Source of the DNA: Microbacterium sufflavum
Lineage (GTDB): Bacteria > Actinomycetota > Actinomycetes > Actinomycetales > Microbacteriaceae
DNA length: 64,000 nt
Direction: 5' to 3'
Assembly: GCF_023091155.1 (NCBI RefSeq)
Contig: NZ_JAHWXK010000001.1
Span: 620,001 to 684,000 of the forward strand
The notes beneath the pieces are model-generated. The model was not told where the DNA came from. It worked only from the letters and a program-made list of their open reading frames with translations, and ran no database searches. Both the position numbers and the translations under genes were made by a program. Each line of letters starts with the position of its first letter. The stretch's first letter is position 1. Below, in pieces: positions 1 to 64,000 of the stretch.

Positions 1-1
1 G

Positions 2-250
2 TACATCTCGATGACGCTGCTGCTGACGATCCTGCTGCGCGTGATCTGGATCTTCAACTTCCCCGACATCATCTACGCGATGACGAACGGCGGCCCGGCC
101 AACCAGACCCACATCATCACGACGTGGATGATCAACTACACGCAGCAGGGCAACTACGGCATCGCGAGCGCCATCGGGCTCATCGTCGTGGCGTTCCTCA
201 TGGTGTTCTGCGCCTTCTATCTGATGGCGATGCGGAGGGTGCAGCGATGA
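2..250 (+). CDS. Carbohydrate ABC transporter permease, MalF/UgpA type (3' part only)
   Basis: The reading frame is open from the left edge, so this is the C-terminal part (about 82 residues) of a longer permease whose start lies outside the window. The visible part holds the motif NGGPANQT, typical of the last periplasmic loop of MalF/UgpA-type sugar permeases, followed by a final membrane helix (about IGLIVVAFLMVFCAFYLMA) and a basic cytoplasmic end. The stop TGA overlaps the ATG of the next permease (ATGA), so the two subunits are translationally coupled. The substrate-binding protein is presumably upstream, off the window. The substrate cannot be told from this fragment. Confidence 0.85.
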   Translation, partial: YISMTLLLTILLRVIWIFNFPDIIYAMTNGGPANQTHIITTWMINYTQQGNYGIASAIGLIVVAFLMVFCAFYLMAMRRVQR

Positions 251-1167
251 CCATCACCTCGACCACCCGGACCGGTTCCTCGATCACCGAGACCCGTCGG
301 ATCACGGTGCCCGACCCGAAGGCCGCTCCGCGACCGAGGCCGCGGGTGACCGTCGGCGGTGTCGTGCGCGTGGTCGGGCTGGCCCTGTGGCTCCTGATCA
401 CGCTGTTCCCGCTGTACTGGATCACGCTCACCGCGTTCAAGTCGCCGGGGACCATCAACCGCTTCCCGATCGAGTACTGGCCGAGCGAGCCCTCGTTCGA
501 CAACTTCACGAGCCTGTTCGAGAAGAGCTCGTTCGGGGTCTTCCTGGCCAACTCGGCGATCGTGGCGGTGTCGGCCGGAGCCGTCGCGACGCTCATCGCC
601 CTGCTCAGCGCCTACGTGCTCGCGCGCTTCGAGTTCCGCGGCAAGGGGGCGATCCTCATCGCGTTCCTGCTGACGCAGATGATCCCCGCGTTCATCGCCC
701 TCGGCCCGCTGTACTCGATGATGACCGACCTGGGCCTCGTCGACACCAAGCCCGGACTCATCCTCGTCTACATCGCGATCTGCATCCCGTTCTCCACCGT
801 GATGCTGCGCGGCTTCTTCGAGAACGTGCCCGACGCGCTGGAGGAGGCGGCGATGATCGACGGCTGCTCGCGCCTGGGAGCCCTGTTCCGGGTGCTGGTG
901 CCGGTCATGACGCCCGGCATCATCGCGGCGTTCATCTTCAACTTCGTCAACTGCTGGAACGAGCTGTTCCTGTCGGTCGTGCTGATGAACACCGACGCGA
1001 ACCGCACCGTGCCCTCGGCGCTGAACGGCTTCATCTCCACGTTCAACATCGACTGGGGCTCCATGTCGGCCGCGGCCGTGCTGACGATCCTGCCGACCAT
1101 GGTGATGTTCGCCCTCGCCAGCCGCTGGATCGTGCAGGGCCTCACGGCCGGTGCCGTGAAGGAGTAG
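247..1167 (+). CDS. Carbohydrate ABC transporter permease, MalG type
   Basis: Inner-membrane subunit of a sugar importer, 306 residues. About 45 polar residues precede the first helix near residue 46; five further helices follow. The EAA loop that docks to the ATPase is seen near residues 199-218 (EEAAMIDGCSRLGALFRVLV). The ATG at 247 overlaps the stop of the preceding permease, which fixes the start; a longer in-frame version from 124 would run through that gene and is rejected. It is the last gene of its operon, followed by a strong hairpin. No ATPase gene accompanies the pair here; such systems often share an MsmK-like ATPase (one is encoded at 17409-18482). Confidence 0.9.
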   Translation: MTITSTTRTGSSITETRRITVPDPKAAPRPRPRVTVGGVVRVVGLALWLLITLFPLYWITLTAFKSPGTINRFPIEYWPSEPSFDNFTSLFEKSSFGVFLANSAIVAVSAGAVATLIALLSAYVLARFEFRGKGAILIAFLLTQMIPAFIALGPLYSMMTDLGLVDTKPGLILVYIAICIPFSTVMLRGFFENVPDALEEAAMIDGCSRLGALFRVLVPVMTPGIIAAFIFNFVNCWNELFLSVVLMNTDANRTVPSALNGFISTFNIDWGSMSAAAVLTILPTMVMFALASRWIVQGLTAGAVKE

Positions 1168-1180
1168 CCCGCGCGCGGAC

Positions 1181-1217
1181 GAAGGCCCCCTCTCGCTGAT
1201 CGCGGGAGGGGGCCTTC
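1181..1217. terminator. Hairpin terminator between convergent genes
   Basis: A 12-bp perfect inverted repeat, GAAGGCCCCCTC (1181-1192) and GAGGGGGCCTTC (1206-1217), with a 13-nt loop. It lies between the stop of the permease (1167) and the stop of the convergent aldo/keto reductase (1229), so it can serve both directions. No T-run is evident. Confidence 0.8.
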
Positions 1218-1228
1218 GCCTGCCCCGG

Positions 1229-2242
1229 TCAGACCAGGCGGCTCTTCGGGGACACGGAGTACGTGTGCTCGGCGTCGCGGTTCACCGTGTCGCCCAGGGC
1301 CTCGTCGATCGCGGACAGCGTGTCGGCGTCGAGCGTCACGCCCGAGGCCTTGACGGTGTCGGCGAGCTGCTCGGGCCGGGAGGCGCCCACCAGGGCCGCC
1401 GCCACGTTGGGGTTCTGCAGCACCCACGCGATCGCGAGCTGCGGCATCGTGAGCCCCGCCTGCTCGGCGATCGGCTTGAGACGCTGCACCGCGGTGAGGA
1501 TGTCGTCCTGCAGGAAGCTCTGGATGAACCCGGCCCCGGAGTTCTGGTCGGTCGCGCGCGAGCCCTCCGGCACCGGCTGCCCGGGCAGGTACTTGCCGCT
1601 GAGCACGCCCTGCGCCATCGGCGACCACACGATCTGCGAGATGCCCAGCTCCTCCGACGCGGGCACGACCTTGCCCTCGATCACGCGCCACAGCATCGAG
1701 TACTGCGGCTGGTTCGAGATGAGCTGGATGCCGAGCTGCGTCGCCAGCGCGTGACCCTCGCGCAGCTGCTCGGCCGTCCACTCCGAGACGCCGATGTAGA
1801 GCGCCTTGCCCTGCCGCACGACGTCGGCGAACGCCTGGAACGTCTCCTCCAGCGGGGTCTCGTAGTCGAAGCGGTGCGCCTGGTACAGGTCGACGTAGTC
1901 GGTGCCGAGGCGCTTCAGCGAGCCGTTGATCGACTCCATGATGTGCTTGCGGCTCAGGCCGGTGTCGTTCGGGCCCTTCGGGCCGGTCGGGAAGTAGACC
2001 TTCGTGAAGATCTCGAGCCCTTCGCGGCGCTGGCCCTCGAGCGCCTTGCCGAGCACGACCTCGGCCGCCGTGTTGGCGTAGGTGTCGGCGGTGTCGAACG
2101 TGGTGATGCCGGCGTCGAGCGCCGCATGGACGGTCTTGACGGCCGCGTCGTCTTCGACCTGCGAGGCGTGCGTGACCCAGTTGCCGTAGGTGATCTCCGA
2201 GACCTTGAGACCACTGTTGCCGAGATAGCGATAGTTGACCAT
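1229..2242 (-). CDS. Aldo/keto reductase, Kv-beta-like family
   Basis: NADPH-dependent oxidoreductase of the aldo/keto reductase superfamily, 337 residues, the usual size for the potassium-channel-beta-like branch. It opens with the strand typical of that branch (MVNYRYLGNSGLKVS). The catalytic tetrad is visible: Asp50 in TTFDTADTY, Tyr55, Lys81 in FTKV, His123 in QAHR. The C-terminal part carries the NADP-binding stretch around LVGASRPEQ. No neighbour suggests a particular substrate. It stands alone between a terminator and the MocR gene. Confidence 0.9.
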   Translation of the reverse strand: MVNYRYLGNSGLKVSEITYGNWVTHASQVEDDAAVKTVHAALDAGITTFDTADTYANTAAEVVLGKALEGQRREGLEIFTKVYFPTGPKGPNDTGLSRKHIMESINGSLKRLGTDYVDLYQAHRFDYETPLEETFQAFADVVRQGKALYIGVSEWTAEQLREGHALATQLGIQLISNQPQYSMLWRVIEGKVVPASEELGISQIVWSPMAQGVLSGKYLPGQPVPEGSRATDQNSGAGFIQSFLQDDILTAVQRLKPIAEQAGLTMPQLAIAWVLQNPNVAAALVGASRPEQLADTVKASGVTLDADTLSAIDEALGDTVNRDAEHTYSVSPKSRLV

Positions 2243-2271
2243 GGATCAACGCTAGTCCCGGCGGCGGACGC

Positions 2272-3771
2272 TCAGGCCGGTCGGCCGAGGGATTCCCGAT
2301 ACTCGCCCCACGCCGCGCCCAGGCGGCGCACCCCTTCCGTGAGCACGTCATCGGGCGCCGTGAAGGGCAGGCGCACGTGGTCGTCGGGGGCCGTGGGGGA
2401 CGCGGCGAAGGCGGCGGTGCCGGCGATCGAGACGCCGTGGGTCGCCGCGACGCGGGCGAGAGCCGACGCGGACCCCCGGGGCAGCGCGGCCCACAGCGCC
2501 AGTCCGCCCCGCGGCGCCACGTACGTCCAGTCGGGCAGGTGCTCGGCCATCAGGTGCTCCAGCAGCCGCAGCCGCTCCCGGTGCACGCGGCTGTTGGCCC
2601 GCCGCAGCTCGTCGGCGTGCGCGATGAGGTCGAGCGCGAGCAGCTGACCGGGCACGCTCGTGGACTGGTCGGCGAGCTGCCGGGCGCCGCGCAGACGCCG
2701 CACCAGCACCGGGTCGGCACGCAGCCACCCGATCCGCAGCCCCGCCCACGCCCACTTCGACACCGACTCGACGACCATCACGGGGGCGTCCGGTCGCTCC
2801 GAGGCGAGCGTGGGCGGCACGACGCCGTCGAACGAGATCCCCGCGACGACGCGGTCCTCGATCACCGGCACACCGTACTGCGCGGCGAGCTCGGCCACGC
2901 GGTGCCGGGCCGCGGCGGGCAGGCGCGTGCCCGTGGGGTTCTGGTGGTGGGGGTTGAGCGCCACCAGCACGGGGCGCAGCCGGGCCATCGCCTGCTCCAG
3001 CGCGACCACGTCGAGGCCGTCCGCGCCCATCGGCACCCCCTGCACGGTGCCGCCGCGCAGCCCCACGCTGTCGGTCACCCCGGGCCAGGTGATCTCCTCC
3101 GCGAGCACGATGTCGCCCGGCTCGACGAGCGCGTTCACCACGAGGCTGATCGCTTGCTGCGCGCCGTGCGTCACCAGGATCTGCTCGGGCGTGGTGGGCG
3201 TGCCCTCCGCGCGGTACATCTCGGCGATCAGCTCGCGCAGCACCGGGAGCCCTGCGGGGTCGGTCTCGGGCAGCAGCGCGAGGTCGAGACGCGGCTGATG
3301 GTCGCGGATCAGCTGCACGCCGAGCTCCGGGATCTGCGGCACCGTGCGCAGCAGGTCGATCGTGTTCGGCACCGCGGAGAACAGGGCCTCGCCGCGACCG
3401 GGACGCGCAGGGGCGGTGGGGGCACCGGTCCCCGCCACGCGGGTGCCGCTCCCCTGCCGCCGCTCCACGAGCTCCTGCTCCGCGAGCACGGCGTAGGCGG
3501 AGACGACCGTGCCGCGCGACACCGACACCGCGGACGCCAGGGAGCGCTCGGCCGGCAGCCGGTCGCCCGCGCGGAGCTCGCCACCCGCGATCAGCGCCGA
3601 GATGCCGCGCGCGAGCCGGGTCGCCAGCGTTCCGTCGCCGTGGGTCCAGCGGCCGAGCCGAGCGGCCAGCCCCTCGGTCGACACCTCGCCCGCTCGCACC
3701 AGCGGAGTCGCGCGATCCCGGGCCGATCCGTGGTCCATCGGCGCCGCATTGGCCCTGTCGTCCGTGTCCAT
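2272..3771 (-). CDS. MocR-type transcriptional regulator (GntR wHTH + aminotransferase domain)
   Basis: 499 residues. The N-terminal third is a GntR-type winged helix (ATRLARGISALIAGGELRAG...LPAERSLASAVSVSRGTV). The rest is a fold-type I aminotransferase domain with NPHHQNPTG and the PLP lysine in SVSKWAWAGLRIGW. Such proteins use PLP or a related amine as effector. The start at 3771 (MDTDD) is chosen because it leaves a short intergenic region to the divergent gene at 3791; an upstream in-frame start at 3852 would run into that gene. The adjacent TGGACCA repeats are a plausible binding site. PdxR (vitamin B6) is one possible role, but no pdxST is present. Confidence 0.85.
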   Translation of the reverse strand: MDTDDRANAAPMDHGSARDRATPLVRAGEVSTEGLAARLGRWTHGDGTLATRLARGISALIAGGELRAGDRLPAERSLASAVSVSRGTVVSAYAVLAEQELVERRQGSGTRVAGTGAPTAPARPGRGEALFSAVPNTIDLLRTVPQIPELGVQLIRDHQPRLDLALLPETDPAGLPVLRELIAEMYRAEGTPTTPEQILVTHGAQQAISLVVNALVEPGDIVLAEEITWPGVTDSVGLRGGTVQGVPMGADGLDVVALEQAMARLRPVLVALNPHHQNPTGTRLPAAARHRVAELAAQYGVPVIEDRVVAGISFDGVVPPTLASERPDAPVMVVESVSKWAWAGLRIGWLRADPVLVRRLRGARQLADQSTSVPGQLLALDLIAHADELRRANSRVHRERLRLLEHLMAEHLPDWTYVAPRGGLALWAALPRGSASALARVAATHGVSIAGTAAFAASPTAPDDHVRLPFTAPDDVLTEGVRRLGAAWGEYRESLGRPA

Positions 3772-3783
3772 GTGACCCGATTC

Positions 3784-3852
3784 TGGACCAATGGACACCT
3801 CCACCACTACTCTCACGCCGGATCTGGGGCCAATCCCCGCGGATTGGACCAT
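3784..3852. promoter_or_regulatory. Candidate MocR operator: direct repeats plus CCAATCC palindrome
   Basis: TGGACCA occurs twice in the same orientation, at 3784-3790 and 3845-3851, 61 bp apart (about six helical turns). Between them lies a perfect inverted repeat CCAATCC-CCGC-GGATTGG at 3830-3847. MocR regulators are known to bind spaced repeats beside their own gene. The second copy would lie inside the divergent coding region if that gene starts at 3791. Binding is inferred. Confidence 0.5.
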
Positions 3853-4264
3853 CGACCGGTTGCTCGCTCACCTCGCCGACGACCGTGCGCTCGACGACCC
3901 CGCGCTGGTCGGCCCCCTGCGCCGCCTCGACGCCGCGATCACGGGGAGCGACGGCGGGCGGCCGCTCGCCGCGATCGTGCTCGTCCGCTCCCTGGTCCTC
4001 GCCGTCGCCGCGACGCCGGCCCTCCGCGCGCGGACCCTGCACGACGTGCTCACGTCCGCCCGCGCGCGGGGTGCCGGGGTGCCGCGCGACGCCCGGGCCC
4101 CGCACGACGCCCCTGCGCATCGCCCCGCCGCTGCCGCGGACCCGGGCACCGCGGGGCCGTTCACGGCACCGGGCTCCCCCGCCGGCGCACGGACCCCCGT
4201 GCGGGACGCGGATCCCTCAGCCACCGCGGGGCGCGCGAGCGGGCGCGAGCGTCAGGTGGCCTGA
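3791..4264 (+). CDS. Hypothetical protein divergent from the MocR regulator
   Basis: 157 residues, not recognised. The first 80 residues look protein-like, with mixed helices (DRLLAHLADDRALDDPALVGPLRRLDAAI, then a hydrophobic stretch LAAIVLVRSLVLAVAA). The second half is Ala/Pro/Arg-rich and of low complexity. The end overlaps the convergent DUF4407 gene by 13 bp. Divergence from a MocR gene across candidate operator repeats suggests it may be the regulator's target. In such GC-rich DNA the open frame alone is weak evidence, and the true start may be later. Confidence 0.4.
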   Translation: MDTSTTTLTPDLGPIPADWTIDRLLAHLADDRALDDPALVGPLRRLDAAITGSDGGRPLAAIVLVRSLVLAVAATPALRARTLHDVLTSARARGAGVPRDARAPHDAPAHRPAAAADPGTAGPFTAPGSPAGARTPVRDADPSATAGRASGRERQVA

Positions 4265-5724
4265 GCGCCCGGGGTCGTGACGATGTCGGCGCGGTCGCGG
4301 AAGCCCTCGGCCGTCACCCGGTCGAGCGCCACCTGCTTGCGGATCGCGACGGCCTTCTCGTACAGGCTCGGGTCGCCGTAGCTCGTGAGCACCTTCACCA
4401 GCACCGGCAGCAGCTCGATCATGAAGAACAGCGCGGCGATCAGGATGTGCGCCCACAGGATGGCCGGCTCCTTCTCGCTGAGCCGGTTGAGTCCGCTGAT
4501 CTGGCTGAGCAGCCCCACCGCACCCGCGTTGCCCTGCGCGACCGCATCCGCGCGGGCGTTGTACGCGGCGAGCGCCTGGTCATACGTCTCGCGCGCGGCC
4601 GGAAGCTCGTCCTTCGCCTGCTGGCGGTTCTGCGTCTCGGAGGTCGAGGTGTTCTCCTTGGCGGCGGTGCCGGCGGCCGCGAGCTCGTCGTTGGCCGTGC
4701 GCAGCTGGGCGGCCAGCGCGTCGTAGGTCTGCTGCGCCTCGGCGAGCTGGGCCTGCGCGGCCTGCGAGCTCGCGCCCTCGCCGTTCACCCCGGTGCACCC
4801 GGGGACGGTGCCAGCGCCCTCGCCCGTCAGCTCGCACTGGTAGAGCACGCGCGCCTGGTCGATCACGGCCTGCTGCGCGGTCATCTTCGCGGTGAGGTCG
4901 TCGACCGTGGCCTGCGCGGCCGACTCGCTGGCGGACGACGAGTCGGTGCCCGCGACGATCCCGGTCGCCGCCTGGTTCTCCAGCTCCGAGACCCGCTCGG
5001 AGGCGGCATCGAGGGCCTTGCGCTCCGGGCCCGATTCGAGCGCCTCCTGATCGGACTGCGCCTGGACGATGTTGGTCGCGGCGACCTCGCGAGAGATGTC
5101 GTTGTGGAAGATCTGCAGCACGAGCGGCTCCGCCACGACGAAGCCGATGATGGCCGCCATGATCACCCGCGGGATCGCCAGCCCGATGAGCTTCCACACG
5201 TTCCTGGTCGACGTCATGGTCGAGGTGAGGAACCGGTCGAGGTTGAAGATGATGAGCGCCCACACCACCGCGAGCGGCACCGCGAGCCAGATCGCGGCCT
5301 GCACACCCGTGGTCAGCGCGAACAGCATCGAGATCGCGGACACCAGTGCGGTGCCGGCGAGCACGAAGAACATCTGCACGAAGCGGGGCGTCTCGCCGGG
5401 CACGCGGTCGAGGATCTCGCCCTCCGCGCCGCCGAGGATCGCGAGGGCGCGGAGTCGCTCGGCGGCCGTGCGGCGACGACGGGGCGGGCGGACGCGACGC
5501 GCGCGGGCCGGCTGCTCCTCGGTTGCGGCATCGGCGTCGGCGTCCTCCGTCGTCCGCGCGGACTCGGCACGCTCCGGAGCGTCGACGAAGGGGTCGGGGT
5601 CGGGTCCCGTCGGCTCGAACTCGCGCAGGAAGTCGAGGTCATCCGTCTCGGCGTTCGGGTCGCCGTCGAGGATGATCCGACCCTGCGAGTCGAAGCGACC
5701 CGGGCGATGGGCGGAATAGGGCAT
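4252..5724 (-). CDS. DUF4407 domain membrane protein
   Basis: 490 residues. An acidic, Arg-rich cytoplasmic N-terminus of about 110 residues is followed by two close membrane helices (FFVLAGTALVSAISMLFALT; AIWLAVPLAVVWALIIFNLD). A third helix (VIMAAIIGFVVAEPLVLQIF) precedes a long periplasmic or cytoplasmic coiled coil of about 200 residues (heptads with many Ala/Gln/Glu and one Cys pair). The last helix (AILWAHILIAALFFMIELLP) follows. This is the layout of the DUF4407 family, of unknown function. The start at 5724 (MPYSAHRPG) is preferred over 5832, which is Arg-rich and runs toward rlmN. Confidence 0.8.
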   Translation of the reverse strand: MPYSAHRPGRFDSQGRIILDGDPNAETDDLDFLREFEPTGPDPDPFVDAPERAESARTTEDADADAATEEQPARARRVRPPRRRRTAAERLRALAILGGAEGEILDRVPGETPRFVQMFFVLAGTALVSAISMLFALTTGVQAAIWLAVPLAVVWALIIFNLDRFLTSTMTSTRNVWKLIGLAIPRVIMAAIIGFVVAEPLVLQIFHNDISREVAATNIVQAQSDQEALESGPERKALDAASERVSELENQAATGIVAGTDSSSASESAAQATVDDLTAKMTAQQAVIDQARVLYQCELTGEGAGTVPGCTGVNGEGASSQAAQAQLAEAQQTYDALAAQLRTANDELAAAGTAAKENTSTSETQNRQQAKDELPAARETYDQALAAYNARADAVAQGNAGAVGLLSQISGLNRLSEKEPAILWAHILIAALFFMIELLPVLVKVLTSYGDPSLYEKAVAIRKQVALDRVTAEGFRDRADIVTTPGAQAT

Positions 5725-5774
5725 CCGGACAGGGTACGAAGCCCGCCTTGGAGTCGCTCTCAGGAAAGCCCTGA

Positions 5775-7064
5775 TCAGGCCATCGCGGCGGCGGCGGCCT
5801 CGTCCTCGGTGGTGGCGACGAGCTGACCGCACGCCCCGTCGATCTCCTTGCCGCGGGTGTCGCGGAGGGTGGTCGGGATGCCGGCGTCGTTGAGGCGGCG
5901 CACGAACTCGTCGGTCACGTCACGCTCGGACGAGGTCCAGATCGACCCGGGCGTCGGGTTCAGCGGGATCGGGTTGACGTGCACCCAGCCGCGACCGCGC
6001 TGGTTGAGCTTCTCGGCCAGCAGGTCGGCACGCCAGGCGTGGTCGTTCATGTCCTTGATGAGCGCGTACTCGATCGACACGCGACGGCCGGTCTTGGCGT
6101 AGTAGTCGTAGGCGGCGTCGAGGGCCTCGTCGACCTTCCACCGCGAGTTCACCGGGATGAGCTCATCGCGCAGGTGGTCGTCGGGCGCGTGCAGCGACAG
6201 CGCGAAGGTGACCGGGATGTTCTCGTCGGCGAGCTTCCTGATCGCGGGCACGAGGCCGACCGTGGAGACCGTGATGCCGCGGGCGCTCATGCCCAGGCCG
6301 TCGGGCTGCGGCGCGACCATGATGCGCACCGCATCCATCACGCGCTTGTAGTTCGCGAGAGGCTCGCCCATGCCCATGAAGACGATGTTCGACACGCGCT
6401 CCATCGAGTGGTCGTCGCGCTTCTTGCCGCCCAGCTCGCCGTTCGCGATCGCCCGGTTGGCCCGCACGATCTGCTCGATGATCTCGGCGGTCGACATGTT
6501 GCGGGTCAGCCCGGCCTGGCCGGTCGCGCAGAACGGGCAGTTCATGCCGCAGCCGGCCTGGCTCGACACGCACAGGGTGATGCGGCCGGGGTAGCGCATG
6601 AGCACCGACTCGACGAGCGCGCCGTCGTGCAGGCGCCACAGGAACTTGATCGTGTCGCCACGGTCGGTCTCCAGCCGGCGCACCTCGGTCATCAACGGCG
6701 GGAGCATGCCCGCGACCAGCTCGTCGCGGATCCCGGCGGGGAGGTCGGTCATCTCGGCCGGGTCGGACGTGTAGTGGCGGAAGTAGTGGGTGGCGAGCTG
6801 CTTGGCGCGGAAGCCGGGCAGCCCGAGCTCCTTCACCTTCGAGATGCGCTCGGCCGGGGTGAGGTCGGCCAGGTGCACCGGCGGCTTGCCGCGCTTGGGG
6901 CTCGCGAACTGCAGCAGCGGACGACCCTCGGCGTCTTTCTTCTGCGTCCAGCCCTCGGTCGCCGGGCGCACCTGGGGGGCACGGGTCTCACGGATCGCCC
7001 CCGAGCGGGACGACGCGGGCGCTGCCTGGGGGCGCGTCTCGCGCGTGCGGGGGTTCTCAGTCAT
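5775..7064 (-). CDS. rlmN: 23S rRNA (adenine-2503-C2)-methyltransferase, radical SAM
   Basis: 429 residues. RlmN methylates A2503 of 23S rRNA (and A37 of some tRNAs) using two SAM molecules. The radical-SAM cluster motif is CGMNCPFC, with Cys172, Cys176 and Cys179. GMGEPLANY, which contacts SAM, and the conserved C-terminal Cys in DGACGQL that holds the methyl intermediate are present. The N-terminal 45 residues are a variable polar extension. The start at 7064 (MTENPRTRE) fits; reading further upstream enters the iolD gene in the wrong frame. It lies 44 bp after iolD but is a housekeeping gene, probably with its own promoter. Confidence 0.95.
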
Positions 7065-7108
7065 CCTTCCAGGATACCGGGGGCCGGGTGGGAGGCGGCT
7101 GGGCCGGA

Positions 7109-9019
7109 TCAGCCGAGCAGCGGGCGCTGCGCCGTGCGCTGCTGCTCGTACTCCGCGCGGGCCCGCCGGGCGCTGTCGGTCGACGCGACCTCGGCGACCG
7201 GCACGTCCCACCAGCCCTCGCCGTCCGGCGCGTAGACCGTGGGGTCGCTCTCCACGTGGATCACGGTGGTGCGCTCCGCCGCCTTCGCCGCGCGCACCGC
7301 CGCCCGCAGGTCCTCGATCGCGGAGGGACCGGGGGCGACCTCGATCACGTCGACGCCGTAGCTGCGCGCGTTCATGGCGAGGTCGACCGGCAGCACGTCG
7401 CCGTGCTGGAAGCTGCGGGCCTGCGCGTCGTACCGGCGGTATTTCGTGCCGAAGCGCTCCGACCCGACCGTCTCGGACAGGTGCCCGATCGACGCGAAGC
7501 CCTGGTTCTGGATGAGCACCACGATGAGCTTGATGCCCTCCGCCACCGCCGTCGCGAGCTCGGAGCTGAGCATGAGGTAGGAGCCGTCGCCGACCATCAC
7601 CACCACGTCCCGGTCGTCGCCCGCCGCCTCCAGCCCGCGCTTGACGCCCAGCCCGCCCGCGATCTCGTAGCCCATCGTGGAGAAGGCGTACTCCACGTGG
7701 TAGCCGAGCGGGTCGCTGACGCGCCACAGCTTGTGCAGGTCGCCGGGCAGCGAACCCGCGGCCTGCACGATCACGTCACGGTCCGCGACCTCGGCCCGCA
7801 CCGCCCCGATGATCTCGGGCTGCCCCGGCAGGTCGCGGCCGGTCGGGGCGAGGGCGGCGTCGACCGTCGCGTCCCACTCCCGCTTCTGCGCGGCGGCCTC
7901 GTCGGCGAGCTCCGTGCGCACGCGGGTGCCGCGCAGCTCGGCGGTCAGCGCCTCCAGCGCCTCCCGGGCGTCGGCGATCACCGGCAGCTGCGTGCCGTGC
8001 TTGTAGGCGTCGAACGGGGCGACGTTCACGTTCACGAACACCGCGTCGGGGTGCTGGAAGGCCGACCTCGACGCCGTCGTGAAGTCGCTGTACCGCGTTC
8101 CGACGCCGATGATCACGTCGGCCTGGGCCGCGAGCCGGTTCGCGGCCGTGGAGCCGGTGGCGCCGACCCCGCCCAGGTACTGCGGGTGATCCCACGGCAG
8201 CACGCCGCCGCCCGCCTGGGTCGTGCCGACGGGGATGCCGGTCGCCTCGACGAAGTCGCGCAGCGCGCCCTCCGCCTCGGAGTACAGCACACCGCCGCCC
8301 GCGATGAGGAACGGTCGCCGGGCCCCGCGGATCGCGGCGACCGCCCTGGCCAGGGGTCCGCGCTCGGGGAGCGGCCGGCGCACGTGCCACTCCCGCTCCT
8401 GCAGGAACTCGACCGGCACGTCCAGCGCCTCGGCCTGCACGTCTTCCGGCAGCGCGATCGTCACGGCCCCGGTCTCGGCCGGATCCGTGAGCACCCGCAG
8501 CGCGGCGAGCGCCACGGAGAACAGCTGCTCCGGCCGCTGCACCCTGTCGAAGAACACCGACACCGGGCGGAAGGCGTCGTTGACGGTGAGCCCGATGTCG
8601 TGCGGTCGCTCCAGCTGCTGCAGCACCGGGTCGGCGACGCGCGTGGCGAAGGTGTCGCTGGGGAGCAGCAGCGCGGGCAGGCGGTTGGTGGTCGCCAGGG
8701 CCGCACCGGTGAGCATGTTCGTGGCGCCGGGGCCCACCGAGGCCGTGCTGGCGAACGTCGCGCGGCGGCGGTGCATCCGTGCGAACCCGACGGCCTGGTG
8801 CACCATCGCCTGCTCGTTGCGCGCCTGGTGGTACGGCATCAGCTCCGGCTGCTCGAGGTGGTACTGCTGCAGCGCCTGCCCGAGACCGGCGACGTTGCCG
8901 TGCCCGAAGATGCCGAACATGCCGGGGATCGTGCGCTCGCGGTGCTCGCCGTCGACCGTCCACTGCTGCGCCAGGAACTCCACCAGCGCCTGGCCGACCG
9001 TCATCCGCCTCGTCCGCAT
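7109..9019 (-). CDS. iolD: 3D-(3,5/4)-trihydroxycyclohexane-1,2-dione hydrolase
   Basis: 636 residues. The enzyme is ThDP-dependent and opens the cyclohexane ring of the inositol intermediate to give 5-deoxy-glucuronate. It shows the three-domain ThDP-enzyme layout: N-terminal pyrimidine domain ([18 protein letters not shown], catalytic Glu region near ARNEQAM), a middle domain, and the diphosphate-binding motif GDGSYLM...NQ near the C-terminal third. The ATG at 9019 shares one base with the iolB stop (TGATG), confirming coupling and the start. It is the last gene of the iolC-barrel-iolA-iolB-iolD operon. Confidence 0.95.
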
Positions 9020-9930
9020 CACTGCGCTCCTTCTGCTCGATAGGGAAGCCGCGGGTCGATGTCCTGCCCGCTCCAGCTGTCGCGCACCCACGCGTGCGCG
9101 GGGTCGTCGGTGATGAGCCACGAGCGCTCCGGGTCGGGGCCCGCCATCACGTTCAGGTAGTAGAGGTCGTAGCCGGGGGCGGCGACCGCTGGCCCGTGAT
9201 AGCCGTAGGGCACGAGCGCGACATCGCCCGTGCGCACCATCGCCGAGACGTCGATGTCGCCCGCGTCCGAGGAGTAGGTGGCGAACATCCCGAACGCCGC
9301 GTCGGCCGACGCCGCCCGCCCGCCGTCACGCGTGGGCGCGGCCTCGAAGTAGTAGATCTCCTCCAGGCGCGACTCCCGCCCCGGCACGTGGGCGTCGTGC
9401 TTGTGCGGCGGGTACGACGACCAGTTCTCCGCGGGAGTGAGCACCTCGCACACGATCAGGCGCTCCGCGTCGAGGGTCGCCGGGGTGCCGAAGTTGTGCA
9501 CCTGCCGGCTCGACCGCCCCGCCCCGCGCAGCTCGACCGGGGTCTCATCGGCGCGGAGGTGCCGGGTGGGATGCACGACCGTCGTCGGGGCGGAGGCCAC
9601 CGCGACCCGTCCGGTCCCGCGGATCACCGCGGTCGCGGCGCACGAGAGGTACAGCACGTCGGTGGGACCCTGGAACACGGAGGTCCGTCCGGCGAGGGTC
9701 GTCTCCGTCGTCGCGCCGCCCTCGGTGTGCGTCACCGTGAAGGAGCCCGCGAGCGGGACGACGATGCGCTCGACCCCGGACTCGGCGAGCGCGAGGCTCT
9801 CCCCGTCCGCGAGCACGCCCACGCGCAGGCCCGTGTGCGCCCACCCCGGCAGCGCCTCGTCGACCACGCTCTCCCAGCCGTCGCGGCCGAGGGCACCGCG
9901 CGGGTGGAACCACGGATCGTTCGCGGTCAT
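9019..9930 (-). CDS. iolB: 5-deoxy-glucuronate isomerase
   Basis: 303 residues. It converts 5-deoxy-glucuronate to 2-deoxy-5-keto-gluconate, the substrate of IolC. This is a bicupin-type isomerase with metal ligands in YPPHKHD and the following Glu in RLEEIYYFE. A C-terminal cupin half carries GDVALVPYGYHGP. It starts 38 bp after iolA and its stop overlaps the iolD start by one base. Length and motifs match the family fully. Confidence 0.95.
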   Translation of the reverse strand: MTANDPWFHPRGALGRDGWESVVDEALPGWAHTGLRVGVLADGESLALAESGVERIVVPLAGSFTVTHTEGGATTETTLAGRTSVFQGPTDVLYLSCAATAVIRGTGRVAVASAPTTVVHPTRHLRADETPVELRGAGRSSRQVHNFGTPATLDAERLIVCEVLTPAENWSSYPPHKHDAHVPGRESRLEEIYYFEAAPTRDGGRAASADAAFGMFATYSSDAGDIDVSAMVRTGDVALVPYGYHGPAVAAPGYDLYYLNVMAGPDPERSWLITDDPAHAWVRDSWSGQDIDPRLPYRAEGAQ

Positions 9931-9968
9931 GGCGCCTCCTGTCGGTGTCGATCGGATGGTCGGTGTCG

Positions 9969-11486
9969 TCAGCGGTTCTGCGGGAAGCCGAGGTCGATGC
10001 CGCCGTGGGTGGCGGGGTCGAGCCAGCGGCTGGTGACGGCCTTCTCGCGGGTGAAGAAGTCGAACCCGTGCACACCGTACGCCTTGGCGTCGCCGAACAG
10101 CGACGCCTTCCACCCGCCGAACGAGTGGTAGGCGACGGGTACCGGGATGGGCACGTTGATGCCGATCATGCCCACCTGCACCTCGTGCTGGAAGCGGCGG
10201 GCCGCTCCCCCGTCGTTCGTGAAGATCGCGGTGCCGTTGCCGAAGCGCCCGGAGTTGATCAGGTCGACGCCCTCCTGGAACGTCTCGACCCGCACGACCG
10301 AGAGCACCGGGCCGAAGATCTCCTCCGTGTAGGCGCGGGAGTCGGTGGGGATGTCGTCGATCAGGGTGGGGCCGAAGAAGAAGCCGTCCTCGCGTCCGTC
10401 CACCGTCAGGCCACGGCCGTCCACCACGATGCGGGCGCCGTCGGCCTCCGCGATGTCGACGTAACCGGAGACCTTCGCCCGGTGCTCCGCGCTGATCAGC
10501 GGGCCCATGTCGGGCTCGCCGGTGCCGTCGCCCGCGCCGTCGCCCACCCGCAGCGTCGCGATCCGCTCGGTGATCTTCGCGATGAGCTCGTCCGCGACGG
10601 GCTCCACCGCCAGCACGACCGACACGGCCATGCAGCGCTCGCCCGCGGCACCGAAGCCCGCGTTCACGGCCTGATCCGCGACCAGGTCGAGGTCGGCGTC
10701 CGGCAGCACCAGCATGTGGTTCTTCGCACCGCCGAGGGCCTGCACGCGCTTGCCGGTGCGCGACGCCGTCTCGTAGATGTACTGCGCGATGGGCGTCGAT
10801 CCCACGAACGAGATCGACTGCACGATGTCGCTGTGCAGCAGCCCGTCGACCGCCTGCTTGTCGCCCTGCAGGACCGTGAACACCCCGGCGGGCAGCCCCG
10901 CCTCGGCCCACAGCTCGGCCAGCCACAGCGCGGCGGACGGGTCCTTCTCGCTCGGCTTGAGGACCACCGCGTTGCCCGCCGCGATCGCCACGGGGAAGAA
11001 CCACATCGGCACCATCGCCGGGAAGTTGAACGGCGAGATGATGCCCACGACACCCAGCGGCTGCTTGAGCGAGTACACGTCGATCCCGGTCGAGGCGTTC
11101 TCCGAGTAGGCGCCCTTGATCAGGTGCGGGAACCCGGTCGCCAGCTCCACGACCTCCTGGCCGCGCAGGATCTCGCCCATCGCGTCGGAGAGCACCTTGC
11201 CGTGCTCGGCGGTGATGATCGCGGCGAGCTCGCCCCTGCGGGCGTTCAGCAGCTCCCGGAACGCGAACAGCACGCCCTGCCGCTTCGCGATCGACCACGT
11301 GCTCCACTCCGCGAAACCGCGCTCCGCGGACGCGAGGGCCGCGGCGATCTCGGCCTCGTCGGCGAGCGCGACCCTGGCGGTCTCGGCGCCCGTGGCGGGG
11401 TTGAACACGGGGGCGGTCCGCCCGCTGGTCGAGGCGTGCGGGGCACCGTCGATCCAGTGGCCGATGACGGGGGTGTCGGAGCTCAT
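9969..11486 (-). CDS. iolA: CoA-acylating methylmalonate-semialdehyde dehydrogenase
   Basis: 505 residues. It oxidises malonate semialdehyde (from inositol) or methylmalonate semialdehyde (from valine) to acetyl-CoA or propionyl-CoA with NAD+ and CoA. The aldehyde-dehydrogenase fold is clear: NAD-binding SPFNFPAMVPMW (151-162), glycine motif SFVGSTP (226-232), and the catalytic Cys285 in GERCMAVS. The Arg at 284 next to the catalytic Cys is characteristic of MMSDH. It sits between the barrel gene and iolB, which fits the final inositol step. The product is also called MmsA; the 3-hydroxyisobutyryl-CoA hydrolase-like gene at 43767 may share the valine route. Confidence 0.95.
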   Translation of the reverse strand: MSSDTPVIGHWIDGAPHASTSGRTAPVFNPATGAETARVALADEAEIAAALASAERGFAEWSTWSIAKRQGVLFAFRELLNARRGELAAIITAEHGKVLSDAMGEILRGQEVVELATGFPHLIKGAYSENASTGIDVYSLKQPLGVVGIISPFNFPAMVPMWFFPVAIAAGNAVVLKPSEKDPSAALWLAELWAEAGLPAGVFTVLQGDKQAVDGLLHSDIVQSISFVGSTPIAQYIYETASRTGKRVQALGGAKNHMLVLPDADLDLVADQAVNAGFGAAGERCMAVSVVLAVEPVADELIAKITERIATLRVGDGAGDGTGEPDMGPLISAEHRAKVSGYVDIAEADGARIVVDGRGLTVDGREDGFFFGPTLIDDIPTDSRAYTEEIFGPVLSVVRVETFQEGVDLINSGRFGNGTAIFTNDGGAARRFQHEVQVGMIGINVPIPVPVAYHSFGGWKASLFGDAKAYGVHGFDFFTREKAVTSRWLDPATHGGIDLGFPQNR

Positions 11487-11501
11487 GCGGGTCCTTCGGG
11501 A

Positions 11502-12401
11502 TCAGGCCGATAGGCCGGGGTGGACGAGGGAGGCGGCGACGTCGATGGCCGCGGCCACGTCGATGTCGGCGGAGTACAGCAACGTGCGGCCGACCGTGAG
11601 GCCGCGCACGCCGGGGAGCGACAGGGCGTCCTCCCACGAGGAGAACGTGTCGTCGGGGTCGGCACCCGCGTCGCCGCCGAGCAGCAGCACGGGCAGGGTG
11701 GTCGCGGCGAGCACGCGCTCCATGTCGTCGACCACGGGCAGCTTGAGCCACGTGCTCGCGCTGCTGGCGCCCAGGCCGCTCGCGATCGCGATGGACAGCA
11801 TCACGGCGTCGGGGCTGAGGTCGTTGACGATACGGCCGTCGACGCGGCGGCTGAGGAACGGCTCGAGCATGATCGGCAGGTCGGCGCGGGCCGCCGCGGT
11901 CACCGCGTCGGCCGTGGAGGCCAGGGTCGGCGCCGTGCCGTCGTCGTCGAGGTTCACGCGCAGCAGCGCCTTGGCGAAGTCGATGCCCGAGTCCACCATC
12001 GCCGGCACGTCGTACCCGGTGTAGCGGTCGTCCATCTCGAAGCTCGCACCCCGCAGCCCGCCGCGGTTCATCGAGCCGACCACGATCTTGTCGTCGAGCA
12101 GGCCGAGCACGGCCAGGTCGTCGATGATGTCGGGCGTGCCGAGCACCCCGTCGACGCCCGGGTGGCGCAGCGCGATCGCGAGGCGGTCGAGCAGCTCGTA
12201 GCGGTCGGCCATGGCGTAGGGCTCCGCGCCCACCGCGAGGGCTCCGCGTGCGGGATGGTCGGCCGCGATGATGAACAGCCGTCCGTCGCCGCGGATGATG
12301 TCGCGGCGGCGGCGCGCGGCCAGCAGCTCGCGGATCGCCCGGGGGGACTCGGCCCGCACGGTGCGCAGTCGCTCGAAGTCCTCTTGCGTCAGTGCTGTCA
12401 T
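11502..12401 (-). CDS. Cgl0159-family (beta/alpha)8-barrel protein, probable inositol-pathway aldolase
   Basis: 299 residues. It resembles the barrel protein found between iolC and iolA in the Corynebacterium glutamicum inositol cluster (Cgl0159 family, DeoC/class I aldolase-like). Visible strands include LFIIAADHPARGALAVG, LLRVNLDDDG and PVLLLGGDAG; a Lys in TWLKLPVV is a candidate Schiff-base residue. No iolJ-type class II aldolase is present, so it probably cleaves 2-deoxy-5-keto-gluconate-6-phosphate to DHAP and malonate semialdehyde; this is inference. The start at 12401 is set by GGAG nine bases upstream; the ATG at 12410 has GGAG directly abutting it and overlaps iolC. Confidence 0.85.
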   Translation of the reverse strand: MTALTQEDFERLRTVRAESPRAIRELLAARRRRDIIRGDGRLFIIAADHPARGALAVGAEPYAMADRYELLDRLAIALRHPGVDGVLGTPDIIDDLAVLGLLDDKIVVGSMNRGGLRGASFEMDDRYTGYDVPAMVDSGIDFAKALLRVNLDDDGTAPTLASTADAVTAAARADLPIMLEPFLSRRVDGRIVNDLSPDAVMLSIAIASGLGASSASTWLKLPVVDDMERVLAATTLPVLLLGGDAGADPDDTFSSWEDALSLPGVRGLTVGRTLLYSADIDVAAAIDVAASLVHPGLSA

Positions 12402-12402
12402 G

Positions 12403-13359
12403 TCACGCATCTCCGTTCACGACCTCCGCGATCTCGCGCTCGGTCGGCATCGCCGTGGAGCACTCGCGGCGGCCGGCGACGATGCCGCCCGCCACGTTGG
12501 CCCACGTCAGGGTCTTCTCCAGCGGCCATCCGGCGAGCAGCCCGTGGCACAGCGCACCGCCGAACGCGTCGCCCGCCCCGAGGCCGTTCACCACGGCGAC
12601 CTGTCGCGCCGGGATCTCGACGCGCTCCGTGGCGGTCTTGGCGAGCACGCCGCGGGGGCCCTGCTTCACGATCGCGAGCTCCACGCCGCGGTCGAGCAGG
12701 GCGTCGGCGGCACGCTCGGGATCGGTCTCGCCGACCGCGACCTCGCACTCCTCGCGGTTGCCGACGGCGACCGTGGCGAAGCCCAGCGCCCGCTGGACCC
12801 ACGGGCGTGCGGCCTCGGCCGACTCCCAGAACATCGGGCGGTAGTCGAGGTCGAACACGGTGTGCGCCCGGCGGCCGCGCTGTTCCAGCAGCTCCAGGTG
12901 GGTCGTGCGGCTGGGGTCCTCGCTGAGGCCGGTCGCGGTGAACCACACCAGGGCCGTGTCGCGCACGGTGTCGGCGTCGACGTCGTCCGGCCGGAGCTGG
13001 AGGTCGGGCGCCGACGGCTCGCGGTAGAAGTAGAGTGGGAAGTCGTCGGGCGGGAAGATCTCGCAGAACGTGATCGGGGTCTTGTAGTCGGGGTCGGTGG
13101 CGACGAACCGGCTCGACACCCCGAGGCGCTCCAGCTCGTCGCGCAGGTACTGCCCGAACGGGTCGTCGCCCACGCGGGAGAACAGCGCGGTGTCGTGGCC
13201 GTACCGGGCGGCGGCGACCGCGACGTTGGCGGCGCTGCCGCCGAGGTACTTGCCGAAGCTCGTGACCTCGCTGAGCCCCACGCCGTCCTGCAGCGGGTAC
13301 AGGTCGACGCCGAGGCGTCCGATGCTGAGGATCTCGGTCGCCCGTGGTCGCTCGCTCAT
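12403..13359 (-). CDS. iolC: 5-dehydro-2-deoxygluconokinase
   Basis: 318 residues, a PfkB-family sugar kinase. It phosphorylates 2-deoxy-5-keto-gluconate at C6. The N-terminal signature GGSAANVAVAAARYG and the C-terminal signature NGLGAGDAFGGALCHG (anion hole and catalytic Asp) are both intact. It is the first gene of the inositol operon. A GAGGAGG ribosome site lies a few bases before the ATG. The upstream region holds a match to the IolR operator, so it is likely repressed without inositol. Confidence 0.95.
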   Translation of the reverse strand: MSERPRATEILSIGRLGVDLYPLQDGVGLSEVTSFGKYLGGSAANVAVAAARYGHDTALFSRVGDDPFGQYLRDELERLGVSSRFVATDPDYKTPITFCEIFPPDDFPLYFYREPSAPDLQLRPDDVDADTVRDTALVWFTATGLSEDPSRTTHLELLEQRGRRAHTVFDLDYRPMFWESAEAARPWVQRALGFATVAVGNREECEVAVGETDPERAADALLDRGVELAIVKQGPRGVLAKTATERVEIPARQVAVVNGLGAGDAFGGALCHGLLAGWPLEKTLTWANVAGGIVAGRRECSTAMPTEREIAEVVNGDA

Positions 13360-13383
13360 CGCCCCGCCTCCTCTCGCTGCATT

Positions 13384-13396
13384 TGTCCTAACATTA
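13384..13396 (-). promoter_or_regulatory. IolR-type operator over the -10 region of the iolC operon
   Basis: TGTCCTAACA at 13384-13393 (plus strand) matches, base for base, KGWCHTRACA, the consensus I recall for C. glutamicum IolR. It also has the GT-N4-AC core expected for HutC-type GntR proteins. On the minus strand a possible -10 element TAATGT (13391-13396) overlaps it, 31-36 bp before the iolC ATG, which suits repression. No convincing -35 is seen. Confidence 0.65.
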
Positions 13397-13425
13397 GCAC
13401 TATTGCGCTCCCACCCGTGCGGCCG

Positions 13426-16113
13426 TCACCGGATCGCGCGCCGCAGGCTGACCACGCCGCCGCCCGCCACTCGCGCACCGCGGGTGTCCAGCGCGTCCTC
13501 CTGCACCTCACCGCGCAGATCGGTACGCGCCCACGCACCCTCGGCCGCGAACGCCAGGTCGCGCTCGCCGTCGAGGTAGTTCACGAAGCGCAGCTCGGCC
13601 TCGTCGTCCACGCGTCGCGCCGACTCGAGCACCACGTCACCCGACAGCTCCGCACGGAACGCGGGCTCCGGCAGCGGCCCGTCCGTCTCTCCGGTGCCCC
13701 GCACCACGAGCGGCTCGTGCCGGAACAGGTCGGACGCCCGCACCGCCGTCGCATCGTCGGCACCGACCAGGATCGCCAGCTCGGTGTGCACCGGCACCCC
13801 GAGGTACTGCGCGCCCGGCACCGGGATCTCGGAGCCGGCCGGCTCATCGCGCAGCGGGTGCAGGTTCACGCTCATCATGCCCACCGAGCGCGACAGCGTC
13901 ACCGCGAGGGCGTCCTGCTCCCCCGCGGTCGAGACGAGCTCGTACTCCGACAGCTTCTGCACCAGCACCGCCGTCGAGCCCGCCGCGGCGAACCGGTACG
14001 CGGGGTAGGTCGGCAGCGGGAACTCGCCCCAGCCGCCCTCGGCCTCGCGCCCGCGCACCGTGAGCCCGTACTGACCAGCGCTGCGCGACGACTCCAGCCC
14101 CGCGGCCCCGGTGGGCACGAGCACCCGCAGCCGGTGGTCGGACGCGGTGTTGACGTAGTCGATGCCCACCCGGAGGAAGCCCTCGCCCTCGCGCAGCTCG
14201 ACCGTGGTCTCGGTCACCAGCGGCACGGTCGCGGCGCCGCGACGACGGTCGGCGTCCAGGCGCTCCGGCAGGTCGTACACGCGGCGGATGCGCAGTCGCC
14301 CGCGCAGCGGCCCCTCCTCGACCACCGTCACCTCGACCGATGCCGGGGCGGTCACGGCGGAGGCGGGGTCGACCGGCCCGTAATTGTACGAGTCACCGCA
14401 GTCGCCCTCGTCGACCAGGGCCAGGGCGCCGTCGATCGCGGAGCCGTCCGCGCCGTCGATGCGCACCGTGCCGTCGGGGTTCACGGTCGCGGTCAGCGCC
14501 GCGTTCGACAGCGAGGTCGCGGTCACCCGCACGGGGTCGAGGGGCGCGGGGGCCGAGGTCTCCGACACGGCCGCGAGCGCGACACCGTCGAGGTCGACCG
14601 CGAGCAGCGCCCGGTGCCGCGGATCCGCGATGGTCTCCACGTGCCACAGGTCGTCGCCCGCGGCATCGGCGGCCACGCGCTCCTCCAGCTCGACCGTGAA
14701 CGCGGCCAGATCCCACACCCCGCGGGGGCTTTCGGCCACCTCGAAACGCAGCGACCGCTCGCCCCACGCGTAGCCGTTGATCTGCTGCCCGAACAGCTCG
14801 CGCCCGTGGATGCGGCGCAGGAGCTTGGGCAGGTCGGCCGTGCGCAACTGCTCGTCGCCCAGCACCGTGGGCAGCGGGTCGAGCACCTGCACCCCGGGGG
14901 CGAGGGCGGCGGGATCCACACCGTGCAGCGTGACCTCCACCTGCGCGCGCCGGGCGAAGCCGGACGGGTTGAACACCAGGTGCTGCGCGGGGCTCACCGA
15001 CACCGCGAGGTCGCGCAGCACGCTGTCGATCACGCCGCGGGCGATGTGCCCGGCCGTGTGGATGCGGGTGCCCACCTGCTCCGCGGTGCTGTCGACGCCG
15101 CAGCCGGTGACCGAGTCGTGCGCGGTGCTCTCCACGAGGCGGTACCACGCCGTGTCGAAGAACGAGCGGTGGTCGCGCGTGCCGTACAGCAGGTCGAGCC
15201 GTTCGGCCGCGGCGAGCGCCTGCTCCGAGCGGGCCATCTCGCGCTTGAGGTTCGTGCGGATCGAGAAGACGCCGGGCAGCAGGTTGCCGCGGGCGTGCGA
15301 GCGCATCTCCCCGCGCACCTGGGGCAGCGCGGCGAGCGCGTCCGCATCGGTCGCGTAGCGCGCGAGGTGCTCGTCGAGCGTCGCGATCGACAGGCGGGGC
15401 TCACCGCCTATCGCGTCGTAGTCGCGGATCACCTCGGCCAGGTCCTCCGGGGGCGCGGAGTGGTCGGTGCCGAGCATCGCCAGCACGGGGTCGTCGCCGT
15501 ACCACGACGCGGTGCGGGCGGCGTAGTCGGGGGCGAGCGCGGGGAGCTGACCGGGCAGGGCGAACATGTCGAGGCCGTTGCCGTAGCCGTCGAACAGGTA
15601 CTCGCAGCGCACCGCGTCGCCGTTGGGCGCGACCCAGGAGAACGCGTGCTCCTGCACGTCACCGGGCACGCCGCGCCACAGGGCGCTGTGCCGGATGCCG
15701 AAGCCCGCCAGGATCTGCGGCATCTGCGCCGCGTGGCCGAACATGTCGGGCAGGTAGCCGACGGGCATGGTGCGGCCGAGGCGGGCGCTCGCGGCGCGGC
15801 CCAGCTCCAGGTTGCGCACGATGGTCTCGCCGTCGCAGCCGAACTCGTCGAGCAGGATCAGGAAGGGGCCGATGCTCAGCTGCCCGCTCTCGACGAGTGC
15901 CACCACGCGGTCGCGCATGTCCGGGCGCATCTCCAGGTAGTCCTCGATGGCCGCGGCCTGCCCGTCGAGCGTGAACCGGTACGACGGCTCCGCCTCGAGG
16001 ATGCCGATCAGGCGGTCGAGCATGTGCACGAGCCGCAGGCGGAACACGTCGTGCGGCTCGTACCACTCGCGGTCCCAGTGGGTGTGGGGGACGACGACGA
16101 TCTCACTGCTCAC
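13426..16113 (-). CDS. Glycoside hydrolase family 38 alpha-mannosidase
   Basis: 895 residues, full length. The N-terminus PHTHWDREWY (residues 9-18) carries the zinc-binding His12 and Asp14. The catalytic nucleophile is Asp123 in GYLPDMFGH. The order of motifs (GYLP, SALWRG, FLFDG-like) resembles the bacterial MngB branch, which removes mannose from mannosylglycerate, more than lysosomal enzymes. No signal peptide is visible, so it acts in the cytoplasm on an imported mannoside. It is the last gene of the operon with the sugar importer and the PHP enzyme. Start GTG has AGGAG about ten bases upstream. The true substrate is unknown; a mannosyl-inositol compound is inferred from context. Confidence 0.85.
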   Translation of the reverse strand: MSSEIVVVPHTHWDREWYEPHDVFRLRLVHMLDRLIGILEAEPSYRFTLDGQAAAIEDYLEMRPDMRDRVVALVESGQLSIGPFLILLDEFGCDGETIVRNLELGRAASARLGRTMPVGYLPDMFGHAAQMPQILAGFGIRHSALWRGVPGDVQEHAFSWVAPNGDAVRCEYLFDGYGNGLDMFALPGQLPALAPDYAARTASWYGDDPVLAMLGTDHSAPPEDLAEVIRDYDAIGGEPRLSIATLDEHLARYATDADALAALPQVRGEMRSHARGNLLPGVFSIRTNLKREMARSEQALAAAERLDLLYGTRDHRSFFDTAWYRLVESTAHDSVTGCGVDSTAEQVGTRIHTAGHIARGVIDSVLRDLAVSVSPAQHLVFNPSGFARRAQVEVTLHGVDPAALAPGVQVLDPLPTVLGDEQLRTADLPKLLRRIHGRELFGQQINGYAWGERSLRFEVAESPRGVWDLAAFTVELEERVAADAAGDDLWHVETIADPRHRALLAVDLDGVALAAVSETSAPAPLDPVRVTATSLSNAALTATVNPDGTVRIDGADGSAIDGALALVDEGDCGDSYNYGPVDPASAVTAPASVEVTVVEEGPLRGRLRIRRVYDLPERLDADRRRGAATVPLVTETTVELREGEGFLRVGIDYVNTASDHRLRVLVPTGAAGLESSRSAGQYGLTVRGREAEGGWGEFPLPTYPAYRFAAAGSTAVLVQKLSEYELVSTAGEQDALAVTLSRSVGMMSVNLHPLRDEPAGSEIPVPGAQYLGVPVHTELAILVGADDATAVRASDLFRHEPLVVRGTGETDGPLPEPAFRAELSGDVVLESARRVDDEAELRFVNYLDGERDLAFAAEGAWARTDLRGEVQEDALDTRGARVAGGGVVSLRRAIR

Positions 16114-16152
16114 GGGCGGGGACTCCTGTATCTCGGGGGGTTCGGGCGGCGC

Positions 16153-17409
16153 TCAGGCGCACAGGGCGGCGATGCTGCGGTCGGGGTGCAGCAGGTAGTA
16201 CGGGCCGGCGGCGGGATCGCCGGAGAAGGAGGCGCGGTCGCCGTGCACGGCACGACGCTCGCCCGCGCCGTCGACGAGGATGAGCCCGTCGGCGTCGATC
16301 GCGAGCAGGTCGCCGTCCACGCGCAGCAGCACGGGCGCGGTGAACAGCTCGGGCACGGTGAGGCCGTCGCGCACGGCGACGCCGCCCATGATCGCGGTGC
16401 GGCCGGCGGCGACCCCGGCGAGGATCGCCTCGGCCGAGTCGTCCTCCGCCGCGACCCACGTGGTGGGCGTGCCCGGGCCGACACCCTGACTCCGCATGTG
16501 GAAGTCGGCGCCTCCCAGCAGCACGGCCCCCTTGTCCCAGCGCTCGTGGAACGCGAGGGGCGAGGTGGCGATCAGCTCGCGGTACCAGGTGGAGTGCCAC
16601 AGCTCGATCGCCCGGGGCGTGCGCTCCAGCGGGTGCAGCCACGAGCAGTCGCCCGAGATCGGGTGGTTCACGCTGAGGACACCGCCCCGGCGCTCGACCT
16701 CGTCGACCCACTCCTGGGCCGGACGGCGGAAGTCGATCCAGCCGATGTCGCCGAACGCGTTCGCGTGACCGCGGTGGGTCGTGACCTCCTGGCCGGGCAG
16801 AAGCGTGATGCCCTGCTGCGCACCCACGACCGGGAGGTGCGCGTGGTGGCTGGTGGTGTTGTGGTCGGTCACGGACAGGAAGTCCAGGCCCGCCCGCACC
16901 CCGAGCGACGCGAGCCCCGCGATGCTCTCGTGCCCGTCGGAGTGCAGGGTGTGCGCGTGGAAGTCACCCGCGTACCACCGCAGTCCGGCGTCCGCGGGCA
17001 GCTCGCGGCTGCTCCCCCGGGGCACCCCGTCGATCCGCGCGGGCACCGGGCCGTGGTCGATGCCCGACTCCGCGGGGAGCAGCACCTCGACGGTCGCGTC
17101 GGTCCCGCCCGCGGGGAGCCGGTGCACGCCGAGGATCACGTGCCACTCCCCCTCCTCCGGGCGACCGGGGAGGTAGCCGGGCGTGGCGTCGTCGGTGCGG
17201 ATCACGAAGTCCTGCCGCGAGCCGCCCGACCATCCGCGCCACCCCGCCGCACCCTCGCAGCCGAGGTCGATCACGGCCGCCTCGGTGTCGTACGACAGGC
17301 GCACCTCGAGCGAGTCCGTGCCGGGCGGCACCTCGAACGGCACGCGCACGTAGCGGTCCGCGTTCTGGATCTCGTGCGTGAGGCGCAGGGTGGTGCGGAT
17401 CGCGGCCAT
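16153..17409 (-). CDS. CehA/McbA-type PHP-domain metallohydrolase
   Basis: 418 residues. An N-terminal beta-sandwich-like domain (about 1-140) precedes a PHP phosphoesterase domain with its metal ligands: YAGDFHAHTLHSDG (His151, His153), VTDHN, GQEVTTHRGHANAFG, SVNHP and GGADFHM. This fits the CehA/McbA family, members of which hydrolyse phosphodiesters and carbamate esters. No signal peptide is seen. Its ATG shares one base with the stop of the ATPase gene (TGATG). Being between a sugar importer and a mannosidase, it may split a phosphoester in the imported glycoside; the substrate is not shown by the sequence. Confidence 0.8.
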   Translation of the reverse strand: MAAIRTTLRLTHEIQNADRYVRVPFEVPPGTDSLEVRLSYDTEAAVIDLGCEGAAGWRGWSGGSRQDFVIRTDDATPGYLPGRPEEGEWHVILGVHRLPAGGTDATVEVLLPAESGIDHGPVPARIDGVPRGSSRELPADAGLRWYAGDFHAHTLHSDGHESIAGLASLGVRAGLDFLSVTDHNTTSHHAHLPVVGAQQGITLLPGQEVTTHRGHANAFGDIGWIDFRRPAQEWVDEVERRGGVLSVNHPISGDCSWLHPLERTPRAIELWHSTWYRELIATSPLAFHERWDKGAVLLGGADFHMRSQGVGPGTPTTWVAAEDDSAEAILAGVAAGRTAIMGGVAVRDGLTVPELFTAPVLLRVDGDLLAIDADGLILVDGAGERRAVHGDRASFSGDPAAGPYYLLHPDRSIAALCA

Positions 17410-18482
17410 CAGCCGATCCGCTCCGTGGTCTCGGTGTCGAACAGCAGGGCGCGGTTGCGCTGCGGCACGATCCAGCCGCGGTCGCCCGGCTGCGGCTCGA
17501 GCTCCTCGGGCACGACGACCTGCAGCTTGTGGTCGCCGGAGCTCACCAGCACGAGGCTGGTCGCACCGAGGGTCTCGGTCACCACGACCTCTGCGGCGAT
17601 GCCGTCGGCGACGGGCTCGGTCGACCAGCGCACGTACTCCGGGCGGATGCCCCAGCTCACGGCCTGCCCGTCGCGCACGTCCGCGGCAGCCTCGGCGGGC
17701 ACGGGCACGTCGGTGTCGCCGATGCGCACGTGGCCGCCGGTGACCGTGGTCTCCAGCAGGTTCATGGGCACGGAGCCGATGAACCCCGCGACGAACGTGT
17801 TGTTGGGGCGGTGGAAGATCTCCCGCGGCGAGCCGATCTGCTGCAGCTTCCCGGCCTTCATGACCGCGATCCGGTCGGCGAGCGCGAGCGCCTCGGCCTG
17901 GTCGTGCGTGACGAACACGGTGGTCACGCCGAGGTCGCGCTGCAGCTCCTTGAGGAACGTGCGCGCCTCGAGCCGCAGCCGGGCGTCGAGGTTCGACAGC
18001 GGCTCGTCCAGGAGCAGCACGTCGGGCCGCGTGGCGACCGCTCGGGCGAGGGCCACGCGCTGCTGCTGCCCGCCCGAGAGCTGGCCGGGGCGACGCTCGA
18101 TGAGGCCGTTCAGCGACAGGCCGTTCGCGACCGACTCGGCCGTGGTGCGGCGCTCGTTCTTCGCGACGCGGCGGATGCGCAGCGGGTAGGCGATGTTGTC
18201 GGCCACGTCCATGTGCGGGAACAGCGCGTAGTCCTGGAACACCATGGCCACGCCGCGCTCACCCGGCTCGGCGTTCGTGACGTCCTTGTCGCCGATCGTG
18301 AGGCGGCCGGACGTGATGCTCTCCAGGCCGGCGATCGAGCGGAGCAGCGTGGTCTTGCCGCAGCCGGAGGGACCGAGGAGGGCGAAGAACTCGCCGTCGG
18401 CGATCTCGACGTCGACGCTGTCGACGCCGCGCACCCCGCCGGGGTACTCCTTGACGAGTTGGGTTGCAGTGATGGCGGCCAT
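17409..18482 (-). CDS. Sugar ABC transporter ATP-binding protein (MsmK/UgpC type)
   Basis: 357 residues. The ATPase domain has Walker A GPSGCGKT (37-44), Q-loop FQDYALFPHM, signature LSGGQQQR, Walker B LLLLDEPLSNLD and H-loop VTHDQAEA. A C-terminal TOBE/OB domain (about 235-357) includes GIRPEYV, typical of MsmK/UgpC/MalK proteins that can serve several importers. The start at 18482 overlaps the preceding permease stop by one base. It energises the two permeases encoded just upstream and may also serve the incomplete importer at the left edge. Confidence 0.95.
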   Translation of the reverse strand: MAAITATQLVKEYPGGVRGVDSVDVEIADGEFFALLGPSGCGKTTLLRSIAGLESITSGRLTIGDKDVTNAEPGERGVAMVFQDYALFPHMDVADNIAYPLRIRRVAKNERRTTAESVANGLSLNGLIERRPGQLSGGQQQRVALARAVATRPDVLLLDEPLSNLDARLRLEARTFLKELQRDLGVTTVFVTHDQAEALALADRIAVMKAGKLQQIGSPREIFHRPNNTFVAGFIGSVPMNLLETTVTGGHVRIGDTDVPVPAEAAADVRDGQAVSWGIRPEYVRWSTEPVADGIAAEVVVTETLGATSLVLVSSGDHKLQVVVPEELEPQPGDRGWIVPQRNRALLFDTETTERIG

Positions 18483-19336
18483 CAGGACTTGATCCCTCCG
18501 TGGAAGCGGAAGCCGTAGCGGCGGTTGACAAAGAAGTAGATGAGGAGGACGGGCACCGAGAAGACCAGCGAGAACGCGGAGATGAGCCGCAGGTCGGCCT
18601 GGCCGCTCTCGGTGTAGAACGTGTACATGAGCACGGCGGCCGGCTGCATGTCGGGCGTGCGCAGCAGCAGGAACGGGACGAGGAAGTTGCCCCACACCTG
18701 CACGATGGTCCAGATCGCGATGAACGCGAGCCCGGGCCGGGCGATCGGCACGACCACGTCCTTCAAGATGCGGAAGGGCCCTGCGCCGTACAGTCGCGCC
18801 GATTCCTCGTACGACTTCGGGATCGAGTCCATGAAGTCCTTGAGGATGAAGATCACGGTGGGCAGAATGCCGCCGGCGAGCACGAGGATCACCCCGACGT
18901 GCGTGTTGATGAGCTGCAGCTGGTTGATGAGCTGGAACGTGGGCACCATGGCCGCGGTCCCTGTCACGATCGACGACAGCAGCAGCAGCCCGTAGAGGAT
19001 GCCGTCGCGGCCGGGGATGTTGATGCGGCTCATGGCGTACGAGGCCAGCGCGCCCAGCACGATCACCAGCGCCATCGTGCCCACGCCGAGGATCAGCGAG
19101 TTCAGGATCGACTTCAGCGCGTAGGGGTTCTCCGCCAGGCGCGCGAAGTTGTCGAGCGTCCAGTCCGGCCATGACACCGTCAGCGACGGGGTCGCGTCGA
19201 ACGGTGCGAGGATCAGCCAGACCATCGGCAGCGCGAAGAACAGCGACACGATCACGAGCACGAGCGTGAACAGGATCCGCGAGACGAAGTGGGTCACGGA
19301 CCGGTCGCGCGCGACGGTCTTGATGGTCGACATCAT
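18482..19336 (-). CDS. Carbohydrate ABC transporter permease, MalG type
   Basis: 284 residues, six predicted helices. The EAA loop is present (ESARLYGAGPFRILKDVVVP). The start is one of two adjacent ATG codons (19336 or 19333); the first overlaps the stop of the other permease by four bases (ATGA). The C-terminus ends in a basic RYGFRFHGGIKS. Works with the permease at 19333-20280, the binding protein and the ATPase in one importer. Confidence 0.9.
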   Translation of the reverse strand: MMSTIKTVARDRSVTHFVSRILFTLVLVIVSLFFALPMVWLILAPFDATPSLTVSWPDWTLDNFARLAENPYALKSILNSLILGVGTMALVIVLGALASYAMSRINIPGRDGILYGLLLLSSIVTGTAAMVPTFQLINQLQLINTHVGVILVLAGGILPTVIFILKDFMDSIPKSYEESARLYGAGPFRILKDVVVPIARPGLAFIAIWTIVQVWGNFLVPFLLLRTPDMQPAAVLMYTFYTESGQADLRLISAFSLVFSVPVLLIYFFVNRRYGFRFHGGIKS

Positions 19337-20280
19337 GAGCGCACCTTCTTCTTCTTCGGATTCGCACCCCGGGAGACGCGCGTGTACATCAGCGCGATCA
19401 CGAGGTTGATCAGGAGCATGATGAGCGAGATCGCCGCACCGAGGCCGAGCTGTCCGCCCGGGATCGCGGTCTGGTAGATGTACACCGAGAGGATGTCGGT
19501 CTGCCCGTTGGGGCCGCCCGCGGTCAGCAGGTACGGCGTGAACGTGTTGAACGTCCACAGCGTGATCAGCAGCGTGTTGGTGAGCAGGTGCCCCTTGATG
19601 TTGGGCAGGATCACGTCGCGCAGCTGCTGCCACGTGTTGGCGCCGACCATGCGGGCGCTCTCCAGCTGCGACGGCGGCACGGCGCTGATGGCGGACGAGA
19701 ACAGCTGCATCGAGAACGCGGTCCCGACCCAGATGTTGAAGATGATGATGCACTCCATCGGATGCTCGATCAGCCAGGCGGCACCCTCGGTGCCGAGCAG
19801 GGCGTTGAGCGTGCCGGTGCGGCGGTCGAGCAGGGCGAGCCACAGGAACGAGGCGACCGAGGCCGGGATGACCCAGGCCGCGAGCACGAGCGTCTCGATG
19901 AAGGTCTTGACGCCGGGACGGACGTTGCGCAGCATCCACGCCAGCGCGAATCCGAGCACGGTCTGCCCGATGATGCCCGAGACGAGCACGAACACGAGCG
20001 TGAGCCACAGGGAGTTCCAGAACCGCGGGTCGTTCAGCGCGGTGGAGAAGTTGTCCAGGCCGACGAACTGCGGGTTGGCGGCCGCGAAGCCGGTGAGCCG
20101 GTAGTTCGTCATCCCCAGGTAGACGGTCCAGATCGCGGGGAAGAGGAGGAACAGGCCGATCAGGAGGAGCCCGGGGGCCGCGAACAGCGTCGCCCTGGCG
20201 CGCCCCAGACCGGCGACGTCCTCCGCGCGGCGCCGGCGGGGAGCGCGGACGCTCCCCGCCGGCATCGTTGCATTCGTCAT
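19333..20280 (-). CDS. Carbohydrate ABC transporter permease, MalF type
   Basis: 315 residues from the ATG at 20280. A GTG at 20286, which overlaps the binding-protein stop as GTGA, is an alternative start adding two residues. After about 30 basic residues there are six helices. The EAA-like loop reads SARMVGANTWQQLRDVILP, and the MalF-type loop TAGGPNGQTD is present. The end KKKKVRS is strongly basic. Part of the importer in the second inositol-region operon. Confidence 0.9.
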   Translation of the reverse strand: MTNATMPAGSVRAPRRRRAEDVAGLGRARATLFAAPGLLLIGLFLLFPAIWTVYLGMTNYRLTGFAAANPQFVGLDNFSTALNDPRFWNSLWLTLVFVLVSGIIGQTVLGFALAWMLRNVRPGVKTFIETLVLAAWVIPASVASFLWLALLDRRTGTLNALLGTEGAAWLIEHPMECIIIFNIWVGTAFSMQLFSSAISAVPPSQLESARMVGANTWQQLRDVILPNIKGHLLTNTLLITLWTFNTFTPYLLTAGGPNGQTDILSVYIYQTAIPGGQLGLGAAISLIMLLINLVIALMYTRVSRGANPKKKKVRS

Positions 20281-20282
20281 GG

Positions 20283-21692
20283 TCACTCGGAGATCGCGTC
20301 CGGTCCCACGACGCCTTCGAGACCACGGACGTAGGTCTTCAGCGCATCGTCGACCGAGGTTCCGGTGGCGACGTCGAGCGTGGCCTGCTGCAGCAGCACC
20401 GACACCTGCGGGTACGCGGCGAGACCGGGGCGGTACGCCGTGATCGGCAGCACCTCCTGGCTCACGAACGTCAGCATCGGGTCGGACGACAGCAGCTTCT
20501 CGTTCACGTCGTCACGCGGCGAGATCGCGAGCGTGCCGGCGGCACGGGCCTCGTACGCCTCGGGCGAGTTCATGAACGCGAGCAGCTCCCACGCCAGCTC
20601 GGCGTGCTTCGAGTTCGGGTTGAGCACGCGGCCGGTGCCGCCCGACATCGACACGAAGTCCTGGCCCTTGATGCCCTCGCCGGGCTCGACCGCGGGGATC
20701 TTGGCGTAGCCGACGACCTCGTCGCGGTTGGCCATGGGCGCGGTGCCCACACCCTCCGCGGGGTTGATCACGGAGCGCCAGAAGTAGTCGCCCTCCAGGA
20801 GGATGCCGATCTTGCCCTCGGCGAACAGCTGGAACGACGTGTCGCGGCCGGAGGCCTCCTGCTGCAGCACGGGGTCGCCCAGGCCCTCATCGACGTAGAT
20901 CGTCTTGTAGAGGTCGAGCACCTCCTGCATGCCGTCGGTGGCGCCGATCCACTTGCCGTCCTCGTACACCTGCTCGCCGGTGCCGACGAGCATCGGGAGC
21001 AGGCCCTGCATGGTCGTGGCCTCGCCCATCGCGGTACCGGCGTTGAGCTGGATCGGGGTCACGCCGTCGATCTTCTTGAGGTCCTTCGCGGCATCGAGGA
21101 TGTCGTCCCAGCTCTCCGGCGCCCAGTCCTCGTCGAGGCCGGCCTGCGCGAACAGGTCCTTGTTGTAGTAGAGCACCCGGCCGTCCGCGCCCTGGGGCAC
21201 CCCGTAGCGGTCGCCGTCGAACGACAGCGCGCTCTGCACGGCGTCGGGGATCTGTCCCCAGCCGTCCCAGTCGTCCACGGCGTCGCCGCCGACCTCGGCG
21301 AGCGGCTTGATGTAGCCGGCCTCGGCGAACTCGCCGACCCAGATGCCGTCCATGCCGATGATGTCGGCGCCCTTGCCGGACTGCAGGTCGAGGGCGATCT
21401 TCGTCTTGTAGTCCTCGTCGTCGACGCCCTGCGGCTGGAACTCGACGGTGACGTCCTTGCCGTCCTCCTCCATGGCCTTCTCGAACTCGGGGACGACCCA
21501 GTCCGCGATCCAGTCGGCCTCGGCGGCGTTCTTGCCTCCCGTGATGGAGTTGGTGGTGAGCGTCAGGGTGACGGGCCCCGTCGACTCCTCGGCCTCGGGC
21601 TCCGATCCTCCGGAGCAGCCGGCCAGCACGACCGCACCGACGGTGGTGAGGGCGAACGCCGCGAGCAGGCGGCGCTTTCCTTGCGTGACCAT
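20283..21692 (-). CDS. Extracellular solute-binding lipoprotein (family 1)
   Basis: 469 residues. The signal peptide has a basic start (MVTQGKRR), a hydrophobic stretch and a lipobox VLAGC, so the mature protein is anchored at Cys about position 26. The body is a family 1 sugar-binding protein, with periplasmic folding features such as DVTVEFQPQG, GTAMGEATTMQGL and EGKIGILLEGDYFW. It captures the substrate for the two permeases next to it. AAGAAAGG six bases before the ATG is a good ribosome site. An intercistronic hairpin upstream may protect its message. The ligand is unknown. Confidence 0.9.
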   Translation of the reverse strand: MVTQGKRRLLAAFALTTVGAVVLAGCSGGSEPEAEESTGPVTLTLTTNSITGGKNAAEADWIADWVVPEFEKAMEEDGKDVTVEFQPQGVDDEDYKTKIALDLQSGKGADIIGMDGIWVGEFAEAGYIKPLAEVGGDAVDDWDGWGQIPDAVQSALSFDGDRYGVPQGADGRVLYYNKDLFAQAGLDEDWAPESWDDILDAAKDLKKIDGVTPIQLNAGTAMGEATTMQGLLPMLVGTGEQVYEDGKWIGATDGMQEVLDLYKTIYVDEGLGDPVLQQEASGRDTSFQLFAEGKIGILLEGDYFWRSVINPAEGVGTAPMANRDEVVGYAKIPAVEPGEGIKGQDFVSMSGGTGRVLNPNSKHAELAWELLAFMNSPEAYEARAAGTLAISPRDDVNEKLLSSDPMLTFVSQEVLPITAYRPGLAAYPQVSVLLQQATLDVATGTSVDDALKTYVRGLEGVVGPDAISE

Positions 21693-21717
21693 TTCCGACC
21701 TTTCTTGTCGTTGATCG

Positions 21718-21735
21718 CCGAGCGGTGGCGCTCGG
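21718..21735 (-). promoter_or_regulatory. Intercistronic hairpin before the binding-protein gene
   Basis: A perfect 7-bp inverted repeat CCGAGCG/CGCTCGG with a 4-nt loop lies in the 63-bp gap between the Gfo/Idh gene and the binding-protein gene. It has no T-run, so it is more likely an mRNA-processing or 5'-end-stabilising structure giving higher binding-protein levels than a terminator. This role is inferred. Confidence 0.45.
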
Positions 21736-21755
21736 ATTCGGGTGTTGCGGGATGG

Positions 21756-22925
21756 CTACTGCGCGGCTTCGGCGCTCGGGTCGAGCGCGTGGCCCTTCGA
21801 GACCGCGAGCGCGCGGATGATCCGCTGCCCGACGCGCACGTCGGCGACCGACTCCTCGACGCTCGCCCCGTCGGGGCGTTCGCCGCGGACCAGGGCCGCG
21901 AGCGCGTACAGCTCGTTCTCGAATGCTTCCTGTTGCATCCACCGCGATTCGCTCACGCGGATGCCGAGCTCCGGGTGACTCTCGGTCACGCGGAGGATGG
22001 TGGGGAGGTTCGTCACGTAGGGCACGCCGAACACGAGCTCGATCGATCCGGCCTCGTGGTGGAACGCGACGGTCTCCTGGTAGTCGGGGTAGCCGTCGAT
22101 GTAGTGCCAGTCGACGGTCCACGGCGTCTCGTCGCGGGCGAGGGTGCCGCGCACGTGCACGGAGCCCGGCATCTTCGGGCCCCAGTGCTGCGCGAACGCG
22201 ACCTCGCCGAGACCACCGACGAGCGACCGGAGCAGCCCCACGTCGTGCACGATCGAGCCGAGCACGACGTTGGTGTACAGCGTGCGGAGGTCGACGGGGA
22301 GGTCTGACCCGACGGCACCGTCGACGATGGCGGCTGTGGCGGCGAGCAGGGGCTCGATGGTGTCGCGGGGCACGTCGCCCGTGGGAGCGGCGAGCCGCGC
22401 GTAGGCGAGCTGCGAGCCGTCGAGCGGGTGCATGACCTGCACGTCGATCGCGCGCAGGGTCACGTCGGCGAGCAGTTCCTTCGCGCGCAGCGACGCGGTG
22501 TCGTACTCCTTCATGTAGCCGACGCGCACCCAGTCGCGCAGGTCGAGGCCGGCCTCGCGCCCGTACGCCGTGAGCTCGTCCAGCTCGGCGAGCGAGTAGG
22601 CGAGCGGCTTCTCGGCGAGCACCCGGATGCCCGCCCGCACGAGCCGCAGGGTGTCTCCCGCGTGCGAGCCGGTGGTGGCGAGGATGGCGGCGTCCACGTC
22701 GAGGTCGCCGGCGGCCGTCGCGGCCACGAGCTCGTCGACCGAGGTGAACCGCCGGGCGGACGGCACGCCGTAGCGGGCGCCCATGTCGGCGGTGCGCGCG
22801 GCGGACAGGTCGACGAGCGCGGCGATCGCGAAGGCCTCGGCGTTGCGGCGCAGCAGCGGCAGGTGCACGCTCTGGCTGATCGCGCCGAGTCCGATCACGG
22901 CGACGCGGGTGACGGCGGCGCTCAT
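21756..22925 (-). CDS. Gfo/Idh/MocA-family dehydrogenase
   Basis: 389 residues. An N-terminal Rossmann fold (VAVIGLGAISQSVHLPLL) is followed by the conserved AEKPLA motif whose Lys takes part in catalysis, then the alpha/beta substrate domain. The family oxidises or epimerises sugars and inositols with NAD(P). It differs from classical IolG proteins at the N-terminus, so inositol dehydrogenase is only one option; a glycoside 3-dehydrogenase is another. The ATG at 22925 overlaps the stop of the preceding barrel gene (ATGA). Confidence 0.85.
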   Translation of the reverse strand: MSAAVTRVAVIGLGAISQSVHLPLLRRNAEAFAIAALVDLSAARTADMGARYGVPSARRFTSVDELVAATAAGDLDVDAAILATTGSHAGDTLRLVRAGIRVLAEKPLAYSLAELDELTAYGREAGLDLRDWVRVGYMKEYDTASLRAKELLADVTLRAIDVQVMHPLDGSQLAYARLAAPTGDVPRDTIEPLLAATAAIVDGAVGSDLPVDLRTLYTNVVLGSIVHDVGLLRSLVGGLGEVAFAQHWGPKMPGSVHVRGTLARDETPWTVDWHYIDGYPDYQETVAFHHEAGSIELVFGVPYVTNLPTILRVTESHPELGIRVSESRWMQQEAFENELYALAALVRGERPDGASVEESVADVRVGQRIIRALAVSKGHALDPSAEAAQ

Positions 22926-23830
22926 GCGAACCACCGCCGCAGGGCCTCGCGGTTGGCGGCCTGCTCGGCCACGGCGCGCTCCACGTCGGCGGTCGAGCGC
23001 GGCACCACGTCCTGCTCGACGATCAGCCATCCGGAGTACCCGCTCGCGACGATCTCGTCGAGCAGGGCGTCGACGGCGAGGTCGCCCTCCCCGAGGGGTA
23101 CGAACACGCGCTTCTCCCACACCGAGCGCATGGGGTCGTCGGCGGCCAGGGCGTCGTGCAGCAGGGCGGTGCGGGCGTCCTTCAGGTGCAGGTGGTTGAT
23201 CCGCTCGCGCCAGCGCCGGTAGTCGGGCAGGGGGTCGCCGCCGCCGATCAGCAGGTGACCGGAGTCGAACGTGAGGTCGACGTCGGTGGAGGCGAGCAGC
23301 GCGTCGATCTCCTCCGGCGTCTCGACGTGCGTGCACGCGTGGTGGTGGAAGGTGGGCTCGAGGCCCCGGTCGCGCACGCGCGCGGCGGCGCGGTTCACCC
23401 GGTCGGCGAACCGGTCCCACGCGGCACCGCGGAGCGTGAGCTCGGGGGCGCCGCCCGGGCGGGCCTTGCGGGCGGGGCTGCCGGAGTCGGCGAGGGTGGG
23501 CAGCGGTGCGAGGTCCTGGCCGCGGTCGGCGGCGGTGACGAACACGTCGAGCGTGCGGTCGAGGCCGGCCAGCGCGGCGGCGAACTCCTCGTCCTCGCCC
23601 GCGAACGGCAGGTCGACCCAGCCGCCGGCGAGGTCGAGGCCGTGGCGGGAGAGGCGCTCGTCGAGCTCGGCGCCCTGGCCGAGGAGACCGACGGGGCCCA
23701 GGTCGATGCCCTGGTATCCGGCTTCGCTGATCCAGCGGGCGAGCTGCTCCCCGTCGGGGAGGGCCACGAGGTCCGGTCGAGCGAGTTCGAAGACTCCGTA
23801 GCTCACCGGCGCGTTCGCGATGCGGATCAC
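22922..23830 (-). CDS. Sugar phosphate isomerase/epimerase-type TIM barrel, IolE-like
   Basis: 302 residues. The N-terminal IANAPVSYGVF resembles the APVSWGV of inosose dehydratase IolE. Metal-site segments of the family are visible: HHHACTHVET, FDSGHLL, HLKD and IVEQD. It may dehydrate 2-keto-inositol or isomerise a related keto-sugar. The start is taken as GTG at 23830 because GGAGAAAGGA lies just before it; an ATG at 23848 has no ribosome site and would place that Shine-Dalgarno sequence inside the coding region. It is the first gene of the importer/mannosidase operon. Confidence 0.8.
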   Translation of the reverse strand: MIRIANAPVSYGVFELARPDLVALPDGEQLARWISEAGYQGIDLGPVGLLGQGAELDERLSRHGLDLAGGWVDLPFAGEDEEFAAALAGLDRTLDVFVTAADRGQDLAPLPTLADSGSPARKARPGGAPELTLRGAAWDRFADRVNRAAARVRDRGLEPTFHHHACTHVETPEEIDALLASTDVDLTFDSGHLLIGGGDPLPDYRRWRERINHLHLKDARTALLHDALAADDPMRSVWEKRVFVPLGEGDLAVDALLDEIVASGYSGWLIVEQDVVPRSTADVERAVAEQAANREALRRWFA

Positions 23831-23877
23831 GCGTTGTCCTTTCTCCATTGAATGGTCGAACCCTGGGTTCGTCTCGA

Positions 23878-23906
23878 ATGTTAGCAGGTCATGACATATG
23901 CATCAA
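23878..23906 (-). promoter_or_regulatory. Promoter of the importer/mannosidase operon with operator in the spacer
   Basis: Reading the minus strand: -35 TTGATG (23906-23901), 17-bp spacer, -10 TAACAT (23883-23878). The spacer holds GGTCATGACA (plus strand 23887-23896), an exact match to the KGWCHTRACA consensus with a perfectly palindromic core GTCATGAC. The -35 overlaps the mgtC-like stop codon. A repressor here would block the operon. The arrangement is seen directly; the regulator's identity is inferred. Confidence 0.7.
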
Positions 23907-24604
23907 TCGTCCTCGGAGAAGCCCTGCACCACGACCGAGCGCACCCCGTCGAGGCGGGCGATCGCGTCGATCAGCTCGGAGCGCGACCCCGGCTCGGCCT
24001 CCGCGAACTCGAGCGTCGCCCGCATGTCCGCCTCACCGTGGATGCGCGCAGCACCGAGCAGTGTGGCTGGCAGCCCCCGCCGCTCGGCCGCCGCCAGCAC
24101 CTCGCGCAGCGCGCCGCGGTCGGCCTCGTACTGCAGGGTCACGCGCAGGCGCTCGGGCTCGGGGCGCACGCGGTCGCGCAGCCGCGACAGCGGGCCGACC
24201 GTGAGGAGATGAAGACCCGTGCCCGCGATCGCGAGCAGGGGCATGTTCGCCCCGCAGGCCATGCCGATCGCCGCGACCACCCAGATGGTCGCGGCCGAGG
24301 TGAGCCCGGACACGGCGTTGTTGCGCACGAAGATCACGCCGGCGCCGAGGAACCCGATCCCCGACACCACCTGCGCCGCGATGCGCGAGGGATCGACGGC
24401 CACCTCCGGCCCGAGCACGCCCTCGAAGCCGTAGGCCGAGATGAGGGTGAAGATGGCCGAGCCCAGGCCCACCAGCACGTGCGTGCGCAGCCCGGCGTTC
24501 TTCTGCTTGCGGGAGCGCTCGACGCCCACGGCCAGCGAGAGCACGAACGCCAGCCCGAGGAGCCCGAGCTCGACGAGCAGGTGGGGATCCCACCCGAAGC
24601 TCAC
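23903..24604 (-). CDS. MgtC/SapB-family membrane protein
   Basis: 233 residues. Four or five N-terminal helices carry MgtC/SapB landmarks (GVERSRKQKNAGLRTHVLVGLGSA, IGFLGAGVIF, GLTSAATIWVVAAIGMACG). A cytoplasmic ACT-like C-terminal domain follows (about 150-233). MgtC proteins are linked to Mg limitation and acid or intracellular survival; the transport role is unclear. GTG start with GGGAG upstream. It stands between the regulator and the importer operon, and its 3' end overlaps that operon's promoter. No functional link to inositol is evident. Confidence 0.85.
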   Translation of the reverse strand: MSFGWDPHLLVELGLLGLAFVLSLAVGVERSRKQKNAGLRTHVLVGLGSAIFTLISAYGFEGVLGPEVAVDPSRIAAQVVSGIGFLGAGVIFVRNNAVSGLTSAATIWVVAAIGMACGANMPLLAIAGTGLHLLTVGPLSRLRDRVRPEPERLRVTLQYEADRGALREVLAAAERRGLPATLLGAARIHGEADMRATLEFAEAEPGSRSELIDAIARLDGVRSVVVQGFSEDD

Positions 24605-24717
24605 GCTGCTCCCGTCATGTCAGCACAATAGCACTTTAAGCATCTCGGAGCTCACCCGCGGCGCCGTCGTGCGCGGGCGCGGCCGGGATCCGCGGAATAC
24701 TGCGCCTCGACGCCGTC

Positions 24718-24747
24718 TGGAGTCGCTCGTATGATTGTCGCTACAAT
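24718..24747 (+). promoter_or_regulatory. Promoter and operator of the GntR regulator gene
   Basis: A -10 TACAAT at 24742-24747 lies 18 bp after a weak -35 TGGAGT (24718-24723). The inverted repeat ATTGT-CGCT-ACAAT (24734-24747) covers the -10 and has the GT-N4-AC core seen at the iol operators and at 25539-25562. This suggests autoregulation of the gene at 24777. Confidence 0.6.
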
Positions 24748-24776
24748 GTGACTCCCCAACCCAGAGCGGAGCATCC

Positions 24777-25538
24777 ATGGCCGATGTCGTCACCCCCTGG
24801 CCCCACGAGCTCTTCGCGGACATCGACCGCACGGGGCCCGTCCCGCTCTACTTCCAGGTGTCCACACGACTCCAGAGCGCGATCCAGTCCGGCGCGATCC
24901 CCGCGGGCGCCCGCCTGGAGAACGAGGTCTCGATCGCGGAGCAGCTCGGACTCTCCCGCCCCACGATCCGCCGCGCCATCCAGGAGCTCGTCGACAAGGG
25001 CCTGCTCGTGCGCCGCCGCGGCATCGGCACCCAGGTGGTGCAGGGCTCGGTCACGCGGCAGGTCGAGCTGACCAGCCTGTACGAAGACCTGCAGAGCGCG
25101 AACCACGAGCCGGGCACGCAGGTGCTGACCCACGAGATCATCCCCGCGACCGACGAGGTGGCCCTCGCGCTCGGGCTCGAGCCGGGCACCGAGGTGCTGC
25201 ATCTGCGCCGCAGACGAAGCACCGACGGCGTCGCGGTCGCGGTGCTCGAGAACTACCTCCCTCGCGAGCTGGCCGACATCTCGACCGAGCAGCTGGAGTC
25301 GCGCGGCCTCTATCAGGTGCTCCGCGCCCGGGGCGTCGCGATCCGCATCGCGAAGCAGAAGATCGGCGCCCGCCGCGCGGAAGACGACGAGCCGGAGCTG
25401 CTGGAGATCGAGGCGGGCGGCCCCGTGCTCACAATGGAGCGCATCTCGTTCGACCAGTCCGGCGCCGCGATCGAGTTCGGCCACCACTGCTACCGCCCCG
25501 ACCTCTACAGCTTCGAGACGACGCTCGTCGCCAAGTAG
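24777..25538 (+). CDS. iolR: GntR-family (HutC/UTRA) regulator, probable inositol repressor
   Basis: 253 residues. The N-terminal winged helix (about 14-85) has the GntR pattern GPVPLYFQVSTRLQSAI...LENEVSIAEQLGLSRPTIRRAIQELVDKGL. A UTRA effector domain follows (about 95-245), including ALGLEPGTEVLHLRR and FEFGHHCYRPDLY-like end. GGAG five bases before the ATG sets the start; an in-frame TTG at 24735 lies inside the operator and is rejected. Sites with a GT-N4-AC core precede this gene, the next gene and both inositol-region operons. It therefore probably represses all of them. The symbol is by analogy to C. glutamicum IolR. Confidence 0.75.
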   Translation: MADVVTPWPHELFADIDRTGPVPLYFQVSTRLQSAIQSGAIPAGARLENEVSIAEQLGLSRPTIRRAIQELVDKGLLVRRRGIGTQVVQGSVTRQVELTSLYEDLQSANHEPGTQVLTHEIIPATDEVALALGLEPGTEVLHLRRRRSTDGVAVAVLENYLPRELADISTEQLESRGLYQVLRARGVAIRIAKQKIGARRAEDDEPELLEIEAGGPVLTMERISFDQSGAAIEFGHHCYRPDLYSFETTLVAK

Positions 25539-25562
25539 CACAACTTGTAATGACAAGTTGTG
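25539..25562 (+). promoter_or_regulatory. 24-bp perfect palindrome between regulator and aldolase genes
   Basis: Arms CACAACTTGT (25539-25548) and ACAAGTTGTG (25553-25562) flank a 4-bp AATG centre. It begins directly after the regulator stop and lies 39 bp before the aldolase start. The inner TTGT-N4-ACAA equals the pattern in the regulator's own promoter. The AT-rich arms and the lack of a T-run make an operator more likely than a terminator. Confidence 0.65.
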
Positions 25563-25601
25563 GTGCGGAAGAATGGACGCATCCCTCGATCAAGGAGCGC
25601 C

Positions 25602-26240
25602 ATGTCCGACCGTCTCGCCCGCGCCCGCACCACCGGCGTCCTCGCCGTCCTCCGCGCCCCCTCGCCCGAACTCGCCCTGGAGGCCTCGGAGGCGATCATC
25701 CGGGGTGGAGTGACCGGCATCGAGGTCACCTACTCCACGCCCGACGCCCCGGCCGTGATCCGCGAGCTGATCGCCCGCCACGGTGACGCCGCCTACATCG
25801 GCGCCGGAACCGTGACGACCCCCGCGCAGGCCGCGCAGGCCGCCGACGCCGGGGCCGAGTTCCTGGTGAGCCCCGGCACGCTCCCGGCCCTCACCCGCGC
25901 GATGCTCGACACCGGCCGCGTCGTGATGACCGGCGCCCTCACGCCCACCGAGGTCATGGGCGCGCTCGAGCTCGGTGTCGACGTCGTGAAGATCTTCCCC
26001 GCCTCGCTCGGCGGCGCGGCCTACCTCGGCGCTCTCCGCGGCCCGTTCCCCGACGCCCCGCTCATGCCCACCGGCGGCGTCAAGCCCGACAACCTCGCCG
26101 ACTGGTACGCCGCGGGCGCGGTCGCGGTGGGCGCCGGCGGCGACCTCGCCAACGGCGCCTCGATCGCGGCGTCCGACTGGGCCGACCTGGAGCAGCGCGC
26201 CGCCCGGTTCGCCGCCGCGCTCGCCTCCGTGCGGAGCTGA
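25602..26240 (+). CDS. KDPG/KHG-type aldolase (Eda family)
   Basis: 212 residues, the normal size. Class I aldolase with Glu41 in GIEVTYSTP and the Schiff-base Lys130 in VDVVKIFPAS; phosphate-binding GGVKPDN and GAGGDL are present. It cleaves 2-keto-3-deoxy acids such as KDPG, KDPGal or 4-hydroxy-2-oxoglutarate to pyruvate plus an aldehyde. AAGGAG sits four bases before the ATG. Its position under the same type of operator as the inositol genes suggests a part in the same catabolism, perhaps for a sugar-acid released from the glycoside. Confidence 0.9.
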   Translation: MSDRLARARTTGVLAVLRAPSPELALEASEAIIRGGVTGIEVTYSTPDAPAVIRELIARHGDAAYIGAGTVTTPAQAAQAADAGAEFLVSPGTLPALTRAMLDTGRVVMTGALTPTEVMGALELGVDVVKIFPASLGGAAYLGALRGPFPDAPLMPTGGVKPDNLADWYAAGAVAVGAGGDLANGASIAASDWADLEQRAARFAAALASVRS

Positions 26241-26263
26241 CGCTCCCCCGCCTCCGGGCCGTT

Positions 26264-26273
26264 TGGTATACCA
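26264..26273 (+). promoter_or_regulatory. TGGTATACCA palindrome upstream of the ankyrin gene
   Basis: A 10-bp perfect palindrome in the 44-bp gap between the aldolase stop and the ankyrin-lipoprotein start, immediately before the AGAGG ribosome site. It resembles FadR-type GntR operators such as the UxuR/ExuR site. No such regulator is encoded nearby, so the function is uncertain; it could also occlude translation. Confidence 0.35.
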
Positions 26274-26284
26274 GAGGTATGCGG

Positions 26285-27001
26285 ATGCGGCGGGGCGTGC
26301 TCTGGGCGGCCCTCGCGGGGGTCGCCCTGCTCACCTCGGCGTGCACGGCGACCACCGCCACGCACCCGGCCGCACCCACCACGGAGGCCCCGATGACCGA
26401 CACCACGCCCGCCCCGCGCGACGCCACGTCCGCCCTGCTCGACGCCGCCGCCCGCGGTGACGCCGCCGCCGTCCGGGTTGCGCTCGACGCCGGTGCCGAC
26501 ATCGAGGCCCGCGGCGAGGGCGGCATGACCGCACTGGTCGCGGCCACCAAGGCGAACCACGTCGAGGCCGCCCGCGCGCTGATCTCCGCGGGTGCCGACG
26601 TGAACGCGAAGGACGACATCCAGGACTCGGCCTATCTGTACGCGGGTGCCCGCGGTCACGACGAGATCCTGCGCCTCACCCTCGACAACGGCGCCGACCT
26701 CACCAGCACCAACCGCTTCGGCGGCACCGCCCTCATCCCCGCGTCAGAGCGCGGACTGCTCGACACCGTGCAGATCCTGCTCGATGCGGGCGTCGACCCC
26801 GACCACGTGAACAACCTGGGGTGGACGGCGCTGCACGAGGCGATCGTGCTCGGTGACGGCTCGGGGCGCTACGTCGCCGTGGTGCGCGCCCTGCTCGACG
26901 GCGGCGCCGACCCGACCATCCGCGACGGCGACGGCGTGCTCCCGCTCGACCTCGCGACCGCCCGCGGCTTCGAAGACATCGCGGACGAGCTGCGCCGGTG
27001 A
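26285..27001 (+). CDS. Ankyrin-repeat lipoprotein
   Basis: 238 residues. A signal peptide ends in the lipobox LTSAC, so the protein is lipid-anchored outside the membrane. About 40 Thr/Pro/Ala-rich residues follow. Then come five ankyrin repeats from about residue 50, with consensus pieces such as GGMTALVAATKANHVEAARALISAGADVN-like segments. Ankyrin repeats bind other proteins. The start at 26285 is chosen because AGAGG lies seven bases upstream; the ATG at 26279 is only one base from it. The stop shares a base with the next gene's ATG, so the pair is coupled. Confidence 0.85.
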   Translation: MRRGVLWAALAGVALLTSACTATTATHPAAPTTEAPMTDTTPAPRDATSALLDAAARGDAAAVRVALDAGADIEARGEGGMTALVAATKANHVEAARALISAGADVNAKDDIQDSAYLYAGARGHDEILRLTLDNGADLTSTNRFGGTALIPASERGLLDTVQILLDAGVDPDHVNNLGWTALHEAIVLGDGSGRYVAVVRALLDGGADPTIRDGDGVLPLDLATARGFEDIADELRR

Positions 27002-27747
27002 TGGCGCTCGACGCGTGGGCCTGGGCGGCGCTCGGCCTGGCCGCGGTCGTGATCGGCATCTCCAAGACCGCACTGCCCGGCGGCAGCATCCTCGCGATCG
27101 CGCTGTTCGCCGCGGTGCTGCCCGCCCGCACCTCGACCGCGGCCACGCTGCTGCTGCTCATGGTGGGCGACGTGTTCGCGCTCCTCGCCTACCGTCGGCA
27201 CGCCCACTGGCCGACACTGCTGCGACTCGCCCCCGCCGTCATCGCCGGACTGCTGCTCGGCTTCGCCTTCCTCGCCCTGACGGGCGACGACGTGGTGCGG
27301 CGCGCGATCGGCGTGATCCTGCTGCTGATGATCGCCGTCACCCTGTGGCGACGATGGCGGCAGTCGCGCGTCGAGACGACGGTCACGCCCCGCGGCGGAC
27401 TCGTGCTCGCCGGCGCCTACGGCACCCTGGGCGGCTTCACGACGATGGTCGCCAACGCCGGCGGACCCGTGATGTCGATGTACTTCCTGGCGACGCGCAC
27501 CCCGGTCCAGGTGTTCCTGGGCACCTCGGCCTGGTTCTTCGCGATCATCAACGTGATCAAGGTGCCGTTCCTCGCCGGCATCGGACTGTTCACCGCGCCG
27601 GTGCTGCTGACGGACGCGCTGCTCGCGCCGCTGGTGGTGCTCGGCGCCCTCCTCGGACTGCGCGTGGCACGACGGCTCGATCAACGGGTGTTCGACCGCA
27701 TCGTGATCGCGCTCACGATCCTCGGCGCGCTCTACCTGCTCTTCTGA
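27001..27747 (+). CDS. TauE/SafE-family membrane transporter
   Basis: 248 residues with about seven or eight membrane helices. Family features include GISKTALPGG near the N-terminus and the repeat-related GTLGGFTTMVANAGGPVM in the middle. These proteins export sulfite, sulfoacetate or other organosulfur anions, or take up similar anions; the substrate is not evident. Coupled to the ankyrin lipoprotein by a TGATG overlap, an unusual pairing. A GTG at 26998 is a possible alternative start. Confidence 0.85.
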   Translation: MALDAWAWAALGLAAVVIGISKTALPGGSILAIALFAAVLPARTSTAATLLLLMVGDVFALLAYRRHAHWPTLLRLAPAVIAGLLLGFAFLALTGDDVVRRAIGVILLLMIAVTLWRRWRQSRVETTVTPRGGLVLAGAYGTLGGFTTMVANAGGPVMSMYFLATRTPVQVFLGTSAWFFAIINVIKVPFLAGIGLFTAPVLLTDALLAPLVVLGALLGLRVARRLDQRVFDRIVIALTILGALYLLF

Positions 27748-27763
27748 TCCCGCGCGGACCGGG

Positions 27764-28594
27764 TCAGTCGAGGAAGATGTCCGGGAACAGGGCGCTGTCA
27801 GGGGTGCCGGGCACGGCGGCGTAGCGCGAGAAGTCGGTCACGCCCTCGGCCTCCAGCACGTCCTCCACGATGAGCGACTGCCCCGTGGTGGTCGCGGCCG
27901 GCCGGCACAGCACCGCGTAGGCGGCGTCGGCGTAGATGTCGGCCGTGCGGCTCGCGGCCATCACCCTGTCGCCCCCGAGGAGGTTCTGCACGGCGGCGGT
28001 CGCGATGGTCGTGCGGGGCCACAGCGTGTTGGCGGCGATGCCGTCGCGCGCGAACTCGGCCGCGAGCCCGAGCGTGACCATGGTCATGCCGAACTTCGCG
28101 AGCGTGTAGCCCGTGTGCGCCCCGAGCCACTTCGGGCTGGGGTTCAGCGGCGGCGAGAGCGACAGGATGTGCGGGTTCTCGGCGTCCTTCAGGATCGGCA
28201 CGGCCGCCCGCGACAGCATGAACGTCCCGCGCACGTTGACGTCCTGCATCAGGTCGTACTTCTTCGCCGAGAGGTCGAGCGAGCGCGACAGGTCGATCAC
28301 GCTGGCGTTGTTGATCACGATGTCGATGCCGCCGAACTCGCCCTGCGTCTTCATGACCGCTTCGGTGATGTCGTCGTCCTCGCGCACGTCGCCGACGATC
28401 GGCAGCGCCTGGCCGCCGGCCGCGCGGATCTGCTCGGCCGCGGTGTGCACGGTGCCCTCGAGCTTCGGATGCGGGGTGTCGGTCTTGGCGAGCATGGCGA
28501 TGTTGGCGCCGTCGGCGGCGGCGCGCAGCGCGATCGCGAGGCCGATGCCGCGGCTGCCGCCCGACATGAGGATGGTCTTGCCGGCGAGTGACAT
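27764..28594 (-). CDS. Short-chain dehydrogenase, HSDL2-like
   Basis: 276 residues. The NAD(P) motif is SGGSRGIG (TGxxxGxG with Thr to Ser), with NNAS and catalytic YTLAK. The segments LSPPLNPSPKWLGAHTGYTLAKFGM and LWPRTTIATAA are typical of the HSDL2/'SDR family oxidoreductase' group involved in lipid or acyl metabolism. It is 23 bp downstream of another SDR gene, in one operon. Convergent with the TauE-like gene, 16 bp apart. Confidence 0.85.
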   Translation of the reverse strand: MSLAGKTILMSGGSRGIGLAIALRAAADGANIAMLAKTDTPHPKLEGTVHTAAEQIRAAGGQALPIVGDVREDDDITEAVMKTQGEFGGIDIVINNASVIDLSRSLDLSAKKYDLMQDVNVRGTFMLSRAAVPILKDAENPHILSLSPPLNPSPKWLGAHTGYTLAKFGMTMVTLGLAAEFARDGIAANTLWPRTTIATAAVQNLLGGDRVMAASRTADIYADAAYAVLCRPAATTTGQSLIVEDVLEAEGVTDFSRYAAVPGTPDSALFPDIFLD

Positions 28595-28617
28595 GGGTTC
28601 TCCTTCGGGGCGGGTGG

Positions 28618-29376
28618 TCAGCGCGGTGCCATGCGGATGGCGCCGTCGAGGCGGATGGTCTCGCCGTTGAGGTAGCCGTTCTCGACGATCTGCTGCGCGA
28701 GGGCGGCGTACTCGTCCGGTCGGCCGAGGCGGGCGGGGAACGGCACCTGCTGGCCGAGCGAGTCCTGCGCCTCCTGCGGCAGCCCCATCAGCATCGGGGT
28801 CTCCATGATGCCGGGGGCGATGGTGCACACGCGGATGCCGTGTCGGGCGAGTTCGCGAGCGATCGGGAGGGTCATGGCGTGCACGCCGCCCTTCGACGCG
28901 GAGTACGCGGGCTGCCCGATCTGACCGTCGAACGCCGCGACGCTGGCGGTGTTGACGATGACGCCGCGCTCCTCGTCGTGCAGTTCGTTCTTCGCGATCA
29001 CGGCCGCGGCCTGCGAGATGACGTTGAAGGTGCCGACGAGGTTGATGCGCACGATCCGCTCGAAGTCGGCGAGCACCGCGGGGTTGCCCTCGCGATCGAG
29101 CACCTTGGCGGGCGGGGCGATACCGGCGCAGTTGATCACCACGCGCAGCGGGGCGGCGGCCTGTGCGGCGGCGACCGCGGCCGCGACCTCGTCGACGCTC
29201 GTGACGTCGGCGGGCACGAAGATCCCGCCCAGTTCTTCCGCGATCTCGGCACCCGCCGAGGAGGGGAGGTCGATGATCGTGACGTGGGCTCCGGCCGCCG
29301 CGAGGCGACGCGCGGTGGCGAGCCCGAGGCCCGACGCCCCTCCGGTGACGAGGGCGCCCTGTCCGCTGATCTGCAT
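28618..29376 (-). CDS. Short-chain dehydrogenase, 3-hydroxyacyl-CoA dehydrogenase type 2-like
   Basis: 252 residues. Cofactor motif TGGASGLG with Asp36 after the second strand (IIDLPSS), which favours NAD. Active-site residues lie in NTASVAAFDGQIGQPAYSASKGG, and TPMLMGLPQ follows. The pattern resembles HSD17B10/FadB2-type 3-hydroxyacyl-CoA dehydrogenases. First gene of the SDR pair; GGAGAA precedes the ATG. Likely serves fatty acid or branched-chain acid oxidation. Confidence 0.85.
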   Translation of the reverse strand: MQISGQGALVTGGASGLGLATARRLAAAGAHVTIIDLPSSAGAEIAEELGGIFVPADVTSVDEVAAAVAAAQAAAPLRVVINCAGIAPPAKVLDREGNPAVLADFERIVRINLVGTFNVISQAAAVIAKNELHDEERGVIVNTASVAAFDGQIGQPAYSASKGGVHAMTLPIARELARHGIRVCTIAPGIMETPMLMGLPQEAQDSLGQQVPFPARLGRPDEYAALAQQIVENGYLNGETIRLDGAIRMAPR

Positions 29377-29436
29377 GTGAGGTTCTCCTTCGAACGTCGT
29401 GCGACATGCCTGAAACGCAGTCCCAGCCTAGGTGGT

Positions 29437-29450
29437 TCCTGGTTCCAGGA
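29437..29450. promoter_or_regulatory. TCCTGG-TT-CCAGGA palindrome upstream of the SDR pair
   Basis: A perfect 6+6 inverted repeat, 61 bp upstream of the SDR start, within the 221-bp gap between the divergent SDR and kinase genes. It is a plausible repressor site. The rest of the gap shows no other gene or clear promoter. Confidence 0.35.
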
Positions 29451-29597
29451 CGAACCCGGGCCGCGGTGGTGCCGGTGCGACCGGGCGTGAGGGGACGGCG
29501 TCGAGGCGAGCCTACGACACCGCCCGTCCGGAGACGGCGTCCGCTCCTCGCGCGACCGGCCGGCCCTGAGCGTCCGCGCGTCCGGCAGGATGGGAGC

Positions 29598-30332
29598 ATG
29601 ACGATCCCCGCCGAGTCCGTCGTCGTCCCCGACCGGGTGCGCGAGCTGTCCCGCGGAGCAGACCTCGTCTGCGTCTGGCGGAACGACGACGGCGGTCTCA
29701 CGTTCCGCGCGACCGGCGTCGGCGAGCCGTTCTACATCAAGTGGGGTCCGCGCAACCTCGAGTCCACGCTGCGCGACGAGGCCGAGCGAATGCGCTGGGC
29801 CGCGCGGTGGATCAGCGCGCCGACCGTGCTGGACAGCGGCGAGGACGAGACGCACGAGTGGCTGGTGACGGCGGCCCTCGACGGCCTGAGCGCCGTGGAT
29901 CCCCGGTGGACGACCGAGCCCGCGACCGCCGTGCGCGCGGTGGGTGAGGCGCTGCGGGCGCTGCACGACGCGCTGCCCGTGGCCGAGTGCCCGTGGGAGT
30001 GGAGCGTGCCGTCGCGCATCGCGAACGCGGAGCGCCGGGGCATCGTGGTGCCGGAGTCGCTGCGCACTCCGCCGCCGATCGACCGCGCGGTGGTGAGCCA
30101 CGGCGACGCCTGCTGCCCGAACACCCTGATCGGCACGGACGGCCGGTGGCTCGCGCACGTGGACCTCGCGCAGCTGGGCGTCGCCGACCGCTGGGCCGAC
30201 ATCGCCGTGGCCGCCATGAGCACCGGGTGGAACTACGGCCCGGGGTGGGAAGACGCCCTCGTCGAGGCGTACGGCCTCGAACCCGACCGGGAGCGGATGG
30301 CGTACTACCGCGACCTCTGGAACGCCACCTGA
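29598..30332 (+). CDS. Aminoglycoside 3'-phosphotransferase-like kinase
   Basis: 244 residues, slightly shorter than plasmid APH(3') enzymes (about 260-270). The kinase residues are present: Lys48 in YIKWGP, Glu61 in DEAERM, catalytic Asp170 in VSHGDACCPN and metal-binding Asp189 in HVDLAQLGVADRWADIAVA. The stretch from HGDAC to the C-terminal AYYRDLWN aligns closely with APH(3') rather than with general sugar kinases. It could phosphorylate kanamycin-class drugs or an unknown cell substrate. It is single and not flanked by mobile elements, so it looks like a resident gene. Confidence 0.8.
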   Translation: MTIPAESVVVPDRVRELSRGADLVCVWRNDDGGLTFRATGVGEPFYIKWGPRNLESTLRDEAERMRWAARWISAPTVLDSGEDETHEWLVTAALDGLSAVDPRWTTEPATAVRAVGEALRALHDALPVAECPWEWSVPSRIANAERRGIVVPESLRTPPPIDRAVVSHGDACCPNTLIGTDGRWLAHVDLAQLGVADRWADIAVAAMSTGWNYGPGWEDALVEAYGLEPDRERMAYYRDLWNAT

Positions 30333-30379
30333 CCCTCCCGGCCGGCGGCGCGCAGGTCGGGATGCGGCAACGAACTCTC

Positions 30380-30392
30380 GACATCTGATGTC
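30380..30392. promoter_or_regulatory. GACATC-T-GATGTC palindrome upstream of the HTH gene
   Basis: A perfect 6+6 inverted repeat with one central base, 45 bp before the start of the HTH protein. Overlapping copies of TGATNTG/TGATGTCTGATC follow. Its place between the kinase stop and the HTH gene suggests an autoregulatory site. Confidence 0.4.
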
Positions 30393-30437
30393 TGATCTGG
30401 TGTCATGGGTGGGACGACCCCCCGATCAGGAGGCCTC

Positions 30438-31367
30438 ATGCACCTCGATCCGTCGCCACCCGCTCCCGTCGCCGGGTTCGCCGAGACACTGCGGGAGGCC
30501 ATCGCGGCCCGCGGCACGTCCCTCGCGCAGCTGAGCGATCGGCTCCGACGACACGGGAACCCCGTCTCGATCGCCACCCTCAGCTGCTGGCAGAACGGCA
30601 CGCGGCAACCCGAGGGGGTCTGCTCGCTCGCTGCGGTCGAGGAGCTCGAGACGCTGCTCCTGCTCGACAGCGGCACCCTGCAGCGACGCATCGGACACAG
30701 CCGCCGCGCCGGACGTCCACCCAAGCCGCGGGCACCCTGCGAGGACTGGACGAGGGAGGGGCCGATCCTCGACACGTTCCGCGCGCTCGGCATCGACCCC
30801 GCGGCGTCGTTCAACACCCACTCCGTCCACGCGGTCTGCACCACCGACGCGCACGGCCTCGTCGACACCATCCACTACCGCGCGATCCTCCGGCCCCCCA
30901 GCGGACGAGCCGGCCTCATCCCGTACATCGACCTTCCCGGGGTGCCGACCGACGTGTGGCCCGAGCTGACCGCGGTGACCGGGTGCCGCGTGGTGCAGCG
31001 CCACGCGCACTCCTCGCGCATGGCGTTCGGCATGCTCCTCGCCGTCGACGATCCGCCCGAGCAGCGGCAGTCCGCGCTCATCGAGTTCACCCTGCACTAC
31101 CCGCTCCCCTACCCGCGCGACCGGCTCGTGACCTACGCGAGCATGTACCGCACGCCCGAGCTGCTCCTGCACGTGGACCTCGCGCGGTCGCCGTCGCCCA
31201 CCTGGATCGAAGAGGTCACGATGGTCGGCGGCGAGGAGGAGATCGTGCCGCTGCCTCCCGCGAACCGCACGGCCACCACCGTGCGCTCGGGGTTCGCGCC
31301 GGGGCTGATCGCGCTCCGCTGGGGGTACGGCTCCCGCGAAGACGGCGCCGACCCGCTACCCCTGTGA
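30438..31367 (+). CDS. HTH-domain protein with unknown C-terminal domain
   Basis: 309 residues. Residues about 12-60 look like an XRE-type helix-turn-helix (FAETLREAIAARGTSLAQLSDRL...SIATLSCWQNGTRQPE). A basic linker follows (RRIGHSRRAGRPPKPRAP). The remaining 220 residues are a mixed alpha/beta domain I do not recognise, with repeated His and Tyr (IEFTLHYPLPYPRDR). A strong AGGAGG lies four bases before the ATG, deciding the start. It probably senses a signal through the C-terminal part; target genes are unknown. Confidence 0.75.
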   Translation: MHLDPSPPAPVAGFAETLREAIAARGTSLAQLSDRLRRHGNPVSIATLSCWQNGTRQPEGVCSLAAVEELETLLLLDSGTLQRRIGHSRRAGRPPKPRAPCEDWTREGPILDTFRALGIDPAASFNTHSVHAVCTTDAHGLVDTIHYRAILRPPSGRAGLIPYIDLPGVPTDVWPELTAVTGCRVVQRHAHSSRMAFGMLLAVDDPPEQRQSALIEFTLHYPLPYPRDRLVTYASMYRTPELLLHVDLARSPSPTWIEEVTMVGGEEEIVPLPPANRTATTVRSGFAPGLIALRWGYGSREDGADPLPL

Positions 31368-31398
31368 CGGGCGGCGGGTCGGCGTCGGTTCCGGGCGC

Positions 31399-32880
31399 TC
31401 AGGCCTCCGGGTGGGCGTCGCTGGGCAGGCTGCCGTCCGCCGGCCGGCGGTCCCACGACGGACGGCGCACCGCGTAGAACACCAGGGGTGGAGCACCCAG
31501 CACCACGATCACCGCCCCCACGATCCACGGGTAGGCCGCGGGCGGGAACGCGGTGAAGCCGTCCGGCGGGATGAACGCGAGGAGGAACGCGGCCAGGCAG
31601 GCGACGAAGCCCACCCCGGCGACCAGCGGCAGCCCCTTCACCCGGTACGCGCGCTTCACGTCCGGCGCCTTCCGCCGCAGCACGAGGGCCGAGGCGAACA
31701 TCAGCATGTACATGACGAGGTACAGCGCGGCGGCCATGTCGATCAGCGCGACGAAGGCCGCGCTCACGTTCGGCACGATGATGAAGATCGCCGCGAGCAC
31801 CGTCACGATCGTGCCCTGCAGCATCAGGATGCCCGACTGCACGCCCGCCTTGTTCCTCTTCTGCAGCAGCGGCGGCAGCAGCCCCGTCTCCGCCGCGGCC
31901 AGCACGCCCTTCGACGGGCCGGCGACCCAGGTCACGACCGAGGCGAGGGCGCCCGCGGCGATCAGGGCCGACACCACCGCGGTGGCCCAGCCCATGCTCC
32001 AGTGGTCGAAGTACTCCCCGAACGCGAGCATGATGCCGTTCGTGAGACCGAGCTCCTTCGGCGGCACCGCGACCGCGATCGCGAGGGTCGGCAGGATGAA
32101 CACGAGCAGGATGAGCGCCGCCGCGAGGAACACCGAGCGGGGGTAGCCGCGGCCGGGGTCCTTCATCTGGTTCACGTGCACCGCGTTCACCTCCATACCG
32201 GCGTAGGCCAGCACGTTCGACACGATCAGCACGATCGAGGCGAGCCCGGTGAACGGCGGGATCATCGCCGACGCCTCGAGGGGGACCTGGCTCTTCTCGC
32301 CGCTGAACACCCAGACCGCGCCGAACACGATCAGCAGCACGGCGGGCAGCAGCGTGCCGAGGATGCCGCCCCATGAGCCGAGCTTGGCGAACAGGTCGCC
32401 GCCGCGGAGGGTGACCAGCGTCGCACCCCAGTAGCAGACGATGATCACGACCGCGGTGAAGAAGCCCGAGCTCGACAGCGACGGATCCAGGAAGACGAAC
32501 GCCAGCGCGCCCGCCACGAAGGCGAGCTGGGTGGGGAACCACACCACGTTCTGGATCCACTGGAGCCACACCGCGGTGAACCCCCAGCGGTTGCCGAGGG
32601 CTTCGCGCACCCAGACGTAGACGCCGCCCTTCCACCCGGTCGCGAGCTCGGCCGCCACCAGCGCCGTGGGCACCAGGAACAGGATCGCCGGGATGAGGTA
32701 GAGCATGATGCTCCCGAGGCCGTAGACCGCCATCGCCGGCAGGGAGCGCAGGCTCGCCACCACGACGAGCGTCAGCAGGGCGAGCTGCCCCACCCCCAGC
32801 ACGGCCACCGCGGGCCGGGAGACGCGGGTCGACGAGGTGACGGCGGGACGGGGGGCGTGTTCGGCACCGTGTGCAGACAT
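31399..32880 (-). CDS. APC-family amino acid antiporter, GadC-like
   Basis: 493 residues with about twelve membrane helices. It belongs to the glutamate/GABA antiporter branch of the amino acid-polyamine-organocation family (GGVYVWVREALGNRWGF, GMEVNAVHVNQMKDPGRGYPR). It follows the glutamate decarboxylase gene by 10 bp, so it probably exchanges external glutamate for internal GABA. This consumes a proton per cycle and gives acid resistance. The C-plug seen in E. coli GadC is short or missing here. Confidence 0.9.
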   Translation of the reverse strand: MSAHGAEHAPRPAVTSSTRVSRPAVAVLGVGQLALLTLVVVASLRSLPAMAVYGLGSIMLYLIPAILFLVPTALVAAELATGWKGGVYVWVREALGNRWGFTAVWLQWIQNVVWFPTQLAFVAGALAFVFLDPSLSSSGFFTAVVIIVCYWGATLVTLRGGDLFAKLGSWGGILGTLLPAVLLIVFGAVWVFSGEKSQVPLEASAMIPPFTGLASIVLIVSNVLAYAGMEVNAVHVNQMKDPGRGYPRSVFLAAALILLVFILPTLAIAVAVPPKELGLTNGIMLAFGEYFDHWSMGWATAVVSALIAAGALASVVTWVAGPSKGVLAAAETGLLPPLLQKRNKAGVQSGILMLQGTIVTVLAAIFIIVPNVSAAFVALIDMAAALYLVMYMLMFASALVLRRKAPDVKRAYRVKGLPLVAGVGFVACLAAFLLAFIPPDGFTAFPPAAYPWIVGAVIVVLGAPPLVFYAVRRPSWDRRPADGSLPSDAHPEA

Positions 32881-32890
32881 GACCCGCGCC

Positions 32891-34261
32891 TCAGTGGTGG
32901 AACGCCGAGTCGGGGTGGTCGCCCGGCATCGGCGCGGTGAGGGCGTCGAGGTGCGCGACCTCGGCGGTGATCGCGTCGAGCAGTTCGGCGGCCAGGTCCA
33001 TGCTGAGGCCGTTGCGCACCACGATGCGCTGCACCGTGAGCTCCTCCAGGTCGGCGGGCATCGGGTAGGCGGGCACGAGCCAGCCGCGCATGCGCAACCG
33101 ATCCTGCAGGTCGTACAGGGTCCAGTTGTCGGTATGCCCCTGCTTCAACCGCCACGCGAACACGGGGATGTCGCTGCCGTCGTTCCACAGCTCGAACGCG
33201 TCGAGCTTCGCGATGCCCGCCGACAGGAACTTCGCCACGTCCTGCGACGCCTGCTGCACCGCCCGGTACCCCTCGAAGCCGAGGCGGAGGAACAGGTAGT
33301 ACTGCAGCAGCACCTGTGCGCCGGGGCGCGAGAAGTTCAGTGCGAACGTGGGCATCTCCCCGCCGAGGTAGCTGACCTGGAACACGAGGTCCTCCGGCAG
33401 CCACTGGGCGTCGCGCCACACGACCCACCCGAGTCCGGGGTACACGAGCCCGTACTTGTGGCCGGAGGTGCTGATGGAGTGCACCCGCTCCAGGCGGAAG
33501 TCCCACTCCAGGTCGGGCTGCAGGAACGGGGCGATCATCGCCCCGGAGGCGCCGTCCACGTGGATCGGGATGTCGAGCCCCGTGTTCTTCTGGATCTCGT
33601 CGAGCGCCGCCGCGATCTGCGCGACCGGCTCGTACATGCCGGTGTAGGTGACGCCCATGATCGCCACGACCCCGATCGTGTTCTCGTCGACGTACTTCTC
33701 CAGCTCGTGCCCGTCGAGCGTCTTGTGCTCCTCGCTGATCGGCACGAAGCGCGGCTCCACGTCGAAGTAGTTGCAGAACTTCTCCCAGCACACCTGCACG
33801 GCGCTCGACATCACGAGGTTCGGCGAGGAGGCGTCCTTCCCCGCGGCGCGACGCGCCTGCTGCCACCGGCGCTTGAACGCGAGCCCGCCGAGCATGCACG
33901 CCTCGGACGAGCCGATGGTGGACGTGCCGATGCTGCGGGCGGCATCCGGCGCATGCCAGAGGTTCGCGAGCATGTGCCAGCAGTTGTCCTCGATCGCGGC
34001 GGTCTGCGGGTACTCGTCCTTGTCGATCATGTTCTTGTCGAACGAGGCCATGTACACCTGCTTGGCCTCGTCGTCCATCCAGGTGCTCACGAACGTCGCG
34101 AGGTTCAGACGGGCGTTGCCGTCGAGGATGGTCTCGTCCTCGACGATCTGTTTCGCGGTCGACGGGAGCGACTCGGCGTCGGGGATCACGTGTCGCGGTG
34201 CGACCGTGGCCTCCCCCGGCCGGGTGAAGATCGGCTGACCGTCGGTGGGTGCAGTGCTCAT
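32891..34261 (-). CDS. gadB: Glutamate decarboxylase
   Basis: 456 residues. PLP enzyme that turns glutamate into GABA and CO2. HVDGASG (Asp236 contacts the pyridine N) and TSGHKYG (Lys269, Schiff base) are clear. The C-terminus ends DSAFHH, which keeps a His near the end, as in the pH-sensitive tail of E. coli GadB (ending KHT). Forms an operon with the GadC-like antiporter. The 100-bp upstream gap holds the probable promoter, but I could not place convincing -35/-10 boxes. Confidence 0.95.
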   Translation of the reverse strand: MSTAPTDGQPIFTRPGEATVAPRHVIPDAESLPSTAKQIVEDETILDGNARLNLATFVSTWMDDEAKQVYMASFDKNMIDKDEYPQTAAIEDNCWHMLANLWHAPDAARSIGTSTIGSSEACMLGGLAFKRRWQQARRAAGKDASSPNLVMSSAVQVCWEKFCNYFDVEPRFVPISEEHKTLDGHELEKYVDENTIGVVAIMGVTYTGMYEPVAQIAAALDEIQKNTGLDIPIHVDGASGAMIAPFLQPDLEWDFRLERVHSISTSGHKYGLVYPGLGWVVWRDAQWLPEDLVFQVSYLGGEMPTFALNFSRPGAQVLLQYYLFLRLGFEGYRAVQQASQDVAKFLSAGIAKLDAFELWNDGSDIPVFAWRLKQGHTDNWTLYDLQDRLRMRGWLVPAYPMPADLEELTVQRIVVRNGLSMDLAAELLDAITAEVAHLDALTAPMPGDHPDSAFHH

Positions 34262-34361
34262 GTGCGGAGTCCTTTCGGCTGAGTCGGCTTCTCACTCCGT
34301 TCGTCACGCTAGCCACGGCGCGTTGACGTATCTCCCGCCCCTCGCGTAAACGGGGTGAGGC

Positions 34362-35153
34362 TCAGGCGCCGGGACCGAGGATGAAGTTCCAGGCTCCGGT
34401 GAGCACGGCCGCCGCGACCGCGATGCCGGAGATGGCCGCGCCGACCGCGAGCAGCAGCCACTCCGCCGCCCCGAACCGCGACTCGCGCGCCCACGTGCGG
34501 CGCCCCGGCGCTCCGAACCCTCGCGCTTCCATGGCCGTGGCGAGCTTGGCGCCGCGGCGGATCGACAGCACCAGCAGCGCGAACGCCATCCCGAAGAAAC
34601 GGCGCAGGCGCCCGCGGTCGGCCACCCCGCGTGCGCGCCGCGCCAGCTCGAGCGCCCGCCAGTCGTCGAGGAACAGCCCGACCATGCGCAGGCCCGCGAG
34701 CGCACCCAGCACGAACCGGGCGGGGAGGCGGAGGATCTGCCCGAGCCCGTCGGCGAGGTCGGTGGGGTCGACGGTCACGAACAGCACCACGGACGGCAGG
34801 GCGATCGCGAGCACGCGCAGCATCGTCGCCACGGCGAGGGCGAGCGAGCCCTCGCTGATGCGCAGCACGAACCAGTCCACGTACACGGTGCCGGAGGTCT
34901 CGCCGTACAGCGCGATCGTGAGCCCGGTGAGCGGCGCCGCGAGCCACACCGGCCACGTGCGCACCCAGAACTCCCGCCAGCCGATGCCCGCAAACAGGAA
35001 CAGCACGAACTCGAGCGCCAGGGCTACCGCGGCCGAGACCGGGTCGAGCGTGAGGATGAGCGGCACGGCGATCAGCGCGCTCACGCCGAGCTTGGCGACC
35101 GGGTTGATGCGGGCCACCGCGCCGGTGCGGGCCTTCGCGTCGAGCAGGGTCAC
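34362..35153 (-). CDS. ykoC: ECF transporter T component (YkoC-like)
   Basis: 263 residues. Transmembrane coupling subunit with about five helices and the two Ala-Arg-Gly-type coupling motifs (ALELARRARGV and TAMEARGFG). Starts at GTG 35153, overlapping the ATPase stop by four bases (GTGA). Third gene of the riboswitch-controlled unit. It links the double ATPase to the YkoE substrate-binding subunit. Confidence 0.9.
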   Translation of the reverse strand: MTLLDAKARTGAVARINPVAKLGVSALIAVPLILTLDPVSAAVALALEFVLFLFAGIGWREFWVRTWPVWLAAPLTGLTIALYGETSGTVYVDWFVLRISEGSLALAVATMLRVLAIALPSVVLFVTVDPTDLADGLGQILRLPARFVLGALAGLRMVGLFLDDWRALELARRARGVADRGRLRRFFGMAFALLVLSIRRGAKLATAMEARGFGAPGRRTWARESRFGAAEWLLLAVGAAISGIAVAAAVLTGAWNFILGPGA

Positions 35154-36607
35154 GGCATGCCGCCCAGGTCGAACCGGGTGGCGTGGAGGGCTCTGGCCAC
35201 GTCGAGGTCGTGCGTGATCGCGACCACGGCCGACCCCTCGTCGCGCAAGGCCGCGAGCAGCGCGACCAGCTCCGCCCACGTACGCGCGTCCTGCCCGAAC
35301 GTGGGCTCGTCCAGCACGAGCACCCGGGGGCGTGTGGCGATCGCGGCCGCGACCGTGAGGCGCCGCTTCTCCCCGCCGGACAGCGTGTACGGGTTCGCGG
35401 CCGCGAGACGGTCGAGGCGCAGGCGGGAGAGGAGCTCGTCGGTGCGCGCGGCGATCTCGTCCTCGGGGAGGCCGAGCGCGCGGGGGCCGACGGCGAGCTC
35501 GTCGCGCACGGTCGTGGCGAGCAGCTGATGCTCCGGCTCCTGGAACACCATGCCGACGCGGGTGAGCAGGTCGCGCGAGCTCCACCGGATGGGCGCGGGG
35601 TCGGCGCCGTCCGCGAGCTCGGGCGCGGCGACCACTGCTCCCCCCGCGGGCGGAAGGAGTCCCGCGAGCGTGAGGCCGAGCGTCGACTTGCCGGCGCCGT
35701 TGGGCCCGGTGACCGCGACGGCCTCTCCCGCGTGCACGTCGAGGTCGATGCCCGTGGCGACCGGGCGACCCTTCACCCGGGCGACCGCGAGCCCGCGCGC
35801 CGAGAGCAGCACCTCGCGGGGGGCCGTGCGCGGCGGCGGCGGGAACGCGGGCGGATGCCCGGGGACCCACACCCCGTCGTCGGCGAGCCGCTGCCCCTGC
35901 GCCCCGAGCACCTCGTGCGGAGGGCCGTCGGCGACCACGCCGCCCTCGCCGATCACGATCACGCGGGTCATGAGGGGCAGCCACACGTCGAGCCGGTGCT
36001 CCACGACCACGAGCGTGGCGGGGTGGGTGTCGAGCAGGCGCGACACCGCGTCGCGCACCTCCGCCACCCCGTGCGGGTCGAGGTTCGCGGTGGGCTCGTC
36101 GAGCAGCAGCAGTCCGGGGCGCATGGCGAGGAGTCCCGCGAGCGCGAGGCGCTGCTTCTGGCCGCCCGACAGCGCCTTGGTGGGGTGGTCGAGCGGCACG
36201 TCGAGCCCCACGGCCTCCAGGGCCGCGGTGACGCGCGGCCAGATCTCGGCGCGCGGGATGCCCAGGTTCTCGCAGCCGAAGGCGACGTCGTCGCCCACGC
36301 GTGCCAGGATCACCTGCGAGTCGGGGTCTTGCAGCACCAGTCCCGCGCGACCCCGGGTGGCGGTCGCCGCGGCGCCGTCGACGAGCAGCCGGCCCTCGCT
36401 CTCGCCCTCCTCCTCGCCGCCGAGGACGCCGGCGAGCCCGTGGAGCAGCGTCGACTTGCCCGCGCCGGATGCGCCGAGCACGAGCACGCGCTCGCCCGGC
36501 TCGATGCGGAACGACACGTCGCGCAGGGCCCAGGCGAGGCGACTCGCGTGACGCCACCCCCACCCTCGAGCCTCGACGGCGGCGGGGGTGGCCTGCTCGG
36601 CCCCCAT
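35150..36607 (-). CDS. ykoD: ECF transporter duplicated ATP-binding protein (YkoD-like)
   Basis: 485 residues with two complete ATPase domains in one chain. First: GASGAGKST, LSGGQKQRLALA, LLLLDEPTANLD. Second: GPNGAGKST, LSGGEKRRLTVA, VLVLDEPTFGQD. A Pro-rich linker (about 265-275) joins them. This fused form is typical of YkoD. The ATG overlaps the YkoE stop by one base (TGATG). Confidence 0.92.
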   Translation of the reverse strand: MGAEQATPAAVEARGWGWRHASRLAWALRDVSFRIEPGERVLVLGASGAGKSTLLHGLAGVLGGEEEGESEGRLLVDGAAATATRGRAGLVLQDPDSQVILARVGDDVAFGCENLGIPRAEIWPRVTAALEAVGLDVPLDHPTKALSGGQKQRLALAGLLAMRPGLLLLDEPTANLDPHGVAEVRDAVSRLLDTHPATLVVVEHRLDVWLPLMTRVIVIGEGGVVADGPPHEVLGAQGQRLADDGVWVPGHPPAFPPPPRTAPREVLLSARGLAVARVKGRPVATGIDLDVHAGEAVAVTGPNGAGKSTLGLTLAGLLPPAGGAVVAAPELADGADPAPIRWSSRDLLTRVGMVFQEPEHQLLATTVRDELAVGPRALGLPEDEIAARTDELLSRLRLDRLAAANPYTLSGGEKRRLTVAAAIATRPRVLVLDEPTFGQDARTWAELVALLAALRDEGSAVVAITHDLDVARALHATRFDLGGMP

Positions 36608-37251
36608 CAGACGCGGACGCGCGCCTCGCGGCCGGAGCCGAACCGGTCGAGCGCGCCGGTCGCCGCGATGCCCCTGGCCAGAACCCACGACAGCGCCCCC
36701 GCGATCACCGCGCCGGAGACGACGGTGCTGAGCAGGTAGATCGTCGTGAACGCCGGGCCGGATCCGGCGTACCAGAGCACGAGGTTGTTGATGCCGCCCG
36801 CGAGTGCGGCGCCCGCACCGGCGAGGATCGCGACGGGCAGCGACCAGCGACGGTAGAAGAACAGCAGGAAGACGAGCTCGGCGCCGAGCCCCTGCACGAG
36901 CCCGGCCTCCAGGGTGAGGAAGCCGCCCCACTGGTTGCCGATGAGCGCCGAGACGACGGCGGCGAGCAGTTCGACGTAGATCGCGGCTCCGGCCTTGCGG
37001 ATGATGAGTCCGCCGAGCACGCCCGCGAACAGCCAGGGGCCGTCGAGCAGGCCCTGCAGCCCGGGGAGCAGCGGTTCGAGGAGGGCCTTGGGGCCGAGGT
37101 AGCCGACGTTCCAGGCGAGGAAGATCAGGCCGGCGGCGACACCGAGGACACTGGCGACGACGATGTCGACGATGCGCCAGCGCAGGTAGTTGCGCGGCGC
37201 GGCCGCCGTCGAGGTCTTCGCGGATGCGGACGTGGACGTGGACGTACTCAT
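36607..37251 (-). CDS. ykoE: ECF transporter S component for HMP/thiamine (YkoE-like)
   Basis: 214 residues. After a Ser/Thr-rich 20-residue N-terminus there are about six helices. LRWRIVDIVVASVLGVAAG and GGFLTLEAGLVQGLGAE are typical of YkoE, the binding subunit for hydroxymethylpyrimidine or thiamine. The start at 37251 follows GGAGGAG by six bases; an ATG at 37275 falls inside the riboswitch. A TPP riboswitch directly upstream confirms the thiamine link. Confidence 0.92.
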   Translation of the reverse strand: MSTSTSTSASAKTSTAAAPRNYLRWRIVDIVVASVLGVAAGLIFLAWNVGYLGPKALLEPLLPGLQGLLDGPWLFAGVLGGLIIRKAGAAIYVELLAAVVSALIGNQWGGFLTLEAGLVQGLGAELVFLLFFYRRWSLPVAILAGAGAALAGGINNLVLWYAGSGPAFTTIYLLSTVVSGAVIAGALSWVLARGIAATGALDRFGSGREARVRV

Positions 37252-37260
37252 AGGAACTCC

Positions 37261-37347
37261 TCCCTGCGCTGGCATGACCCAGATCAGGTTCGACGGTCGA
37301 AGCGCGATTCGCTCCCTCTCAGCCCGGCTCGCCGGACTCCCGTGGTT
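37261..37347 (-). promoter_or_regulatory. TPP riboswitch (THI element)
   Basis: On the minus strand it starts with ACCACGGGAGTCCGG, continues with CTGAGAGGGAGCG (CUGAGA core at 37322-37317) and ACCTGATCTGGGTCATGCC (core 37289-37282), and ends CAGCGCAGGGA. These are the conserved P2/P4 elements of the thiamine pyrophosphate aptamer. The last bases overlap the region of the GGAGGAG ribosome site of ykoE, so control by ribosome-site masking is likely. Confidence 0.95.
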
Positions 37348-37433
37348 GTGCTGACGATCCTACCCGGTCCGCCGGTTGGCGCGTCGCCGCCCCGGCGCGG
37401 CCGATTCCCGGCCGGATTCGGTACCGTAAGCGG

Positions 37434-39449
37434 GTGACCGCATCCGATCCCGCCGGCGAGGCGACGGGCATCGGCGGCAACGGCCCCGCTCCGACTGCTG
37501 CCCCCTCCGACGACGCCCCCACGTCCGCGCTGCGCTCGCGGGCGCGGGCGACCACCACCCCACCGACCGGGAGCGACGACGCGGGCGACGACGACGCGCG
37601 ACCCCCGGCGCGGGTTCCCGCCGCCTCCGCCGTGTCGACCTCCGGTCTCGGCGCGCTGTTCGGCGACCGTGCGCGCACCGCGACCGCGACCGATGCCTCC
37701 GCGAACGGCGCCGCGACCGGAGGCGACGCGGACGTGAGTACGGACCGCCCCGCGGCCGACGCCTCCCCCTCCTCTGATCCCGCGATCGCGTCCGTCGCGT
37801 CGGCCCCGCCCGCCGCGGACTCCGCCTCCTCGACCGACGCCGCCGCCGACGCAGGCGACGCGGACGGGAGCACCGACCGCCCCGCGGCCGACGCCTCCCC
37901 CTCCGCTGATCCCGCGATCGCGTCCGTCGCGTCGGCCCCGCCCGCCGCGGACGCCGCCTCCTCTACGATCACGGCAGCGACGCCGCCGCTGACCAAGCCG
38001 CCGTTCCGCGCGAGGGTGTCGGAGCCGGCTCCCCCGGCCGAAGACGACGATGCCGCGGTCGCCCTCCTGTCCGGTGCGGCCGCGCACTGGGCCGATGACG
38101 CGACCCCGGCGACCGCGCTGACCTGGGTGGATCCCGCCGATGTCGCGGCGCACGCTCCCGCCGTCTCGCTCGATGCCGAGCCCGAGGAAGAGACCGCCGC
38201 GGGCCTGTTCCGCGGGGCCCGGCTGCGTCCGGCCATCGCGCGCCCCGGCCTGCTCGTGCCGTTGGGCGTGCTGGCCGGGCTCGTCCTGGCCTATTCGGGC
38301 ACGACGCTGCTGTGGCCGCTGCACGAGGTGCCCCCGGCGGTGGAGGCGGTGCAGTTCGAGACGACGCCCGCCACGGCCGCCGAGCTCACGTGGCCTGCGG
38401 AGGGCAGCGCGGCCGTGGGGGTCGCCGGCATGACCACGTCGGCGTCGATCCCGGATGCGGTGAGCATCGCGAGCATCACGAAGGTCGTCAGCAGCCTGAT
38501 GGTGCTGGATCGGATGCCGCTCGCGCCGGGTGAGCAGGGACCGGAGTTCCGTTTCACCCGCGGCGACAGCGTGCGCTACTGGGACTATCGACGCCAGGAT
38601 CAGTCGGCGCTCGACGTCCCGGTCAACGGTGTGCTCACGGAGTATCAGCTGTTGCAGGGCACGCTGCTCGGCTCGGCGAACAACTACATCGATCGGCTGG
38701 CCTCGGAGATCTGGGGGTCGAACTCCGAGTTCGCCAGGGCGGCCGAGGAGTGGCTGAGCGAGCGTGGTCTGACCGGGATCACGGTGGTGACGCCGTCGGG
38801 TTTCGATGAGCGCAACGTCGCGACGCCGGAGGCGCTGATCGCGCTGGGCGAGCTGGCCATGCGCAACCCGGTGTTCGCGGAGATCGTCGGCACCGCCTCG
38901 GTCGAGCTTCCGGGCGCGGGGACGGTCGTGAACACCAACGGCATGCTGGCCGATCCGGGCGTCGTCGGCATCAAGACCGGGACCCTGGTCGGGTGGAACC
39001 TCCTCACCGCGAAGGATGTGGAGGTGGGCGACACGACCGTGCGGCTGTTCGCGGCAGTGCTGGATCAGGCCGACGACGAGTCGCGGCTCGCGGCCACCCG
39101 CGCGCTGTTCAGTCAGGCGGAGGCGGAGCTGCAGACGGAGGAACCGGCCGTCGCCGCGGGCACGGTGGTCGGTCGCGTCACCACGATGTGGGGCGAGGAG
39201 GTGGAAGTGGTCACCGCGGAGGACGCGGACGTCGTGCTGTGGAACGGTGCCGCCGCGACCGCGACCGCCGCGTTCGACCTGGGCGAGCGACGAGAGGCCG
39301 ACGACCGCGTGGGCACGCTGACCACCACCGGGCCACTCGACACGGAGGACACGGCCCTCGTGCTGCGCGAAGACGTGGAGGGCCCCAGTCCCTGGTGGCG
39401 CCTGACGCACCCGCTCGATCTGCTGGGCATCACCGTCCACACCGACTGA
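37434..39449 (+). CDS. D-alanyl-D-alanine carboxypeptidase (S11-like) with long disordered N-terminus
   Basis: 671 residues from GTG. Residues 1 to about 260 are low complexity (Ala/Asp/Ser/Pro) with a 44-residue unit duplicated almost exactly. One helix at about 265-290 makes it a membrane-anchored outward-facing protein. The penicillin-binding motifs are SITK (Ser347, Lys350), SAN (414-416) and KTGT (Lys514), as in D,D-carboxypeptidases that trim peptidoglycan pentapeptides. The DNA start is uncertain, as the N-terminal region is weakly constrained. A strong terminator follows. Confidence 0.85.
   Translation: MTASDPAGEATGIGGNGPAPTAAPSDDAPTSALRSRARATTTPPTGSDDAGDDDARPPARVPAASAVSTSGLGALFGDRARTATATDASANGAATGGDADVSTDRPAADASPSSDPAIASVASAPPAADSASSTDAAADAGDADGSTDRPAADASPSADPAIASVASAPPAADAASSTITAATPPLTKPPFRARVSEPAPPAEDDDAAVALLSGAAAHWADDATPATALTWVDPADVAAHAPAVSLDAEPEEETAAGLFRGARLRPAIARPGLLVPLGVLAGLVLAYSGTTLLWPLHEVPPAVEAVQFETTPATAAELTWPAEGSAAVGVAGMTTSASIPDAVSIASITKVVSSLMVLDRMPLAPGEQGPEFRFTRGDSVRYWDYRRQDQSALDVPVNGVLTEYQLLQGTLLGSANNYIDRLASEIWGSNSEFARAAEEWLSERGLTGITVVTPSGFDERNVATPEALIALGELAMRNPVFAEIVGTASVELPGAGTVVNTNGMLADPGVVGIKTGTLVGWNLLTAKDVEVGDTTVRLFAAVLDQADDESRLAATRALFSQAEAELQTEEPAVAAGTVVGRVTTMWGEEVEVVTAEDADVVLWNGAAATATAAFDLGERREADDRVGTLTTTGPLDTEDTALVLREDVEGPSPWWRLTHPLDLLGITVHTD
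37721..37969 (+). repeat. 132-bp tandem duplication in the carboxypeptidase N-terminus
   Basis: The segment beginning at 37721 repeats at 37853 (offset 132 bp, 44 codons), with only a few differences. It encodes the Asp/Ser/Pro/Ala-rich segment starting STDRPAADASPS in each copy. The reading frame is kept, so it changes linker length only. Confidence 0.85.
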
Positions 39450-39482
39450 GCCAGGCGCCGCCGTTCACCGGCCGCGCAGACG

Positions 39483-39520
39483 ACGACGCCCCGCTCCGAG
39501 GATCCGGAGCGGGGCGTCGT
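39483..39520. terminator. Bidirectional hairpin terminator
   Basis: A 16-bp perfect stem, ACGACGCCCCGCTCCG (39483-39498) and its complement (39505-39520), with a 6-nt loop. It lies between the convergent carboxypeptidase gene and the exporter operon. Confidence 0.9.
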
Positions 39521-39546
39521 GTCGTTGGTGCGGGACCGCCGAGGTG

Positions 39547-41808
39547 TCAGGCGCGGGGGTCCGCGCCCTCGGCGCCGTCATCGAGCAGCGCTCGTGCGGC
39601 CGCGGCCTCCGCGGCCGGGACGTTCGCTCCGACCGAGGCTCCGGCGATCGCGTCGTCGGCCTGCTCCCGTGCCGTCTCGTCGGCGGCCTCCCCCGTGACG
39701 ACCACGGGCGTGGAGCCCGTGAGGGCCTCCTCCGCGTCGAGGTCGGTCGCGGCCTGCTCGAACTGTGACTGGTACAGCCGCCAGTAGGCGCCCTGCGCGG
39801 CGATGAGCTCGTCGTGCGTGCCCTTCTCCACGATGTCGCCGTGCTCCATCACGAGGATGAGGTCGGCGTCGCGGATGGTGGACAGGCGGTGCGCGATCAC
39901 GAACGACGTGCGCCCCTGGCGGAGCGCGGCCATCGCGTGCTGCAGCAGCAGCTCGGTGCGGGTGTCGACGGCCGAGGTGGCCTCATCCAGGATGAGGATC
40001 GACGGCTGGGCGACGAACGCGCGCGCGATCGTGATCAGCTGCCGCTCACCGGCCGACACGTTGGACGCATCCTCGTCGAGCACGGTGTCGTAGCCCTCGG
40101 GGAGGGCGTGCACGAACCGGTCGACGTACGTGGCCTTGGCGGCGGTGAGCACTTCCTCGTCGGTCGCGGTGGAGCGACCGTAGCGGATGTTCTCGCGGAT
40201 GCTCCCGGCGAACAGCCACGGGTCCTGCAGCACCATGCCGGTGCGCGAGCGCAGGTCGTCGCGCGTGATCTGCGAGATGTCCTGACCGTCGAGCGTGATG
40301 CGCCCGCCGCTGAGCTCGTAGAACCGCATGATCAGGTTGACCAGCGTGGTCTTGCCCGCGCCGGTCGGCCCGACGATCGCGACCGTCTGGCCCGGCTCCA
40401 CCCGGAACGACAGGTCGGTGATCAGCGGTCGCTCCGGCGTGTAGGAGAAGGACACGTTCTCGAACTCGATCACGCCCTTGCCGTCGCCGAGCCGCGGGGC
40501 GTCGGCCTCGTCGGGCTCCTGCTCGTCGGCGTCGAGCAGGTCGAACACCCGCTCGGCCGACGCCGTGCCGGACTGCACGACCGCTGCCATGCCGCCCAGC
40601 TCCGACAGCGGCTGCGTGAACTGCTGCGAGTACTGGATGAACGCCTGCACGTCGCCGAGGCGCAGCTGACCGTTCGCGACCATGAGGCCGCCGAGCACCG
40701 CGATGCCGACGTAGGTGAGGCTGCCGACGAAGGTCATGGCGGGCATGATGATGCCCGACAGGAACTGCGCCTTGAAGCTCGCCTGGAACAGCTCCTCGTT
40801 CTCGGCCTTGAACTTGTCGAGCGCGTCCTGCTCCCGACCGAACACCTTCACGAGCGCGTGCCCGGAGAAAGCCTCCTCGACGCGGGCGTTGAGGCGGCCG
40901 ACCTTGCGCCACTGGGTGCCGAAGGCCTTCTGCGAGCGCGGGCCGATGACGCCGAAGATCACGCCCATGAGCGGCAGCGCGACCAGGGCCACCAGTGCCA
41001 GCTGCCACGAGATCGAGAACATCATCACCAGCACGCCGACCACGGTGAGCACGGCGGTCAGGGCCCCGGAGAGGGACTGCTGCATCGTCTGGGTGATGTT
41101 GTCGATGTCGTTCGTGACGCGGGAGATCAGCTCGCCGCGCTGCACCCTGTCGAAGTACGACAGCGGCAGCCGGTTGATCTTCGCCTCGACGGCCTCGCGG
41201 AGACGCCACATGGTGCGCACCATGATGACGTTGATCACGTATCCCTGCAGCCAGCTCAGGAACGCGGCCACCACGTAGATCGCGAGGACGGCGGCGATGA
41301 CCCAGCGCAGAGCATCGAAGTCGATGCCGTCGCCGACCCGGAAGTCGCCGAGGGCGCCGACCTGGTTGGCGAAGTCGTCCTGCCCCGCTCCGCGCAGCGC
41401 ATCGACCACCACGTCCTGCGACGTTCCGGCGGGGAAGCCGGGGAAGTCGCCGTTCGGCTGGCCGAGCTGGATGGAGATGAAGCCGCGGTAGACGATGTTG
41501 GTCGCCTCGGCCAGGACCTTGGGAGCTGCGACCGTCAGCACGACGCCCAGGGCCCCGAGGATCGACACGAACACGAACCACACGGCCGAGGGCTTGAGCA
41601 GTCCGATCATGCGGGCGAAGCTCGGCCCGAAGTTGTCGGCCTTGCCCGGCGCGACGCTGTCCCAGCCGCCGCCGTTCTGCCGTGCCTGCTCCGCGAGCTC
41701 GGCCTCGTACTGCTCTTCCGCCGTGAGCTCGCGCTCCTCGGTCTGCGCCGGGCCCTTTCCCCGCCCGCGCTTCGGTGCGGCGCTGCGCTTGTCGTCCTGC
41801 GCGCTCAT
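39547..41808 (-). CDS. ABC exporter subunit with canonical ATPase site
   Basis: 753 residues: a charged N-terminus (about 1-75), six helices, then an ATPase domain and an acidic tail of about 60 residues. Walker A GPTGAGKTT, signature SAGERQLITIA (degenerate, normally SGGQ), Walker B ILILDEATSAVD with a catalytic Glu. The pattern complements the partner gene, whose catalytic Glu is changed. Together they form a heterodimeric multidrug-type exporter (TM287/288 or TmrAB-like). The start at 41808 overlaps the partner stop (ATGA). Confidence 0.9.
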   Translation of the reverse strand: MSAQDDKRSAAPKRGRGKGPAQTEERELTAEEQYEAELAEQARQNGGGWDSVAPGKADNFGPSFARMIGLLKPSAVWFVFVSILGALGVVLTVAAPKVLAEATNIVYRGFISIQLGQPNGDFPGFPAGTSQDVVVDALRGAGQDDFANQVGALGDFRVGDGIDFDALRWVIAAVLAIYVVAAFLSWLQGYVINVIMVRTMWRLREAVEAKINRLPLSYFDRVQRGELISRVTNDIDNITQTMQQSLSGALTAVLTVVGVLVMMFSISWQLALVALVALPLMGVIFGVIGPRSQKAFGTQWRKVGRLNARVEEAFSGHALVKVFGREQDALDKFKAENEELFQASFKAQFLSGIIMPAMTFVGSLTYVGIAVLGGLMVANGQLRLGDVQAFIQYSQQFTQPLSELGGMAAVVQSGTASAERVFDLLDADEQEPDEADAPRLGDGKGVIEFENVSFSYTPERPLITDLSFRVEPGQTVAIVGPTGAGKTTLVNLIMRFYELSGGRITLDGQDISQITRDDLRSRTGMVLQDPWLFAGSIRENIRYGRSTATDEEVLTAAKATYVDRFVHALPEGYDTVLDEDASNVSAGERQLITIARAFVAQPSILILDEATSAVDTRTELLLQHAMAALRQGRTSFVIAHRLSTIRDADLILVMEHGDIVEKGTHDELIAAQGAYWRLYQSQFEQAATDLDAEEALTGSTPVVVTGEAADETAREQADDAIAGASVGANVPAAEAAAARALLDDGAEGADPRA

Positions 41809-43532
41809 GCGTCCACCCCCAGCTGCGACTCGACGATCTCTCGATAGGTGCCGCTGGTCTCCAGCAGCTCCTCGTGCGTGCCGACGCCCACCATCGTGCC
41901 GCCCTCGAGCACCACGATGCGATCGGCGTCGGTGATGGTGGAGACACGCTGGGCGACCACGATCTTCGTGACGTGCGGCAGCTCGCGCCACAGCGCCTGC
42001 CGCAGTCGCGCGTCCGTGGTCAGGTCGAGCGCCGAGAAGGAGTCGTCGAACACGAGCACCTTCGGCTGGTGCACGATGGCCCGCGCGATCGCGAGGCGCT
42101 GGCGCTGGCCGCCCGACACGTTCGTGCCGCCCTGGGCGATGCGGGACTCGAGCCCGTCGGGCATCTCCTCCACGAAGTCACGCCCCTGGGCGATCTCGAG
42201 CGCGTGCCACAGCTCCTCATCGGTCGCGTCCTCCCGGCCGTAGCGCAGGTTCGACGCGACGGTGCCGGTGAAGAGGAACGGACGCTGCGGAACCAGACCG
42301 ATGCTGTCCCACAGCGCCTCCACGTCGGCCTCGCGCACGTCGGTGCCGCCCACGTGCACCGAGCCGCTCGAGACGTCGAACAGACGCGGGATGAGAGAGA
42401 CCAGCGTGGTCTTGCCCGCACCCGTGGAACCCACGATCGCGACCGTCTCACCCGGCTGCGCCGCGAAGCTGATGCCGGTCAGCACGGGCGCGTCGGCGCC
42501 CGGGTAGGTGAAGGCGACGTCGTCGAACGCGACCGCACCCGGCGTCGGGAACTCGGTGACGCCGTTCGCGGGGCGCGTCATGGTCGACTCGGTGTTGAGC
42601 ACCTCGCCGATGCGCTCGGCCGAGACGGCGGCGCGCGGGATCATCATCGCCATGAAGCTGGCCATGATGACGCCGCCCATGATCTGGCCGATGTACTGCA
42701 TGAAGGCGAACAGCGTGCCCACCTGCACGGTGCCGTTGTTGACCTCGATGCCGCCGAACCAGATCACGGCGACCACGGTCACGTTGAGGATGAGCATGAA
42801 CAGCGGGAACAGCAGCACGAACAGCGAGCCGACCTTGCGGCCGACGACCATGATGTCGGTGTTGGCTCCGCGGAAGCGCTCCTCTTCGATGCGCTCGCGC
42901 ACGAACGCGCGGACGACGCGCACGCCGGTGAGCTGCTCGCGCATGATGCGGTTGACGTTGTCGAGCTTGCCCTGGTAGCTGCGGAACAGCGGCACCATGC
43001 GGCCGATCACGAGCGCCGCCAGGAGCAGGAGCACGGGGACCGACACGGCGATGAGCCAGCTGAGCCCGGCGTTGGTCTGCACGGCGAAGATGATGCCGCC
43101 GATCGCGAGCAGCGGCGCGGTGACGAGCATGGTCGCGCCCATCATCGCCAGCATCTGCACCTGCTGCACGTCGTTGGTGTTGCGCGTGATGAGGGAGCCG
43201 GCGCCGAACTGCGACACCTCGCGCTCGGAGAAGCCGCTGACCTTGCCGAACACGTCGGCACGGATGTCGCGACCCGCGCCCATCGCCGCGCGCGCGGCGA
43301 AGAAGGTCGCGATCACGGAGGCGACGATCTGGCCCAGGGAGACCGCGAGCATGAACAGACCGGTGCGCCAGATGTAGGCGGTGTCGCCCTGCGCGACGCC
43401 CTTGTCGATGATGTCGGCGTTGAGGCGGGGCAGGTAGAGGGTGGCAGCCGCGCTGGCGAACTGGAAGACCAGCACGGCCACGAGGAGCCACTTATATCGG
43501 GACAGATAGCGGAGGAGGATTTTTCCCAGCAC
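41805..43532 (-). CDS. ABC exporter subunit with degenerate ATPase site
   Basis: 575 residues. Six helices and one ATPase domain: Walker A GSTGAGKTT, signature NVSGGQRQRLAIA, but Walker B VLVFDDSFSALD has Asp in place of the catalytic Glu. This marks the degenerate half of a heterodimeric exporter. GTG start, with only a weak AAAG-like ribosome site upstream. The 234-bp gap before it contains the inverted repeat CCCCC-A-GGGGG and a short Arg/Leu-rich reading frame, but no firm promoter. Confidence 0.9.
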   Translation of the reverse strand: MLGKILLRYLSRYKWLLVAVLVFQFASAAATLYLPRLNADIIDKGVAQGDTAYIWRTGLFMLAVSLGQIVASVIATFFAARAAMGAGRDIRADVFGKVSGFSEREVSQFGAGSLITRNTNDVQQVQMLAMMGATMLVTAPLLAIGGIIFAVQTNAGLSWLIAVSVPVLLLLAALVIGRMVPLFRSYQGKLDNVNRIMREQLTGVRVVRAFVRERIEEERFRGANTDIMVVGRKVGSLFVLLFPLFMLILNVTVVAVIWFGGIEVNNGTVQVGTLFAFMQYIGQIMGGVIMASFMAMMIPRAAVSAERIGEVLNTESTMTRPANGVTEFPTPGAVAFDDVAFTYPGADAPVLTGISFAAQPGETVAIVGSTGAGKTTLVSLIPRLFDVSSGSVHVGGTDVREADVEALWDSIGLVPQRPFLFTGTVASNLRYGREDATDEELWHALEIAQGRDFVEEMPDGLESRIAQGGTNVSGGQRQRLAIARAIVHQPKVLVFDDSFSALDLTTDARLRQALWRELPHVTKIVVAQRVSTITDADRIVVLEGGTMVGVGTHEELLETSGTYREIVESQLGVDA

Positions 43533-43766
43533 AGGCGGACTTTCTAGGAAGGAGGAGGCGGCGGATCTCCCGGCAGACGGATGCCGACCGACGACCGGCC
43601 ATAGGACAGCGTGCCACGAAGCGGGGACATTCGTATCCCCCTGGGGGCGGACCTTCGCTCACAGCGAACCGCATCCCGTGCGATCAGCACTTTTCTGCAC
43701 GGTGACGAAGAAGGGCCCGCCGGAAGCCTGCCCGATCGACGCCCGCGTCAGCGAGCGGACTGACCC

Positions 43767-44828
43767 TCAGAACAGCGGCGGCTGCGGCGTGTAGTCGCGG
43801 GCCGGCGCACCCGCGTCCGCCGGCAGCTCGGCGAGGGTCGCCGGCTGCCACTTCGGGTTGCGGTCCTTGTCGACCAGCTGCGCGCGGATGCCCTCCACGA
43901 GGTCCGGGTGCTCGTTGACGAACCACAGCACCCGTCGGTACTCCCCCTCGAGCGCGGCGCGCAGTCCCGGCAGCTCCCGCGCCTCACGCACGGCGTCGAG
44001 CGTCACGACCAGCCCGGTCGGCGCGAGCCCCTCGAGGAGATCGGCCACGGCTGCGGCCTCGGTCGTGCCCTGCGCGTGCAGCCGCTCCAAAATCTCGGGC
44101 ACGGTCGGCGCGGAGAACGCCTCGTCGATCCAGGGGCGCGATGCCGGGAGGGCCGACGGCTCCGGCGTCTCGTCGAACAGCAGCACGATCTCGCTGGGGC
44201 TCGTCGGGTCGGCGCGGTGCGCGAGCGCGTCGCGCAGGGCGTCGAGGCGGTCGGAGGGCACCACGTGGTCGGCGAACCCGAGGTACACCGCGTCGGCGGC
44301 GCTCATGGTCGCCCCGGTCAGCCCGAAGTACTCGCCGAACCGTCCCGGCGCCCGCCCGAGCAGCCACGTGCCACCGACGTCGGGAGTGAAGCCGATGCGG
44401 GTCTCCGGCATCGCGAGCTTCGACCGCTCGGTGACGATCCGGATGGCCGCGTGCCCGGCGAGCCCGATGCCGCCGCCCATCGTGATGCCGTCGGCCAGCG
44501 CCACGACCGGCTTGGGGTACTCGGCGATCATCGCGTTCATCGCGTACTCGGCGCGGAAGAACTCGGCCGACCGCTCGGGGTGACCGGACACGATCTGCTC
44601 GTGCAGGCGGCGCACATCGCCGCCCGCGCACATGCCGCGCTCGCCCTCGCCGTCGATCAGCACGATCTGCACGTCGGAGTCGTCACGCCACGCCATCAGC
44701 GCCCGGGTGATCTCGGCGATCATGTCCTCGTCGAGCGCGTTGATCGCCTCGGGGCGATTGAGGGTGAGCCGTCCGAGCGCTCCTTCCGTGCGGACGAGGA
44801 CACGGGGGGCGGCAGAGGTATCGGTCAC
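43767..44828 (-). CDS. Enoyl-CoA hydratase/isomerase family protein, 3-hydroxyisobutyryl-CoA hydrolase-like
   Basis: 353 residues, the length of the hydrolase branch (plain hydratases are about 260). Crotonase oxyanion-hole residues lie in MCAGGDVRRLHEQI and MGGGIGLAGHAAIR. The catalytic Glu is in MPETRIGFTPDVGG, characteristic of 3-hydroxyisobutyryl-CoA hydrolase in valine breakdown. The long C-terminal segment matches too. No other valine gene is adjacent; iolA (9969) could act later in the same route. Confidence 0.85.
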   Translation of the reverse strand: MTDTSAAPRVLVRTEGALGRLTLNRPEAINALDEDMIAEITRALMAWRDDSDVQIVLIDGEGERGMCAGGDVRRLHEQIVSGHPERSAEFFRAEYAMNAMIAEYPKPVVALADGITMGGGIGLAGHAAIRIVTERSKLAMPETRIGFTPDVGGTWLLGRAPGRFGEYFGLTGATMSAADAVYLGFADHVVPSDRLDALRDALAHRADPTSPSEIVLLFDETPEPSALPASRPWIDEAFSAPTVPEILERLHAQGTTEAAAVADLLEGLAPTGLVVTLDAVREARELPGLRAALEGEYRRVLWFVNEHPDLVEGIRAQLVDKDRNPKWQPATLAELPADAGAPARDYTPQPPLF

Positions 44829-44938
44829 GGGTGCCAGGCTACCTTCTCACCAGGGGTGGAATTCCGCACGGAATGCGGGTTCCGGGGCGGTTTTCCGGCA
44901 GGATAGGGGGAACTGTTCATCGCGACGAGAGGTGCCGG

Positions 44939-47566
44939 ATGCCTGAAGGACAGGTGCTCGAGTTCACGAATGTGACGAAGCGCTTCAACGAGGTGACCGC
45001 CGTCTCGGACTTCTCCGCCCGCGTCGAGCCCGGGGCCGTGACCGCCTTCCTCGGTCCCAACGGCGCCGGAAAGACCACGACTCTCCGCATCCTGCTCGGT
45101 CAGGTGCGTGCCACGTCGGGAACCGCCACGATCGGCGGCGTCGCGTATCCGGAGCTGCGCCAGCCGCTGCGCACGATCGGCTCCGTGCTGGAGGAGACGG
45201 TCTACCGCCCTCGCCGCACGGCCAGCCGGCAGCTGACCATCGCCGCGAAGGCCAACGGCATCCGCCTGTCCCGCGTCGACGAGGTCCTGTCGCTCGTGGG
45301 CCTGGAGAGCGAGGCCGATTCCCGCATCGGCGGCTTCTCCCTCGGCATGCGGCAGCGGCTGAGCGTCGCGCACGCGCTGCTCGGCGACCCCGGTGCCCTG
45401 GTCTTCGACGAGCCGGCGAACGGCCTCGACCCGGAGGGCATCCGCTGGATGCGTCTGCTCATGCGCCGTCTCGCGGACGAGGGGCGCACGGTCCTGGTGT
45501 CGTCGCACGTGCTCAGCGAGATCGAGCAGGTGGCCGACCACGTGCTGGTGCTGTCGAAGGGACGGCTGGTGCTGTCCAGCGGCATCGAGACCCTGGCCGA
45601 CCCGGCCGGCGGGTCTGTCATCGTGGATTCCGTGGATCGTCCCGGCCTCACGACGGCGCTGGTGGCGGCGGGCTTCGACATCGAGGTGCTGCGCTCCGGG
45701 CTGACCGTGCGCGGAGCCGACGCGAGCACGGTGGGTGCCGTGGCCGCTGAGGCCGGCATCGCCCTCAGCACCCTCGTGCAGCGCGGGCCCACGCTGGAAG
45801 ATGTCTTCATCGATCTGATGCGCGGTGGTCGCTTCGGCACAGCGGCGGCTGCCGCGGGCGGGGCGGCGCCGGGCGAGACGGCAGCGACCGATACGAACCA
45901 TGAGGCGAGCGATTCCTCCGCCGACGTGGCGACAGCGGGCGCCGGTGCGGCCGCATCGGCTCTGGCTGCCGGGGGTGCGGCCGCTCTCGCGGACGACCTC
46001 ACCACCGAGACCATGCCCGAGCCGACGGACGCCACGGCGGAAGACGACGACGTGGACGAGCAGTCGACCGACGCGGAGCCCGCGTCGGAGGACCTCGCCG
46101 CCGCCGACACGGAGGACTCCGACGTGATCGAGACCGTGGCGGAGGTCACGGCGATCACCGGCCCGGTCGCGGTCGTCCCGGTGGAAGAAGACGTGCGTCC
46201 CGTGACGATGGAGGACGCGGCGCGGATCGGCGATGGCGATTCCCTGTCCGAGTCGCACGCGGAGCCGGCGACCTCGTTCGACGAGATCCTGTTCGGCGGC
46301 ACCGCGCCGGTCCAGGAGGATGAGCCGACCGAGCGGCCCACCCGACGCAGCCTCGCACAGCTGTTCGCGACGACGCCGGAGTCCGCCGACGACGACCACA
46401 GCGCGTCCCCGGAGCATGTGTCCAGCGACGAGCAGGACTCCGAGGGTGATGTCCCGACCGGCTCGGACGACGCGGAGTCAACGGGCGGTTCGGCGCGGAG
46501 CACCGGTTCCGCACCGACCGAGGAGGGGGCGGACGAGGCCCCGGAGAACGGAACCGAGGCAGACGAGACTCCGGAGAACGCAACCGGGGCAGACGAAACT
46601 CCAGTAGACGAGCCCGCGGACCACGAGCCCCTCGCCGACGATCAGGAGTCCGCGCTGGATTCCGTCGATGACGCCCACGACAGCGAGAGCCCGGCGGATG
46701 AGGCGCCGGCGGACGACACCGGGATCGCGTCCGACGAGCCCGCCGCAGATCCGGTTCCGGCGGACGACGAGCCGGTGAGCACCGCCGATGACGAGTCCAT
46801 CGAGGAAGACCCCGCGGGCATCGAGTTCTTCGCCGAGCTGGACGACGCCGAGGAGGCGGACGAGACCGACGAGGCCGACCACGGCGACCGCGATGCCGAG
46901 GAGGCGCCGCTCGAGGCGGTCGGCACGGACGGAGCCGCGACCCCGGACGAGGACGAAGACCCCCGCGCGGCCGCCGTCAGCTCCCTGCTCTCCGCCGCCG
47001 CACGCGCGTACTACGAGGACGAGCCGCGGGACTACCCGCTGAGCACCGCCGACAGCATGCCCGCGACCGGCGCGCCGGGAGAGCCGCACGACGCCGGGGC
47101 CCACTGGAGCGTCGCGACCACCGGCGTGATCGACACCGTCCCGCTCGCGCGCGACACCGCGACCGATGGTCAGGACGACCACGGCACCGCCGACGCGCAC
47201 CACCAGCCCGACGACGGTGTCGCCGAGGTGCAGGACGGCGAGGGGCACGCGGTGCCCGAGCACGACGACGAGCACAGCGGCGATCACGACGGCGAGCACA
47301 GCGGCGATCACGACGGCGAGCACAGCGGCGATCACGACGGCGATCACAGCGGCGAGCACAGCGACGAGCACGACGGCGAGCACAGCGGCGATCACGACGG
47401 CGAGCACAGCGAAGCGCACAGCGACGAGAACAGCGACCGCGAAGGCCACGGACTCGACGACGGGCAGAGCGAAGGCCCCGGTCACGACGACGGGCAGAGC
47501 GACGAGCACGATCACGACGGGCACGATCGCGAGCAGCACACCGACGGCGACGAGCACCGCGGCTGA
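44939..47566 (+). CDS. ABC transporter ATPase with a long acidic, His-rich C-terminal tail
   Basis: 875 residues. Residues 1-300 form a complete DrrA/ABC-2-type ATPase: GPNGAGKTTT, signature FSLGMRQRLSVA, Walker B LVFDEPANGLD, VSSHVLSEIEQ. From about 300 on, some 575 residues are disordered, rich in Asp, Glu, Ala, Ser and Thr. They include short repeats (ADETPENATG type). The end is an octapeptide array EHSGDHDG followed by a His/Asp-rich stretch. No permease gene is near. The tail could bind divalent metal or the membrane surface; I know no described function. GAGAGG precedes the ATG. Confidence 0.85.
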   Translation: MPEGQVLEFTNVTKRFNEVTAVSDFSARVEPGAVTAFLGPNGAGKTTTLRILLGQVRATSGTATIGGVAYPELRQPLRTIGSVLEETVYRPRRTASRQLTIAAKANGIRLSRVDEVLSLVGLESEADSRIGGFSLGMRQRLSVAHALLGDPGALVFDEPANGLDPEGIRWMRLLMRRLADEGRTVLVSSHVLSEIEQVADHVLVLSKGRLVLSSGIETLADPAGGSVIVDSVDRPGLTTALVAAGFDIEVLRSGLTVRGADASTVGAVAAEAGIALSTLVQRGPTLEDVFIDLMRGGRFGTAAAAAGGAAPGETAATDTNHEASDSSADVATAGAGAAASALAAGGAAALADDLTTETMPEPTDATAEDDDVDEQSTDAEPASEDLAAADTEDSDVIETVAEVTAITGPVAVVPVEEDVRPVTMEDAARIGDGDSLSESHAEPATSFDEILFGGTAPVQEDEPTERPTRRSLAQLFATTPESADDDHSASPEHVSSDEQDSEGDVPTGSDDAESTGGSARSTGSAPTEEGADEAPENGTEADETPENATGADETPVDEPADHEPLADDQESALDSVDDAHDSESPADEAPADDTGIASDEPAADPVPADDEPVSTADDESIEEDPAGIEFFAELDDAEEADETDEADHGDRDAEEAPLEAVGTDGAATPDEDEDPRAAAVSSLLSAAARAYYEDEPRDYPLSTADSMPATGAPGEPHDAGAHWSVATTGVIDTVPLARDTATDGQDDHGTADAHHQPDDGVAEVQDGEGHAVPEHDDEHSGDHDGEHSGDHDGEHSGDHDGDHSGEHSDEHDGEHSGDHDGEHSEAHSDENSDREGHGLDDGQSEGPGHDDGQSDEHDHDGHDREQHTDGDEHRG
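47270..47425 (+). repeat. 24-bp tandem repeat array encoding EHSGDHDG
   Basis: Units of 24 bp begin at 47270, 47294 and 47318 as exact copies, then 47354 (variant) and 47378 (exact), with a 12-bp insert at 47342. Each encodes GEHSGDHD/EHSGDHDG. The array codes for the His/Asp tail of the ABC ATPase and keeps frame. Not a CRISPR: no spacers. Confidence 0.9.
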
Positions 47567-47579
47567 GCCCGAGACACGA

Positions 47580-47611
47580 GACGCCCTCCCGGCTACGGCC
47601 GGGAGGGCGTC
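47580..47611. terminator. Bidirectional hairpin terminator
   Basis: A 14-bp perfect stem (GACGCCCTCCCGGC, 47580-47593, and its complement at 47598-47611) with a stable TACG tetraloop. It sits between the ABC ATPase stop and the convergent hypothetical gene stop at 47629. Confidence 0.9.
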
Positions 47612-47628
47612 TGTCGTTCGTGGGGCTG

Positions 47629-48078
47629 CTAGGCCGGCCGCGGGCGGATGACCGGACGACGGCTGCCCTTCGACACGGGCGTCGGTGCGGTGGCGACGAT
47701 CTCCTCGACGCTCGCCGGCTCGTCCGACACCTCGAGCCGCAGCGCCTGCGTGAGTGCGAGGCCGTGCCGCGTGGTGAGGATCAGCCGGTTGTACTGCGGG
47801 TCGCCCTCGAGGTCGATCACGACGCTCGGGCGACGCCGCCGGATGAGCACGAAGTCGAGGGTTCCGGCGGCCTTCCAACTGCCGGCGGCGAGCACGGTCG
47901 GAATGTGGGTCCCGGGGTTCGGCACACCGCGGAGCCAGGTCCAGGCGTCGTCCGTCAGCTGCACCTTGGTGATGGTGTCGCGCGGGATCCGCACGTTCTC
48001 ACGGTGGAAGGTGGCGGCACGTTCGATGGGCGAGAGCACGACTTCGAGTTGCGTCTGGTCCAGCAGCAACGTCACCAT
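47629..48078 (-). CDS. Hypothetical actinobacterial protein
   Basis: 149 residues, not recognised by name. It starts MVTLLLDQTQLEVVLSPIERAATFHRENVRIPRD and is rich in beta strands with a conserved-looking WTWLRGVPNPGTHIP and LDFVLIRRRRPSVVIDL. This suggests a compact PH-like fold. No signal peptide or helix. The last 25 residues are Arg/Pro-rich. A start at 48138 is possible, but 48078 leaves a normal spacer. Confidence 0.7.
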   Translation of the reverse strand: MVTLLLDQTQLEVVLSPIERAATFHRENVRIPRDTITKVQLTDDAWTWLRGVPNPGTHIPTVLAAGSWKAAGTLDFVLIRRRRPSVVIDLEGDPQYNRLILTTRHGLALTQALRLEVSDEPASVEEIVATAPTPVSKGSRRPVIRPRPA

Positions 48079-48162
48079 GCCCCTTAGTCTGCCAGCGCGG
48101 CGCTCCTGGTTGGCTGGAAGTTGCTCACAGGAAAGCAACGATCCGTTGTGGGCACGGATACA

Positions 48163-49485
48163 TCAGGGCCGGGCGTCTGCCGCGGCCTGGGCCGCGAACG
48201 CCAGCGCCGCCTCGATGCGCTGCAACTCGTCCTCACCGTGCGCCGCCGTGAGGAACCACGCCTCGAAGACGCTCGGCGGAAGCGCGACACCGTGCTCGCG
48301 CATGGCGTGGAAGAACGCCGAGTAACGGAACGACTGCTGCGCCTGCGCCTCGGCGTAGTCGCGCGGGATCGAGGCGCGGAACGAGGCGCTGAACAGGTTG
48401 CCGGCCGACGCCACCGCGTGCGTCACGCCCGCGTCGCTGAGGGCGGTGTCGAGCGCGGTCGCCACCCGGGTCGCCGCGGCGTCGACCGTGGCGTAGACCT
48501 CGGGCGTCGCGAGGCGCAGCGTGGCGAGACCCGCGGCGACCGACAGCGGGTTCCCCGACAGCGTGCCCGCCTGGTACACCGGGCCGAGCGGAGCCAGCAG
48601 GTCCATGACCTCGGCGCGACCGCCGAGCGCGGCCAGCGGCATGCCACCGCCCACGACCTTGCCGAACGTGATGATGTCGGGGAGGTAGTCCTCGCCCGCC
48701 GCGGCCTGCAGACCCCAGAACCCCGCCGGGTGCACGCGGAAGCCCGTCAGCACCTCGTCCAGGATCATGAGCGCGCCGTGAGCGTGTGCGGTGTCGGCGA
48801 TCAGGCGGTTGAATCCGGGCCGCGGGGGGACCACCCCCATGTTCGCCGCGGACGCCTCGACGATCACGGCGGCGATGCGCTGGCCATGCTCGGCGAACAC
48901 CGCGTCGAGCGCCTCGGGGTCGTTGTAGCGGATGACGAGCGTCTGTGCGGCGATGGGTGCCGGCACCCCGGCGGATCCGGGCAGCGCGAGCGTGGCGACG
49001 CCCGACCCCGCCTCGGCCAGCAGCCCGTCGGAGTGGCCGTGGTAGTGCCCGGCGAACTTCACCAGCAGGTCGCGACCGGTCGCGCCACGGGCGAGTCGGA
49101 TCGCGGTCATGGTCGCCTCGGTCCCCGTGGACACCAGGCGCACGCGCTCGATGGGTCGGATGTCGCCAAAACGCACCCGGTCGGCGATCAGCGCGGCCAG
49201 CTCGACCTCGCCCTCGGTCGGGGCACCGAACGACAGACCCCGCGCTGCGGCGTCCTGCACGGCGGCGACCACCTCGGGCTGCGCGTGGCCCAGCAGCGCC
49301 GGACCCCACGAGGCCACCAGGTCGACGTACTCCCGGCCGGCGGCGTCGGTGACGGTCGCTCCCTTCGCCGAAGCGAGGAACCGCGGCGTCCCGCCCACCG
49401 AGCCGTAGGCGCGTACCGGCGAGTTCACCCCGCCCGGGATCACAGCGCGGGCAGCGGAGAACAGGTCGTAATTGCGGTCGGTCAT
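48163..49485 (-). CDS. hemL: Glutamate-1-semialdehyde 2,1-aminomutase
   Basis: 440 residues. Makes 5-aminolevulinate from the product of HemA by PLP chemistry. [10 protein letters not shown] and the PLP Lys in [11 protein letters not shown] are present, with the gating loop around STGTEATM and SLSGNPL-like [10 protein letters not shown]. It is the last gene of the heme operon, 98 bp after hemB. Confidence 0.95.
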
Positions 49486-49583
49486 GGCAGCTCCTCGGTG
49501 ATGCGCGGAGCTCTCCCGGGCATCCCTTCCAGGCTAACCCGCCGTACCGACGCCGGAGTCCGCGCGGTGACGCCGCGGGGCGG

Positions 49584-50561
49584 TCAGCCGCGAAGCCAGC
49601 GGGCGGCCTCGGTCGCCCAGTAGGTCAGCACGGCGTCGGCGCCCGCGCGCCGGATCGACAGCAGCGACTCGAGGATCGCCGCCCGGCGGTCGATCCAGCC
49701 GTTGGCCGCGGCGGCCTCGACCATCGCGTACTCGCCGGACACCTGATACGCCCACACGGGCACGGTCACGGCGTCGCGCACCTCGCGCAGCACGTCGAGG
49801 AACGCCATCGCCGGCTTGACCATGACGATGTCGGCGCCCTCCTGCTCGTCGACCAGCGCCTCCCGCACGCCCTCACGGCGGTTGCCCGGATCGAGCTGAT
49901 ACGTGCGCCGGTCGCCGGTCAGCTGGGAGTCCACGGCCTCACGGAACGGGCCGTAGAACGCGCTCGCGTACTTGGCCGCGTACGCCAGGATCAGCGTGTC
50001 GGTGAAGCCCTCGGCGTCGAGCGCCCGGCGGATCACCGCGACCTGGCCGTCCATCATGCCGGACAGCCCGAGCAGCTGCGACCCGGCCCGCGCCTGTGCC
50101 AACGCCATCGAGGTGTAGCGCTCGAGGGTCGCGTCGTTGTCGACCGAGCCGTCCGCCGCGAGCACCCCGCAGTGCCCGTGATCGGTGAACTCGTCGAGGC
50201 AGAGGTCGGTCTGCACCACGAGCGCATCGCCCACCTCGGCCGCGAGGGCCTCGGTCGCGACGTTCAGGATGCCGCGCGGATCGTCCGCTCCGGAGCCGAC
50301 CGCATCGCGCACCGCCGGGACGCCGAACAGCATGACCCCGCCGACGCCGGCCTCGGCCGCCTCGACGGCGGCGGCACGCAACGAGTCGAGCGAGTGCTGC
50401 GCCACGCCGGGCATCGAGCCGATGGGCGCCGGCTCGGTCAGTCCCTCGCGCACGAAGAGCGGAAGCACGAGCTGACGGGGCTCGAGCGAGGTCTCGCGCA
50501 CGAGGTCGCGGACAGCGCGGGACTGGCGCAGCCGACGGAGGCGGATGTCGGGGAAGCTCAC
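49584..50561 (-). CDS. hemB: Porphobilinogen synthase
   Basis: 325 residues. Joins two 5-aminolevulinates. Schiff-base lysines lie in [14 protein letters not shown] and [11 protein letters not shown]. The metal segment reads [14 protein letters not shown]: first and third Cys kept, the middle Cys replaced by Asp, a mix of the Zn and Mg types. GTG start overlaps the hemD stop by four bases. Confidence 0.95.
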
Positions 50562-51355
50562 GGCGCGAACTCGTCTGCCGCGTGCGGAAGCGTGAACTGG
50601 GACACGGCATCGATCAACGCGTCGATGGTCTGCCGATCGGCCACCACCGACACCGGCAGACCGGCACGCTCGGCATCCTTCGCGGTGCGCGGGCCGATCG
50701 CGGCGAGCAGGGTCTCGTCCGGGATGTCGGGGAACTGCTCGCGCACCTGCTCCGCCACCGAACCGCTCGTGATGAGGATGGCGTTGATGCGGCCGTTCTC
50801 CACATCGCGACGGATGCGCTCCGTGACCGGCACGCCCACCGTGCGGTAGGCGACCACACCGTGCACGTCGTGTCCGGCCTCGGACAGCATGATGCTCAGC
50901 ACCGGCTTCGCGATCTCGCTGCGCAGCGCCAGGATGCGCCGGGGCTCCTGCTCGAGCGCGATCAGCTGCTGAGCCATGCCCTGCGCCGAGTTGTCCTGCT
51001 CGGGGACCAGCGCCACCTCGTAGCCCACGGCCTGGAGCGCTGCGGCCGTGGTCTCGCCCACCGCCGCGATCTTCGTGGACTTGGGCACGACCGCGCGATG
51101 CGCGAACAGCACGTCGACCGTGGTCGCACTCGTCACCGTCAGCCAGTCGAACTCACCGGCGGCCAGCTGCTCCAGCGCGCGGTCGAGCGTGTCCTGATCG
51201 GTCGTGGGGGCGAAGTTGATGAGCGGGGCGACGACCGGCACGGCGCCCAGGGCACGCAGGCTCGCGGCGACACTGTCGCCCCAGGGCCCGCCACGGGGCA
51301 CGAGGATGCGCCAGCCGTCCAGCGGTCGGTCCTGCTTGGTTTCGGATGTGGTCAT
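50558..51355 (-). CDS. hemD: Uroporphyrinogen-III synthase
   Basis: 265 residues. Cyclises hydroxymethylbilane with inversion of ring D. Low-conservation family, recognised by [21 protein letters not shown], the Thr/Ser-rich [14 protein letters not shown], and [13 protein letters not shown], plus [16 protein letters not shown] near the end. Its ATG overlaps the hemC stop (ATGA). Confidence 0.92.
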
Positions 51356-52353
51356 GAGAAATCGGGGTGCTCTCGGGGGACGAGGTCGGCCGCCCCTTGA
51401 TCGAGCAGCCGACGGGCAACAGCGAGCCCGAGCTCGCGCGCTGCGTGCATCGGGCCTGCACCATCGGCAGCATCCGCTCCATTGCCACTGCCGTTCCGAT
51501 GAATATACTCCCCGTTCAGGGCTTCCGTGACGTCGAGCCCGATCCGCCGACCCCCGTCCGGGGCGTACACGACCGTCCTGATGCGGATCTCGGCGCCCTC
51601 GACGCGTGCGTGCGCCGCCATGGGGGCTTGACACCCGGCATCGAGTCCCTCCAGAATGGCGCGCTCGACCGTGACGGCCAGTCGGGTGTCGTGATCGTCG
51701 AGGGCGGAGAGCGCCTCCCGCAGCTCCTCCGGGGCGTCCGCCCTGGTCTCCACCGCGAGCGACCCCTGCCCCGGCGCGGTCGGCCACTCCGCGAGCCCGA
51801 GCTCTTCGCGCTTCAGCGGCGAGTCGGTCCCCAGACGCGACAGCCCGGCGGCCGCGAGGATCACGGCGTCGAGCTCGCCCGAGGCCACCCGCGCGAGCCG
51901 GGAGTCGACGTTGCCGCGGATGTCCACGACCTCCGCCTGCGGTGCCCGGCGCCGAACCTGGGCGATGCGTCGCGGCGAGCCCGTGCCGACGGTGCTGCCC
52001 GAGCCGAGCTCGTGCAGGGGCGCGCCGTGACGCGTGAGAACCACGTCCCTGGCATCCTCTCGGCGGGGCGTCGCAGCGATCACGAGACCCTCCGGCACGG
52101 CGGTCGGGAGGTCTTTGAGGGAGTGCACGAGGAAGTCGCAACGGCCGGCGAGCAGAGCCTCGCGCAGCCGGGTCGCGAAGACGCCCAGACCGCCGATCTC
52201 CGACAGCGACGCCCGATTGGTGTCGCCCTCGCTGGTGATCGGGACGAGCTCGACGGCACGCCCCGTGACCTTCTCGAGGGCGGCGGCGACATGGCCCGAC
52301 TGCGCCTGCGCGAGCGCGCTGCGTCGGGTGCCGAGACGGATGGGGGTGCTCAT
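51352..52353 (-). CDS. hemC: Porphobilinogen deaminase (hydroxymethylbilane synthase)
   Basis: 333 residues. Polymerises four porphobilinogens on a dipyrromethane cofactor bound to Cys in EGLDAGCQAPMAAHA. Other marks: LGTRRSALAQAQSG at the start, VHSLKDLPT, and GTGSPRRIAQVRRRAP. Follows hemQ by seven bases. The C-terminal part is longer than in E. coli. Confidence 0.95.
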   Translation of the reverse strand: MSTPIRLGTRRSALAQAQSGHVAAALEKVTGRAVELVPITSEGDTNRASLSEIGGLGVFATRLREALLAGRCDFLVHSLKDLPTAVPEGLVIAATPRREDARDVVLTRHGAPLHELGSGSTVGTGSPRRIAQVRRRAPQAEVVDIRGNVDSRLARVASGELDAVILAAAGLSRLGTDSPLKREELGLAEWPTAPGQGSLAVETRADAPEELREALSALDDHDTRLAVTVERAILEGLDAGCQAPMAAHARVEGAEIRIRTVVYAPDGGRRIGLDVTEALNGEYIHRNGSGNGADAADGAGPMHAARELGLAVARRLLDQGAADLVPREHPDFS

Positions 52354-52360
52354 GGTGCGG

Positions 52361-53038
52361 TTACTGCAGCACGTCGGCGATCTCGTCGAAGCGCAGACGG
52401 CGCCCCGTGTAGAAGGGCACCTCCTCCTTCACGAACATCCGCGCCTCGGTGTAACGGAGGTCGCGCATCATGTCGACCAGGTCGGTCACGTCGTCGGCCT
52501 CCATCGGCAGCAGCCACTCGTAGTCACCCAGCGCGAACGCGGCGACGGTGTTCGCGATGACGCCCGTGAACGCAGCGCCCTTGCGCCCGTGGTCGGCGAG
52601 CATCGCGCGGCGGTCAGCCTCCGGCGCCAGGTACCACTCCGGGGTGCGGACGAACGGGTACAGGCAGAGCCAGTCCTTCGGTGCGACGCCGCGGAGGAAC
52701 CCCGGCACGTGCGAGCGGTTGAACTCCGCGTCGCGGTGCACGCCCATCACGTTCCACACCGGCAGCAGCGAGCGCAGCAGCTCCGTGCGACGGAGGCGGC
52801 GCAGCGCCTTCTGCAGCTCTTCGGCGGTGTCGCCGTGCAGCCACACCATCAGATCGGCGTCAGCCTTCAGCCCGGAGACGTCGTAGAAGCCACGGACGGT
52901 GACGCCGGAATCCTCGATGTGCGAGACGATCGACTCGAGCTCCGTGGCGTCGTTCTCGGTGACGGGAGCATCGGGATTGCGTCGCCACACGGCCCAGAGG
53001 GTGAAGCCGGACGGGTTCTCTTCGCGCACTTCGGACAT
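52361..53038 (-). CDS. hemQ: Coproheme decarboxylase (chlorite-dismutase family)
   Basis: 225 residues. ChdC/HemQ turns coproheme into heme b by two oxidative decarboxylations. YPFVRTPEWYLAPEADRRAML contains the conserved Tyr region, and the later conserved His and Trp segments (ADHGRKGAAF, DDVTDLVDMMRDLRYTEA) are typical. It marks the coproporphyrin-dependent pathway used by Actinobacteria and Firmicutes. Confidence 0.95.
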   Translation of the reverse strand: MSEVREENPSGFTLWAVWRRNPDAPVTENDATELESIVSHIEDSGVTVRGFYDVSGLKADADLMVWLHGDTAEELQKALRRLRRTELLRSLLPVWNVMGVHRDAEFNRSHVPGFLRGVAPKDWLCLYPFVRTPEWYLAPEADRRAMLADHGRKGAAFTGVIANTVAAFALGDYEWLLPMEADDVTDLVDMMRDLRYTEARMFVKEEVPFYTGRRLRFDEIADVLQ

Positions 53039-53105
53039 GATCCCAGTCTGCCCCTTTCACGGAGAAGCCCCTAATCAGGGGAATACCGCGAGGAACGGCC
53101 GACCG

Positions 53106-53378
53106 TCAGCGTGCGATGGCCCGAGCGATCGCCCACACGGCGCCGCCGACGACGGCGGCGATCCCGACGGCCGCGGCGACCGCGCCCACCGGGTTCCGAT
53201 CGGCGAACGCGCGTGCCTTGACCGCGGCACGCGCCGACGCCTTCTCCACCCGGCGCGGGATGTTGCCCTTGATCTCGATCGCGGCGAGCGCCGCCTTCAG
53301 CTCGGCGCGAGCCGACGTCACGGGATCGACGATGCCCGCGGGGACGGCGGTGCGCGGCAGCGACTCAGGGGTGCTCAT
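53106..53378 (-). CDS. Small membrane-anchored protein
   Basis: 90 residues. Charged helical region (ARAELKAALAAIEIKGNIPRRVEKASARAAVKARAF) followed by one C-terminal helix (VGAVAAAVGIAAVVGGAVWAIARA). Resembles DUF3618-like proteins that accompany holin-like genes. Overlaps the preceding gene by 14 bp; probably acts with the two genes before it. Confidence 0.75.
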   Translation of the reverse strand: MSTPESLPRTAVPAGIVDPVTSARAELKAALAAIEIKGNIPRRVEKASARAAVKARAFADRNPVGAVAAAVGIAAVVGGAVWAIARAIAR

Positions 53379-53772
53379 CGCCGGCCTCCTTCACGATTCG
53401 GATGTCCTCGGCCACGGCCTGCGCCGGGTTCTGGCGCTTGAGCACCTTGCGGAACTTGAGGATGCCGAGCAGCGCGAACAGCAGCACGGCGAGGATCAGG
53501 ATGCCGAACACGGCGATCGCCGACAGCCACACAGGCCACCACGACGACAGGCCGGCGATCGCGAACACGAGGATCACCGGCACGGCCCAGAACAGGAAGA
53601 ACAGGGCGACGAGGAACCAGACCGAGCCGATCCCCGCATCCTTCGCCGTGCGCGAGACCCACGCCTTGGCGGCGTCGATCTCCGCCTTCACGAGGTTGGT
53701 GACCAGCTCGGGCAGATCCCCGAGCAGGGTCAGCAGACTGTCGTCGGCGCGATCCCGGTATCCGCGGGGCAT
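53365..53772 (-). CDS. Holin-X-like phage-holin family membrane protein
   Basis: 135 residues. A cytoplasmic, helical first part (SLLTLLGDLPELVTNLVKAEIDAAKAWVS) precedes two helices (SVWFLVALFFLFWAVPVILVFAIAG; LSAIAVFGILILAVLLFALLG). The layout matches the 'actinobacterial holin-X, holin superfamily III' family. In chromosomes these are likely envelope proteins, not lysis genes. One base separates it from the previous stop. Confidence 0.8.
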   Translation of the reverse strand: MPRGYRDRADDSLLTLLGDLPELVTNLVKAEIDAAKAWVSRTAKDAGIGSVWFLVALFFLFWAVPVILVFAIAGLSSWWPVWLSAIAVFGILILAVLLFALLGILKFRKVLKRQNPAQAVAEDIRIVKEAGDEHP

Positions 53773-53773
53773 G

Positions 53774-54184
53774 TCAGTCGCCGGACTTCTGCGCTGCCGG
53801 CTTCGTCGCGGGCTTCTTCGCAGCGGGCTTGTCAGCCGCAGCGGCGCGCTCCTTGACCTCGTCGACCGCGTCCTCCGCCGCCTCCGAGACCTCCTCGGCG
53901 GCCTCCTTGCCCGACGCGATCACGGCGTCGAGCTTCTGGCCGGGAGTGCCGTTGCCCGTGACCGACTTCACGATCTTCACCGCGCCGGTCCACACGGCAC
54001 CCGGGACGGCCGCGGCCTTGTCGCCGACGAAGTCCTTGACCTTTTCCACCTGGTCCTGGACGGGATCCGTGTTCCAGACCTTGAGCCACTGCGTCCGGAT
54101 CTGCTCGTAACGCTCGCGTCCGGCACGGGTGCCCAGCACATAGCCGACGCCGAGTCCGACGACGAGTCCGATCTTCCCCTTCAT
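53774..54184 (-). CDS. YtxH-like small protein
   Basis: 136 residues. A glycine-rich membrane segment at the start (IGLVVGLGVGYVLGTRAGRERYEQIR) is followed by an amphipathic helix and a Lys/Ala-rich tail (PAAKKPATKPAAQK). The GYVLGTRAGRERYE pattern is typical of the YtxH/DUF883-like group, of unknown envelope role. First gene of the three small genes between hemY and hemQ; the 185-bp gap upstream shows no firm promoter. Confidence 0.75.
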   Translation of the reverse strand: MKGKIGLVVGLGVGYVLGTRAGRERYEQIRTQWLKVWNTDPVQDQVEKVKDFVGDKAAAVPGAVWTGAVKIVKSVTGNGTPGQKLDAVIASGKEAAEEVSEAAEDAVDEVKERAAAADKPAAKKPATKPAAQKSGD

Positions 54185-54369
54185 GGGGTCTCCTCACGTT
54201 GTTCCGGCGGTGGTCGTCCGGTTCGGACGCCGATCGCCGACGTCTCCGCCGCGATCAGGTACCCAGCGTAACCCCGTATGCCGATTTCGGCATCAATCCC
54301 GGAGAGGGTTGACAGCGGGCCCTTCGTCACTCACGCTTGTGCGCTTCGTGGTGCGCGGAGGTCGCCCGA

Positions 54370-55938
54370 TCAGTCCCACAGGAGCGCGCGACGCAGGCGA
54401 TCGGACGCCTCCGTGGCATCCGGGACCACCTGTGCGAGGCCGGTCCCGGCCACCCAGGCTCCGACCACCGCCAGGCCGGGGATCGCCTGGATCGCATCGC
54501 GCGCAGCCTGGCGCCGCGCCCCCGATCCGAGGAGCGACGCGGGCTGCGACTGCACGAACCGTCCGCGGTGCCCTGCGATCACCTGGGTCGGCTCCAGCGG
54601 TACACCGAGCAGCGCGGCCGCCTCCCGCCGCGCCAGGTCGATCGCCGCCGCGTCGTCGAGGGCGGCGGTGGCCGCGGGCTCCCCCTGCGCGCCGAACGAC
54701 ACCCGCACGACCTCCCTGTCGCCCGCGGCCTCCCGCACCCACTCCCACTTCGCCGTCGAGTGGGTGAGCGCCTTGGCCGTGTGGCTCCCGGGCACCGTGA
54801 GCACCCCGGTGCCCCGCGGCACGCTGCGCAGAGCCGGGGCATCCAGCAGCAGCGTGACGATCTCGATCTCCGGGGACGCGGCCGCTTCGGCCAGAGCGAG
54901 CGCCGGCACCGCGTCGGCGAGCAGCTCGCGCGCCACGGACTCCGCGGTCGCGACGATCACGGCGTCCGCACGGAGAAGCTCCTCCACCGGCTCGTCCGTC
55001 ACCGCGACGGCGTCGGCCAGAGGCTCCGACTCGGCAACCCACGGCTCCGGCGTCTGCGTCGGGGTGTCGAGCTGCGTCGCGGCCGTGACCCGCCAACCGC
55101 CGTCCTCCGACACGACCGAGAGCACCCGCACTCCCGTGCGCACGGTCGCCCCGAGCTGGGCGAGGTCGTCGGCGATCGCGTCCACCAGCACGGTCATGCC
55201 GCCACGGAGGCCTTCCACCGCGGCACCCGGAGCCTTCGCCCCACCGGAGCCGCCGTTCCCGCGCAGCGCCAGCACCGCGCCGGACAGCGAGCCGACGCGG
55301 GTCAGGGCGGCGTTCAGCCCCGGGGCGGCCACGTCGATGTCCACGTCGTCGGGCGACGCGGAGTACACGCCCGTCGTGACCGGGGCGACCAGGCGGTCGC
55401 GCACCTTCGGGCCCATGCGGGAGGCGACGAGCCGCCCGAGGCTCAGCTCGTGGCCGATGGTCAGCGGCGGCCGTACGCGGTCGAGGTAGGCGCGCCATGC
55501 GCCCGACCATCCGATGATGCGCCGCACGTCGTCCTGGAACGGGTTGCCGGGAATGCCGAGGACCCCGCCCACCGGGAGCGGAGCCGCACCCGTGCCGGGG
55601 ATGCCGGAGAGCCAGGCGCCGCCCGCGCGAGGGGGCACGACCCGATCCGCGAGTCCGAGCTCGTCGACGAGGGCGCGGACGAGGCCGCCCCTGGTCGCGT
55701 AGCTCTCGGCGCCCGCATCGAGCGTCACACCGTCGAGCTCCACGCGACGCAGGGCACCGCCCAGCGCCTCGGCAGCCTCCAGCACCGTGACCCGCATGCC
55801 GACCTTGGCGCACTCGCGGGCGGCGACGAGACCACCCATGCCCCCGCCGATCACGACGACGTGCTTCTCCGCGGCGCGTGCGGCCAGGTCGGCCGGCTCG
55901 GCCGCGGACGTGTGTGCACCGGAGGGGTCAGGGCTCAT
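54370..55938 (-). CDS. hemY: Coproporphyrinogen/protoporphyrinogen oxidase
   Basis: 522 residues. FAD enzyme (CgoX/HemY) that oxidises coproporphyrinogen III. FAD motif VVVIGGGMGGLVAARE near residue 30, a middle substrate domain, and a C-terminal FAD part ending with VVGAWVAGTGLAQVVPDA. The start at 55938 has GGAAGG nine bases upstream; an ATG at 55947 has no room for a ribosome site. Also called hemG in some genomes. Confidence 0.93.
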   Translation of the reverse strand: MSPDPSGAHTSAAEPADLAARAAEKHVVVIGGGMGGLVAARECAKVGMRVTVLEAAEALGGALRRVELDGVTLDAGAESYATRGGLVRALVDELGLADRVVPPRAGGAWLSGIPGTGAAPLPVGGVLGIPGNPFQDDVRRIIGWSGAWRAYLDRVRPPLTIGHELSLGRLVASRMGPKVRDRLVAPVTTGVYSASPDDVDIDVAAPGLNAALTRVGSLSGAVLALRGNGGSGGAKAPGAAVEGLRGGMTVLVDAIADDLAQLGATVRTGVRVLSVVSEDGGWRVTAATQLDTPTQTPEPWVAESEPLADAVAVTDEPVEELLRADAVIVATAESVARELLADAVPALALAEAAASPEIEIVTLLLDAPALRSVPRGTGVLTVPGSHTAKALTHSTAKWEWVREAAGDREVVRVSFGAQGEPAATAALDDAAAIDLARREAAALLGVPLEPTQVIAGHRGRFVQSQPASLLGSGARRQAARDAIQAIPGLAVVGAWVAGTGLAQVVPDATEASDRLRRALLWD

Positions 55939-55977
55939 GCCGTCCATCCTTCCACCGCGCCCGGGGGCGACGCGTGC

Positions 55978-57000
55978 TCAGGCGCCGTGCACCAGCTCGA
56001 CGATGCGCGTCAGCTGGTCGGGGTCGGTCTCGGGCGGCACCCCGTGACCGAGGTTGACGATGTGCCCGCGGGCCGCACGACCGCGCTCCAGGACGTCGCG
56101 CACGTGCGCCTCCAGCACGGGCCACGGCGCCCCGAGCAGCGCGGGGTCGATGTTGCCCTGCACGCTCGTGTCCGGTCCGAGGATCGCCGCGGCCTCGTCG
56201 AGCGGAAGACGCCAGTCCACGCCGACCCCGTCGGCGATGCCGCCCAGGCGCATGTCGGCGAGGAACGGGCCGGTGCCGACGCCGAAGTGGATGGTGGGGA
56301 CACCGATGCCGTCGAGCGCGGCGGTCGAATGCGGTGCCACGAACGTGCGGTAGTCGGCGGGGCTGAGCGAGCCGGCCCAGCTGTCGAAGAGCTGCACGAC
56401 CGCGGCACCCGCGTCGCGCTGCGTCTCCAGGAATCGTCGGGAGACGCGGGCGAGCCACCCCGCCAGACGGTGCCAGGCGTCGGGGTCCGCGTGCATCATG
56501 CCGCGTGCCCGCAGGTGCTCCTTCGACGGGCCGCCCTCGACGAGGTAGGCCGCGAGCGTGAAGGGCGCGCCGGCGAAGCCGATCACCGGGGTGTCGCCGA
56601 GCTCCGCCGCGACGATGCCCACCGCCTCCGCGATCGCCGTGCCGTCGAGCGACTCCGGGTCGATCGCGGTGATCCGCTCGACATCGGCCCTCGTGCGCAC
56701 GGGGTTCGCGAACACCGGCCCGCGCCCCGGCTCGATCTCCACCTCGACGCCGGCGAGGCGCAGCGGGATCACGATGTCGCTGAAGAACACCGCCGCGTCC
56801 ACACCGTGCCGCCGCACCGGCTGCAGGGTGATCTCCGCCGCGAGGTCGGGCGTGAGGCAGGCGTCGAGCATCCGTGTGCCCACCCGCAGCTCCCGGTACT
56901 CGGGCAGCGAGCGGCCGGCCTGCCGCATGAACCAGACGGGCGTCGTGTCGGGGCGGTCGCCCGTGAGGGCGCGCAGCAGCGGAGCGTCGGAAAGGGCCAT
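55978..57000 (-). CDS. hemE: Uroporphyrinogen decarboxylase
   Basis: 340 residues. Converts uroporphyrinogen III to coproporphyrinogen III. N-terminal signature [16 protein letters not shown]; active-site Asp region in [30 protein letters not shown] and [10 protein letters not shown] are typical. GGGAGG precedes the ATG at 57000. First gene of the minus-strand heme operon, divergent from hemA across 73 bp. Confidence 0.95.
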
Positions 57001-57061
57001 GCCCCCATCCTCCCATTGCCCGGTTATGGGGCCGCCGAGTCCGCCTGTCCGAACGCTCCGG

Positions 57062-57074
57062 TACAATCGAGGGG
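57062..57074 (+). promoter_or_regulatory. hemA -10 element, probable leaderless start
   Basis: A -10 TACAAT at 57062-57067 ends six bases before the GTG start of hemA. Transcription would start at about the G of GTG, so the mRNA would have no 5' leader. There is no -35 of good quality and no Shine-Dalgarno sequence. Leaderless messages are common in Actinobacteria. Confidence 0.6.
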
Positions 57075-58369
57075 TGCTGCTGTGTGTGACGGCGAGTCAC
57101 AAGACCGCCTCCTTCGAACTGCTCGAACGCCTGAGCCGCACCCCCGACGATGTCGCCCCCACCCTGGTGGGCATGACGCCGTGCGTGCAGGGTGCCGTGG
57201 TGCTGGCGACGTGCAACCGGTTCGAGGCGTACGTCGAGATGGACGAGCCGATGACCGCCGCGGGCGCGATCGGCGTCGAGGCCGTGCTCGAAGCCGTCGA
57301 GTCCGCCACGGGCATTCCGGCCGCCGACCTCGACGGCGCCTACACCGTCCACGCCGGGCGCCGGGTGGCCGAGCACCTGTTCTCCGTCGCCTCCGGCCTC
57401 GAGTCGGTCGTGTCGGGTGAGGGCGAGATCGCCGGCCAGGTGCGCCGGGCCCTGAAGTCGGCCCGCAAGGACGGCACCACCTCCCCCGAGCTCGAGCGCC
57501 TCTTCCAGCGCGCGAGCCAGGCGCAGCGCAAGGTCAAGAACGTCACCGCGCTCGGGCGCGCCGGTCGCTCGCTCGTGCGCCTGGCACTCGAACTGGCCGA
57601 CAGCCGCATCGCCGACTGGTCCGCCGAGCGCGTGCTCCTGGTGGGCACCGGCGCCTATGCGGCCGTGACCCTCGCGACGCTACGCGAGCGCGGCGCGGTC
57701 GACATCTCCGTGTACTCGCCCTCCGGTCGGGCCGAGATCTTCGCGGCGAAGCACGGCATCCGCGCGGTCGCAGCCGCGGACTACGCCCGCACAGCCGCAC
57801 ACTCCAGCCTGCTCATCACCTGCACGTCCGCCACCGAACCGGTGCTGGGACCGGAGCACCTGCAGCTCCCCGTCGGTCTCGCCGCGGCCGGGTGCCCGGT
57901 GGGCTCGCACAGCCGGCTCGTGGTCGACCTCGGGATGCCGCGCAACGTCGACCCCGCTGTCGCGACCCTGGAGGGCGTGGCGCTGCTCGACCTCGAGACC
58001 ATCCGCCTGCACGCGCCGCTCGAGGAGCTGCAGGCGACCGACGCCGCCCGCACCGTCGTTCGTGAGGCCGCGGACACCTTCCACGTCGTGGGTGCCCGCC
58101 AGAGCGTGACCCCCTCCGTCGTGGCCCTGCGGTCGCACATCTTCTCGCTGCTCGACACCGAGATCGACCGGGCCCGTGCGCGCGGCGACGAGGACGGCAA
58201 GGTCGAGCAGGCGCTGCGGCACCTCGTCGGCGTGCTGCTGCACACCCCGACCGTCCGCGCCCACGAGCTCGCCGCGGAGGGCAGGGCCGACGAGTTCGCC
58301 GCCGCGCTGTCCGCCCTGTACGGCCTCAGCCCCGAGGCCCCCCCCGCCGAGGACGCCGCCTCCGCCTGA
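57074..58369 (+). CDS. hemA: Glutamyl-tRNA reductase
   Basis: 431 residues. Reduces Glu-tRNA(Glu) to glutamate-1-semialdehyde with NADPH. The catalytic Cys47 lies in [23 protein letters not shown] and the NADPH fold [17 protein letters not shown] are present, and the dimerisation helix closes the protein. GTG start chosen from the TACAAT -10 placement and homology. The neighbour hemE is divergent. Confidence 0.93.
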
Positions 58370-58439
58370 CGGCACGGTCGCCCGGGATCAGCGCGTAGCC
58401 GCTCAGCCGGAGGCGGCGACGCCAGTCATGCGCGAAGAA

Positions 58440-58560
58440 CTACGGCAGCAGTGCGCAATCCGCAGCGGATGCCGCGAGACGAGCATCGAGAGTCAGCAAT
58501 GAGCACTGCGCCGCGCGCGCGAGCACGAGGTACATCGCGTCATACGCGCTGACGTTGCAC
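58440..58560 (-). pseudogene. C-terminal remnant of a VapC-type PIN-domain toxin
   Basis: Minus strand, ending at TAG 58440-58442. The frame reads NVSAYDAMYLVLARA, then LLTLDARLAASAADCALLP. This matches the end of VapC ribonucleases (SAYDAxYLALAE...LLTxDxRLA), with two of the acidic metal ligands. Before Asn the frame turns to Gly/Arg and no start, RBS or the N-terminal Asp domain is present. No vapB gene is near. It looks like a dead fragment left after deletion, within the 246-bp gap before the next gene. Confidence 0.7.
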
Positions 58561-58615
58561 TGCACGGTCCTGCCACCGCCCCCGCGGCATCCGCCCGGGA
58601 TGGGACACTGGGGGC

Positions 58616-59188
58616 ATGGCCCTTCACATCACCGGAGACACCGCCGCCGACACCCTGCTGACCGAGAACCCGCTCGCGCTGCTCGTGGGGATGCTGCTCG
58701 ACCAGCAGGTGCCCATGGAGACCGCTTTCGCCGGTCCGCTCAAGATCGAACAGCGCACCGGTGCGGCCGATGCCGCGGCCATCGCGGGGATGGCACCCGA
58801 GGAGTTCCTCGAGGCGTTCCGCCAGACGCCCGCCGTGCACCGGTTCCCCGGGTCGATGGCCGCCCGCGTGCAGACGCTGTGCCAGGCGATCGTCGACGAG
58901 TGGGGTGGCGACGCCTCAGCGCTGTGGACCGCGGGCGACCCGGACGGTGCGGAGGTGCTGAAGCGCCTGAAGGCACTGCCCGGCTTCGGTGAGCAGAAGG
59001 CCAAGATCTTCCTGGCGCTGCTCGGCAAGCAGTACGGCTTCACGGGCGAGGGCTGGCGCGAGGCCTCGGCGCCCTACGGCGAGGACGGCTCGTACCGCAG
59101 CGTCGCCGACATCGTCTCCCCCGAGTCGCTCACGAAGGTGCGCGAGTACAAGAAGGCGATGAAGGCCGCGGCCAAGGCGGCGAAGTGA
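58616..59188 (+). CDS. HhH-GPD-type base-excision repair-like protein
   Basis: 190 residues. LLVGMLLDQQVPMETAFAGP at the start and the helix-hairpin-helix LKALPGFGEQKAKIFLALLGKQYG are characteristic. The usual following Asp of classical glycosylases (VDTHV) is missing, so the activity is uncertain. It fits the small uncharacterised actinobacterial HhH-GPD family. The stop overlaps the next gene's GTG by four bases (GTGA). Confidence 0.8.
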   Translation: MALHITGDTAADTLLTENPLALLVGMLLDQQVPMETAFAGPLKIEQRTGAADAAAIAGMAPEEFLEAFRQTPAVHRFPGSMAARVQTLCQAIVDEWGGDASALWTAGDPDGAEVLKRLKALPGFGEQKAKIFLALLGKQYGFTGEGWREASAPYGEDGSYRSVADIVSPESLTKVREYKKAMKAAAKAAK

Positions 59189-59610
59189 AGCCCACGGGGA
59201 ACGACGTCGCCGGGCTCATCGCCCGCTCCTCCCCCGCCGCTCGGCGCCGAGACGCGGAGACGCTCACCGCGCTCATGCAGGAGATCACCGGCCGCGAGCC
59301 GCAGACCTGGGGCACCATCATCGGCTTCGGCTCCTGCCACTACCGCTACCCGACCGGTACCGAGGGCGACAGCCCGCTCCTCGGCTTCGCGCCGCGCCGA
59401 GCCGCCACCACGATCTACCTCTTCGAGGGGACGGATGCGCACGCGGACGACCTGGCACGGCTCGGGCCGCACACCACCGGCGTCGGCTGCCTCTACCTCT
59501 CCGACCTGGAGCAGGTGGACCTGACGGTGCTGCGCGGGATCCTGGAGCACTCGCTCGCCTGGGCCGAAGCGGGCGGCGACGTGGGCGCGACGGTCACCGT
59601 CACCGGCTGA
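59185..59610 (+). CDS. DUF1801 domain protein
   Basis: 141 residues. LTALMQEITGREPQTWGTIIGFGSCHYRYPTGTEGD and the LLGFAPRRAATTIYLFEG segment are typical of DUF1801 (YdhG-like) proteins, of unknown function. GTG start overlaps the HhH-GPD gene stop, so both are coupled. Confidence 0.8.
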   Translation: MKPTGNDVAGLIARSSPAARRRDAETLTALMQEITGREPQTWGTIIGFGSCHYRYPTGTEGDSPLLGFAPRRAATTIYLFEGTDAHADDLARLGPHTTGVGCLYLSDLEQVDLTVLRGILEHSLAWAEAGGDVGATVTVTG

Positions 59611-59634
59611 CCGCACGCCCCCGCGGCCGCCGGG

Positions 59635-61350
<1,716 letters not shown>

Positions 61351-61353
61351 GAG

Positions 61354-61454
61354 GGGTCCTCGCTGCGGTGCGGACGGCACCGCGGATACGCGTCGGACGA
61401 CGCAGGGAAACGGACCTCGATCGCGTCACCAGAGGACGCGTTCGCTCAGGACCC
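61354..61454 (-). promoter_or_regulatory. Leader segment able to mask the ABC-F ribosome site
   Basis: On the minus strand GGGTCCT (61454-61448) is fully complementary to AGGACCC (61360-61354), which overlaps the GAGG ribosome site. Between them lies another hairpin, GCGGTGC-CGTCC-GCACCGC. These alternatives suggest ribosome-stalling-controlled translation. This was read by eye; folding energies were not calculated. Confidence 0.45.
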
Positions 61455-61489
61455 ACCGCGGAGAAGACGTCTCGACGCAGTGTCCCGAT

Positions 61490-61510
61490 CTAGCGAATCA
61501 GAGTACCCAC
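61490..61510 (-). CDS. Short leader peptide upstream of the ABC-F gene
   Basis: A seven-codon frame: GTG GGT ACT CTG ATT CGC TAG (fMet-Gly-Thr-Leu-Ile-Arg). It starts eight bases after a TACGGT -10 element, so it would be leaderless. It lies 36 bp before the sequence that can pair with the ABC-F ribosome site. This arrangement is typical of attenuators for antibiotic-response genes. Very short, so evidence is from context only. Confidence 0.45.
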   Translation of the reverse strand: MGTLIR

Positions 61511-61518
61511 GGAGAGAG

Positions 61519-61547
61519 ACCGTAGCAGCCCCGGGCTCCCGACGCCA
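61519..61547 (-). promoter_or_regulatory. Candidate promoter of the ABC-F leader
   Basis: Minus strand: -35 TGGCGT (61547-61542), 17-bp spacer, -10 TACGGT (61524-61519). The boxes are moderate matches, but the spacing is ideal. It lies just downstream of the epoxide hydrolase terminator. Confidence 0.5.
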
Positions 61548-61560
61548 GGGTCGGCACGCG

Positions 61561-61592
61561 ATCGCCCCCGCGCGTGGGGGCGCGGGGGCGAT
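61561..61592 (-). terminator. Hairpin terminator of the epoxide hydrolase gene
   Basis: A 13-bp perfect stem, ATCGCCCCCGCGC (61561-61573) and its complement (61580-61592), with a 6-nt loop. It begins 13 bp after the epoxide hydrolase stop and precedes the ABC-F promoter. Confidence 0.8.
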
Positions 61593-61604
61593 GATGGCAC
61601 GAGC

Positions 61605-62738
61605 TCAGCGCGGGTCGGCGAAGAAGACCCGGAGGTCGGCGGCGAGCAGATCGGGGCGCTCCAGCGCGGCGAAGTGCCCGCCCTCGTCGAAACGGCTCCA
61701 GTGCACGATGTTGTCGTTGTCGCGCTCGGCGAAGACCCGGATGGTCTGGAAGTCGTCCGCGAACACCGCGACCCCGGTCCGCGCGTGGTTGACCTGCGGC
61801 TCGGCCTCGGCGCGCGCGTTCTCCAGGTAGCTGCGGCTCATGCCCGAGGCGGCGTTCGCGAACCAGTTCACGCTCACCTCCAGCAGGATGCTCTCCAGCG
61901 GCACGAGCGAGGTGCCGTTGCCGAAGGAGGTGAACAGCTCACTGTAGGCGAGGAGCCCGACCGGGGAATCGCTCAGGCCCACCGCGACGGTCTGCGGACG
62001 GGAGGCGTTCATCGCGTTGTAGCCGCCCACCGACTGGAACCACTGCATGTGCTCCAATCCCGCGTAGTCCTGCGGCTCGAGCTTCTCGAACTCCGCGGGG
62101 TCGCCCGACGGGAACGAGAACAGCTGCAGCACGTGCAGCCCGAGGAAGCCCTCCGGCGCCAGCAGCCCGAGCTCGCGCGCGACCATCGCGCCGTTGTCGG
62201 AGCCGTGGATGCCGTAGCTGTCGTAGCCGAGGCCGCGCATGAGCCGGTCGTACGCGGCGGCGACCTTCGCCACCGTCCACCCGGCGGAGGCGAGCGGCTG
62301 CGAGAAACCGTAGCCGGGGGCATCCGGGATCACGAGGTGGAACGCCTCCTCCGCGCGACCGCCGTGCGCCTCGGGGTCGGTGAGCCGGTCGATGAGGTCG
62401 AGGTAGTCGACGGAGGAACCAGGGTAGGTATGTGCGAGCAGCAGCGGGGTCGCGTTCTCGTGCCGCGAGCGGATGTGGAGGAAGCGGATCGTCTGGCCGT
62501 CGATCTCGGTGGTGAACTGCGGGTGGGCGTTGAGCCGCTCCTGCGCGGCAGCCCAGTCGAACTCCCGCCACGCGGTCAGCGCCTCGCGCAGGAAGTGGTT
62601 CGGGGTGCCGGCGTCCCAGTCGTCGACGGGCGCGGTGCGGGGCAGGCGCGTGCGGGCGAGGCGGTCGCGGAGGTCGGCGACCTCGGCGTCGAAGACGTCG
62701 ACGGAGAAGGGGCGGAAGGCGAGGGTCGTGGTGTTCAT
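61605..62738 (-). CDS. Epoxide hydrolase family protein (EHN domain)
   Basis: 377 residues. N-terminal EHN domain (about 8-115) and an alpha/beta-hydrolase fold, as in the microsomal epoxide hydrolase group. The nucleophile is Asp181 in HGSDNGAM, and the catalytic His is in DEGGHFAALERP. The oxyanion motif is HTYPG (103-107), unlike the usual HGWPG, and GSDNG replaces GGDWG. Activity on an unusual substrate is possible. Divergent from a WYL regulator. Confidence 0.85.
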   Translation of the reverse strand: MNTTTLAFRPFSVDVFDAEVADLRDRLARTRLPRTAPVDDWDAGTPNHFLREALTAWREFDWAAAQERLNAHPQFTTEIDGQTIRFLHIRSRHENATPLLLAHTYPGSSVDYLDLIDRLTDPEAHGGRAEEAFHLVIPDAPGYGFSQPLASAGWTVAKVAAAYDRLMRGLGYDSYGIHGSDNGAMVARELGLLAPEGFLGLHVLQLFSFPSGDPAEFEKLEPQDYAGLEHMQWFQSVGGYNAMNASRPQTVAVGLSDSPVGLLAYSELFTSFGNGTSLVPLESILLEVSVNWFANAASGMSRSYLENARAEAEPQVNHARTGVAVFADDFQTIRVFAERDNDNIVHWSRFDEGGHFAALERPDLLAADLRVFFADPR

Positions 62739-62757
62739 GTCTCCGACGATAGAAGCC

Positions 62758-62782
62758 CATTAGGCTGGATACGTTCCTAATG
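62758..62782. promoter_or_regulatory. CATTAGG...CCTAATG inverted repeat between hydrolase and regulator
   Basis: Perfect 7+7 inverted repeat with an 11-bp centre, in the 67-bp gap between the divergent genes. It is a good candidate for binding by the WYL regulator and could control both genes. Confidence 0.6.
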
Positions 62783-62805
62783 ATTCGGCGACTTTCGGAG
62801 GCCTC

Positions 62806-63762
62806 ATGGCGGACCCGACCGCACGGCTCCTGGCGCTGCTCGCCCTGCTGCAGACGGGTTCGGAGCGATCCGGCAGCGAGCTCGCGCAGCGGCTCCGCGT
62901 CTCACCCCGCACCGTGCGCCACGACGTCGAGCGCCTCCGCGAACTCGGATACCCGGTCGACGCCCGTCGCGGCTCCACCGGCGGCTACCGGCTCGGGGCG
63001 GGCGGCAAGCTCCCCCCGCTGCTGCTCGACGACGAGGAGGCGGTGGCGGTGACCGTCGGCCTGCGCGCCGCCGCCGGCATCGCGGGCATCGCCGACTCCG
63101 GCGCGAGAGCGCTCGCCAAGCTCGAACAGGTCCTCCCCTCGCACCTGCGCCCCACCGTCGACGCACTGCGCACGAGCGTCGACCGCGCGCCGGAGAACAA
63201 CGACACCGACGCGCCAGACCCGGAGGTCGACGCTGCCGTGCTGCGGGCCGTCGCGGGAGCGATCCGCGACCAGGAGTGGCTGCGCTTCGACTACGACGGC
63301 CGCCCAGTGCTGGTCGAGCCGTACCGCCTGCTCACCTGGGTGCGACGCTGGTACCTCGTGGCCCGCGACCCGCAGACGAGCGAATGGGGCACGTACCGCG
63401 TGGACTGGATGGAGCCGCGGATGCCGACCCGCCGCCGCTTCGACCCGCAGCCGTTGCCCGGGGGCGACTACACCGCGTTCGCCATGCGCACCATCGCCGT
63501 GAGCGGCTGGCAGGTGCACGCGCGACTGCGCATCGACGCGCCCGCCGAGGCCGTGCTCGACCGCATCCACGCCGCGGTCGGCGTGGTCGAGCCGGTCGAC
63601 GAGGAACACTGCATCCTCGTCACCGGCGCCGACAGCCTCGACACGATCGCCGCCTACATCGGGATGCTGATGATGGACTTCACGGTCGAGTCGCCGCCCG
63701 AACTGCTGCCCCGACTCCAGCTGCTGTCGGAGCGGTATGCCAGGGCCGTCGCGGGCTCCTGA
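62806..63762 (+). CDS. WYL-domain transcriptional regulator (YafY-like)
   Basis: 318 residues. N-terminal DeoR-type wHTH (ARLLALLALLQTGSERSGSELAQRL...TVRHDVERLRELGYPV). A WYL domain follows at about 145-230 (LRFDYDGRPVLVEPYRLL...RRWYLVARD), then a C-terminal WCX-like region. Such regulators bind nucleic-acid or small-molecule signals. It likely regulates the divergent epoxide hydrolase through the palindrome between them. Confidence 0.9.
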   Translation: MADPTARLLALLALLQTGSERSGSELAQRLRVSPRTVRHDVERLRELGYPVDARRGSTGGYRLGAGGKLPPLLLDDEEAVAVTVGLRAAAGIAGIADSGARALAKLEQVLPSHLRPTVDALRTSVDRAPENNDTDAPDPEVDAAVLRAVAGAIRDQEWLRFDYDGRPVLVEPYRLLTWVRRWYLVARDPQTSEWGTYRVDWMEPRMPTRRRFDPQPLPGGDYTAFAMRTIAVSGWQVHARLRIDAPAEAVLDRIHAAVGVVEPVDEEHCILVTGADSLDTIAAYIGMLMMDFTVESPPELLPRLQLLSERYARAVAGS

Positions 63763-63770
63763 CCCGGAGC

Positions 63771-64000
63771 TCAGGCCCCGCGCAGGCGCTCCGCGAGGTA
63801 CGCGTGCAGGCCGTCGATCGGCACCCGCTCCTGCGCCATCGTGTCGCGGTCGCGCACCGTGACAGCCCGGTCGTCGAGCGAGTCGAAGTCGACCGTCACG
63901 CAGAACGGGGTGCCGATCTCGTCCTGACGACGGTAGCGGCGACCGATCGCGCCGGCGTCGTCGAAGTCCACGGCCCACGAGCCGCGCAGGGTGTCGGCAA
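63771..64000 (-). CDS. glyS: Glycyl-tRNA synthetase, C-terminal part
   Basis: The frame stays open to the right edge, so only about 76 residues are visible. The anticodon-binding domain end [26 protein letters not shown] is diagnostic for the dimeric class II enzyme (GlyQS). Convergent with the WYL gene, only eight bases apart. Confidence 0.93.

Follow-up and report, generated by a model that had tools for sequence, protein, structure and literature searches.

A sugar importer operon with PHP and GH38 hydrolases linked to the inositol genes of Microbacterium sufflavum, and its possible role in the use of mannosylated inositol phosphoesters

The window analysed, a stretch of 64,000 nucleotides of Microbacterium sufflavum DNA, carries two minus-strand operons arranged head to tail, the inositol (iol) genes at 13359-7109 and an importer module at 23848-13426. 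Gene starts are approximate, and neighbouring genes were taken from a simple codon-composition caller. The features are as follows.

7109-9121 (approximate start), minus strand: iolD, THcHDO hydrolase (TIGR04377, 826 bits, cut-off 715)
about 9019-9969 (approximate start), minus strand: iolB, 5-deoxyglucuronate isomerase (PF04962, 266 bits)
9969-11486, minus strand: iolA, (methyl)malonate-semialdehyde dehydrogenase (TIGR01722, 644 bits, cut-off 448.5)
11502-12410, minus strand: Cgl0159-like barrel, probable DKGP aldolase, function assigned by position (PF22649)
12403-13359, minus strand: iolC, 5-dehydro-2-deoxygluconokinase (TIGR04382, 370 bits, cut-off 300)
13384-13393, plus strand (minus-strand reading TGTTAGGACA): operator-like site upstream of iolC, exact KGWCHTRACA
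13426-16113, minus strand: cytoplasmic GH38 alpha-mannosidase (PF01074, 107 bits, cut-off 25)
16153-17409, minus strand: CehA/McbA-type PHP metallohydrolase with an N-terminal beta-sandwich, proposed phosphodiesterase (NF038032, 122 bits, cut-off 80)
17409-18482 (approximate start), minus strand: ABC importer ATPase, MalK/UgpC type, with TOBE/OB domains (PF00005, PF17912, PF08402)
18482-19333 (approximate start), minus strand: ABC importer permease B (PF00528)
19333-20286, minus strand: ABC importer permease A (PF00528)
20283-21692, minus strand: solute-binding lipoprotein (SBP) of a CUT1 ABC importer, lipobox LAGC (PF01547, PF13416)
21756-22925, minus strand: Gfo/Idh/MocA dehydrogenase, proposed (mannosyl-)inositol dehydrogenase (PF01408)
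22922-23848, minus strand: IolE-like TIM barrel, proposed inosose dehydratase (PF01261; TIGR04379, 136 bits, cut-off 290)
23887-23896, plus strand (minus-strand reading TGTCATGACC): operator-like site preceding the importer operon, whose first gene encodes the barrel, exact KGWCHTRACA
24735-25538, plus strand: GntR/UTRA regulator of IolR type, proposed repressor of both operons (PF00392, PF07702)

Linked iolA, iolB, iolC and iolD genes, recognized by their family profiles, mark the first operon as an inositol pathway, and an SBP_bac_1 lipoprotein, two BPD_transp_1 permeases and a MalK-type ATPase mark the importer as one of the CUT1 class. The original prediction had described an iolC-barrel-iolA-iolB-iolD operon and, beside it, a minus-strand operon of barrel, Gfo/Idh enzyme, importer, PHP and GH38 genes; the content and order of both agree with the profile matches. 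It left the regulator unmentioned, although the GntR gene (24735-25538), together with KDPG aldolase and MgtC genes, lies inside the region it covered, none of the three being named as a part. The KDPG aldolase (25560-26240) and MgtC (23903-24604) genes are left out of the pathway, as they stand beside GntR in Microbacterium only, among the loci annotated.

How do the two operons relate to one another? Five module-free Microbacterium loci (L117-L121), picked from 65 iolD-positive, PHP-negative genomes of a genus survey, offer a comparison. Their gene order is GntR|iolC-Cgl0159-iolA-(iolB)-iolD-IolE, with IolG after IolE in L117, L118 and L120 and before iolC in L121; only the L120 IolG exceeds a curated cut-off. 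The GntR genes that diverge from iolC in L117, L118 and L120 match the window regulator at 69-75% identity, and GntR homologs adjoin the module in several genera. In the window, the importer module separates this regulator from iolC. The barrel is 49-51% identical to the IolE of L117 and L120 and has the motifs HHH, DxGH and HxHxKD in common with the IolE structures 3cny and 9zmu. It scores below the TIGR04379 cut-off of 290, but so do the plain-operon IolEs of L117, L118 and L120 (127-148 bits), and no other place in the genome is strongly IolE-like (135.7 bits, against 37.7 for the runner-up). In a tally drawn from the best 80 of at least 576 scanned loci, plus the M. sufflavum genome itself, the barrel lies in the module in 16 genomes (15 and our own), of which 9 have no second IolE-like place of at least 80 bits; the other 16 genomes, with no barrel in the fetched stretch, all have such a place elsewhere. 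The barrel probably fills the IolE role of the pathway, an assignment that these comparisons support well.

The Gfo/Idh enzyme is more distant from its proposed counterpart, with 43 bits to the IolG profile TIGR04380. None of the 15 Gfo/Idh places in the genome exceeds the cut-off of that profile (best, 147 of 355 bits), and the IolGs of four relatives match the window enzyme and eight of the other 14 Gfo/Idh places, all but six weak ones, at only 23-36% over partial length. The EKP lysine and the catalytic-region histidine are present in all 39 module homologs shown. The enzyme may fill the IolG role. Because the module lies between regulator and iolC, and because its barrel is the only strong IolE-like protein, the operons look like two halves of one pathway. 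The prediction treated the operons as co-regulated neighbours and is better recast in these terms, with the barrel as IolE and an IolR-type regulator adjacent.

KGWCHTRACA is presumably the motif type of Corynebacterium glutamicum IolR. As predicted, exact matches stand at both promoters. The number of matches by itself says little: there are 3 in the window against 0.96 expected, a number also attained in 8 of 100 shuffled sequences, and the third match (12396-12405, inside the iolC/Cgl0159 overlap) is probably due to chance. The sites are credible because of their placement at both promoters and their conservation in relatives. Of twelve iolC promoters compared, eight keep the exact motif and 11 keep TGTN4ACA, and KGWCHTRACA is present in all four GntR-iolC spacers of module-free relatives. 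At the barrel promoter the prediction needs amending, as the exact form is retained in 2 of 11 aligned Microbacterium/Agromyces promoters and is ruled out as the conserved operator there; a looser ATGTN4AC occurs in all 11. The palindrome TGTCATGACA occurs 19 times in 55 module loci (0.44 expected), and 18 of these sites are at the starts of SBP, iolC, PHP, barrel or GntR genes (the exception is L111:1644); the exact palindrome is confined to 13 of the 55 loci. A count restricted to ten loci (16 sites, 0.07 expected) was set aside, as those loci had been picked with the motif already in view.

The gene combination is widespread among actinobacteria and not peculiar to this genome. Among 394 genomes of the class, iolD is present in 41 of 42 that have the PHP gene versus 120 of 352 that do not (Fisher 1e-16), and the sole iolD-free genome of the 42 has a lone PHP gene. 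PHP and iolD are at most 20 kb apart in 13, and at most 40 kb apart in 21, of the 40 genomes where both have coordinates. Within the best 80 of at least 576 scanned loci, all 31 genomes with GH38+PHP loci have iolD (30 over the cut-off, one as two contig-end fragments); 49 of the 80 lack PHP in the fetched stretch and are not counted as carriers, and since the scan, genus-survey and class-survey genome sets overlap, the counts are not independent. In one carrier (L017/G483) the reading frames of PHP and GH38 are broken, and two other genomes, G225 and G233, encode a 56% PHP relative but no iolD, with importer genes near neither. Joint conservation of the operons, proposed earlier as a check, was looked for in relatives, and the module was found next to iol genes in several different arrangements. 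These arrangements, the co-occurrence with iolD and the shared operators speak against a chance neighbourhood, which we reject. A tie between the importer/PHP/GH38 operon and inositol catabolism is strongly supported, because varied neighbourhoods, iolD co-occurrence, operator conservation and the lack of a standard iolE and iolG all point to it.

What, then, is imported? The GH38 protein has the N-terminal catalytic domain of its family and the motifs HTHWD, LPDMFGH and AHDS, invariant across 20 aligned sequences; no signal peptide was seen on inspection by eye. Its subfamily occurs in 30 of the 42 PHP genomes but in a single one of 38 controls, these being hand-picked from 120 iolD-positive, PHP-negative genomes of the class, for the most part in families with PHP genomes of their own. 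The subfamily is absent from 12 PHP genomes, of which all except G721 were inspected. Other glycosidases (GH125, canonical GH38 and a GH63 MGH1-like protein) adjoin the same importer-PHP set, and as the GH63 protein of L152 is most like glucosylglycerate hydrolase (161 bits, cut-off 550), some members of the set may handle a sugar other than mannose. In L153, L156, L171 and L172, the subset of neighbours tested included no member of a known glycosidase family.

The PHP enzyme belongs to the CehA/McbA type by its NF038032 score and its PHP metal ligands. All 13 PHP sequences compared retain the nine metal ligands of PHP phosphodiesterases, the closest structures are 3e38 and 2anu, and the best structural matches are PHP phosphoesterases; a PADLOC scan of the protein gave no match. 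CehA/McbA relatives are also known for carbamate hydrolysis, the name itself stemming from a non-phosphate hydrolase, so the enzyme need not cut phosphate. In three genomes a HAD-type hydrolase is encoded between ATPase and PHP, and in two an adenosine deaminase adjoins PHP. The SBP has a weak similarity to UgpB (30.7 bits, cut-off 411), and UgpB chains are among its matches. Separate clues support, on the one hand, an alpha-glycosidic (mannosyl) linkage and, on the other, a phosphoester in the putative substrate.

We favour, with moderate confidence, a single inducible pathway whose substrate would be an inositol phosphoester bearing alpha-linked mannose, perhaps a deacylated phosphatidylinositol mannoside (PIM). 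The CUT1 importer would take up the intact water-soluble compound, and the PHP enzyme would split its phosphoester bond; in the simplest case this would be the diester bond in a glycerophospho-inositol mannoside, for instance deacylated PIM. GH38, by its family-level assignment, would take off mannose. The Gfo/Idh enzyme may then oxidise the inositol ring in place of IolG, and the barrel, a well-supported step, would dehydrate the inosose in place of IolE; IolD, IolB, IolC, Cgl0159 and IolA would complete the known inositol route. The IolR-type GntR protein is predicted to bind the conserved TGTN4ACA-like sites at both operons and to repress both until inositol or an intermediate is present. 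The predicted import and breakdown of a mannosyl-inositol (phosphate) is partly supported, through its strong inositol link and the mannosyl and phosphoester clues, but sequence alone demonstrates no substrate.

Could the phosphate be dispensed with? A phosphate-free alpha-mannosyl-inositol or other alpha-glycosyl-inositol, with PHP cutting another ester or a side product, would agree with the recurrence of GH38 and other alpha-glycosidases, with the oligosaccharides that are the usual cargo of CUT1 importers and with the origin of the CehA/McbA name. We think it unlikely, as PHP accompanies the importer even at loci whose tested neighbours include no glycosidase, has a full phosphoesterase metal site and has the HAD-type hydrolase alongside in three genomes. 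Conversely, the core cargo might be an inositol phosphodiester, glycerophosphoinositol or the like, and GH38 together with the Gfo/barrel pair a non-essential accessory for mannosylated forms. L153, where importer and PHP occur without GH38 beside IolG-like, IolE-like and iolC genes, would fit such a cargo, as would the HAD-type variants; the skewed distribution of the GH38 subfamily (30/42 versus 1/38) and its place within the same operon in the window make it quite improbable.

A different division of labour is conceivable, where the Gfo/Idh enzyme and barrel act on the mannosyl unit by 3-keto-glycoside chemistry (cf. C-glycoside and levoglucosan breakdown) and the freed inositol uses an unlinked dehydrogenase. 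The distance of the Gfo enzyme from IolG (43 bits) is in keeping with this, and its best PDB sequence matches include 1,5-anhydrofructose reductase, aldose-aldose oxidoreductase and DgpA. However, the barrel is 49-51% identical to IolEs encoded between iolD and iolG and is the only strong IolE-like protein in 9 of 16 genomes, and the glycosidic bond would already be cleaved by GH38; we regard the scheme as very improbable. Hardly credible is an importer operon for an unrelated mannoside, e.g. mannosylglycerate, set beside iol genes by chance: GH38 does match the MngB mannosylglycerate hydrolase equivalog of NCBIfam (NF007331), but far under the cut-off (305 of 1138 bits), and the several iol-adjacent arrangements, the 41/42 co-occurrence with iolD, the shared operators and the absence of standard iolE and iolG all speak against it.

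Mannose-bearing inositol lipids are abundant, e.g. PIM, lipomannan anchors and fungal mannosyl-inositol-phosphoceramides, and no description of a bacterial route recovering their head groups was found among the open-licence papers listed. If the favoured pathway is correct, functions would be assigned together to PHP, GH38 and Gfo/Idh subfamilies, with a directly testable substrate on hand. A more specific proposal, which we offer tentatively, is that actinobacteria widely scavenge deacylated PIM, or fungal mannosyl-inositol-phosphate head groups, by importing the glycerophospho-inositol mannoside intact, with a PHP phosphodiesterase of new specificity and a dedicated dehydrogenase/dehydratase pair as an IolG-free entry to the inositol pathway. 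Such scavenging, if real, would turn lipids from the envelopes of dead actinobacteria into a nutrient source for bacteria.

Parts of the system have counterparts elsewhere. E. coli MngA/MngB use mannosylglycerate through a GH38 enzyme and, as here, combine a small imported alpha-mannoside with a cytoplasmic GH38; import is by a PTS and the product is glycerate, in contrast to the ABC import, PHP enzyme and inositol route of the module. Ugp systems, which import glycerophosphodiesters, are also of CUT1 type, and the SBP is weakly UgpB-like, but the module has no GDPD enzyme and is linked to inositol genes. The PHP-family phosphodiesterases Sb-PDE and No-PDE have organophosphate diesters as substrates (PMC11656708). 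All nine ligands of their trinuclear site have same-order counterparts in the module PHP, in a comparison of the metal ligands, and 3e38 is the nearest solved relative common to them; the module protein differs in the beta-sandwich before its PHP domain. In C. glutamicum, the iol1 cluster has the GntR-type repressor IolR, IolT1/IolT2 take up inositol, and its oxidation is the work of several inositol dehydrogenases (PMC9603128). The window shares with iol1 the enzymes from iolC to iolD, a GntR regulator, in the window a proposed repressor, and a site of KGWCHTRACA type, whereas an ABC importer, PHP, GH38, a distant Gfo enzyme and a diverged IolE stand in here.

The window (G000:C1:620001-684000 of the 3.63 Mb genome) carries the two operons with the gene content originally noted, both on the minus strand, and a divergent putative regulator:

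23848-13426, minus strand: module operon, with IolE-like barrel, Gfo/Idh enzyme, lipoprotein SBP, two permeases, ATPase, CehA/McbA-type PHP and GH38
13359-7109, minus strand: iolC, Cgl0159-like barrel, iolA, iolB and iolD
starting at 24735, plus strand: GntR/UTRA gene, preceded by an MgtC gene

The module comes first, 66 bases before the iol operon. An RlmN gene lies past iolD, thus neither iolE nor iolG directly follows it. The MgtC-family gene (23903-24604), between regulator and importer promoter, is found in 8 of 10 annotated Microbacterium module loci, window included. KDPG aldolase and ankyrin-repeat genes follow GntR on the plus strand (25560-27001); the aldolase does not adjoin the module in loci of other genera.

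Where, then, are the standard iolE and iolG? They were not found in this genome. In profile searches the window barrel is the top IolE-like place (135.7 bits; next 37.7 and 28.6), with no other strong one found, and none of 15 Gfo/Idh places passed the IolG cut-off. Five module-free Microbacterium iol loci (L117-L121), hand-picked from the genus survey, all link iolC, Cgl0159, iolA and iolD and have an IolE/TIM-barrel family gene after iolD (in L121 from the Pfam test only); iolB was detected by homology in four, and GntR is divergent from iolC in four. The window GntR is 69-75% identical to those of L117, L118 and L120, the three compared, and the barrel shares 49-51% identity with the L117 and L120 IolEs and 31% with the one from L118. 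Because of this layout and these identities, the window order is regulator, module, iolC to iolD, with the module barrel and Gfo probably occupying the IolE and IolG places. The barrel is present in 15 of 31 PHP+GH38 loci, or 16 genomes with this one added; tallied by coordinates, 9 of these 16 have no further IolE-like place of at least 80 bits, and in all 16 genomes whose fetched stretch lacks the barrel such a place lies elsewhere.

The 31 loci come from a GH38 profile scan of named genomes, as those with PHP nearby among the best 80 of at least 576 loci; 26 also have importer genes. Ten of the 31 have iol genes in the fetched flank, in varied orientations: Microbacterium (L014, L015, L017) has them co-directional, Agromyces (L016) opposite, and Micromonospora (L020, L024) and Nonomuraea (L022, L023, L026, L027) divergent. 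The other 21 lack iol genes in the fetched flank. All 31 genomes have iolD, 30 above cut-off and G011 as two fragments. In Microbacterium sp. Se63.02b (L017/G483) PHP has in-frame stops and GH38 is two open frames (L017:8800-12700); this module may be decaying, or there may be assembly errors.

In a class survey of 394 genomes (PHP in 42, iolD in 161), iolD occurs in 41 of 42 PHP genomes versus 120 of 352 PHP-negative ones (Fisher 1e-16, a guide only, because related genomes are counted singly); the sole exception is G225. The family survey (199 genomes) has PHP in 3 (E 1e-40) and iolD in 69; two of the three have iolD, and the third, again G225, is a lone PHP. The genus survey (295 genomes) has PHP in 11 (E 1e-60) and iolD in 75. 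In ten of the 11, iolD lies 8-10 kb from PHP; these include this genome, a conspecific and one whose PHP is broken. G233, the eleventh, carries a PHP relative (56%), and the 20 kb read there contains no further module gene.

The exact KGWCHTRACA match noted at both operon promoters was recovered by pattern search of the window, with a third match inside a gene (0.96 expected). In Corynebacterium glutamicum, IolR is associated with a motif of this type. It lies in the GntR-iolC spacer of all four module-free loci L117-L120. In the 1.11 Mb of 55 module loci the perfect palindrome TGTCATGACA occurs 19 times, against 0.44 expected under a first-order model. Of these sites, 18 fall within 260 bases of the start of SBP, iolC, PHP, barrel or GntR, and one (L111:1644) is away from such starts. 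Only 13 of the 55 loci contain it, and it is absent from Actinomadura and Actinomyces loci, among others. At the Microbacterium/Agromyces barrel promoter, ATGTN4AC is kept in 11/11 and exact KGWCHTRACA in 2/11.

The glycosidase varies. The GH38 subfamily (E 1e-40) is in 30 of 42 PHP genomes versus one of 38 controls (G799, 142 bits). All 12 PHP genomes without it were looked at except G721. G225 is the lone PHP; in G823 a canonical GH38 adjoins PHP; G773 and G730 (1.4-1.8 Mb) have a GH63 MGH1-like enzyme, the one tested being nearest to glucosylglycerate hydrolase. In G738, G698 and G622 a HAD-type hydrolase gene separates ATPase from PHP, with adenosine deaminase also alongside in G738 and G622. 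In G746 (L153) the importer-PHP set is next to GntR, iolC and genes resembling IolG and IolE. The neighbours tested in G713, G540, G867 and G746 yielded no known glycosidase family. Heparinase II/III-like genes lie near the module in L156 (G867) and L171 (G540). Directly upstream of SBP in L156, a 924-aa protein (53-2827) has no Pfam or NCBIfam match and could be an unclassified glycosidase. GH125 alpha-mannosidase is added to the set in L090 (Anaerolineae).

Several arrangements may be recorded besides. Small actinobacterial genomes of 1.4-1.8 Mb combine importer-PHP-Gfo and a LacI regulator with GH63 MGH1-like in place of GH38 (L152:17399-18733, L158:12603-13886). The HAD-type hydrolase precedes PHP and adenosine deaminase follows it in L167:6515-9615 and L170:8296-11534. 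This genome has a further GH38 alpha-mannosidase, a canonical one (313 bits, L001, G000:C1:746800-747549), about 111 kb away.

What might the substrate be? The variation among PHP genomes fits a core of importer and PHP for an inositol phosphoester, to which an alpha-glycosidase would be joined for the glycosylated version. The adenosine deaminases have no place in this pattern. The data show the gene content, its conservation, the co-occurrence and the operator conservation, and reaction types are assigned from family knowledge. The substrate class is a proposal, most likely a mannosylated inositol phosphodiester, e.g. deacylated PIM.

No published description of the system was recognised among the matches listed by searches of open-licence full texts. 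PMC9603128 describes a regulatory role of IolR in C. glutamicum. Near their iol genes, module-free L117 and L121 carry importer genes of the CUT2 type; the window has the module's CUT1 importer.
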